A stretch of 50,345 nucleotides of DNA from Chromera velia (Eukaryota; Sar; Chromeraceae), in the NCBI GenBank assembly GCA_018398765.1, contig JAHBMJ010000331.1, positions 1 to 50,345 of the forward strand. The letters are read 5' to 3'. The notes below the pieces were generated by a model. The model searched no databases and was not told where the DNA came from. It was given only the letters and a program-made list of their open reading frames with translations. Made by a program: the position numbers and the translations under genes. Below are positions 1 to 50,345 of the stretch, in pieces. Position 1 is the first letter of the stretch. Every line of letters begins with the position of its first letter.

Positions 1-2227
1 GATAGGGACTAAACAGAGAGGTCTAGAGATCGACCATAAAGACTGGGACAAGGAGTGGAATTCTTCCAATATGTCTACTTCTTTTACCAACCCGATTGAA
101 CCAAAAGTTTTCTATATATCCCCTCCCCCCTTCCCTCCTGTCATTCCCCCACCTTAATTACTAGCTCCTCGGCGTTGCCTCGTTAGCTGAGAGGTAGGGT
201 CTCTTTAGCCACGGTGCCCAGGACATATTAAGAGGTGAGATCTATCCTTCCTCCCCCCTCTCTCGTTTGTGGCTCTCCCTTACGCGGAGGTCTAGTATAC
301 AAATTTGTGGAAACTGTCGGCTTCACTCTCAATGCCATCCTCTTCCTTGCCCATTTCCAAAAACGTTTCTCCCGACTGGGTACGGAGTTGGACAGCAAAC
401 AGCTCGTCCACTCCTGTTCAGCTCCGACACCGAAGAAGAAGGCAAACGAGAAGCGTTCTCTCCTGCTCAGCCCTAATATGAGAGGGAAGACGGGCCACAT
501 GTTGGCCTGCGAGGTGATGCCTCTCTCCTCAATCCCAACCCTTTCAACACATTTTTCTCTTCTCTTCACACTGAACGAGACAGAACGAAATCTTGCCACT
601 GTAACAGCTTGTCAGTAATCCATCTCGTCCATAAGTCCAAAAGGGACCGGACCTCCTCCTTTGGTTCATGAAGGAGGAAGAAAGGTCAGCATAGGTCAGC
701 CTCTGCCTTCTACCCATCTCTCCTCCCCTCCCTTCTCATCCCTTCCTCCATTCCCTCTTCATCCAGACTGAGCGAGACCTATACCAGATTCACCCATACT
801 TTGCCCACTTTCGCACTGCCTTCCGGGGCCGCCCATACATGCATTTCTCTACCATCTTTTTTCTGGCTGGAGAGATCGTGCAAAGTCGAGGTAGGGGGAG
901 ATCTTGGGTCACAGCTCAAGTGACCAAATGGGGGTTTCCAAAGTTGCTGATTACATCTTTGAGGTCGGGGGGGTCTATAGAACAGCCTTTTCTATCAAAT
1001 TTTTATTGGAGTGATAAGAACTGAAAGATTTGCCCATCCGTCTCCGTGCATGCCCCTCTGTCCATATGTGTTGCTTTTTTTTTTCTGCAGGGCACCCACC
1101 AGACCGTCCACCCGGGAGGCTGACGACTCTTTTCTCTCTCTAGGTTAGATTGAGGAATCCTAAGCTGTGACTGAGGCAGTGCACGCTTCTTGTAGGCTGC
1201 AATGCATGAGTGCCCCCTCACTTTTGGGCAGGCTCTTTACATGAATTTATCTAGAGTTTTTTCAAACTTGGTATGTTTAGGTGGAGGACCCGAAACCTCG
1301 GTGGGCAAAGTATGGTGAAATATACGGTAGGAGCGAGACAGAACTGAACCGCATCAAAGCAACAGCTCCACGTGATGCCCTAGAGCACTGCTAGCAGCAC
1401 TAGGAGCACTGTCGCCGTTTTGTTTTATAGAGGTCGCCCCTGCAAACAGCAGGGCCCCAGGGGGGTGTACTTCATCGCTAAGGCTCAGACTACACCCCAT
1501 GGCCCGCCTAGTTTCCCAGGCCGCTAACAAACAACAATCTGTTCGCGCTTTGCATGCTGTGCATGGTCTATGGGCTGCTCAGAAGGGACTGCTCCAAAAA
1601 TCGATCCAATGACACAGGACGAAAGGACACTGCTGTATTAATAGCCAATGACATGGCCCTTGTCTTCACCGTTGCCCGTGTTCCCCTCGATCGCTCTCCT
1701 GATGCATGCTGACGCTGCTCTAAGCGCATTCTAAGCGCTATCTAAATCGCCAATGCATGTAAAAAAGCCTCATGCATCATGCATGAGTCGTGCATCATTG
1801 CAACATGCATGCGTACGTAATTCAACATGCAGTCGTGCATGCATGTGCAACACCCTCCGTCTATACTATATCGATATATATAGAAGAGAACATCGATCGC
1901 GCGTTTATGCCTGAGATTGTCTGCATGAGCACCGGCCGGCCGCCCTAATTAGCCCCAATGCATCATTCAAAGCGCAACCTGGAAGTGCAATGGAATGCAG
2001 GGGACGTTTGGATCGGATGAAAGGCACTTGACAACGTGAGCTTCACCGTCAGAAAGATCTGTCCATGCACTCCAGGAAAGAACGATCTCTTCAAAAAACG
2101 AAGGTCTCCACACCGTCCATGACCGTCGCAGTTTCCCAAAGACACGCATATATATAGGGCAACACTTGCATAACAAGCATTGTGCTGAACTTTTCTTTCC
2201 GCCTTTCAGTTCTCTTGCGCTTCCAAG
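1..2227. other. Upstream spacer, no gene seen
   Basis: Open frames here are short, overlap on both strands and show no domain or conserved motif. The left part (about 120-800) is rich in CT runs. From about 1700 to 1850 there is a dense cluster of TGCATG and ATGCAT words, including one full TGCATGCA at 1836-1843. This cluster lies roughly 400 bp upstream of the start codon at 2228 and may be regulatory. Confidence 0.5.
2147..2158 (+). promoter_or_regulatory. TATA-like element before the MYND gene
   Basis: An alternating TA run, CATATATATAGG, lies about 70-80 bp upstream of the ATG at 2228. The position suits a core promoter with a short 5' leader. It is only a sequence match; TA runs also occur elsewhere in the window as simple repeats. 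Confidence 0.3.
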
Positions 2228-3859
2228 ATGGCAGAGTCTTCTTCTTTGAATTCCCTTTCCGCTTTCCTTCGAGGGATCCAGACGCTTCAACCATGGCACT
2301 TCAACGAAAATCTGGCTGAGGCAAAGCACGCTCACTTGAACACCTTCCAGACAGCCATGGAGAATGTGGTGCCCCCCTTCCGCCCTTGGGTCGCTGACAT
2401 CCGAGCCCAAATCGTCAAATTCCTTTCCTTGAAGCATTGCGTCATCCATTCACTCAGTGAGATTCTTCAAGACCCTCGCAGCAGAACGGGAATGAGGAAC
2501 GTGTCCATGGGACTTATGGAGACTACGGTGACCCTCGGAAACGAAGCAGAAGCCATCGGTGAGGCAATGCAGACCAGATGCCGAGACTGCGTCCTCATGC
2601 AGTGCTCTGCGGTCCCAGGGCTCTTCTCGTCAGCCCTTGAGCTCTTTGCGTCCTTTTCCCGCTTTTCCAACGGTGTAGAGGACGCAAGCCTCTTGTGGGT
2701 GCTCACCTCTCTGTGTTGCATGGGTGCGCTTCTGCTTTCTGCCTTCTTGATTCAACACTCCCGTCTCCGAAAGCTCATTTGGAGAAGCGAAGTGTTCGTT
2801 GGAGGACTAAAGGTTGCCCTCGAAAAAGCCCTCTCCCACCGTTTGGTTGTCTCGAAGCACACCAGCTGCTTGATACAGCTCCTTTCCTCCTTTCTCCCCT
2901 CGGAACAACGAAAAGTCCGTCGCAAAACAGCAAAGACTCTCAACAAGTTCACCCTCCCTGAAGAGATTACTCGCGTAAAAAACAGAGACAATTCTCCCAT
3001 TGATTTCTCTTCCATCATTCGAGCCTTTTACCGTCACAACGAGTGCGAGCATGCCGGCTCCTCCCTCCCTCCCCTCCTTGACCTTTTGACTTACTTCGCT
3101 GTCCCCGCAGAGCTTGAAAAGGCAAAACGGGCGGTGTTTCTCTCCAAACAAGCCGCTGCAGACGCCCTCGAACTCTTCAACAATGCCCTTGACAAACTCA
3201 GCAGCGATACCAACGCCTCTATCCTAGTCTGCGGTTTTCCCGATCACATGAATGACTTTTCCTTTGAGCTCTTGCACGCAGGCCGTCAAAAGAAAGATCG
3301 GCGGGTGTACAGGGGTATCCTGCGTGTAGAGACCCTGCAGCTGTGTATCGTCAACCCAAAGGTAGAAAAGATAGTCATGAAGAGAAAGGACGAGTATCTC
3401 ACAAAGCTTCATGCACTTGCTGAGGTGTTTCTCCCAGACCCCCCCCCTCCCTTCCTAGACCTTCTGGTCGCACGGCTCGAGTGTATCGTCCCAAAATCGC
3501 GAGCCCCCCCGCGTCCCCCCACAGCAGCACAGCGGAGATGGGAGAAACGTTTCCCTGGTGCCGCTTTGAGACGTCTGCGTCTGTCTTCCCTTCCGTCGGT
3601 CGCTGCAGCTGAGCATGCTGCCGCGATGGGAGAAGAAAATGTCTCTGCGTCCATGCGAACCCTGTTAAGGCGTCGAGAGCAGCACTTTCTGCACATGACG
3701 CGGGAGGAACAGAACGAGAAATATGCACTCGAGTGCGATGCAAAAGAGTGCAACGTAAAGAAACCGAATTTGCAGGTGTGTCCAACGTGCCACCTGACGG
3801 CCTACTGTTGCAGGGCGTGCCAACTCAACGATTGGACCCATGGGGGGGGAGAGGAATAA
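2228..3859 (+). CDS. Intronless protein with C-terminal MYND-type zinc finger
   Basis: A single 543-residue frame from ATG 2228 to TAA 3857-3859 with no intron needed, unlike its neighbours. Residues 1-480 look helical and carry one hydrophobic stretch (about 155-180, LLWVLTSLCCMGALLLSAFL) that could be a membrane segment. The end is a MYND-like finger: C503 and C508 (x4 spacing), C518-P-T-C521, Y-C527, C531-Q, N-D-W536 and H538. A canonical MYND has a last Cys about four residues after that His; here the frame reads GGGEE and stops, so the final zinc ligand is missing. A run of eight G just before the stop makes a homopolymer error possible. MYND fingers usually bind proline-rich partner peptides. 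The N-terminal region is not recognised and no enzymatic domain is visible, so function is unknown. Confidence 0.75.
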   Translation: MAESSSLNSLSAFLRGIQTLQPWHFNENLAEAKHAHLNTFQTAMENVVPPFRPWVADIRAQIVKFLSLKHCVIHSLSEILQDPRSRTGMRNVSMGLMETTVTLGNEAEAIGEAMQTRCRDCVLMQCSAVPGLFSSALELFASFSRFSNGVEDASLLWVLTSLCCMGALLLSAFLIQHSRLRKLIWRSEVFVGGLKVALEKALSHRLVVSKHTSCLIQLLSSFLPSEQRKVRRKTAKTLNKFTLPEEITRVKNRDNSPIDFSSIIRAFYRHNECEHAGSSLPPLLDLLTYFAVPAELEKAKRAVFLSKQAAADALELFNNALDKLSSDTNASILVCGFPDHMNDFSFELLHAGRQKKDRRVYRGILRVETLQLCIVNPKVEKIVMKRKDEYLTKLHALAEVFLPDPPPPFLDLLVARLECIVPKSRAPPRPPTAAQRRWEKRFPGAALRRLRLSSLPSVAAAEHAAAMGEENVSASMRTLLRRREQHFLHMTREEQNEKYALECDAKECNVKKPNLQVCPTCHLTAYCCRACQLNDWTHGGGEE

Positions 3860-4243
3860 GGCCCCGGCAAGGGCCCGGGGGGTGTGTCAGAGTCCAACAA
3901 AAAAGAAGTCTCTGATTCTTCTGATTCTGATTCTTATTGTATGAACTCAAGAAAAGCGAAAGATAGGGTTCCAAGAGGGAAGAAGAGGGAAGGTTGCGAG
4001 AACAAAAGAAGGGAAAGGAATTGCGGAGCAGGGAAAACGAATCAGGAGGTCCTAGAGAGAAAAGGCCACAGAAAGTGGTGTGCAAGCTTGAAAGCTTGTA
4101 TTCTTGATCCCCTCACTTCTCTGACATGGGATCAAATCCTCACTCCCAGCATGAAACTGGTAGAAGCTGAGGCAGCATTGCAGGTTGAGAACTTGCAGCA
4201 GTACAGGAAAACTGAAGCACATCTGGATCTAGATCTGGATTGA
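3860..4243 (+). other. In-frame open extension after the MYND-gene stop
   Basis: Directly after the TAA at 3857-3859 the same frame stays open for 127 codons to the TGA at 4241-4243. The translation is polar and Lys/Arg/Glu-rich (a SDSSDSDS run, then KKR- and ERK-rich stretches) and ends in a short Leu/Asp tail (DLDLD). It could be 3' UTR open by chance, a read-through or formerly coding tail, or the result of a sequencing error near the G8 run. It has no recognised domain. Confidence 0.3.
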
Positions 4244-6110
4244 CAACCAGATAACTTAAGACATTAGTTATATTTGCTTCATGACGTGGTATGACGTGGT
4301 AATTGATCATTCAGTTTAATGCTAGAGACAGATGCTTCCACAATTAAAGTTGTGACACAAACTGAAACAAAACGTAGAAAATACGTTTAAGTAAAACAAA
4401 AGTTTATGCATGCAGTTAAACAATTATTAAGCAATTCCTAGTTTAATAGAATTAAATTGATTTGATTCATTGATTAACTTGAATTAATTGATCGATTCAT
4501 TGATTGTTTGATTGATTGATTGATTGGTTCTGCGCTAGTAGTAGGCTTTCCCGCTAAGTCAAGAATCAAGATGTTGCCACCGCTAACACGGCCCGGCGCT
4601 GCCTCAGGCCCGCCTGCATGGGATGTTATTTCAAACTATATTTATGAAATTATTTGTCTATAATTTAAGAATTTTTACCTATAAGTTAACATATACACTT
4701 TGACTTTGTTAAATGATACTACTCTCATGATGGTCTCAGGCTAGATCTTCTGTTTTAACTTTTGTTTATATTCTGTAGTATTCTGAGGATTGTATAGCCT
4801 AGTATAGCCTTCACAATTTAAGTTTAGAATACCGAGCAGAATATAAATCAAGTGATAAGTCACGTAACTTTGAATATATGTATCGATCATACCCTATAAA
4901 ATTGGAGGTGTTTTGGTATTTTGGATTCTCCAAAAACTGATTTAGAGCTCCAAAAAAATTTTTTGGAGATACATTGGTATAAAAAAACTGAAAGTCCTAG
5001 GAAGGCCTTAGTTAGCACACCTAACATAGAAAATGATGGAGAACACATTTGTAGTACTTATATGATCTAAAACTTTATAGTTGGGTCACCGAAATGCTTT
5101 TAGATTATTTTGGATATTGGGGACCTCCAATTTTTTTTTTAGATTTTCCAAAAAAATCGTTTGTAGGTTTTGGAGGTCGAAACTAAGGTCAAAAATCTCC
5201 AAAAAAAAAATTTTGGAGGTGCCTTACTATAAAAAAACTAAAAGTCGTAGGGAGGTCCTAATTAGTGCTCCTAATGTAAAAAATAATTGAAAATACGTTT
5301 CTAGCACTTATATGATCTAAAACTTTACAGTTCAGTCACCAAAATGATTTTGGAGATTGAATTAAGACCTCCAATTTTTTTTTTTTTTAGAATTCTCCAA
5401 AAAAATCATATAGGTTTTGGAGAAATTCTTCAAAAAAAAAAAAATTGGAGGTCCCCAATCTCCAAAAACATTTTAGTGAGCCAACTGTAAAGTTTTAAAT
5501 TATGTAAGTGCTAAAAACGTGTTGTCTACCATTTTTTACGTTAGGAACCTTAACTAGGACCTCCCTAGGACTTCTACTTCTTTCATACCAATTAATGTAT
5601 CTCCAAAAATTTTTTTTTGAGCTCCAAACCACTTTTTGGAGAATCCACAACACCAAAACACCTCTAATTTTATAGGGTAGTACTGATTTCATTAATTTTT
5701 ATAGCTAGTTCTAGAGCTAGTTTAATAGGTAGTTTCAGTGTGATAGTCCTATAGCCTAGCCTATAGCAGTAGTCTATGGTAGTCTAGATGGGAGTTATCA
5801 ACAAGCTAACAACTTGAAAATGATTTCGCGTTGCCAATGCAAGTGCTAATGATAGTCTCGATCGCAGATTGTGTTTAACATAATATATTAACTTCAATAT
5901 GAAATAGAAGGCCCTAGCTAGCGTACCTTGGCGCGGAAATCAAACAATCATCATGATATGCAATCAACTAATTGATCGATCATCGATCAATCAATCATCC
6001 AATCAATCAAAACCCTACTTGAAATAAAATCAAATCAAATATGGTCGATCATTAAATACCGGTTTGAAACGGCACTTTTCTGCCGTCCAGGAAAGTGTTG
6101 TTTTTTTTTT
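4244..6110. other. AT-rich intergenic island
   Basis: Base composition drops to strongly AT-rich, with GATT, AATT and GATCGATC repeats (for example about 4440-4525 and 5960-6010). No coding frame is credible. It contains the foldback element at 4890-5679, and one TGCATGCA at 4407-4414. Related TATAGCCTAG words flank the element on both sides (about 4790-4810 and 5745-5765). Confidence 0.6.
4890..5679. mobile_element. Foldback / MITE-like element with long inverted arms
   Basis: The ends are inverted copies: the left starts TACCCTATAAAATTGGAGG and the right reads the same on the other strand with one change (TTAGAGG), giving about 28 bp with one mismatch. Similarity continues inward, so 4890-5135 and about 5434-5679 form imperfect inverted arms of about 245 bp. 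The middle (about 5136-5433) holds a further direct copy of the left-arm unit, so there are three related units in order +, +, -. If the dinucleotides at 4890-4891 and 5678-5679 are the target duplication, the site was TA and the termini are CCCTATAAAATT. No transposase frame is present, so it would be non-autonomous. Confidence 0.7.
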
Positions 6111-9100
6111 TTGCTGTCAAAACTTTATCCTAGACTTTATCATATGAAAAAAACTAAGACGTCTGACACTGGTCTGCGACCGTGCAGGCGAACCTTCGAA
6201 GTCCTTCTCGAAGTCAATCAAATCACTGCCTGGTTTTGCTCTTCAGTGTCTTCACAGACTTTCTTTCGATCGCTTCGCTCTTTTCGACTGCTCTCCCTCG
6301 AAGCCTGAAATCTAAATCCAGAGTGCAGCCGGCAGAAGTATGGACCATCTAGTGGACGATGGACAGTGCGCCAAAAGTGACTCCGGTCAACGCCCTGCGT
6401 GCATCTTTCCGATTCATTCGGCCTTCACTTTAGGCCCGTAAGCACCCACTGTCACACAAAATACCGACAGAGTCAAACCAATCGCAAGCCAGCCCGTCCC
6501 ACCGGCCCACACCATGCATTAATTGTGAAGAATGTAAGAGACTGAAGCCGGGGGGTCGCCCTTGCAAGGAGAGAGAGAGAGGGGTGTCAGAGAAACAAAG
6601 CAAAAAAAGCCGGGATCGAGAGGGAAATGAAAGGGAATGCATCTAGATGGATGGATAGCGACCCCTTTCTTTTCGAGTTGAAAGAAAGAAACAGGAGACC
6701 CACCCCATCAAAGTATGCACGTGGACACGGATTCATCTTCCCGTCGGAAGACAAGCCTTCTCGGGGAAGTAGGCGGCCGCCGGCAGTGCTTTTGATGTTG
6801 CGGGCAGGCAGGCAGGATCGATAGAAGGAAGGAAGGAAGGACGGAGAGACAGACGGAATGGAAACGAATGCGAAAATGGAGTGAGTGAAACGGAGTCTCC
6901 ATGGAATGGAAACAGACACGGCGGAAGAGAATCCTCCTGTCCCTCCCTCCCTCCCAGCGATCTACGAAGCGATCGAGCTTTCTTTTTCTCTTTCCCTGCC
7001 CTTTTCTTGCTTTGACTCATGTGTGCGTGTGTGAGTGCGGGCGCGCGCGTCTCCTGTCAGTGCGATAGACGGAACGAGCTCTTCTTCCTACCCATTCTTT
7101 GCGAACTCGCACCTTGTGCACTAACTTCTCTGCCTCCTCTCCTCTTCTGGTCTGCAGACGGACAGAGAACCCAGAACACACTCGTCTCCTTTCTTTGGCA
7201 GGGCAAAACTCTCTCGTCTCTTTCAGCAGAGACGAACAAACCGACACAGCAGTGGGAAAGGTAAAGACAAACTGAAAGAAGTAGTGCGAACGACTTTCGA
7301 GTACACCAAGAACGTCCTTCTCCAATCTGAGGAGGGTGCCACCCCTGCATGTCTTGTCCATCCATCCAGCCCCCCACCCCCTTCCCCCTTTTGCACACCC
7401 TCTCCCTCGGCAGAAGCGGACAATTAGAAACTGAAGGGGATTCAGGTTCACAGGAGGAGAACCCGAAGAAGATAGAAATAGGGAAAAGAAAGGAATGGAG
7501 AGCCCGGAATGACACTCACAACCCCATCCGCCATCCCAACCACCCCTCATGCATCCCAGGCAATCCAACCAACGAGTTCATGCAGCAAATTAACCGACTC
7601 TACTCACCTCCCCATCCTCTATCTTACACCCTGCCCCCGCGTCTAACTGACGCACGCCTCACATCGGCTTCATGTGCCAACTTTTGCCTTATGAGTTTCT
7701 TTCGACTGAAAAAGAAGATCTGTAAGGCAAAAGACGGACGGCACTCCCTTCCCCTTCCCCCTCTGACATCCATCCAGTCGCCGACTTCGAGGACAAGCTC
7801 AGGAGGGAAAGGGGCATAGAAGAGAAAGGAGAGACACCACAAGAAAGACAGGGGGACAGGAGAGTGAACAAAAAAGGAGAAAAAGAAAGAGCAGAATAAT
7901 CGTTCAAGAGGGAAAGAGGGGGAATACAGCAGCAGAGAAGAAAAAGTCCCCCCAGCCAGTGGGGGGTGAGAAGAATTTGACTCACGAAGGGGACAAGAGT
8001 CTCTTTCTATTTTTTCATTCATTCATTCATTCATAGATGTATGAGAGAGACTGAAACATTCCAGTTGGATACGTTCGTCTACCAAGGAGTTTAGAAGAAG
8101 TTGCAAAAGCACGTAGAAAGGACAAAGGCAGGCAAGCAGGTTCAAGCAATACATGCCGATATGATGAAGAGGCAAGCAGACAGCAACCCCACCCAACCTC
8201 CCAGCGCGAAGGCCCACAGACGATCTATGAACGAAGTGGAGGATGCCCTCCCACGCGGGAGGAGGAGAGAAAGGTTGCAGCACTGCAAGCCCCAACGCCC
8301 ACTCACCAACCAACGAAAAATGAGTCGGAGGACATCAATGCAGTCTGCCGAAACACATACAGAGGGACACATACGTTCAATGTCTTTGTGTCTTCTCGTC
8401 GAATGCCTTCAATTGTTCATTCATTTATTCATTCATTTGACTTATTGAACTTTTTTTCTATTTCGTGACTACCATATTCGTCTGAATTGACGCACTCTTG
8501 GTACTCTTCCGCCATTCCTCTTTCCCACTGCGCGATGTCTGTCTCGCGATGTCGCTCGCTTCCCTCCCTTTCTCAGACCCCGAGGACACAAACGGTCTCT
8601 CAGGCAGGCTAAGCGAAGAAAACCCGCCCACCCGATTTCCGTTGCGTCCACAAGCCACAAGGTCAAGCCAGGAAGAAAAAGCGAAAACTCGAAACAGACT
8701 GTGCAAGAAAAGAGCAAAGCCGGAAAAAGGTACCCCTCATCGACCGCGCGCCGCTTCTACCCGTGTGTGCATGCAGTTTTTTTTCATTGCAGCACACATT
8801 TCGAATGACCAAGAGCAGAAAGAAGAGAGCGCCTTGTGTGTAGTGTCGGCACAGGTAAAGCGGGTCACGCGAACAAAAAGAAGCGGCGGGCGAGAACAAA
8901 AAACAAAAACATGAACGAAAGAACGACGAGTCGAGCCAGCACGACGACAGCACGGACAGCTGGTGGGACGGAAGGACGGAGCGAAGAAGTGGAGTGGAGA
9001 TGAATGACACGCACGTGCAGTAAAGACGACTGGTTGTCAGGACGAATTGCTCTGGAGAAAAGAGGCAAAGCACATAACAGACAGGCAAAACAGGGACACA

Positions 9101-9808
9101 CAGACCGGCACGAGAAAGAAGCCTTGAGAGAGAGCGCCAATAGAGACAGGAGCTTGTGCAAGGAATGAAAGAAAAGATACAACTTGCTGATAACGCGAGG
9201 AAATTTCACACACCACCAGCAAGCCAACATCTCTCTCTCCACCCGTCTCTTTCTCTTTCTCTCTGTCTCTGTCTTGCTTCTGATGCCGAAGTCTTTTCGA
9301 CTCTTCCACCTGTGCCAATCGAAGTGTGTCTGCCTACCTTTTTGTCGGCTGCTTGTGAGAAATAGGAAGGAAAAAGGGAAAGAAAGGGGGGGGACAATCT
9401 TCTTAGGTCCATAAAACATCCGCCTACCCCCCCCCCCCGCCCCCATGCTTGCTTCCTGAATAGAGCTCTCTTTTTTCTCTTCAAACAACTCCCCCGACTC
9501 CCTCACAGGCTGGAGAGAATCAGACAGCGCCGTTCAGCCATCTGCACACGCAAGTCTGGGGAAGAGGACTGGAAGGAGAAGGAGTGAGTGAGGGAGAAAG
9601 GAACAGACAACGGTGGAGATCCGAACAGGAAAATGGCGCAACCCCCCTCAAGTCATTCTGGGATGAAAGCGGAGAATGACAGTCTCTGTCTGTCTGTGTG
9701 CCGATCGATCGATCGTTTGTTTGTTTGTCTGTCTATCCATCTGTCTATCTATTTATCTCTCTGTCTGTCTGTCTGTCTGTGTGCCGATCGATCGTTGTGA
9801 GCGCCCCT
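6111..9808. other. Repeat-rich spacer, no convincing gene
   Basis: Open frames on both strands here are Ser/Leu/Arg-rich low-complexity translations of CT/GA-biased DNA. They overlap one another and show no domain. Visible simple sequence includes GA runs near 6570-6590, GGAA runs near 6825-6840, CATT repeats near 8020-8036 and 8410-8436, C/G homopolymers near 9427-9442, and duplicated CTGT tracts near 9685-9795. Part of it may be 3' UTR of the minus-strand gene that ends at 9809. Confidence 0.5.
9683..9796. repeat. Duplicated CTGT / CGATCGATCG tract
   Basis: The block TCTGTCTGTGTGCCGATCGA occurs twice, around 9690-9710 and 9769-9790. Each copy has a run of CTGT on its left and GATC repeats on its right, and the two are separated by more TCTG/TCTA repeats. 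The tract lies just past the stop codon of the minus-strand gene. Confidence 0.7.
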
Positions 9809-12097
9809 TTAGAACCTCTCGTATTCTGCCCCGTTGGCAAGACGGAAGGAATACCCCTGGAATTGACCCACGACAGTTTGCTCGGCAGCAGGAAACTGCA
9901 CGGAAGTCTGCCTGGAAGTGAACTGCACAGGCTGAGGCTGGTGGATGGGGAGCGTCGGAGGCGGTGGGGGGGGGCGGAGGGTCGAGGAGGGGGGCCGAGA
10001 TAGGGGCGCGCAAGTCGAGCGAGTGGAAAGTGCGCAGAGGGGGGGGGAGCTTGCACGATGCTGAGGCTGTGGAGCGTTGAGAGTGGTGTTACACAGGAGT
10101 GGGAGGGGGGGTTCCTGAGTGTAGACAGCTTGGCAGTGTGGGGGGTGAGGAGGAGGGGGCGGGGGAGGAACACGGGGCCTCCTGGCTTCGTCTGTGGCTG
10201 NNNNNNNNTGGTCACCTGCGACTGCTCTGCCTGCCGCTACCTGGGAGCATGCGGCGATGGAGACACCAGAAAGCTGCGGCACCGGAAGGGCGAAAGAGGG
10301 AAAGGGAGGCGGAGGGGTGCCGGGGGGCGAATAGTCGGAGGAGGAGACGGAGATTGGGGAGGTAGCTCCCGTGGTTGCGGCAGCAGGGGACGACGAGACA
10401 GTGGAGTGACGAGTGGAGCACGAGTGAGGGGACTGCTGCTCAGCACTCGAAAAAGAGACGGTCTTGAGGGTGAACAGAGGGTGCTCAGCGGTGTCAGCAG
10501 CAAATGCCAACGTGTGGTTCTGAGAGAGGGGATAGTAGGAGTTCATATTCTGGACCTGAGAAGAGGAGGAGGAGAAAGACTCCTCACCCCACCCCCCATG
10601 ATCACGTCGGTGCCCCCCCCTTCTTCTTGTTGGTGCTCATCCCATTCTCCGTCTTCACTGTGTCCCATCTCCGCGTCATCCTCCTCATTCTCACCGTCTT
10701 TATCTTCTTCATCCCACTCCGATTCCTCCTCCTCCTCCCCTTCCCGCCCTGCTGCCCCAAAGAGCTCGACCAACTTCTTGTCCAACTCGTCTGTGGAGAT
10801 CTTTTCCTCCAGAGCGTCGTAGGGTTCCAGGAAGATGAAACATTTCAGGGGAGCTCTGCATGGCAAAAAAGAAAAAAAAAAGTCTCACAAAGAGGAGAGA
10901 GAGAGGGGCTGCCTGCTCACATGAATGTCATCATTTTATTTGTCCCACAAGCCAGAGAAACAGCAAAGAAAAGAAGTGGCGCGAAGGGGCGAATAAGCAG
11001 AAGAAGAAAAACACACCCAACAGTTTCTTTCCACACTGCGACACCAACAGGTGGACGCGAAAAAGAAGACGGCTGCACAGAGCGGAGTCACCAACTCAAG
11101 GACAAAAACAAAGAAACGAGTCACCGAGAGAGAAACAGATGGACAGGCTATACATTTCTTCTTCGCCCTTCTTTTTTTCATGTGAAGACAGATTTATGTT
11201 TCTTCTTCTCCCTCCCTTTCTTCATGGAACAACAGAAAAAAAGAAAGAAACAACAAAGACAAAAGAACAAAACGGCCAATGAGACAAGACAGAAAGAGTG
11301 ACAGGTAGACAGAAAGCCGAAGTAACTTACCCTCGATTCGTTGAGTTGACCAGAGTGAACTTCTTGCCATTCACCTCAAGCTTGCCGGAGTGATAAGTGA
11401 AACCCGAGAATCTCACCGTGGTCTTCACTTTGGGGTCGTTCTTAACTTGGTCCCATTTCTCGTCTGCAGGAGACTTGGCTTTCTGCCCCTCCGCTCTCGC
11501 TCTGCTCCCCTGGGCTTTGTTGATGGTCTTTGCTTGGAATGAATGCCATGCTTCCGTCTCGCCGTTCGTGTACTCCACAACGATGATGTCAAGGTCCTCC
11601 GTGACGATGAACAGCTCGTCGGTCGGGTACCGACCGTGCTTCTCCTTGAACGCTTCAGCATTCCTCTCCAACGAAGAGTTGTTCTTCGTTCGAGGCATAC
11701 CCTCGATCCTGTGCCTCTTGTTTCGCCCCTTGGGACACTCCTTTTCCATACAGAGACCCCACACGTGACGAGGAGACTTGAGAAGCATTTTCTTCAGCCT
11801 CTCCATGTTGATGACTGCGCCACGACGCAGAGCCTCTTGAAGCAGAGGCGCACATTCGGACAACTTCACCCTTTTCGGCGTCTTTCCGTGTGCTTCTCTG
11901 GAGAGAGTAGAGAGAACTCTATCGAAGTCTCGAGAGTTCAATTTCTTCAGAGAAATGGGACAGAATTTATCTGCTGATTTTCGGAGTGTCTGGCGGGCCT
12001 GCGCGGCAAGCGGATCTGTCGACACCCCCAGACGTGCCAGGTAGCACAGGAGCCGCATACCCAGACGCACAAACGTACTCACAGGCTGAATTGTCAT
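9809..12097 (-). CDS. Hypothetical protein, three-exon model, acidic linker and proline-rich tail
   Basis: Model: complement of 11331-12097, 10588-10855 and 9809-10555, phases consistent, 593 residues. The first exon ends in a strong donor (GG then GTAAGT) and the next begins after CATGCAG. Residues 1-255 look globular, with an HGRYPTDELFIVTEDLDIIV segment and a strand-rich VRFSGFTYHSGKLEVNGKKF segment. The second exon adds FIFLEPYDALEEKI and then a Glu/Asp-rich stretch. The third is a Ser/Pro-rich low-complexity tail to a TAA at 9809-9811. The second intron would be only 32 nt. An 8-base N gap (10201-10208) lies in the tail, so its length and frame beyond the gap are uncertain. The start may be internal: a plausible upstream exon (about 12253-12311) exists but its phase did not join. 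I do not recognise the family. Confidence 0.5.
10201..10208. other. Assembly gap (8 N)
   Basis: Eight unresolved bases inside the last exon of the minus-strand hypothetical gene. Eight is not a multiple of three. Frames read open across it, but the true gap length is unknown, so the tail sequence after it is provisional. Confidence 0.95.
11140..11226. repeat. Two tandem copies of a dispersed TTTCTTCTTC minisatellite
   Basis: Two units of about 40-45 bp lie side by side in the first intron of the minus-strand gene: ACAGGCTATACATTTCTTCT (from about 11142) and ACAGATTTATGTTTCTTCTT (from about 11186). Each is followed by a pyrimidine run and TTTCAT or TTCATG. Closely related units recur at 13.36 kb (inverted) and 48.4 kb. 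Confidence 0.6.
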
Positions 12098-12819
12098 CCT
12101 GCTGATCGACTTTGTATGAAAAGAGACGACGAGGAGACTGAGGAGGAGACGGTGTTCGTACTTTTGATTCTCGATTTACACTCTCACAGTGAGGAGACAC
12201 GCACACACACGCAGGCGCAGGTAGGCGCGGATGGCACAGGATCTCTCATAACCTCTTCCGTACGAATGCAGACATGATGCACAAGCTTCCCGGCCACTTT
12301 CTTCCACGACTGAAACGGAAACGTGAGAATGGATCGAGGGCTTCTTCTAGGGGGGAGCCTCCCCGGCCCCGGCTCCCATGCACCCATGCATGCAGAAATT
12401 AAGGTCTGCATGCATGGAGTCCCGCGCGCCCCGCGGAAGTTTGCGGGAGAAAAGCCCACCATCATACACGTGGCCCCCGGAATGAGCCATCGCTTATACG
12501 GAGCATGCCGTGGCCACTAGCTGTGTGTTGTCGACAATTTGCCTTCGCCGTCTCCCTTGACAATTAACAATACTAAGCCGTCTCCCATTGTCTCCATTTA
12601 TCTCCCCCTCTAGGCAGTCAATGACAGTCAACCCGCTCCATTCAGCATCGAATAAGCTGGTGGATGTCTTTCCTCCGCTCAGCGTGCGAAGGTTTGCAAA
12701 GTGGTGCAGGAGGCTTTCTCAACTGAGGTCTTTGCATGTCTGCCTGTCGACATAGGCTGTAATAAAGTTACTTTTCGGTGACGTGTTCGGTTTTCTTTTT
12801 TGTTGTCCAACATACCAGA
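12098..12819. promoter_or_regulatory. Divergent intergenic region with TGCATGCA hairpin
   Basis: This spacer separates the minus-strand gene (reading left) from lumazine synthase (reading right), so it likely holds both promoters. A perfect 13-bp inverted repeat with an 8-base loop lies at 12384-12417. CA repeats and a GC-rich stretch (12350-12440) surround it. No clear TATA box was found near 12820. Confidence 0.4.
12384..12417. repeat. Perfect inverted repeat built on TGCATGCA
   Basis: Arm CCATGCATGCAGA (12384-12396) is the exact reverse complement of TCTGCATGCATGG (12405-12417), with loop AATTAAGG. Each arm contains a full TGCATGCA, itself a palindrome, so two identical binding sites face each other between divergent genes. 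This could be a paired factor-binding site or a hairpin. Confidence 0.75.
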
Positions 12820-13178
12820 ATGATGTGTGGATCAGCTGTTGGCGTCTTTGTTTGGTTGTCTCTGCTCCTGGTTGCTGCTTCCCATCAGACCCTGAGCGGG
12901 TTCCTTTCGTCCTCGAGTTTGTTTCGATCTAGACATCAGAGACAGGGACAGAGACAAAGGCTCTGCATGGTTGCTCCCCAACAGGGGATCGCCTTCGACG
13001 CAGCGAAGCTGAACGGGACCGACTTGAAATTTGCAGTTGTCCGAACGCGCTGGAATTCGCAAATCACAGAACCGCTGCTCAACGTATGTCCACGAGGCCG
13101 CTGGAACCCGTCTCTTCCATGTCTTCTTTTGCGGTTACCTATACCTGTGTCCTCAGTCTCCCTGGGTGTGCGTGTGCG

Positions 13179-13250
<72 letters not shown>

Positions 13251-13910
13251 GTTTCGAAAAGAAAAAGAGGGAAAAAGGAAAAACAGAAGTCGTATTCGTC
13301 TGTCTGTACTGTCTGTCCGAAAAGAAAAGACGATATAGTCTGTCTGTGTGTACATGAGGAAGGGGAGGAAGAAGAAGAAACATGTAGTTTATCTGTGCAT
13401 GTTTTGTATGTGCGTATGTGTGTATAAATATGTGTGTGCAGGATGTGAAGAAGGCTCTGGTCGACGCAGGTGTGGACCCCGAGAACATTTTCGAGACGGA
13501 CGTGCCAGGGTCCTGGGAGCTTCCCATGGTCACCAAGTACTTAGCCTTTTCGCAGAAATTTGACGGCGTGATTCCGATCGGATGCCTCGTCAAGGGAGAG
13601 ACCTACCACTTCGAATACATCGCAGGAGCAGCCAGCGACGCCCTCATGCAGGTATGGATGGTAACTGTCGGTGGGCATGATTGCATGGTTCTCTCTTGTC
13701 CGTAGCACATCTGTGCGTGGAGGCAAGTTAACTGCCAGGATGAAAGGAAGGGCAAAGGCACTATGAAATCGCACGTCTCCTTCCCCCCCCTCTTTCCCAG
13801 CGTCCCGTCTCTTTCCTGCCTCCCAGTGTGGCCTTCCCTCCTCTCACCAGTCACTGCCTTCCTTCTTCGTCTGGACCCTCATGCAGGGAGGAATGCCCAC
13901 CCCTCCCTCT

Positions 13911-13969
<59 letters not shown>

Positions 13970-14807
13970 CTCCCCCCCCTGATCTTCGCAACACAAACAA
14001 AGAAAGAAACAAACAAACAGAGAAACAAACAAACAAACAGAGAAACAAACAAACAAACAAAGAAACAAACACACAAACAGAGAAACAAAGAAACAAACAA
14101 CGGATGCCCCCCATTTCTTCGATCACTCTGTCCTTCCTTTGATCGACTCTCCCCCCCCCCGCGTTCCCTGAATGGATTCTTCTTCCAGTGCCTTCTTCCT
14201 CACGAGTTGTCAACATGCCTTTTCTTTCTTTTTGAAGTCCCGGGCATATCCAAGATAGTTGCTCATCTGGTTTTTCTTGTGAGCCAACTCCTTGTCACTC
14301 ACTCACTCAGAGAATCAATCAATTTGCCTCCTCGTCCTTCATTCCTCCACCCAATTGTTCCAGAAAGGCATGTCTGTTCTTTTTTTCTCTTCTTTTTCAC
14401 GGAGGACAATAAGAGCTCGCGTGCCGTCGACCGCTCAACCAGGACGAACACAGCGAGAGCAGAGAAGGAAAAAGTTACTGAAAGAAAACATGCAGCGTCT
14501 CTGTTGTCTTCCTACAGCCAGCTGTGCCTGCATGCTCTAGAGGTCCTCCCCTTCTTTTCATCCCATGCATGCAGTTCTTTTCTGCCCTCCTTCCTCTCCC
14601 ATCCGTTCCCCCTCTCCCCCCCCCGTGTTGCCCTCACTCACTCCCTTTCTGACAGGTCCAGCAAAGCTCCGGGGTTCCGGTCACTTTCGGCATTCTGACC
14701 GTGGAGACTCTCGACCAGGCAATGGAGAGGGCGGACGGAGAGAAGAGCCACGGGTACTCGTGGTTGGTTCGACGGAGGGAGGTCTCTCTCTCTCTCTCTC
14801 TCTCTCT

Positions 14808-14874
<67 letters not shown>

Positions 14875-15425
14875 CATCACCTGTCGGAGTGTGCGGGTCG
14901 ATGGTCGGATCTTCGCTTCTTTTCTTTTTTTTTTCGATGCCTTTGAACCTAGAAGAGAGACGGAGGGGGAGAGAGAGCATCATGCACTTGCGTTGTTATC
15001 CTCGATCAAAGGCAGAACTTCAGCTGTGAATTTTGATGTCAGATTCTTCTCCCATTCAGTTGAGTTGCCTGGCTCCTTGTCATGTGCGACACCCACCCAT
15101 TCTGGAAATAAGTGTGGTGGTCCTCAATTGAATACCTTTGGGGCACATGTGTATGCATGCATGTTCGATCCACCGTCTCCTCCCCTCATTCATTCTCTTT
15201 TCTCCTTTTTCCTTCCCTCGCTCTATTCTTTCTTCTCTTTATTTATTTATTTCCTTCCGTGTGTGCAGGGGGCAAACGGCTGTCGAAATGGCGTTGCTGC
15301 GGCGCTGGGCAAGCGGGCGAAAGTCTACAAAGATGGGGTTCGGCGTCTCACCCGAATCTGCGGTCGCGGCGTCCCTGGCGGAGTGGGAAGGGAAGAAGAC
15401 GGACAAGGCCAAGTACCTCTTTTGA
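12820..15425 (+). CDS. ribH: 6,7-dimethyl-8-ribityllumazine synthase, plastid-targeted
   Basis: Penultimate riboflavin step: joins 5-amino-6-ribitylamino-uracil with 3,4-dihydroxy-2-butanone 4-phosphate to make lumazine. Exons 12820-13083, 13442-13651, 14656-14762 and 15269-15425 give 245 residues with all phases agreeing. Residues 6-20 are a signal-peptide core, followed by a Ser/Arg-rich leader containing SGFLSSSSLFRSR. This bipartite presequence fits import into a complex plastid. The family core runs from about 69: VPGSWELP 109-116, GCLVKGETYHFEYI 135-148 with the catalytic His144, PVTFGIL 166-172, and HGYSWGQTAVEM 190-201. The last segment spans the exon 3/4 junction. I chose the donor at 14763 (GTTGGT) rather than the one at 14754 because it restores the family's usual length there. 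All three introns hold long microsatellites. ATG 12820 is followed at once by a second ATG at 12823; either could start. Confidence 0.9.
13185..13248. repeat. (TA)n then (TG)n microsatellite
   Basis: About 15 TA units run into about 16 TG units within intron 1 of lumazine synthase. Confidence 0.95.
13355..13398 (-). repeat. Inverted copy of the dispersed TTTCTTCTTC minisatellite
   Basis: Read on the minus strand it gives ACTACATGTTTCTTCTTCTT followed by CCTCCCC. This is near-identical in core to the copies at 11.2 and 48.4 kb. It lies in intron 1 of lumazine synthase. Confidence 0.6.
13911..14101. repeat. (AC)n(AG)n followed by (AAAC)n
   Basis: A compound AC then AG tract (13911-13968) is followed after a short gap by AAAC/AAAG tetranucleotide repeats to about 14101. 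It lies in intron 2 of lumazine synthase. Confidence 0.95.
14781..14872. repeat. (CT)n(GT)n microsatellite
   Basis: Interrupted CT repeats run directly into GT repeats near the start of intron 3 of lumazine synthase. Confidence 0.95.
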
Positions 15426-17234
15426 TCGATCGAAGCATAGAGAAGCCGTGTAAATTCTTTCGTTCCGTGCCTTGTCAATTCTGTGCGGGGTATTTGTCCA
15501 AACGACTTTTTGATTCATTCGTGCATCTCTCATATGGTCGCAGGCAGTCAGACAAGCTAGCTCTCAGCATCCATATATTTTATTCATACTTCGTTTTGAA
15601 TCATATGAAAGTGCTTCAATTCAAGCAACATTGAAGTTGTTGAAAACTTGCAGAGACCGAGTCATAGATTGTTGAAAATCTAGTTGAAAATGAAGGTTGA
15701 ACATTATGTACAGCTTTTGGATACATCTAAAATACATTAAAATATCTAGATCCTGGTTGAATTAAGTATAAATCAAAGCGAACTGCTGTTATAAAGAACC
15801 GCACTGCCTCGTGCATTGCCGCCGAACGCTAGAGGCCTATTCATAAGCCGATAGTGATAGCGTATGATGATGATAATATGTTTTCATGTGTTAATACGTA
15901 TTATTACCTATATAAATAATGCAATACTGTTGAATATGCCGTCAATACATAAACATAATTTTTCTTACATAATTTAGTTGTTCAGTAACTGATCATTGAT
16001 GTTTTGGAGTTACATCCCAAACTTAGCAACGCCAGACCCCAAGCTATTGATAAGGCTTTGAGGGCAACCCAGAGCTCTAGCCAGAGCTAGACCCAGAGTA
16101 CACATTCATTGGGGGGGGGGGGATAAGAAAGCCCGTGCATGCCAAACAGATCGAAGATCATCGAACTTCAATTGAACCGTTTCAACTCGCATAATCAATG
16201 CAATGGAGCTTTTTTGGACACTTGGGCAGCGCTTTGAAGCCGTTTCTAGGTAAGACTGTGAAATTGAGCTCTTATCATATGAGTCTGATTCATGACTGTG
16301 TGCTACAGACTGCTGGTAGCTGACAAAGAGATTCTCTTTATCTAAACATACTCAGACGGTACTCAGGTAATCGCAGCTAAGTTTACTTTGAGGCACTCTG
16401 CTCTGGGGCGAGCAGTGAGAGAATTAATTGACATGGGAGTATATGTTTGCATAGCGTGTTTTGTAGCACTATATTGGAGCTGTTCTTATGCATTAAAGTC
16501 CGTCCTCAGAGTTGCACGTCCACTCAAACTCTGTGGTCAGTTTACGTCAGTTTGAAACAGACTGAAGCGGTGTTACACGATGTAGCACGATGCACAGCTA
16601 GAAGATTTTGTATGAGCTCGTAGGGGCTGTGTGTAAGTAGTAAACGATCGATGTTTTGAAATGATCAATATAAAAAAAATAAAGCTAGACATAAAGTAGA
16701 AGATCAGAGGTAGACAGTCCAAAAAAAGGTTAAAGCTGTAAGTTCCTGTATGTTCCCTCTCTTTAGTGTCTCTCCGGTCTACTCCGGTCTACTCCAGTCC
16801 TGTATCTGGCCCGTATGCATGTTCTTATGGCGGCAATGCGACATTTTTATTTACAATGCGAGACACTGAAGAGAGGTGATATCATCAAGCGCGGAGCCGT
16901 GCATGCATGCCCATGCCGAGCCAGCCATGCGTGCGTGCAATGCCGTGCATGCATGCAGGCGCGCGGAGCCTTGCCGAGCTCTCTGAGTGCCGAGTGGGAT
17001 ACCTCGGAAGCATTTCACCCAACGCGCGCGAACCTGGCAGTGCGTGGGAGACGCCTTTCTTGTGAACCTTGAGCCGTTGATTGAGAGTCGATGCGTAACG
17101 GATAAACGCATCAATCACATTACACCTGCCCAGGCGGCCACACGCCCGAAAGACAGAGTGGCGAGATCTGATTGCAAGCAGTCCCTGAGACCGCAAGCTG
17201 GTTCGATCTCCAGGAGACGGCAACTTCTTTCTCA
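15426..17234. other. AT-rich spacer and upstream region of the RNF213-like gene
   Basis: From about 15640 to 16800 the sequence is AT-rich with no credible frame. It holds a G homopolymer near 16111-16122. From 16815 it becomes GC-rich and contains a pair of direct repeats, GCCGTGCATGCATGC, at 16896-16910 and 16942-16956, both beside GCGCGGAGCC. These lie about 280-340 bp before the start codon and are candidate regulatory sites. The 5' UTR boundaries cannot be seen. Confidence 0.5.
16889..16970. repeat. Direct repeat GCCGTGCATGCATGC, two copies
   Basis: Copies at 16896-16910 and 16942-16956 are 46 bp apart. Each overlaps or adjoins a GCGCGGAGCC word (16889-16898 and 16961-16970). The whole block sits upstream of the giant gene. 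Confidence 0.6.
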
Positions 17235-20200
17235 ATGTCATCTCCTTCCGAAGCGGGAAGGGAGGAGCGTCCCGAGGAAGTGGAAGGTCTGACTGAATCG
17301 CAGGGTCATTCATTCGAGGTAGAAGACGGGATGGATGGGCACAGTGCAGGTGGAGATGCAGAAATGGAGGCACGAGATGACGTCCCCGGAAAAGACTCAG
17401 TCTGCGAGTCGGAGACGGGAGACGAGACAGCGAGAAAAGAGGAGGCACAAGTTTTGCAAGCGCCAGAGAACCAAGAGGCACCCAATCAGAATGCAGAGCA
17501 AGAGTGTCAACAAGCTCCAGCAGAGATGCCTGTGCCGACCCCTCAGATTCAAATCCGAACTCTTGTCATTGCACCCCGTCTCTGTGAGGGAGAGGAAGCG
17601 TATGTCTTCTTTGGCCCTCCTGTGGGAGACTGGGAGACGGAGGGCATGGTCATTCTGGAGAAGGAGACGGCAGAGCAGAACCAAGGGAGCGGGATGGAGA
17701 CGTTCTCTTGGCGGATTTCCTCTCCCGTCTCTGAAGTTCACGATAAGGCAGTTCCGTACAAGTACGTGAAGGTGCGCAAGGAGGGCGAAGAAAAGATTTA
17801 CGAGAGTCTGGGCACTGCCATTTCAAACCGTGTGCTCAGGTTTGAAAATGCAGACAGAACCCGGGAACATGAGATTTTGGATCCACCAATCGTGTGGTCT
17901 GACACGGACACCAAGGCGGAAGAGGGGCCTGTTCAGGTACATAGATTCTCTCTCGCTTTGCTTTCCTGAACTTGATTACCTCTTTCATTGAGGATTTTTA
18001 CCTCGCCATCCGTCTTCTTTTCTATTGTCATTTTTAGATCTCTTTCGATTTCACCGTCGACACTGTACCGGTGGGCCCAGAAGTGCCCCCCCTTGCTTCC
18101 GTACCTCTTTGCATGCAGCTGCAAATGTGCTCAAACACCCCCCTCCGTTCAACGCCATGTCTGCAGCTTCTCTGCCGTCTCTTCGGACTTCCCGATGAGG
18201 CCGCGGGAAGAGACGCAGGGGTGCGTTTGGCACTTCACGGTTGTGCAGTGATGTCACTTGCTCAGCGGTCGAGCAGCCGTCTCGTTCAGTCTGAGGAGAA
18301 GCTTTTGACCATTTCGGCAGAATCGAAATTTCTCGACGGCTTCATCGCTTTTCTGCGAAATCGGAGGGAGTCTGAACAGAACTCGGCATTTCCCTCTCAA
18401 GATTTGAGAAATTGTAAAGTTATGCTTTCCGGCATCGCGCAGAAGATCATTCTGGAGATTGAGCAGCGTGCGGTCTTCAGAGCGGCCGTCTCGTTTCCGT
18501 ACAGTCCAGGGTGCACTCCTTCATCTCCAGATTCGCCTGTGGGGTGTCTTCTGGGTCGTCTCTATGGACTTCTGCTCCTCGGGGAAAGGAAAATATTTTC
18601 TTCATTGAACGTGGAGTCCCTCCTGACCCTGTCGAGATCTCTTTGTCCATTTGCCGCAGTACGCCAAAAGGGTCTCTTAGGAGAGGGGGGAGAGAAAGAG
18701 AAAGAGGGCGCTGCAGTTCTCTTCCTCGAGACCCTCCAGGCAGAACTTGGTGAGAGGTTTGCGTTCATGCAGAGACAGGAACTGAAAAAAATGGTCGAAA
18801 CTCTCATATTAAAAGTGCATACTACGTCAAACCAGCCCGGCATCTCTGTCACTCTCTCGCAATTTACTCTGCGGCGACTCCTCCTTCGCACCACTTCCGA
18901 GGAGGGAGAAGACTTGAAGGCATGCCAACGCGTCGTTCAGGCCTCTGTGCAATCGTCACGAGGGGTCCGTGGGTGGGAGGGGGCTGGGGGCTCATATGGG
19001 AAAGCGGGTGACTTTCTGGGATGGCTGGGTGTGACTGGTGTGTGGACAGGGGAGGACGTTCGTCGATTCTGCTGTGGCGTGGGGTCCGCGGGGGCAAGCG
19101 TTGACTGGACGGGCGTAGTCGAGACTGTCAGAGGAGACTCTGTGTCACTGCGGTAAGTGGGTACGTCGCTGGATGGGTGGGGATAATCTTGTAAACACTT
19201 CGCGATGTGCGCGGGTTCATTTGTGGCGCCGCTTTAGAAGCCATCTCTTCTCCACTAGCAGCATTGCATAACCTTCGATCTTCTGTTCTTCTTTTCACCT
19301 TGTCTTCGCGGAAACCATTCCGTCTAGGAATGACCATACGATGTCTCCTCATGCGCTCTGCCCGCGTCTCTGCCTGCATTCAATTTGCATGCAGTTCTGT
19401 GGTCGCGTATCTCCTGTACTGCCGTCTCGCTTTCCCTCACCTCTGGGAGGGAGACGCCGGGGCAAGGCTGCATGCGGGTCTGTGCGTGGGTCTTCAGTCA
19501 GCAGGACCGGCAGCAGCGATATCGGCAGTGTGCGTGGCGATGCAGTTGAAGAATAAGGATGAGGTCCCGGCAGGCAGTTTTCCGGAGTTGTTGACGACGT
19601 GCTTGCGGGTACTTGATGGGTCCGTGTCCGCTGCCCTGTACAACAGGGAAGGAGAGAGGGGGGCGGAGGCGGTAGCCGAAGGTCTCCAGGTTGTTAGTGA
19701 TTGTGTGGCGGGACTGCTTCAGGTCGGTGACGATGATGAAGCGACGACATGGCACATCTGCCAGTATGCAGTCTGTTTGAAGGTGTAGGGGCTCTGGACA
19801 ATTAAAGTATGCTCTGTCTGTCTGTCTCTGTTCCTGCCTGTCTGCATGAAATTGCCTTTCGATTCCCTTTCTGGCTTCTCTTTCGGTTCAATTATCTCTC
19901 TGCCTTCCATTTCTCTCTCTAGCTTTTTTTTCTTCGTTCTTCGGTACGGTTCTTTTAATTCTCTCTCTGCCTTCCATTTCGGTCTTAATTCTTTTCGAGT
20001 GTCGGAGATTCATGCATGGTGTCACCAGGTGAGCCCCTTCTCCTTTGTCCTCCCTTCTCTTCTTCCCCGAACAGAATAGAAACCGGATCAAGGAAACACA
20101 TGTACGCATGCTTCTCTACTGTGCTCAATTGCAGAAGGAGTTCTCAGGTTTGTGGAAACGCGCATGCGATGTTCCCAAACCTGTGCTGCCGGGGTTGAGC

Positions 20201-21360
20201 TCGACAGCCGCTGTAGCATCCTGTCGTCAGGCACTAGAGACGGCGTTGTCGTTGTGCCGTTGTGTGGTGGCTGCTGTTGAGATGCTCCGGGGGTGCGGGT
20301 ATGCGGGGGGGCGTGCTGCAGATTCTCTGGCAGAAAGGGTCGTTGCTGAGTTGAAGAGCACTCTCGGGAAGAGGAAAGGAGGGGATGAGGGGGGGTTGGC
20401 CTCAATGAGCATGCTGAGGATCTCGGTGAACAGAGACAAGGCATTTCGGTATACCACTCTGTGCGCGACTCTCGTGCCTTTACAGTCAGACGGAGGAAAG
20501 GAAGCTGCAGACTTGACAAGGATCCGAAGTGCAGTGGGGCAGAGGTTTGCTGGCGAGCTGAGGGCTCTCCAGAACGAAGAAGCTCGGGTTCATGTTTTCG
20601 AACACGTACTCTCAGAGAGGGAGAAGGGGGACGTTTTCGCTTCCGAGGGAGCGAAGGACATTGTGGAAGCAGCAGAACAGGTGACGATGGAGACCCTTGA
20701 CTCTGCTTTGAGTACTGCAGGGGACACGGGGAACGAGAACATTCTGCAGAAGTTACTGGGCGGCTCTCTTCTCCAGAGGCTTGCAGGCGTCCTCTCAACG
20801 GTCATCGTGAGTCGAAAGATCAATTGACTAATTAGTTCTCACATCTTACTGGTATCTGACTCGATCGATCGTTGTCTCTCTGGGAGGAAGGGAGGGAGGG
20901 CCCCTCTCTTCTCGTCTCTTCTCTTCTCTTCTCCTCTTTCTCTTTTCCTCTCTTCTCTTCTCTTCTCTTCTCTTCTAGCGTCTGTTGTTCCCCTCTCATG
21001 TCCATCATGAGGCAGGCCAGTCGAGATAAAAAAGAGAGAAGGAGTGATCCTCTCCCCCCCTCCCCCCTCGTTTGAGTCTGCAGGAAAAGGGGTGGCCCCG
21101 AGAGGTTGCGTCTGCTGTCCTCCGTGGGACTACGGAGGGTCTGAGTGACGTTGTGCTGAAGCACGTGCTCTGGTGGCGCCCCCTCGGCGTCCTCTTCCGG
21201 TTCCTTCTCAACGACCAGAGCGAGAAAGGCCTCTCGAGTCTGCGCCAAAAGGTGGGGGGATGGGGGGTTTGGTTTGGGGGAGGTATTGTAAGGAGAAGAG
21301 GTTGATTGTGCAAACCTCCTTGAGTCCTGCTGGTGAGGCGCCACTCGGGCAAGAGAGATT

Positions 21361-21417
<57 letters not shown>

Positions 21418-24400
21418 CTCAAAGAGAAAGCACCCGTTATCTCTGAACGCAATCACAGACTGGTGATTTTCAGAACAATCTTTCCACTCCCTCATTCGTT
21501 TATTGCTCTTCTTTCTCGCTGGATGTTTCTTTCTGCAGGCCCAGCAGATTCTCCGAACTGCCCGCGACGTCGTCAACTCAGCCGCAGAGCAGGTTGTCAA
21601 CAGAGGGGTCACTCCAAAACTTTTGCGTGTCCTCAAAGACGGGTTTGCTCAAGAATCTCTGGAGAAACTTTGGCGCCTGGCGAATCCAACCAACGTTTCA
21701 GTGGGCGTCACGAGTTCCCTCTCGGAAGCTTTTGTGTCCTGCTTTGAGGGCATCGAATTCTTAGCCGACCTCACGGAAACACTGAAGGGTCTTCACGACG
21801 TCGCAACACTCGCTTTGAAGGGAGGCGGGGGGTTAAAGCAGAATGGCGACGGTCTGAGGGACAGGCTGGGGCAGTTGAGGGAGGGCCTGAGATGTCTCTC
21901 GGCTGTTCTTTCAGCTGACAGGGACGACCTCCCTCTTCGGTCAGGAAGTGCCTTGAGTCCTTCTGTCTTCTGTCGAGACCCTCCTGTTCTGTGACAATCG
22001 TTGTTCAGTGTTTCCTTTCCTTGTCATGATCTCACTCAATATGCTCCCCACCTCACTCGCGGATGGAAATGTGCGCAGGGAACATTTTGATAACTTTCCC
22101 CTACCTGCGAATGCAGAGTTTATTGATTAGTTTCGCTCTGCACCTTGATTGTTCCGGATTCGTTTGGTACTGTGTGGGATAGCGGCATGGACAGAATTCG
22201 AGTGCACACTTTTATGGCTTGTGCATCGAGATCAATTTTCTGTTTTCTTTCTCTCGCATGCTATCAATGCTGAGCGACTGCAGTGCTCTCGTGTCGGTTG
22301 GTGACGATGGACGGATGGCCTCGAAGTTCTTTCACGTGGAGGCAGACAGAGTGGAGGGGCTGCGAGAGGCCTTGCAGGGCGTGCGCGAGTCCCGTCTCGT
22401 TGGGGGAATCTTCCAGCAGTGCGTACGAGAGGTTGGAGCAGGGGTGCTGGGGGAGTCGCAGAACGGGCTTGATGGGGTGTCGGGACTCGTGGATTCTTTC
22501 GTTGACTGCGTGTGGCCGGTCGTGAAGATTCGAGCACACAAGGTGGTGGAAGACTTCAGGGCGGGGACAATGACTGTCGGGATGTGTAGGCAGGTGTTCA
22601 AGCTCTGCTGTGAAGAGGAGGGGAGGCACGGGGGCATCGCGAAAGTCGTGGACGCAGTGGAAGAAGCGGTCGGTCGGTGGGGCACAGGTTTGAATCAACT
22701 AATGAGATTAATTGTGTGTGAACCTGTGCAATTAAGTGATGACCGGTGCTTGATTGTACTCGCTCGCTTCTTTGTTGTTGAGGTTGTCGACCCCATGCAT
22801 GCACGCAGGAAGGAGATTCCTGTATCAGAAGCAACCGCTCCCCCTGATTTGCTTTGTCTGCTCTTTGTGTGCAGAGCCGTGCCGTTCAACTTGGGCTGCG
22901 ACCTCTTGGTGAGAGTCTGTGCAAGCAGAGACGGAGGCAGCTGGAGGCTTTTGCGGTTCTGTCGCCCCCCTTTTTGGAAGGTGGGCTTCTGTCATCATCA
23001 CTCACTCATGCAGTTAGCATATTCGCATGTAATATTTGCCTCCCTGCAAACAAAACTGTGCAGCTTCTTCGTGTTGCCCGGCTTTCCGTGGTCTCTTATT
23101 CATGTGTTTACTCTATTGTGTCGATGCAGCCTTTTTGGTTTGCTTCTCCGTGCCGTGCGTGCAGATGTGCGACGGGTTTTGCGTCTCCGAGAAGTTTTCG
23201 GTCTCTCTGCCTCCTTTGACTCTCTGGAGCACATCTTGACAGGAGGAGAGGGAGGCAAGGCGCTGTTCCCGTCAGACCGCCTGCCTCTGAACACGATGAG
23301 AGTCTCGACTCTCCAAGCAGTCGAGAACATTCGGAACGTGAGGGACGCCTCGGTTGTCTGGGGGAGACACGGGCAAAGTGGCAGTGGGGAGGGCAGGCCC
23401 GGCTTCTTGAGGGGAGTCGGGGTTTCTCAGCTGAGTGGCATGATGGCTTTAGTGGAGCAGCTGACATCTCACAGACCCAGCGGTGAATTTTGCCGTTTTG
23501 TTCGTGACCTTTTCGGAACTCCTGACGAGGCCAAGAGTCTGGTTTTCCTCGCCCAGGGTGCAGGAGACTCTGACATGGAGCTCGACAGGGTGATGTTCCT
23601 CGATCGGGTCGTGTCCTCTCTCGCCCCTCTGATCTTCCTCTCTTCCGACTCGACATGGGATGGTGTGGGACAGGCTCTGATGAGAGTAGCAGAAGGAAGT
23701 GCAAAGGCAGGGGACAGGCAAACGCTTTTGAAGGACCTGAGAGAACTGTCACGAGATGAAGAGAAACTCTGGATAAAACACTTGAGGGACACGTTTGGAA
23801 TGGGTGAGTGCCACATTTCAGAATTCTGTATGAAAATGAATGCATGGATGATATGGGTGAGTGAGTGTCTCAAGCAACGTTCGCATGACTGGAAAAGTTC
23901 TGACGTGTGTTTTTTTCACTGCATGAGCACTTTCTTACACCAACCAGGAACCTTCTCGTATCCGGTTCGACTCCTCCCGTTCCAAAGCTTCAGTGCGTAC
24001 TTGTTGTTCTGGCTTGTCTGGTTGCTTTCTGTAGCCGTCAACACCCATCTCTCTCTCATGCATGCACGCAGTCTGGCTGCACGAGAGAGGCAGTCTCCCT
24101 TTTGGTCGTTTTCTTCCTGCACCTGTGGTTGATCAATCTCGTGTCCTGAATCTATCTCCTCTCCTGTATGTGTGCATGTATGTGTGTGTGCAGATGATGG
24201 GCTGACCCTGAAGGCCCTCGGGGAGATCCAGGAAGGGGGTGTGTTCACTCTCAGGGCTGCGCAGAGCATCGCGACTCTGTCTGACAAGGACGGGAGTTGC
24301 TGCAGCAGTATGGGTGGGGGGACTTCTGCCCTAGCTGCTGCTGTTTCTTTCTCGGTCGTCGAGGCGTCCTCTTGCGCCCCCTCTCTGGCAGTTCCTGTCT

Positions 24401-27400
24401 TCCCTTCCTACGCTGACACGACTGCCATTGCGAGGGCGCTTGGCAGCCAGCTGCAGCAGCAGGGAGGGGGACGGAGCGGGTCCGGGCAGGCGCTGCGCTC
24501 TGTGTGTGAGGTGATGGGTGCGATTCGCGTAAGGGGGGAGGGAGATATTGAAGACCTCCACAACCGTCTGATGCTCGCTGCGTCTGTGAAGCAGAATGAG
24601 CTTTGTTGTCGGACTTATAGAGCGTGTGTGGAAGCTCTCTTCTCTCTCCGGGGGCCTTTGGAGGCTCTCTCCCGTTCCGCCTGCCCTCTCTCAAACTCTC
24701 TTCTTCTCTCTGTTCCATTCCCAAAAATCAAACAACCACCTGAAGAAGAAGAAGAAGAACAAACGGGGGCAACAAAAACTGGTCGTGATGGTCCCTCCTG
24801 CGTGGCTGTCCTCTGCTATGGGTGGGGGGGTGAACTAGAGGTCTGTCTGAGTGCGCCGCCATCTCTCGGAAGGGCGAACCAAAGAGACACACAGACAGCC
24901 GATGACTTCTCAGATGAGAGGGAAAATCCCCCCGCCGCTGTGGGGACTGAGACTGCTCTTCGCGGTTTGCGCGCATGGCTCCGTTCTGTTCACGATGAAT
25001 GGGAACAGTGTGTAGAGGAACTGCGCACACGTTTTCCCGTCTTCAATGCGCTCACAAACCGCCAGCTCGTCTTTTTGTCTGCCAAGCTTCCGTCATTTCT
25101 TCGAGGAGGGACGAGGGAGCAGCTGGTGCCGGAGGAGACTCACCAAGTCTGCCAGCTGTTGCACGTGGCTACAGCCGCATGCGGTGGGGCAGGACAGGGA
25201 GGACGGGGAGATGCACGTGACACAGGCATGGTGGCACGCGAATTGGCGCGGCTTCATGGGTATGTCACGTCAGACGTTGACATGCTGGGAGGTGGGGTGG
25301 AAGTTCGGGGAATTGGTTTGCATGGCGGATCTCAGCTTGCGCCGATCGACGTTGACGCCTCGCCTTTTAGGCCTGTGTGTGTAGAGATTGAAGACTCAGA
25401 GAGGGGCGATGGTGACTCGGACGTTGTGATGGTGGATGTATCTGAAGTCCAAATTCAATCATCTGCTCAGAGCCCTCGGGGGGGATTGACTGAGTCCCAG
25501 CTGGAATCTCTGAAGAGGTCGTGGGGCCTCTTCCTGAAAAGAATGAGAGCAGAAACGGACAGCCTGCCGCCCCCCCCAAAAGGGCAAAAACCAGACGGAG
25601 AGAGTGCCCTGATGAGCCTCGCTTCCCTCGGCGCATTCCTCCACCTCCTGCAGCAACAGAATCAATCAGAGACCTCGGCCTCTCCGTCTCCATCTGCGGA
25701 GGCCGCCTTGTTTCACTCAGGGGGCTTTGCGTCTTCCTCCCCCGTCTCGAGTGCTGCATCGCCTCCTCCTCTTCCTCCGTACATCCGGCGAAACAATTTG
25801 GTGTCCCTGGTCTTGTGCCCAAGAGACGCAGTGTACGCGGCCGTGCTCGGCCTCTGGGCGGACCTGCCCGGAGAGTCCCGCAGACTACCGCGGGGAGATG
25901 AGGTCTTCGTGTGCTCTGGTCACACAACCAGTCAGTGCAGAAAGGAGGGTGGGGACTCAGTCAGCTGCATGGCCGGTATGTGAAGGGTCTGTTTACCCTT
26001 TCAGCCATGCAGAGATTGTTTGAAAGCATGAGAGAGAGAGAGAGAGAGAGAGAGCCAATCCATGGATGGTCCTGTGAGGTGCGGTTTTGCTTGATTCAAG
26101 TTTTGCTTAATTGATTGGCGGGCTTTCTTGTGACCTCGAAGTAGCTTTCTTTTCTTTCACGTCTCTTTTCTTTTGCCGTCTTTGTCCATACTATATCCTT
26201 AGCATTTCCAAGTTTTGCTTCATGTGTCGACAATCGGATGTTGTGCCTATTCGTGGGCTTCGGTGACAGATTACCAATCAGGGTAAGTGATCTCGAATGC
26301 ATTATTCTCTAAATCCTCCCTGTGTGTCGGTCGGAATGCATGCATGCAGGAGAAGAATTGTCAGTCTTCGTCCGCCACGCTTTTGAAGGTCGCGGGGCCC
26401 TGTTTGTCCTCGTCGGAGTCGAGAGACTCTCTTTCGAAGGTCAGAGGAACCGCACCGCCGACTAAATTCGAAATGGATCCATCCGTGTGTCTCTGACATT
26501 CGTGAAACTTCGGACAAATTGTCTGTCTACGGTATGAACTTGATCTGATGCTCTGCTCAGGACGCCTTTCACTTTTCACTGTCACTTTGCGTGTGAGGCT
26601 CCTCACTTGCTTCCTACTCTATTTTTTTGTTGCAGCTGCAAAACATTGCAGTGACGCAATCGGGACCCTCACCGAAAGCCTTGACCATTCTTCCCGTCTC
26701 CACCCCCCTCTGGTGATCATCTGCCCCGTTGAGGACTCCGATTGCTCCCTCCTTTCCAGCAGATTCAACGACTGCCTCGTCCACACGCCACACAGCAGCA
26801 ACAGCAGCAGCAGCAGTGACTCCGGTCAACACGGAAACCTTGGGGTGGCGGGGGGAAGTCGAGGGGTCACTTTTGTAGAAGCCCGACAGGAGCAGTTGAG
26901 AGAGTTCCTTGCAGAGAAACTCCGATTCTCTCCATCTGTCCGTGACAGCTCTCAGCTCGCGTCTCCCCCGATTGTTGACGAGGAGGGTCATTTCTCTGTC
27001 CGAGTTGTTACGTCTGCAGCTGCGGGTATGGGAAAGTCCCTGCTCGTGCTGCGACGTGCAGAGGTCCTTGCAGAGACTCTCCAAGTGCCCTTTCGGAACG
27101 TGTACGTGAAGGTGCCCCTTCACGGCCGAGCTGTTGACGAAGAATCAGTCGTGGACAAATTGATCAGGCAGGACATTGCGCACACCCGTCAGGGGAACTC
27201 CCGGACTCCGCGTGTGCTCCATCTGGTGGTGGGCTCTGAGTGCACTGTGGGTGTGGAGCGTCTGTTGTTTCAACTGGTGGTGCTGGGATGTGTGAGGGAC
27301 TCGGCAGGGCGTGTGTGGACCTTCAGAAACGGAGATTCCCTCTTCGTCGAGTGCACTGCCGACCCCATAGCTCGAAAAGTTCACGAACCCTCCGTAGGCG

Positions 27401-30400
27401 CATGTGCCCGTGTGTCTGAACGTCGTCTGTCAGGTCTCGCAGCTGGCGGTCAGGTTGTGAACCTCTTTCCTCGGGTCGTCTGCAGAAGTCCCAGAGAGGT
27501 TCTGGAGGACCTGCGGGGGGGGAGGTCTCTGTCGTCTTCGTCTCTCGATTTGGGTTTCGATGGGGAAACTCTGAAGAATCGGGCACAGCTGCCTTGCCAG
27601 TACTTGTCCAGGTCGGCCAATCAGTGAAGCAACCAGTTGTTTAGTGAGATTGTCAGTAAAAAAGAAAAAGAGAAAGAAAGGGGAAGGAATGGATGAATGA
27701 AGGAGGAATTCCATCAAAGCGAGAAATTTGAAGAGCATTGGAGTAGGAGGGAAATCGACAGGCGAGAGACACACATAGTCTAGTTACTTGTTGACTGTCA
27801 GTCAGAAATCCAAAGGAGAATTTTGAGGTGCACGTCCTGTTGAATGCTCTTCATCGCTGCGTGCATGCATGCGTCGAATTCAGATACGAGGCCGGAGAGA
27901 ATCTGGACTACTATTCCTTCGAGCCCGAGCAGAGCTGGACTTCAGAAGCTGAACTGACCGCGTACGAGTGTCTGACGGTCCTCACGAACAACTGCAGCCT
28001 TTGCGACCCGACGTGGCGTGACCTTTCGAACTTCCTCTCTTTCCTCTACGAGCAGTTGAGCCGGTGCGAGGGGAATGTGTTCTGTCATGTCCCGGAAGAT
28101 CTGCCTGGCTTCAAGCAGTTTGTGGTTAGACACTTGATTCAGATGTCCAGGGACTTCACGATTGCATCTCTGACCGTGAATGACGATGCATTGGGGCCGT
28201 CACTCCGTCGGAAGGCAGAGGGAAGAGAAGAAGACGACGAAGACGAAGAGATGGTTGCTGCGGGGCAGCCTCGTCAGTCTCGTCCACCACTGCTGCAGGA
28301 GATGAGGAGAAACTGGGAGAGCTCTCCCCACCCTTACCTTTTCTTTAACTCGGACGGCACTTCTTTCTCTTTCCTTGGCATGACGGTTTCGAAGGCAGGC
28401 CACCTGAAGGACCAGCACGGAAATGTCGTGGAGGATCGCATCATGACCCCCGAACTGCGGAGGGCGCTGGATGACCAGTGTATTCAAGGAGTGATCAACC
28501 CTTTTTCGGAATCGTGTCGATTCAATGCCCTCGACAAGGCACAAAAAATTGAGGTCAGCCGGGGACATCAACTATTCGCCTTCAGCGTACGAAAGCACGA
28601 CGATAGCTTTTTGTTGATGCGCATGTATGCATTGGGATTTTTTTCGCAATTGTTTGCCAGCTTCACACCAGCTCTCTTATCAAACAATTCACATCGATTT
28701 GAGCTAGGGCTGTCAAGGAAATTTTTCTGACCGGCTTGACTACAGCAACGGACCGCATAGACTGCATGCGTCAAGTGATTTCAGTTGGATTGTAGCACCG
28801 AGGAGGAGCATTTGCTTGATCGAGATTGGCTTCAAAGCGCAAAGCTTCGTATGGCTTAACGTTTCTGATTTCTCCTGCATGCATGCGGTACATTGATTAT
28901 TTCCTTTCATGCAGTTCCTGGGGCGTGTGATGGGTCTTGACTACCCTCACGATCCTGACGAGAGATTCGAACTGACGGAGGACAACGCACAGAAGATGAT
29001 GGCTGTGGAGATGCGGAGACGGTGTGGGATCCCGGCAGTGACCATGGGAGAGACTGGATGTGGAAAGACTGCACTCCTCACCTACAGATCCGGTTCGTGC
29101 ACGGCTTGAGTTGGCGCTGAATTATTCAGCATAAGAAGAAACGAAACGGGTGTAGGAATGCAGGAATGCAAGGGCATTCATGCACGCTGTGAGAAGTCAG
29201 GGGTGCAAGGACGCACAGTACGGATTTAGGCGAGTGTCTGATCAAGGGGTTCAATGGTGCAGTCGTGCAGAATTATTCAGAAAGAGCAGCGGGAAACAGG
29301 AGAGAGGGATCGATGCGTGACAGTTGCATGTTTCTCTTCATTTGACAGGGGGTCTCTCTCCGGGGAAAGCGGCAGCGGGCTCAACCAATTGATATGTATG
29401 TATGTATGTAAACAAAAACGTGTCACTTCTACGCTCTCGACACATGACATTGTGTGCAGCGTTAAAGATGCCGCCTGGAGTGAGCAGCCTGGGGGACAGG
29501 GAGGCGCCGCCGAACTTGATCACTTTGAGAATCCATGGAGGCACAAAGGTTGATGACGTACGTCTTGTTGTTGAAATTGCTGAACAGCGGGCGGAGGAGA
29601 ACTGGAGGGAGTGGCAGATAGAGGAGACGACCGTGTTCTTTGATGAGGTCAGTGATCGAGGTGTTGTGAGGGGGTGGATCTCCATCGGCAGCTATGGATC
29701 GAGGGAAGCCTGGCTAAAGAACAAGTAATTGCGTGTCGGACAGACGAACCATGCAGGCGTTTGTGTGTTTCCAAATTGGCCTCGGAATGTATTCCGTTTC
29801 TTTTGGCTTGCCTGTCTGCCTGCCTGCCTGCCTGCCTGCCTTCAGGTGAACGCTTCTGACGAGGCTGTGGTTGGACTCGTGAAGGAAATTCTCTGCGACG
29901 GGACAGTCGACGGCCGTCCGATCAGGGGGGGTGTCTGCGAGTGGCAGTACAGGGACGGAGGGAGGAGTGCAGCCTGTGGTGGGGGGAATCGGATCCCGGG
30001 GTCTCTTCTTTTCTTTGTGGCCGCGTGCAATCCCTACAGACGGCACTCTGAGGGGATGATCCGGAGACTCGAGGAGGCAGGGCTCGGGTTCAACAAACCC
30101 CAAGCAGAGACAGAGCGACTCGGGGACACACCGCTGAGACACGTCAGTGAATGGGAGGGTGGAGAATTTAGAAGGGGGGAAATTCTGCATGCCGTGCATG
30201 CCTATGCGCAGGTGAATAGAGGGCGAAAGACAATTAAGGAAGTGGAAAGAAAAGCCTTGATTTAAGCTTCTGTGAAAAAGCAAGCTCAACTCTTTTCGGC
30301 AGAGCTCTCGAATCAGCGGAGCCCTTTTCAAATCCCTCTTTGCAAAAAACAAATACTGTGTGGAACAAGGTCACGGGCCGCATCCATGTGATTGACAGGT

Positions 30401-33400
30401 TGCGGCAAAACTCGTACGGGGTGTCATTCATTGTGTCTCCACTTTGTCCCCCTATAAAATTGGACATGTATGATGGCCATATGCAGTTGGTCTATCGCGT
30501 TTGCGCGCTGCCTCCAAGCTTGGCGTCTCTGGTGTGGGACTTCGGGTCCCTCTCTGAGGAGGCCGAGAGGAAGTACGTAGAGAAGATGGCCTTCTCGAGA
30601 CTCAAGGGGGTCGAGGGAGGATCATCATCGAGGGCGGCATCCACACTCGTCGCAACCACACTCACGTGCTGTCAGGCGTTCATGCGAGCACGGCCAGACG
30701 AGTGTGCGTTCGTGTCTCTCCGAAATGTAGAGAGGGCGCTTTCCGGAATCCGTTGGTTCTCTGGCAAGCTCGGCCTCTTGGACGAGAGCGTCGGTGAGGA
30801 AAGGGGAGGTACAGCTCCTGATGGTTTAGCGACACGCGGCCATGCAGTCACCCCGGTAGCGACCGCAGCAGCAGCAGCTGTGGGGGGACGGAGTGCCGCA
30901 GCTACTCCTCGGAAAGTGCCTTCGTCCTCTTTCTCCACGAGCATGACCCGGCTTCATGATGTTGATGTCGAGGAGGGAAGAAAGGGGTCGGAGGCATCGG
31001 ACGACGTTGAGATGGTGGAGGAAGAGTCGGTTGACGAAATGGAAGAGGAGAGGTTCGTTGGGGGGGGCCTCTCGAGACAGTCTCTAAGGGGTTCGGTGGC
31101 CTCGTCAAGTTCCGGTCTTCTTTCTGAAGGATTTCTCAGATCCTTGCTGCTGTCCGTAGGGGCCTTCTACTGCACAAGCCTGGCCGACGCAGAAAGCAGG
31201 GAGCGCTTTTCCGCAGAGGTCGCCAAGGCCCTGCGCTCGTGTGGCTGTGCTCAGGTGGAAGACTCTGCAGTCGTTGACGAACTAGAGAGAGCTCAGCACG
31301 CAATGTTTGCGGAGACTCGAGACGGATTGGAGGGGAAAGACATTGCAGCAAACGCAGCACTTCTGGAAAGTCAGTGAGTAGTTCTACTCTCAGCAAGTGC
31401 ATGGGGACTGGAGCTATAAGCCGGGCATGCGCTCTATTCATGATCTCTGCTCTGACAATTTTCAAGACCGAAGGAGACCATGCTGTACTGCTGCTGACGG
31501 CTTTTTGAACAATGCGTTGTCCTCCACCTTTTCTTGTTGAAAATTTGCCTTGTAGTATTTATTTGTCGCCGTCTTCTTGACTCCTGTGTGTCTGTGCATG
31601 CATGCAGACTTGTTCATGATGGTAGTGTGTGCTGACATGCGCATCCCCCTTTTCGTCATCGGTCGGCCTGGTTCCTCAAAGTCTTTGGCGAAGGCCCTCC
31701 TTTCCCAGGCGATGAAGGGTCCCGCTCTCTCCGTGTCACCCCTGTTCAGATCCCTCAAAGAGGCCAAGCTCGTGTCTTATCAGTGTTCACCCCTGTCCAC
31801 TGCCGAAGGAATCATTGGCGTGTTCGACCGAGCTGCAAAGCTGCAGAAGGGCAAAGACCTCGAGAACGTCGTCGGCATTGCAGTGCTGGATGAAGTTGCT
31901 CTGGCTGAAGAGTGTCCTCAGAAGCCCTTAAAGCCTCTGCATGGACTCCTTGACGATGGCGTCGCGTCTGGGGGTGCGGGGCGGGGGGGACAGTCTGAAG
32001 TCTGGAGGAAGGTGGCCACGATTGCGATTTCCAACTGGGCGGTCGATCCGGCCAAGACCAACAGAGGTGCTCTCCTTGTGAGGCCGGTCCCTTCGAAGAA
32101 AGACCTGGTCGCCACAGCCCGAAAAATCGCTAGAGCAGGGGGCGAGGTTTTCCCGAATATGTTCAAAGTTTTGGAGAGGGACCTGAAGGGAGCCACAGAG
32201 GCTTTCGACGAGTTGTGCCGTCTGCAGCATCGAGAGTGTTATGGCCTGAGGGACTTCTGGGCTTTGATCAAAATGATGAAGGAGATAGCAAGACGAAGAA
32301 TGGGGGAGCTGACGAGGACCGATGTTGCTTATGCTGTGCGCCGCAATTTTGGGGGCGGGTTGTTGGAGGCAGAGACGGATCCGCTGACCATCTTTGGTAA
32401 GCACATGAAGTGCAGAGCGGAGTTGGAGGACAACGATTGGGCTGAATTGAGAGAACCCGCTGTGGTGCGTCTGATGAGGGATAACCTCAGAGGCTCTCAT
32501 TCCCCCCACATCCCTTGGTCGTCATCCTCGGTGTTGGGGGAGGGAGGAGAGGACACAACTGCATCGGGTGATGCTCCAGAGGATTGCAGGTCAGAGGAAA
32601 AGACTAGCTTTCTTTCTGTCTTTCTGCCGCTCTCTTAATTGTGCTCATTCCCCCGTACGTCTGCATGAAATCCGCCTCTACGGCCTCCGAGTCGGACCTT
32701 GCATCCTGAGCTTGTGAGTGTTTTGCAAAAGTTTAGCAACCAGAGAGAAGTGCTATGGACCGGGGCTCCGTAACTGTCCTGTGCGTGTCTGCATGGGCAT
32801 TTATTCTGTATGCATATGCGGGTGTGGACGTGTTTGATCGCACACGTACGTGTTGGCGGCTTGAAGTGACTGCAGAGACTGCACTGAGGAAGGAAGTGTT
32901 TTCCTGAGTCTTACTTAATTGTCATTGGTACCATTCAGTCCTCCTTCTGCACACCTCGCTATATGCAGGTACCTCCTCGTAATAACAGAGAATTACTCAG
33001 CGTTGGATATTTTGAAGGAGAGCGTTCTTGCTGCATGGGGGGGAAATGGAAGTGGTGCGTCACCGTCTGGCCTCCTCAGCTCTTCCTCGTCTTCCTCTGC
33101 TGCTGGTGGTGGTGGTGGTGGTGAGATTGACTTCAAGGAGAAGGAGGGGAAACTATCATCTCTGAGTCAGCCTCCTGAGTCCTCCTCCGAGGTCGTTATT
33201 CTCTTCGGGTCCTCATTTCCCGGAGACCTCGAATACTCCACCGTCTGCAGAATGGTTGGTCAGCCAGCTGAGTGAGCTTGGAATTAGGGAATGGCAGGCA
33301 TGCAACTTCTTTCTTTAAAGGCCTTCCTGAGGATGGTCCAGTGCATTCATTGAATTCTGTATGAAAATGGATGCCTTCAACCCTTCATTTGGATCAAATG

Positions 33401-36400
33401 CAGGTCAACCGAGTGAAGGACTGCATGGAGACGGGGAAAACGCTGGTTCTTCTGAATTTAGAGACTCTCTACGAATCGCTCTACGATGCCCTCAACCAAT
33501 ACTTCACTACATTTGCAGGCCAGAGGTCAGCCGCTTGAAAGGGAAGAAGAAAGACGTACTCTGAAGGCTGCATGGGGGAAGCATGCACCTGTGTGTGTGT
33601 GTGAGGGAAAGCTGAGAGGGAAGATGCAGATCTTTACGTCCCTGCAGTTCCATCCGACGGGAGGGACCTTTTCGACAACACTGAAGATGTACGTCTGTCT
33701 CGATTGACTATCTTCTCATTCCTCTGTCTGTCTGTCTGTCTGTCTGTCTGTGTGCCTGCCTTTAATTCCCGACAGATACGTCGATTTGGGTCTCGGGAGT
33801 CAACGAGTGAAGTGTCGGGTCCACCGTTCCTTCCGTCTCCTGGTGGTGGCAGAGGCCTCCCGTGTGGCCGCTTACCCGATCCCCCTGCTTGGCCGTTTGG
33901 AGAAACACAGACTCACTGTGAGAGACCTCCTAGCGAGGCCCGCTCTGGCCCAAACCCTGCAGATAGCATCGCAGTGGGCGCGTGACTTTTCGAAACTTTC
34001 CATCAGACACCGAGATGTCCAGATGCGCATGCGGCCTTCAGTTGCAAATTCAATCGAACCGACACGCGCGTTCGCTTCATATTCTGAAGACACGCTGGCG
34101 GCGATTGTCCTGGCAGAAGCGCGGGATCTTGAAGAGTCCGAAGGAGACGATTTCAAATCTACGGAGGGTCTGTCTTTCGAGGAGAAACTCTTTCTGGCTG
34201 TGAAGAGACGGCTTCTTGACACAGCGCTTCCCGATGCAGTTCTGCGTCTCCCCTTTTCTTGTCTTGCTTTTCAGCCAGAGAAGGAGGATGTGGGGTCCCT
34301 ACAGGCTTCGTATTTCGACGACCCTTCTCATGGTAGTCTGGCGGGGGTTATTTGGCGTCTGTTGAATGAGAGAAAGGAGAGGGAACGGAGCCAGACCCCC
34401 TTTCTTTGTTCTTCTTCAAAGAGCGTCGACTTCTCTTTGATCACCACGAGGTCCCGTTTGGTCGTGCAGGAGGATTTAGAATCTGCGTTTACGTCTGCTC
34501 TTTCTCTCTCTTCTCCTTCTGGCGAGAGGTTGGCACGGTCAGAGTGTACCGGGCGGATCGTGGAGGTCTCCCAGTTCTCTGAGGAGACACAATTCCGACA
34601 ACACCTGACGAAGCAGGCGCTGCCGTCGCTGCTGGAACAAAATGAGAACCAGAACAGCAACTCGAAGGATCGGGATGCGTTCCTTCTCGTGCAATGCGAC
34701 GCCGCAGGGCGGGGGGCTTCCCATCTGTTCGCGTGTGTGCAGACAGTTCTGGAGGAGACGACAAGGGAGGCACTCGACCAAAAGGAGAACCTGAAGAGGG
34801 AAGGAGGGACCTGCCATCTGCACGTGCTTCTCATTGCCCGTCTCTCCCCCCCTGTGCTGGAAGAAGACGGCGAGTCGGAGGTGAGTGGGGAAAGTTCAAC
34901 TTCCACCTGCGGTCTGATGACTGCCATAGGAAGGGGGGGAGTCTGGAGGAGGGCGATCCATGTCGACTTCCTCACCCCCGACAGCTCCCCTCAGATGTTA
35001 CCGCCCCTGACACAACTTCGGACTCTCTCCATGGCAGAGACGTGGCAGGCTGCAGACCTATCACAGCAACGGTCTCTTCTCAGATCCTGTGCGCATGAGG
35101 CGTGCACCCGCATGGCCCCGGGTGCTCCCTCGGCATCGGCACAGAGGGGAGCGGCAGGGCGTCTGCGTTTAGAGATTCTCCTGGAGATTACAGAGGAAGA
35201 AGAAGGAGAAGGCGAGAGAGCCCGACAGGGACTCGGAGCGATTGGCAGAATCGATTGGCAAAGTCGTCTGCTGAGACTGCTCTGTCAGGCGGTGGGGACT
35301 AGACTCATCAGACGGGAGGAGAACGTAACGCTCGCAAGTCCGTCCGTCCAGCTCGATCGACTGATTGTCGGAATTTTGATTTGCAAATTAAGTGCTTCAA
35401 CCCTGTTGTCATTTGTCATTTGATCAATAAAAATGTCCTTCCTTCACCATCGGTTGCATGACAGTATATGAATCACCTTTCCAGCGACAGGTTTCTTTGG
35501 TGACACAAACACAGGCAGAAAGAAAGAAAGCGATTGTGAATGGGGCCCTGCTAAGACGACGCCAAAAACTTTTTTTCCCGTGCGTTGCTTTTGTTTCTGT
35601 ACTTTTCTTGTAAAGGGACCATGCACCAATAGGAAGCGTGTCTTCTCTCGTCTCTGTCTGTCTGTCTGTCTGTCACCTTCTCGTGTCGTTCTCTGTCTGC
35701 AGCTGGGAGACGGAGCCAATGGGTTTCTCTGGCAGCTCTGTCGTCCCTTCAGGGGGTCGGCGGCAGGTTTTCTTCTTTTTCTTCTTCTGGTGTTCATCTG
35801 CAGCTGCAAAGAGCGGAGCGGTGCTTCTCTGAGGCGATGCTGCAGGCTGTGCGGACAGAGATGGCACCGCAGCTGCGGGACGTGGTTGAGGTCCTCGACA
35901 GACAAGCAAACATGAGGCTGGCAGGGAGGGGGATGATGCATTTTGAGTTGTCAGTCAAAACAAACATGACCTTTACGAAGACAGAAGCGAACAGTGGTGC
36001 ATGTGAAGCATTTAATTCTCCTCACTCACCTCATCCGTGCTCGTGAATTCTTTCTCCGACGGTACATGTCCTCTTCTTCCATTCTTCTTTTGACTACTTT
36101 CGCTCGAGGTCAACGCGCGCCGCAATTGATGGACACACAACCCTTCCTCCTTTCCTTCCCTTTTCCCTTTCTGTTTGCCTGAGTGGTGCCTGTCTGCAGA
36201 GGGGCTCAGAGGGAAATTGCCAAAGGACTTCCCCGGTGGTCAACGGAGGTCTGGTTCCGTCTTGCTGCTGTGGAGTTGCAAGACTGGCGACAAGGAGGGG
36301 GGGAGGCGGAGGCGGTCCAACTCGTCTCATCTGTCCCTGTCTCGTTTGTGCACTTTCCCTTTGCATGGAGAGTCGCGGAGGTTTTGGACACTCTCACAGC

Positions 36401-39400
36401 GGAGGCGGGGGGCAGTGGCGGACTGCCTCTACAGAGACGGGCATTGCTTCTTGGTCAGAGCCCCCTTGGTTCTCTTTTGAGTCGTGTTCTTCTTTCACCT
36501 GAAGACCTGGAGGAGGGGTGCAAAATTCTCGGGAGAGATCTGGTCTTGCTTCGTGTCAGCGAGATTTCTGGAGTGCCCAACGAGACGGAAGTCCTCGAGG
36601 CGGCTGTGGCAGAGGTCTTTGAGGGTGCAGACAGAAGGCTGACAGGGGGGGGAGAGGAGATGCAGAGTATGACGGATCGCCTTGAGAGCCCTCCTTTTGT
36701 CGAGAACTTCTGTGCTCGACTAGTCGCTGCCTACGAAGAACTGGTGGTGGGCCGAGTCGCGCAGGGGCTCCGGCATGCTGCTATCCTTCTCAAGGCAGCC
36801 CACGCTGTGCTCCCATCTTTCCTGCTTGTCCAGGAGGATGAGGCGGGCGCACGTGGGGAGGGAAGGGAGATTTCCCAACGTGTCCCCGGTAGTTTTGGTC
36901 TGTTGGTTGCGACGTGCATCGTTCGTCGGCTGCAGAGCACATTTGAAGGAGAGAGAAGTCTGAAGAGCCTTACAGAGGTCGCGGAGTGGGTAGTTTCGTT
37001 GGAGAATCCGGTTGGGGCCCTTCTTGCACATTTAGGAGGGGAGAAGGGGAGTACCTCCTTTAGAGTGCGTGCTCTGTCGGCAGGTTGGGAGTCTGTGCGA
37101 GTCTGCGCTCTTCTTGCTCTTAGGGCAGCTCCTGAGATGGGCGCATGTCTGTTCAGGAATTTTCCTGAAGAGAGAGGCGGCCTCAGGAGAACGAGACTGG
37201 AAAGGCAAAAACAGTGTGCAAAAATTGAAGAGGCGGTAGCAGCAGGCATGAGAAGACTCATTCATGAACTGCCAACCAAAGTCCAAAATTCAGAAGCAGC
37301 GGCAGCAGCGACTGTGGCGTCACCAGATGACGTTGCCCTCCTGCGTCCGTTTTCTCTCTCCGTCTCTGTAGTGGAGGGAGTTGAAGGGGTTCTGAACGAC
37401 GCAACACACTCAATTGAAGAGTCAGTGTATCAGACAGAGTGACCGTCCTCTTCAGTTCTTCCCATCTTTTGTCTTCGATTCTTTGAATCCCCCGGAGTGG
37501 AACGTCTTCTTACAGACGGTCGTCTCTCTCCTTTTTCTTTCACTTTGCATGACTCGTGTATACCTCGTAGAGTAGAGAGAGGAAGTGAATAAAGCGATTG
37601 ATGCATGGCACCCGCTCCCCTCCCTGCATGAATTGACCCTCTCGTGATGAGGGGATGACAATGTGTTTCGTTCCCTCTCCTCTCCTGCATGGATTATGCA
37701 GAGCCGCTTTCCAAGGAGGACACGACGCGGCACTGCCAGCCGCCTGCGACAGGTGCGGAGCCATGACTCGTGCGTTTGTGAAGTTGCAGCGCTGCAGTCA
37801 CTCTGTATGCCTCGACTGTCTCCAAGGGGAAGAGGCCGAGAGTGCTCCGCGGAATGTGTGTGGAGTGGGGGGGTGCGGAGAGCGTCTGAGCCCCCTCCAG
37901 CGGGAGGAGGTGAAGAGAGGTCTCGAGCGGCGTCAGAAAGTTGTGGCGGCATGGCGTGCGGTTGCTACCGACTTCTTCACGGACTTTCTCTCAACGTCAG
38001 TGAGAGAGAATTCCATCCAGAGTCTGTCAGATGACAAGGAATGAAGGTTTATTTTATTGTCGGCCTAGCTGTCTTGGACAATAAATTTGGCATGCAGGGA
38101 GTGAACTGTCCGTCCCCACAAACAACCGCTATCCCTCCCGTTATTTCTCGTTCATTGCCCGAAGCTCTCCTTCTTTCTGTGCATTTATGTTGAACATCGT
38201 TTCTCTGCAGGTTCATTTTCACCCACGAGGGGCCGTCAGGAGACGACGCGGAAGCGCTCAGGGCTCGCAACGCAACAAGAGAGGAAGTAGAGGCGAGGAG
38301 ACATCAGAGACTGCATGCGCTCCTCCGGCATCTCCTGAGACACGTCGGAAGGCAGGAGGGGGGAGCTGCTCGGGGTGCAGACGTGCATGCTGAGGTCTTC
38401 TGCGCCCTTGAGTCATCCCCTGTTGTGAGGTCAGCATGCAGAGAGAGTTGCTTCCTGGGGGGGTGATCGATCGATCGATGTTTGGTTTTTGTCTGCCGAC
38501 TGCATCTTGTAGCTTTGCAGCCCGTCTTTCTTTCATTAGCAGTATTTGTCTGTAGAGCTGTGGGCTTTTGTTTCCCTCATTTCTTTCTTTCTTCCTTGCT
38601 TCCCCCTTCCCTCCCTCTGCCTCATTTTTTCTTTTGTTTTCTGTTCTTGCTTCCTTTCTATCTTTGTGTCGATCTATTTAGTGCCTGCCTGCCTGTCGTC
38701 TGTTCGATCGGTCGATTCGTCTCGTCACGTCTGTCTTTCACCCTGATGATCTCTCCCTCTGTGCTGTGCTGCATGTGCATGCAGATCCTTCCTTCTGCAA
38801 CTTGTTCTCCGGCATGGACCCCAACAGGATTCTGACCTGATTCCCCTTCTGGGCTTCTGCCTTCAAAGCGCGGAGGCCCACATAGGCTCGGAGGGGGGAG
38901 GAGAGAACTGCAGCAGGGAAAGAGGGGGGCAGTCGCTGCGGCCTCCAGTTGCACTCCGACGTTTGTTTGTGGAATGTCTGGAAGGAAGAATCGAGGAGAG
39001 CGTTCAGCAGTCCTCCATTTTCTCTTCTCATTCTGGTTTTTCTGAGGGGGCTCACCTTGACGAGGTTTCTCTCTTGAAGGTCGCGAAGGTTCGAGAGGCT
39101 CTAGACCGGCTGCAGAGGGGGGAGGCTCAGGGGGGGGGCGGGGGGTCAAGTGCAGAGAGGGAAGCGTCGGGGCTTCTGAACACTGCATTGGTTCGTTTCT
39201 GCCTCGGGGTCACTGCAGAACTTCTCTGTGATCGGTTTCCTGAAGGCCCGCATTCTGCTGACGGTGGTGCGGGTGTGTTGTCTGAAGCAGAGAAGAAGCT
39301 CTTGGAAGGGGTGCGGGCTGTGGTTTCTGGGAGACGTCTTCTCTTGGGTGTTTCCCCCGGTTGGGCTCTTGTGTTTCTGATGCGTCTTCTGTGCAGACAG

Positions 39401-42400
39401 AAGAGTGTTGTATGGTGGAGGCAACTGAGTGCGCATCCCTCGCTGAAGTGGATTGCCCCTCAGTGGGCAGATGCACAGAGCGGGCAGGGTGGGGGAGATG
39501 AAGCGGACCTGTTTCTGCTCGAAGGAGAGCCCCAAGATCCAAAAGCTGAGCGGACAAAGACGATCGGGCAGAAGTACGGGACGATTCGGGATGCCCTCTC
39601 AGAAGCTCTCATGAGAGGACAAGCATCTGTGCTCACTGATGCACTCACTGCCTCTGACGGTTTACAGGGCACGGAAGGAAACGCTGCCGCAGGCCTACTA
39701 AGAGCCCCTGCGTCGACACAGCTGCATGAGCAGGAGAAGAGGTTCACGCTCGGTCTTGCAGCTTGTTGGAATGCCGTGAGGACCCTTCGAAGCCTTCAGG
39801 AAGGGGCAGCAGACGGGCAGGAGAGACGTCCTCATGCTCAGGGAGAGGGGAGGGGGAGGCGTGAGGTCTGGCAGTCAGTCGAGGCACTGCTCTCGGGAGG
39901 AATGGAGGGAAGTCAGGGTGGTGTGGGGGGGATGCATTTGGCATCTGCTGCAGGCAGTGGGAACATGGACGACGTAGAAAAAGGGGGGGCGGGTGCTTTT
40001 GATGCCCAAGTTCCGTCTTCCTCTTCCTCTAGAAGACAGCGCCGTCGTGAGTCGGCGTTTCACGGAAGGGACGGGGAGAGCGAAGAGACTTTTACACCGG
40101 TACTTCCGGGCCGACTCTCGCCCCTATCCCACTTGATAGAATTCTCAGAGAGGCAGAACACAGTCAGAGTGCACGAGCGGAGACAGGCCATGGGCCCGGT
40201 CCTCCACCTGGGCTGTCTCCTGGCGACTCTGCCTGATGATCGTGAGGGGACGAGGGGGAGTGGAGGGGGGGGTAGAGGGCGGTCACAGGTTTTGTTGCAC
40301 CTCGCTTCCACCCTGAGAAGATTGTTCGAGAATCCAGGGACTGCGCGGCAGCTCTTTCTTCCGGGAATGGAGGCAGACGTCTCGGGGGTGGCGTTGGACA
40401 GAGGGGTTGTGAGCGGCTCCACGCAGTCAGTCAGTCAGTCAGTCAGTCAGTCAGCGCTCAGTCTAGCTTCCTAATCGGCCTCCCATGAGCACTTTTCATA
40501 TCCCCTTTTATCCGATACAGTTTGCAAACGAAATCTCTTTGCTGAGAATGCACGCGTTTTTGCATGCAGCGTCTTGTGCTGAGGCTCTTGCCTGATGCTC
40601 CCTGCCTCCTCATACACCGAATGGACCTGACGCTCCCTGCTTGCATGCATGCATGAATGCAGAGTGTGTGCGTGTCCGAACACTAAATGCGGTGAACCGT
40701 ACCACGTCGGCGACTGTGGACAACTAAACGGCACCGGAAAATGCTCGGTCGGTCGGTAGGTAGGTCATCAGAGAGCAAAAAATGTCAATCGGGCCTACTG
40801 CCGGGAAGAAGTACCGTGGGTCGTGAGAAACAGATGCGATGCTGATCTTCTCTTCAAAAGTTGGGCTTCATACTCCCTATAAAGTGTTGCATGGCAAAAG
40901 GAAGGAAGGAAGGAAATAATTCTGAATGTGGCTGCTTGATGATCTGCTCCCCCCTGTCTGCCTGCAGCATTGCGGAGGGCCGATAGGAAGGGGCACTCGT
41001 TCTCAGGTCTACCAGCGTGCGGCCAGACACGACTCGAAAGGGCATACCTGCGGGGGGGGCGTGGCAGCACAAGGGGAAGTGGCCAGTGGGAGTGCCCAGA
41101 GAGCTCTGCCGGCGTCCGTCTGCCTCCGGAGGCTTGTCACTCACTGTGTCCTGGCTGCTGCGGCGGCACGGCACTGGCAGGGCGCGGCGTCTGCAGTGAA
41201 CCCCCTTCCCGGCACTACCCCTCTGAGGGCTCCCCTTCAGTCTGAGGGCGAGACTGTTGGGTTCTTTTTGGATCACGTGAACGCAGATGCTCAGAGAATC
41301 GCAACGAGTCTCCGTCTGCCTCCTGACGGGGCCTTCGTGCTCCTGCATTCCGTCATAGGGGAGTGGGCATCGTGTGTGCTTGGAGGGAGACTCGGCTGTC
41401 GATCAGATTCTGGTCTGAGGGAGGGGGACGCGAATTTGAACGGCAACCGGGTGGGTCTGGAGACAGAGACCGGAAGGGAAGCTTGGGATCGCGTGTTCAT
41501 GGACGCGATAGGAGGAAGGGCCTTGGGGGGTGCACAGGGGAGGGTGGAGGGATCCCGGAAAGTCCTTCTGGCCGACGGCCGTTTGACTGGAAACGTGATT
41601 TTGAGGGTTGTCTTGGAACAATCCGATCCTCCCTTCTCGTCCTCTTCCTCTGGAGCGTCCTCTAGTTCTCGGGGGAGACAGTACGAGGCAGAGGAAGGAG
41701 ACGGTACGCTGTGGAGGTATCGGCAGGCTACGGGCGTGGAGACGGCAGCAGCTGAGGTGGAGACGGCAGCAGACCGGTGGAAGTCTTCTCAGGAACAGTC
41801 ACGAGGGGGGGGCGCAAGAGGGAGGGGGAGAAACGGAAGCAGCCACCGAGTGATTCACTTGGACGGCGACCCTTCCCAAAGTGCGGCTGAAGGTGGAAGA
41901 CGAAACGGATTTCATCTGGCGCCCCTTCAACTGGCTTTTGCGAATATGCATTCTTTCCGCCTACGTCAGTCAGTTCACTTCTTGGAGCTTAGGAAGGGGG
42001 AAAGATGCTTCTTTGTCCCGTTGCATCTTCTTTCATTTCATTTGTTTACTGACTTATACAGTCTGGCTTTGGTTTGACCAGGCAGGGGAAGGAATGCGAG
42101 AGGGATCACGATACTTGGTCGATCGATCGATCGATCGATAGAATTGTCTCCGTCGCAGAAACAAGATATGCCGAAATTCCATCATGAATGGAAGTGTTCC
42201 TTCCTTCCCTCCTTCCTTCCTTGATGCTCCGTCTGTTCATTTGCTGCCGGTGGGTTTGCAGTGGGTTTGATGCCCTCCGTCCTACGGCTCGTCCGCTTCG
42301 TTAACGCGGCAGCTGAGAGGTCCGGTGCGAGACGTGATGAAAGTATGGTTGAGTGGATGGACATCGATTCAGAAGGCTCAGTTGAAAGAGAGCACAGAAG

Positions 42401-43508
42401 AAGTGCTGCAGCAGCAGCAGCATCAGTGAGGCTCTCTGTGAGGGAAGCGGCGTCGACCCGTCTCAGTGCACTTCTGGGGGATGCAGGGGCGCCGTTCAGC
42501 TCAGCTGAGAGTGCCTTGGAGGCGCATCGGTTGGTGAGGGATGTTGGGGCAGCTTTGTCTCTGGCGTGTTGGGGGTCCCCTCTTCGGCCCGGCGGGTTGA
42601 GGTCTCACCGGCTTTTCAGTTCCGGGGCCCTCCTGAAGGAGGGGGCGGTGGATGTTGCACTGGCGGCGCTGAGGGGGCACGGAGAGAGAGACGGGGCAGG
42701 TGATCTAGATCCGTTTGTGGGTTTCCTGATGCCTCGACGCAAGGGGCAGGGAGCAGTAGTCCTCTGGCTGCTTGACTACATGGCTGCTGTGCACAACAGG
42801 TGCGTCGGATGGACTCTCAGGATGAAGATGAGGGATCGAGAGAGCAGAAAGCAGAGAGAGACCTTTGTGACAAAAAAGGGCACAGTACATGCATGGATGT
42901 TTGACAGTAGTTATCAGTCGTTCAAATGTCAGGCCTGTAAGTGTCGAATGGACTGCATGTGATTTTGCTCTTTCATGAGTCTTCACATGATTGGCTCTCC
43001 GTATTTGGGGGTTGCCTTTTTCCCTTCTTTCTTGCTGCCAGTGGTGGGGCTTCTGCATTTTTTTGTCGTGTTGAGGATTCACTCAAACCTGAGGCTGAGA
43101 TGCGTGAACTTGCACTGCTCTCTCTCATGTGTGACTGTATGTCCATTCTGAATCAATCCACTCTGCTGATCTCTCTTCCCTGTTCATCTCTGCAGCTTTG
43201 TCGACGCCTACTCTGCCGTGGCAGCTCCTGCTGGGCTTTCGTCTGTGCCGGGTGCGGCAGGTCGAGGCCAAGGGAGGGCATCGGGGTCCTCTGCAGGGGG
43301 GCAGTGGGAGAGGGGGAGCTGTCTGGGTGTGCTGTCTTCAGGAAAGGGGCCCGGGGGCGGGCGACAGGAGGGTCATGGCGAGGGGCACTGCCTAGCACTA
43401 CTGGTTGCAAAATGCAGGGAGCACTCCGTGAAGGTGGGCGGGCATGTTGGCGTTCTTGCTTTCTCTTGTAGTCCCTGTCTGGCTCTATGGGTGTGTATCT
43501 CACCATGA

Positions 43509-43557
<49 letters not shown>

Positions 43558-45652
43558 TCTGTATGTATGTGTGTGTGTGTGTGTGTGTGGTGATCGGGAT
43601 GAGGGCTTTGATGATAGAGTGTCATTGGTGGCGCTATTGTCGCAACTTCTTTTTCCTGCAGAGTTTGTCGTTTTTCCCCTTCCTGTCCCCTTTTGAATCA
43701 CTTGCTCCTCAATTCGTGCCTTTCTGTACACGTGCGGTGCAGGTGGCCTCTGGAAGCGGTGGCACTGCATCGTCATCGTCTACCTCGGGTGGACGTCTTT
43801 CCGGGGTCTCCCTCTTTTCTGAGTCTGCCTTTGACCTCCTCTCTCTCCAGAGAGCAGTGCACGAGGGTCCTCTGAAAAACGGGAAGACGCCATCTCTCGA
43901 CAGGCGGGCTCTCGTGGAAGCATCAAGAGGGATCGCGTGTTCCTCCTCTTCCCTCTCAACACCGGTTGTGTCATCTTCATCGGCAGGTCTCCCTCCTTCA
44001 GTGTCCCTCTTCTATGAGTTCAAGGAGGACGCCCACGGACCTGCAGCTGCCACCGCGATCGAGGGGGCTCTTGAGAAGGCGGCGCGCGCTGTGCCTCAAA
44101 GAGCCCTGCCCTGGTGCCTTGTGTCCGCACTTCGTCGTGTCTGCGGGCTAAAGCGCGGAGTCCCCGCACAGGAACTTCTCCAGACTCTGCAGGTGCGTTC
44201 GATGGGCCGGCCCCCTCTTTTCCTTCCTTTAATTCCTCTGTTGCGTGCCTGCCTGTCAGGCTGCCGGACTCTCTTGCTACCTCAAAGGAATATTCGATGA
44301 GAGCATTTGTGCAGAGATCTTCAAATGAAGACAGTCATATGCACGTCGTTCTGATTCGGCATACTTTTTTTTTTTCTCTGTAATGGAGAGTGAGGAAGTC
44401 AGACATGATGCAGTCATAACGTTGGTAGGTGGTGCTGCGTGTCTTCCTTCCGAGCGCAGGCCAGACAGATAGTTCTTTCGTCCGATCGCTCCAGCCAAAT
44501 TGCAAGAATCACAAAGAGACCCGATCTCATCTCCTTGCCTCATTCCCTCCCTCACTCTCTCCTTGTTTCTTTCTTTCTATTAATCGTTCTCAATTGGCGT
44601 GCGTGCAGACGACCCTCCGACTCCTCCCGGCCCTCGGGGGTGACCCTAAGGAATCTCTCGTGTGTGCCCTTAGAAGACTCCAACTGCTCCGGCAGCCTCC
44701 CAGGGCTGCGAACACAGAGAGTGGTCAAGTTCGGTCGGGGATGAGGAGCAGCAGCAGTCAGACGGCGAGGCAGGACGACAAGAGGGAGAGCGGGAGACGG
44801 CAATTGGGGAGGGGACAGGTTGAGTCTGAAGGGGGTGCATCATCATGTGAATCTGCTTTGGAGGCTCTGGAATCTGCTCTGTCCCGTTCTCTTGTCGGAA
44901 GGCACAAAGACGGACCGCCAACGGCACCCGTCTCTCTCTGCCTCGGTCATGCAGGAGCACTAGCAAGTCTTTTGGATTTCGTCCTCTTCTGTGGAGCCTC
45001 CGACGGCGGTGTGGTAAGAGGGGCCACTGCGGCTGCGGCCGCTGGTTCCGACACGGTGAGCGGAGGTCGACAGTCGTCCCTTCGAGTGAGCGTGGATGTG
45101 CTGCCCGAAACCCTGGGAGAGCCACTGAAGGGTGGGGCCGAAGGGCGCCTTCGTGAAAGACTGATGAGAGAAAGCGAGGCGGTCCGTCTGACGGTCGCCT
45201 TCTCCCTCCATGAAGTAATCAGAAGAAGACTTTGGACGGCGGCGGAAGAGACAGAGTCGGTCCCTGCTGTGGTTGCGGGGAGGGTTCAGCAGGTTGATGG
45301 AGGAGAAGTTCAAGTAGAAGCGGAAGGGGAGGCAGAGCGAGATCCCTCGCTTGCTGGCGAGGTTAGTGCGTGGCTTGACGTGCGGGGGGGGCAAGAGGGT
45401 TTGTTTTTGTCTCCGGTCGTTGAGGAGGTGCGAGCTCGGCCTGGGGAGATGGAAGTTCAGAGGGTGCTTGCAGCTGGAGCAGTCGCCGGAATCTCTGGCC
45501 CTGACCCGTTGGTATCGGTACCAGGGTTGGGGGATGAGACTCTGTCGTCGGACTCCCGTGTAATCAAATTCTGGGAGTCCCTGCAGGATGACAGGGAGAT
45601 TCTTGTCAAGCATGCTGCGGGTGCTCTGAATGTTATCGTTTCACTGCTTTAG
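17235..45652 (+). CDS. RNF213: Giant RNF213 (mysterin)-like AAA+ ATPase / E3 ubiquitin ligase
   Basis: About 32 exons, about 6,480 residues (human RNF213 is about 5,200). Exons: 17235-17936, 18038-19152, 19395-19782, 20135-20806, 21084-21251, 21539-21939, 22284-22713, 22875-22980, 23165-23803, 24194-25930, 26350-26439, 26636-27611, 27884-28553, 28915-29092, 29460-29647, 29846-30142, 30487-31369, 31608-32589, 32969-33254, 33404-33525, 33776-35324, 35804-35949, 36200-37420, 37702-37995, 38211-38429, 38785-40425, 40663-40747, 40968-41964, 42262-42799, 43196-43433, 43743-44192, 44609-45652. All joins are phase-consistent. Order: CBM20-like, helical arm, AAA+ core, RING, RZ finger, C-terminal region. 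In animals RNF213 is a cytosolic ligase active on lipid droplets and bacterial surfaces; its role here is unknown. The exon 7 end and the exon 21/22 join are uncertain. ATG 17235 is the first in its frame. Long linkers are Ser/Gly/acidic low complexity and explain the extra length. Confidence 0.85.
17550..17900 (+). other. CBM20-like domain of the RNF213-like protein
   Basis: Residues about 106-222 follow an acidic, disordered leader. The pattern LVIAPRLCEGEEAYVFFG, then GDWETEGMVIL, then SWRISSP and VPYKYVKV, matches the starch-binding CBM20 fold seen in animal RNF213, in particular the PYKY strand. It lies wholly in exon 1. CBM20 domains bind alpha-glucans; binding here is inferred, not shown. 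Confidence 0.65.
18038..26439 (+). other. N-terminal helical arm (exons 2-11)
   Basis: Residues about 235-2150 are Leu/Ala-rich helical sequence without motifs, equivalent to the stalk or arm of RNF213. Exon 10 (24194-25930) holds an acidic insert, DSDVVMVDVSE, which resembles a SUMO-interacting motif, and Ser/Pro-rich linkers. Its end (RRLPRGDEVFVCSGHTT), joined to exon 11 (EELSVFVRHAFEGRGALF), matches the segment just before AAA2 in animal RNF213. That match fixes the phase-1 join at 25930/26350. Confidence 0.6.
21362..21417. repeat. (CA)n(GA)n compound microsatellite
   Basis: About 15 CA units run directly into about 13 GA units in intron 5 of the RNF213-like gene. The architecture is the same as the tract at 13911-13968. 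Confidence 0.95.
26636..28553 (+). other. AAA2 module, Walker A only
   Basis: Exons 12-13. Walker A AGMGKS is encoded at 27022-27039 (about residues 2279-2284), in VVTSAAAGMGKSLLVLRR. The place of Walker B reads RVLHLVVGSEC with no Asp-Glu pair, so hydrolysis is unlikely. This fits the animal protein, where AAA2 is thought to bind but not turn over ATP. Downstream, NWESSPHPYLFFNSDGTSF and FKQFVVRHLIQMSRDF match conserved RNF213 segments. Confidence 0.75.
28915..31369 (+). other. AAA3 module, Walker A and B intact
   Basis: Exons 14-17. Walker A GETGCGKT lies at 29047-29070 (about residues 2743-2750), after RRRCGIPAVTM. Walker B FFDE (about 2817-2820) ends exon 15 exactly at 29647; exon 16 continues with NASDEAVVGLVKEILCDG. 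AACNPYRRHSEGMIRRLEEA supplies the sensor region. Exon 17 gives LVYRVCALPPSLASLVWDFG. All are signature RNF213 blocks. This ring position should hydrolyse ATP. Confidence 0.9.
31608..32589 (+). other. AAA4 module, Walker A and B intact
   Basis: Exon 18. The Walker A has the family's odd form GRPGSSKS (31661-31684, about residues 3232-3239). Walker B is VLDEVALAE, with Asp at 31889-31891 and Glu at 31892-31894 (about 3308-3309). Sensor 1 is NWAVDPAKTNRG, near 32035-32070. GLRDFWALIKMMKEIARR matches the helical lid. It is the second module expected to hydrolyse ATP. Confidence 0.92.
32969..35324 (+). other. AAA5/AAA6 region (degenerate ATPase modules)
   Basis: Exons 19-21. YLLVITENYSALDIL opens the module. 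The short exon 20 (33404-33525) encodes VNRVKDCMETGKTLVLLNLE and then LYESLYDALNQY, both strongly conserved in RNF213. Exon 21 continues with YVDLGLGSQRVKCRVH and PIPLLGRLEKH. No Walker motif is visible, as expected for these modules. Exon 19 has Ser and Gly homopolymer inserts (33080-33122). Confidence 0.8.
33721..33752. repeat. (CTGT)n tetranucleotide tract
   Basis: About seven CTGT units lie in the intron before exon 21, close to the acceptor, and probably form part of its pyrimidine tract. Confidence 0.85.
36200..37420 (+). other. E3-module helical region before the RING (exon 23)
   Basis: Residues about 4243-4649 are helical, with WFRLAAVELQDW, VENFCARLVAAYEELVV and KQCAKIEEAVAAGMRRLI. 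They sit where animal RNF213 has the hinge and E3 shell between the AAA core and the RING. An Ala run (EAAAAATVAS) lies near the end. The donor GTCAGT at 37421 gives the phase-2 join to the RING exon. Confidence 0.65.
37702..37995 (+). other. RING finger exon of the RNF213-like protein
   Basis: A C3HC4 set is visible at 37745-37876: C4664-x2-C4667-x12-C4680-S-H4682-x2-C4685-x2-C4688-x13-C4702-x4-C4707. The last pair is spaced x4 instead of the usual x2. The exon continues with KVVAAWRAVATDFFTDFLST, matching the post-RING helix of animal RNF213. A RING normally binds an E2. In RNF213 the ligase activity is reported to depend less on it than on the RZ finger. Confidence 0.85.
40426..40454. repeat. 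(GTCA)n tract at a splice donor
   Basis: Seven tandem GTCA units begin exactly at the proposed donor of exon 26. Every unit offers a GTCAGT donor, so splicing here could slip by 4-nt steps. The phase-2 join at 40425 is the one that gives the RZ-finger frame. Confidence 0.6.
40663..41030 (+). other. RZ-type zinc finger split over exons 27 and 28
   Basis: Exon 27 (40663-40747) is only 85 nt and encodes VCACPNTKCGEPYHVGDCG, then QLNGTGKCS. Exon 28 (from 40968) starts HCGGPIGRGT. Joined in phase 0 they give the RZ pattern: CPN, then G-x-CG, then C-S-H-C followed by GGPIG. Candidate ligands are C5371, C5376, H5381, C5385, C5394 and C5397. In human RNF213 the RZ finger is needed for ubiquitylation of lipid A. 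The order relative to AAA core and RING is the same here. Confidence 0.85.
42262..45652 (+). other. C-terminal region of the RNF213-like protein (exons 29-32)
   Basis: GLMPSVLRLVRFVNAA and DLDPFVGFLMPRRKGQGAVV match conserved C-terminal RNF213 blocks, as do HCLALLVAKCREHSV (exon 30) and LRLLPALGGDPKES (exon 32). Exon 29 has an Ala-rich GCA repeat (42408-42426). The last 250 residues (Gly/Glu-rich) do not resemble the animal C terminus. The stop is TAG at 45650-45652. Confidence 0.7.
43510..43589. repeat. (GT)n(GA)n(GT)n microsatellite
   Basis: GT repeats, then a short GA run, then GTAT and GT repeats, in intron 30 of the RNF213-like gene. Confidence 0.95.
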
Positions 45653-47901
45653 AGAAGCCGGAACAATTATAAAAGCAAAATGATAGTCATGTGATTCGGG
45701 GGTCCACTTTGGAAATAGTGGATTGGGAGCAGGCGTGCAAATAGTAGCAGATGTACTACCTAAACAGTAACCTGGTGTGACAGTGGTGTCTCTTGTACAA
45801 GTAGGGTAAGTTGAGGGTCAGAGTCCTCTGAATGACTTCTTTCTGATTGTTTTTGAAGTATTTTCTCAAAAACATGCATGCATGCATGCATGCATGCATG
45901 GGGCAGGATAATCCATTTTGACCGGATATATGACCAAAATTCACCAAATCTAGGACCAAATTATTTGGCAATATATTTTCATATGAGTAATCTTTATAGT
46001 CATGCATGCAGTCAATTTTCGGCTAAATATAATAAATTATTCAATTTTATTACAATAAAGCTGGCTCAAATAGTAATGCTTTGACCGTCATTCCTAACAA
46101 CCTTTGAATATAAAAATAAAAAAATAATATTAAATAACAGGTTTGAATCGTGTCCAAAATCGTGTATGCCTAGGTGCATGCGCTATTTGCCATTAATCCG
46201 ATTATTAAGCGAGGATCGAGCAGAGTCTGGCAGAAGGCACCGTTACTGAGTCAAATAGAGACAGTGGAAGACGCACTGCGGCACCTAGAGGCTAGAGACG
46301 CTCACATGCATAAAAACCTGCCAGTCTCATGAAGAGACAAGCGAGGATCGTTACCATAATTAAGGTTCCGGATTGCTTCATGGTCCACTGCCAGGCCTCG
46401 ACTTGCACTTTAGCTTACACCGTTAAACAAACATACACTGTGCTGTTAGGAGTAACTACCAGCCCTTCTTAGAAAGCTTTTGGTTACCATCAAATTAGTA
46501 ACCAAAACTTAGTAACTAGGGGGGTTTGAGGGGATTACCACTACCGCGGTAATCTGGTTGTATCTGCCTACAAATATATTTTTTTTGTTGTTGTTGCATC
46601 GAGATCTAATATAGGAGAAACGCATCTTTGAAAACTGTATACGAATATAGTACGACATAAAAAAGGCCGCCTCGGTAACCAAACTAAGTACTCTTAATAG
46701 TACAGGATTGTAGTTCAGCACAGTGTAGTTTGAGTTGACTCTCCTGAGCCTAGTCTTCATCCATCTTTTAATCCTACACTCGACCTACAGACTAGTGTTA
46801 AATTCAAAGCCAATCTTTTTTCATGGTTCCGAACAAGCCTCAGGCTTTTTTTAGCTGTTGGAGGATATTTGTTATATCTTTGCACATCTATTTAATTTCT
46901 CTTTTAGGGAATGGTTGCCGAGCTTGACTTTTATGAAACGTAAAAAGTTTTAAATTTTGAAAGCTTGGCCACTAGTTTTAGCAAACAACGATAACATATG
47001 ATGATGATGCCTGAATCGTAGCACAAAATAATACTGGATCAAATGAAGGAAGTAAGAAGAATTGGTGGACAAGGAAGGAGAAAGGTGAAAGAAAAGAATC
47101 CAAAAGATTAAAAAGGCGTATATAGAAAGCAGAGATGTCCTGGCATCGTTTGTAATTGGATCGATCTTTGGATTCAGCTCGAGCAATCATTTTCTAACCC
47201 AAAGCATTCAAAGTGAACAAAGAATGTTGGTCGTTGTCAATGACTCGTTTACGGTCTGGGGGAAGCCTCAGGTAGGCCGCAGGGTGCGATCTGAAGCCTC
47301 AGAAATGGGACGCACCTTTACCGATCGCAGAGGCGACTTCTGGTAGAACGGCGATAGTGCTCTACCGAGGGCAGTGGGCACCAACTAAACCAGGGCGGAA
47401 CATATCAATCAATCAATCAATCACTATCACTATTGAACGCTAGACACTTCGTATAGCTAATTATTATCATTATTATGGTCTATAAACTAGCTAGCAGAAT
47501 GATGACTACTTATAGTTAGCAATGATGTATGATATAATGATAATGATAGACCGTTATACACAATAACTATAGCAAAACAATTAAAGTTATTAAACGTATA
47601 TATATTATAATAATAATATAATAATATAAAATTAACTATTTTTTAAATCATTCAATTCCTTAAATTTTTAAATGCTGCGCAAAAGACTCTCTGAAAGTTA
47701 TACAAGACTTTGTTGACTTACGTTGAATTGATACAATAAATTCAAACCAGGAAACGCTCATCTACCTGGCATTTGTAAGCCTGCACCAGAGAGAAAAGTA
47801 CACAGATGTTGACAAAAAACAAATTACAAAATTCTTCGGTCTTTTCAATGAGAAAGAATTTCATGGTCCTCGCAGCTGAAAAGACAGATAGAAAAAGACA
47901 G
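45653..47901. other. AT-rich intergenic spacer between convergent genes
   Basis: It lies between the end of the RNF213-like gene (+) and the end of a minus-strand gene, so both neighbours terminate here. It contains a six-fold TGCA run (about 45874-45899), GATT/TCAA repeats near 47405-47425 and TATA-rich stretches near 47590-47640. I see no RNA gene or credible coding frame. Confidence 0.55.
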
Positions 47902-48387
47902 TTACTCCTTTTCTTCAAGATTCTGAACAGACACTTGAAAGAAAAAAAAAACCTGAGCCCACGACTCAGACACAGGCAGAAGAATAAAGAGACAAACATG
48001 CACCCAGTGAAGATTCGTCGCATCTTCCTCAAAAATTCTCGTTGGTAACAATGTGGCACCACCAGCAGGAAGAATTCTATCCTGTAGAGAAGCAATCATG
48101 TTTTCGAGCCTGTCTCTCTGTCCTTGGTTTGCACTCAGGTACAGCGAACAGACAGCTGCCTGACGGACGGACTCACAGACTGACTGACTGACCACATTCT
48201 TCCTCCCCAGGATACTCCTCGCGATGCGGAAGAAGACGGCGTAGAGATACGCCACCGCTCCGCCCACCACTGGACGCTCATCGTATCTGCACATAAAAAA
48301 GCATCGTGGGAGGGAGGGACGGAGATAGACTATATGACACCGACACACAGACAGACAGACAGACAGACAGACAGACTATATATTTCT

Positions 48388-48418
<31 letters not shown>

Positions 48419-48718
48419 TATATGTTTCTTCTTCTCCCTCCTTTTCAGACAGACAGACTACATGTTTCTTCTTCTCCCTTCTTTTCTTCAGACAGACAGA
48501 CAGACAGACAGAAACTCAATGGACGGACAAGGCACCAAGGTAGCCAGGCAGGCAGGTAGGCGGAGACCCTCGAAAGGAATGGCGTATCTTCCTTCCTTCC
48601 GTTCTGTGTCTTCCTGTCTGACCACGATAGTCTGGGAACAGACAAAAAGAAAGAAAGAAGGAAATAAATAAATAAATAAATAAATAAAGAAAGAAAGAAA
48701 GAAAGAAATAAATAAATA

Positions 48719-48750
<32 letters not shown>

Positions 48751-49347
48751 ATAAGAGAGAGCCATAGACGGGCCAGAGAGGAGGAAGACATCGAAAAAAT
48801 GCACCATGAAGGAAAGGTGAAAAGGGGAGTCAGATCAGAAGCCCATACCTACACGGCATCACTTACCCAACCACTCATTTACTTCCGCACCCAGACACCT
48901 ATCCGCTCGAGAGAGAAATACAGTACTCTCTCTCTCTCTCTTCTCACTTCTTTGTATGGGAGAGGCAGACAAGTGCCTTTTCTCTGGATCTTGTGCGGCT
49001 GCCCTTTTCTTCTTCTTCTTTGCATGCACACGTTTCCTTTTCATTCAATTTTGTCCCTCTTCATTTCTCGTATCATCGTACAAAAAAGGCGACAAGCAAA
49101 AGGAATCCCCCCCCTACCAAGAAGAGGGACAGAGACAGACTATCTATATGTTTAAACCTTCTGATCCCTCCCTAAGGAAGGACGGACCTGAAGATGATGA
49201 TGAAGATGAGGAGGCTCGGCAGAGAGACGCAGAGCTCTATGCCCCTCAGAAGGGCCCCAGTCCATGATCGCTCAGTCGAGTCTTCCAAGAAAAGGGGGAG
49301 GTCGCGATTGCGCATCTGCAGCCATGAACCCAGGCAGGCAGAAGAAA

Positions 49348-49383
<36 letters not shown>

Positions 49384-49819
49384 CACACACACACACACAC
49401 ACACACGCACGCACGCACGCACGCACGCACACACGCACACACGCACACACGCGCACACGCGCGCACACACACAGACACACACACACATGCACAGTCCTCA
49501 ACCACTTACACATAGACGCTTGCCTTCGCACTCTCTGAACACTGACTGACTGACATTTGGATGCATCCCCCAAAGATACTCGCTCCATTTGCGTTTTCTG
49601 ATGCACTGCTCTGCACTGTCTGCGTTCAATAGCGCCGCGTCCACCACCGCCCGTAGCTGTTCTTGCAGCCGCACCTTCCCCGCCTCCATGCGAAGCCACT
49701 CCTTCAGGTCTGCTCTGTCATCCCCTGCCTCCAGAGGAGACCCCCTGCCTAGTGTCCGCGTGGTGCTGCCCCCTACTCCCATCCGATAGGTCTTCGACGC
49801 TAACTGCAGACAGAAGGAG

Positions 49820-49855
<36 letters not shown>

Positions 49856-50227
49856 GCAGAGCATGTGTGTACACGCTTGTGACGTTTCACACAGAAGGCA
49901 AGACTCCTTCCCCTCCTCTCAACCACAGCGAAGGGGGGGGGGCACCCTGTCACCTCCTCTTCCCCCCCCTCCCGAAAACGAAGTGCAGTGAAACAATCTG
50001 TCTGTCTGTCTCAATCTAGCTAGCTAGCGGCATGCACCGTGTTTCGACTGGCCTCCATAAAATAGGACCTCCACTTGATGTCGGCGAAGAACTCGAAAGT
50101 CTGCAGGCCCTTCCCCTCCTGCAGGCCTCTCTTCAACAGGAGGTCCTTCTTTTCACGGGAGAGCAAATCAAGCAACTGTACAGCCGAAACGTCACCTACA
50201 CCACCGGGGGCCTGCCCGTGAATATAC
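47902..50227 (-). CDS. Unrecognised protein, 3' portion of a multi-exon gene, partial at right edge
   Basis: Model: complement of 50038-50227, 49555-49803, 49188-49315 and 47902-48286, all phase-consistent, about 317 residues. More exons lie beyond 50227. Reading order: AVQLLDLLSREKKDLLLKRG and TFEFFADIKWRSYFMEASRN; then ASKTYRMGVGGSTTRTLG and LQEQLRAVVDAALLNADSAE; then a short exon with a hydrophobic SLPSLLIFIIIF segment; then YDERPVVGGAVAYLYAVFFR and RDRLENMIASLQDRILPAGG. One or two membrane segments are possible. The final 40 residues after TNLHW may be intron read-through. Introns hold CA, ACAG and AAAG repeats. The family is not recognised. Confidence 0.45.
48345..48515. repeat. (ACAG)n with tandem TTTCTTCTTC minisatellite units
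   Basis: Blocks of ACAG repeats alternate with the unit ACTATATGTTTCTTCTTC or ACTACATGTTTCTTCTTC (about 48416-48440 and 48457-48480). An incomplete unit lies near 48376. The tract is inside the last intron of the minus-strand gene. Confidence 0.8.
48659..48750. repeat. (AAAT)n / (AAAG)n tracts
   Basis: Alternating AAAT and AAAG tetranucleotide blocks in the order AAAT, AAAG, AAAT, AAAG. They lie in the same intron of the minus-strand gene. Confidence 0.95.
49350..49493. repeat. (CA)n and (CACG)n tract
   Basis: CA repeats with one phase break, then GCAC repeats, then mixed CACACG. It is intronic in the minus-strand gene and supplies a TG-rich stretch upstream of the acceptor at 49316-49318. 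Confidence 0.95.
49822..49854. repeat. (CA)n microsatellite
   Basis: About 16 CA units lie just upstream (in gene orientation) of the acceptor at 49804-49806. Confidence 0.9.
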
Positions 50228-50243
50228 CTGCACTCATTTCCCC

Positions 50244-50244
<1 letters not shown>

Positions 50245-50283
<39 letters not shown>

Positions 50284-50307
50284 CACACACACACGCACAC
50301 ACACACA
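50245..50307. repeat. (CA)n microsatellite
   Basis: CA repeats with scattered CACG units, just upstream of the first visible exon of the minus-strand gene. Translating this tract gives only Val/Cys runs, so I treat it as intron. Confidence 0.9.
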
Positions 50308-50345
50308 GAGAGACGCAGGACAATGATGGACCACTTAGTGTTTTC

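Follow-up and report, generated by a model that had tools for sequence, protein, structure and literature searches.

A predicted RNF213-type giant AAA ATPase/ubiquitin ligase gene in a photosynthetic, probably alveolate, eukaryote

Most descriptions of RNF213 (mysterin) come from vertebrates, where it is a risk factor for moyamoya disease and a ligase that attaches ubiquitin to bacterial lipopolysaccharide by means of its RZ finger; the protein coats bacteria as well as the vacuoles of Toxoplasma, and selection on its CBM20 region is strong in simian primates (PMC11549300). In the mouse protein, ATP is bound at AAA3 and AAA4, and these two sites govern the E3 half (PMC12075652). RNF213 has been called conserved in vertebrates (PMC7311170; PMC4632019); an expansion has been reported for symbiotic bivalves (PMC9993606), and a study of cnidarian immune cells lists it with other immune effectors in a comparative section (PMC13319465). 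The same kind of RZ finger is present in ZNFX1, which is an RNA helicase (PMC12075652), whereas the gene described below has an RNF213 core. Among the matches listed in our literature search, no protist RNF213 was indicated by a title or the start of an abstract, and we regard the protist gene, with its variant RZ finger, as new within an already known family and of evolutionary interest.

We analyzed a contig of 50,345 bp (hereafter, the window) and read the plus-strand locus at 17235..45652, with a probability of about 0.9, as one nuclear gene predicted to encode an RNF213-type giant AAA ATPase/ubiquitin ligase of a photosynthetic and probably alveolate eukaryote. The predicted protein shares with vertebrate RNF213 the sequence and order of AAA2–AAA5, the nucleotide motifs of AAA3 and AAA4, a putative RING, an RZ finger with its nucleophile cysteine, a C-terminal block and likely a CBM20-like N-terminus. 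It differs in its greater length (6,555 aa in the model against 5,207 in human RNF213; PMC4632019), in a stalk that cannot be aligned, in the C-x4-C spacing of the last RING pair, and in an RZ finger that is split by an intron, has a changed zinc ligand and lacks the histidine at the position of the general base.

In six-frame translation, long plus-strand frames are densely packed from 17.2 to 45.65 kb, and the final model joins them into 33 exons separated by 32 introns of 48–416 bp, from an ATG at 17235 to its sole stop, which ends at 45652. The exon chain was produced by our own Viterbi script followed by hand edits, with the openness of the frame and the splice consensus thus partly built in. 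Two intermediate models were replaced: the first, of 38 exons, missed the RZ exon, truncated the Walker A motif of AAA3 and started too far upstream; the second, of 41 exons, came from a retrained run that favoured the start and four splice sites, and it also truncated this motif and contained exons of 1–22 bases. The final list was set manually, guided by homology at AAA3, AAA5 and the RZ finger. Relative to the first model, the start codon, exon 14, exons 19–21, the RZ exon and the ends of exons 16 and 27 were changed, small exons at 29.2–29.4 kb and a 51-bp intron at 36.45 kb were removed, and a single merged exon at 43.2–43.5 kb was adopted from the second model. The end of exon 27 lies inside a GTCA repeat, where the phase was picked among several to suit the RZ finger.

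Introns of the model mostly have GTC donors (GTCAGT, GTCAGC) and TGCAG acceptors, the latter often within GCATGCAG. The script learned its own splice sites, so the following statistics are partly circular: the acceptor was TGCAG in 29 of 32 introns, against a background of 118 among the 2,123 AG dinucleotides of the region, and donors had C at position +3 in 21 of 32 cases, against 33% of all GT dinucleotides. Two sites set without the script fit the same pattern, namely the end of exon 16, which was positioned by homology (the donor there is GTCAGT, the expected GTGAGC being absent), and the RZ exon, which the unforced script missed and which is bounded by TGCAG before and GTCGGT after it. 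The extent of the gene proposed in the first-pass annotation, with phase-consistent exons on one strand over 28 kb, was thereby confirmed at the level of the model.

Our analysis indicates that the predicted AAA2–AAA5 core is of RNF213 type and, according to the gene model, lies in one chain. Single exons gave nothing over the cut-off against Pfam, and the sequences of solved structures were the informative probe. AAA2 with the insert that follows it (26986..28553, plus strand) carries a Walker A-like AAGMGKS at 27019 and is colinear with RNF213 from AAA2 onward: a piece of 815 aa spanning AAA2–AAA3 matched RNF213 with E=2.2e-102, the alignment covering 767 residues of the query in a single stretch. 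AAA3 (28915..31369, plus strand; exons 28915–29092, 29460–29647, 29846–30142 and 30487–31369) has the Walker A motif GETGCGKT at 29047, the Walker B motif FFDE from about 29630, and AACNPY at about 30014. AAA4 (31608..32589, plus strand), with Walker A GRPGSSKS at 31661, Walker B VLDE at 31877 and ISNWAVDPAK at 32027, matched RNF213 with E=4e-61. Alignment to RNF213 indicated that both Walker motifs are kept at AAA3 as well as at AAA4. The AAA5 region and the sequence beyond it (32969..35337, plus strand) include TENYSAL, NRVKDCMETGKT and YVDLGLGSQRVKCRVH; its three exons lie at 32969–33242, 33404–33525 and 33776–35337, the joins of the first two were judged by eye, and the third exon matched RNF213 with E=2.8e-18. 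In these searches with AAA2–AAA3, AAA4 and AAA5, all listed chains other than RNF213 had E values of at least 0.086. AAA4 was 45.7% identical over 254 columns, and AAA3 40.6% over 347 columns, to the corresponding vertebrate pieces (chains 9jw1 and 9jwg, labelled human, as their numbering parallels that of human 8S24). The initial assignment of the core to RNF213 was therefore upheld by searches at AAA2–AAA3, AAA4 and AAA5.

The same genome contains relatives of this core. Three queries (AAA4 of the window and the loci on contigs C3877 and C1056) returned the same four loci, some of which were recovered only at E values of 0.002–0.03: the window itself (C330), C3877:42000-61999, C2302:5000-14999 and C1056:10001-20000. 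Contigs C3651, C3967 and C3474 gave weaker matches, once each, with E values of 0.05–0.25. The three relatives are divergent, both among themselves and relative to the window gene, with which they share the AAA3 and AAA4 blocks in RNF213 order; C3877 matched RNF213 with E=6.5e-21 in the solved-structure search. Among seven frames of the relatives compared with Pfam, AAA domains exceeded the cut-off for C1056 and the other matches were below it. A coarse pattern scan detected no RING or RZ finger at 14 loci, taken around the relatives and on contig C1374; it also missed the real RING on C1374, so its negative outcome carries little weight. No close relatives were found in the scans of IMG/VR and GTDB genomes, and the NCBIfam search gave nothing useful.

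Over 440 trimmed columns, the window core and human RNF213 were 51.6% identical. The identities of the window core to C3877, C2302 and C1056 were 30.5, 32.3 and 38.6%, and those of the human sequence were 26.8, 33.4 and 39.3%, respectively; because these values are similar, the three relatives appear to be about equally far from the window gene and from human RNF213. The five-sequence tree did not join the window and vertebrate sequences and was not resolved, its two internal splits having bootstrap values of 77 and 60.

The best reading of these data is that a true RNF213-type AAA ATPase/E3 occurs outside animals, which suggests, and does not prove, that the RNF213 machine arose before animals. 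The 51.6% identity of the core, the common splice style of the exons and the three divergent relatives in the genome make an ancient origin plausible. The comparison covered human RNF213 and the four loci of this genome, with a tree that did not resolve them, which leaves some room for an old horizontal transfer of an RNF213-type gene from an animal, without any pre-animal ancestry. A long residence is suggested instead by the presence of four diverged members of the family in a single genome, and the 33 exons share one splice style; we therefore consider such a transfer unlikely.

Beyond the core, the E3 half is, as far as its sequence can tell, RNF213-like but divergent, with matches that are weak and ordered. 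The piece of 2,171 aa behind the core matched RNF213 with E=0.018 to 0.076 (cyanate hydratase followed with E=1.8), and a shorter piece of this half gave E=0.025 to 0.031. In one alignment, four stretches follow one another as they do in RNF213: the block ahead of the RING, the RING and its FFxDxxST tail, the RZ finger plus some 120 further residues, and a PRR(K/R)G...HN block close to the C-terminus. Taken alone, each stretch is weak (−1.7 to 9.5 bits), and the half was assigned to RNF213 because the four of them keep the RNF213 order. The original claim that the RING, RZ and C-terminal blocks follow the order of the animal protein thus holds for their colinearity, whereas the strength of the individual matches remains low, with an overall E of 0.018.

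The pre-RING block (35703..37420, plus strand), which contains PFAWRVAEVLDTL, is the first colinear stretch and scores −0.3 bits alone. The predicted RING (37745..37876, plus strand) reads C-x2-C-x12-C-x-H-x2-C-x2-C-x13-C-x4-C, followed by FFTDFLST beside FFVDLVST of RNF213. All eight ligands are present, at the right place after the core, and Pfam RING_5 scored 17.6 bits (E=0.0039; cut-off 27.9). In the solved-structure search, the RING exon alone matched Hakai (E=0.2) and did not match RNF213 at E<=10. Strict RING and RZ patterns gave no match in the unspliced window, in the case of the RING because of the C-x4-C spacing of its last pair. The C-terminal block (42262..43490, plus strand; exons 42262–42799 and 43196–43490) aligns DLDPFVGFLMPRRKGQG...AAVHNSFVDA with DLDTEFEILLPRRRGLG...RLHNEIVYA of RNF213 and is the fourth stretch, with 1.6 bits alone. 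The last two exons of the model (43662..45652, plus strand) would encode a C-terminus rich in low-complexity sequence; they gave no match in a search that covered all but the final 307 residues of the protein.

According to the model, an RZ finger that keeps the nucleophile cysteine is located downstream of the RING. Its first part (40667..40747, plus strand), CACPNTKCGEPYHVGDCGQLNGTGKCS, includes GDCG with the nucleophile cysteine at 40709, and its second part (40968..40994, plus strand), HCGGPIGRG, follows a 220-bp intron; the exons extend over 40663–40747 and from 40968 onward. The spliced RZ sequence matched Pfam PF20173 with 22.5 bits and E=8.6e-5, below the curated cut-off of 27. This score alone is insufficient for an RZ assignment, because the sole PF20173 match listed in the unspliced genome-wide search (C1374:17740-17838; 22.8 bits) reads as an ordinary RING; the window, whose RZ finger is split by the intron, is not listed in that search. 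The assignment therefore rests on the VG(D/E)CG core and on the colinear match to the RNF213 RZ finger, which scored 12.9 and 9.5 bits in two alignments of the E3 half. An RZ-like core pattern, which was written after the hit, has a single occurrence within the gene region, compared with 0.003 occurrences per shuffle in 300 shuffles.

Using the residue numbers of the mouse protein from PMC12075652 and the letters of our E3-half alignment, Cys4451, Cys4462 (the nucleophile), Cys4471 and Cys4474 are all matched, with GDCG in place of GECG. Three of the four zinc-ligand positions are kept, and His4455 is replaced by Cys or Glu, depending on the placement of a gap. The general-base histidine (mouse His4483) becomes arginine in the model (GRGTR compared with GGLNH); a neighbouring frame reads GHSF at this position, so an error of the model or the assembly is possible there. 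This catalytic residue did not serve here to define the family.

Exons 2–11 (18119..26439, plus strand) occupy the position of the stalk without a sequence match to the RNF213 stalk; residues 377–2284, which make up most of it, had no RNF213 match at E<=10, and their fit to the stalk is one of position and length. AAA2 starts near residue 2,270 of the model and near residue 2,023 in chain 8s24. The helical arm proposed in the first-pass annotation thus found no sequence counterpart within residues 377–2284, and the description of the architecture as complete was overstated, given that most of the stalk is without an RNF213 match, the core was traced from AAA2 to the AAA5 region with no separate AAA6 distinguished, and one catalytic residue of the RZ finger is not in place.

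A CBM20-like domain at the N-terminus of the predicted protein (exon 1; 17544..17846, plus strand) is moderately supported. In an hhalign comparison with four CBM20 domains of the same genome (six loci were fetched, and two with in-frame stops were excluded), exon 1 aligned with a probability of 84% (E=7.4e-6; 74 columns, 28% identity), whereas all three control segments of the same length from the same gene gave 0.1% or less. Weighing against this part of the earlier proposal are a Pfam CBM_20 score of 13.7 bits (E=0.055), below the cut-off of 23.3, the lack of a solved-structure match for exon 1 at E<=10, and the absence of the window among the 101 matches with E<=1 of a genome-wide CBM20 search. 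AlphaFold modelled the region (139 aa, single sequence) with a pLDDT of 45, and Foldseek with this low-confidence model returned 28 matches, none with E<=0.001, among which a starch-binding domain at rank 14 (E=6.5) proves nothing. The genome-wide search also revealed contigs with two CBM20 matches on opposite strands, divergently oriented, about 1.5–2 kb apart and in frames of several hundred aa (for example, C1886:58913 and 60616, C1028:62062 and 63802, C917:105921 and 107669); these pairs are perhaps a gene-pair family or a mobile element.

The contrast between a well-conserved core and a more diverged E3 half is what might be expected if two adjacent genes had been read as one, and, as the gene is known from DNA alone, introns of up to 416 bp could conceal short intergenic stretches. 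Nevertheless, the model has no gap larger than 416 bp in 28 kb, all exons lie on one strand with phase-consistent joins, and the parts follow the order of RNF213, whose two halves form one chain. We consequently regard the two-gene reading as quite improbable and treat the locus as a single gene.

Judging from its gene content, the host is photosynthetic, which agrees with the plastid-bearing alga proposed initially: light-harvesting genes occur in the same genome. A genome-wide profile search gave 58 matches to light-harvesting proteins at E<=0.001 (40 contigs listed), and this profile matched one of 14 control genomes, that of a cyanobacterium. One light-harvesting protein matched best to long LHCI chains of 9vfj, followed by Lhcr, FCP and similar chains. 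The alveolin-type search gave 11 matches on 7 contigs, all of them over the cut-off; its control search also matched Caulobacter. The ISP1_C profile matched neither the genome nor any control genome. On the basis of these profiles, the host is probably an alveolate and perhaps a chromerid, and it is probably related to Toxoplasma and the malaria parasites.

Downstream of the gene, intergenic repeats are located at 46434–46665 and 47023–47373 of the window. They recur on at least 38 other contigs, with the longer matches 75–88% identical (40 of 625 candidates were scored). At 2189–3859, a frame of 556 aa ends in a sub-cut-off MYND zinc finger; among ten neighbouring frames searched against Pfam at E<=0.01, this finger and a DUF, also below its cut-off, were the only matches. 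GTC-type donors are unusual for animals. At the light-harvesting and alveolin loci, GTCAGT was more frequent than GTAAGT in five of seven cases, with one tie and one opposite case, all counts being between 0 and 3.

We take the contig as native to the alga. Had it come as a contaminant from an animal that lives with the alga, the gene would be uninformative on protists; the 51.6% identity of the core over 440 columns is about the level that might be seen in a distant animal (an estimate, not a computed value), and the 38 contigs that share the repeats do not overlap with the 40 listed light-harvesting or the 7 alveolin contigs. Opposed to this origin are the repeats beside the gene that are shared with at least 38 contigs, the mostly GTC donors together with the prevalence of GTCAGT at five of the seven host loci (0–3 counts each), the three divergent relatives on other contigs, and the distance of the E3 half from vertebrate RNF213. 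An animal contaminant is thus very unlikely.

Finally, a dynein- or midasin-type AAA protein merely resembling RNF213, the outcome that had been set in advance as contradicting the assignment, draws on weak Pfam matches to the dynein-related AAA_5 (13–15 bits) and is extremely improbable, since the solved-structure searches with AAA2–AAA3, AAA4 and AAA5 gave RNF213 and no dynein or midasin chain at E<=10.

If the algal protein works in the way known from RNF213, ATP binding at AAA3 and AAA4 would switch on the E3 half, ubiquitin would move from an E2 enzyme to the RZ cysteine and from there to a substrate, and the CBM20-like N-terminus may help the protein to settle on glycan-bearing surfaces. 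The likeliest targets in the alga would be the surfaces of intracellular microbes, or its own alpha-glucan or lipid bodies. By analogy, a function in defence at microbial surfaces can be put forward tentatively, control of the cell's own glucan or lipid bodies is a slightly more doubtful suggestion, and the remaining probability would fall to other protein quality control.

A member of the family in a photosynthetic protist opens the original task of RNF213 to testing in a cell that has no interferon, vessels or immune tissue, and the algal gene provides naturally occurring variants of the RZ active site and of the stalk. It is a speculative and rather unlikely scenario that RNF213 predates animals as an ancient eukaryotic marker of glycan- or lipid-covered surfaces with ubiquitin, and that a full-length copy, with an altered zinc site and without the canonical general base in its RZ finger, persists in a free-living relative of Toxoplasma along with three divergent relatives of the AAA core. 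If this were true, the lineage that is now attacked by animal RNF213 would descend from ancestors that owned the same weapon.
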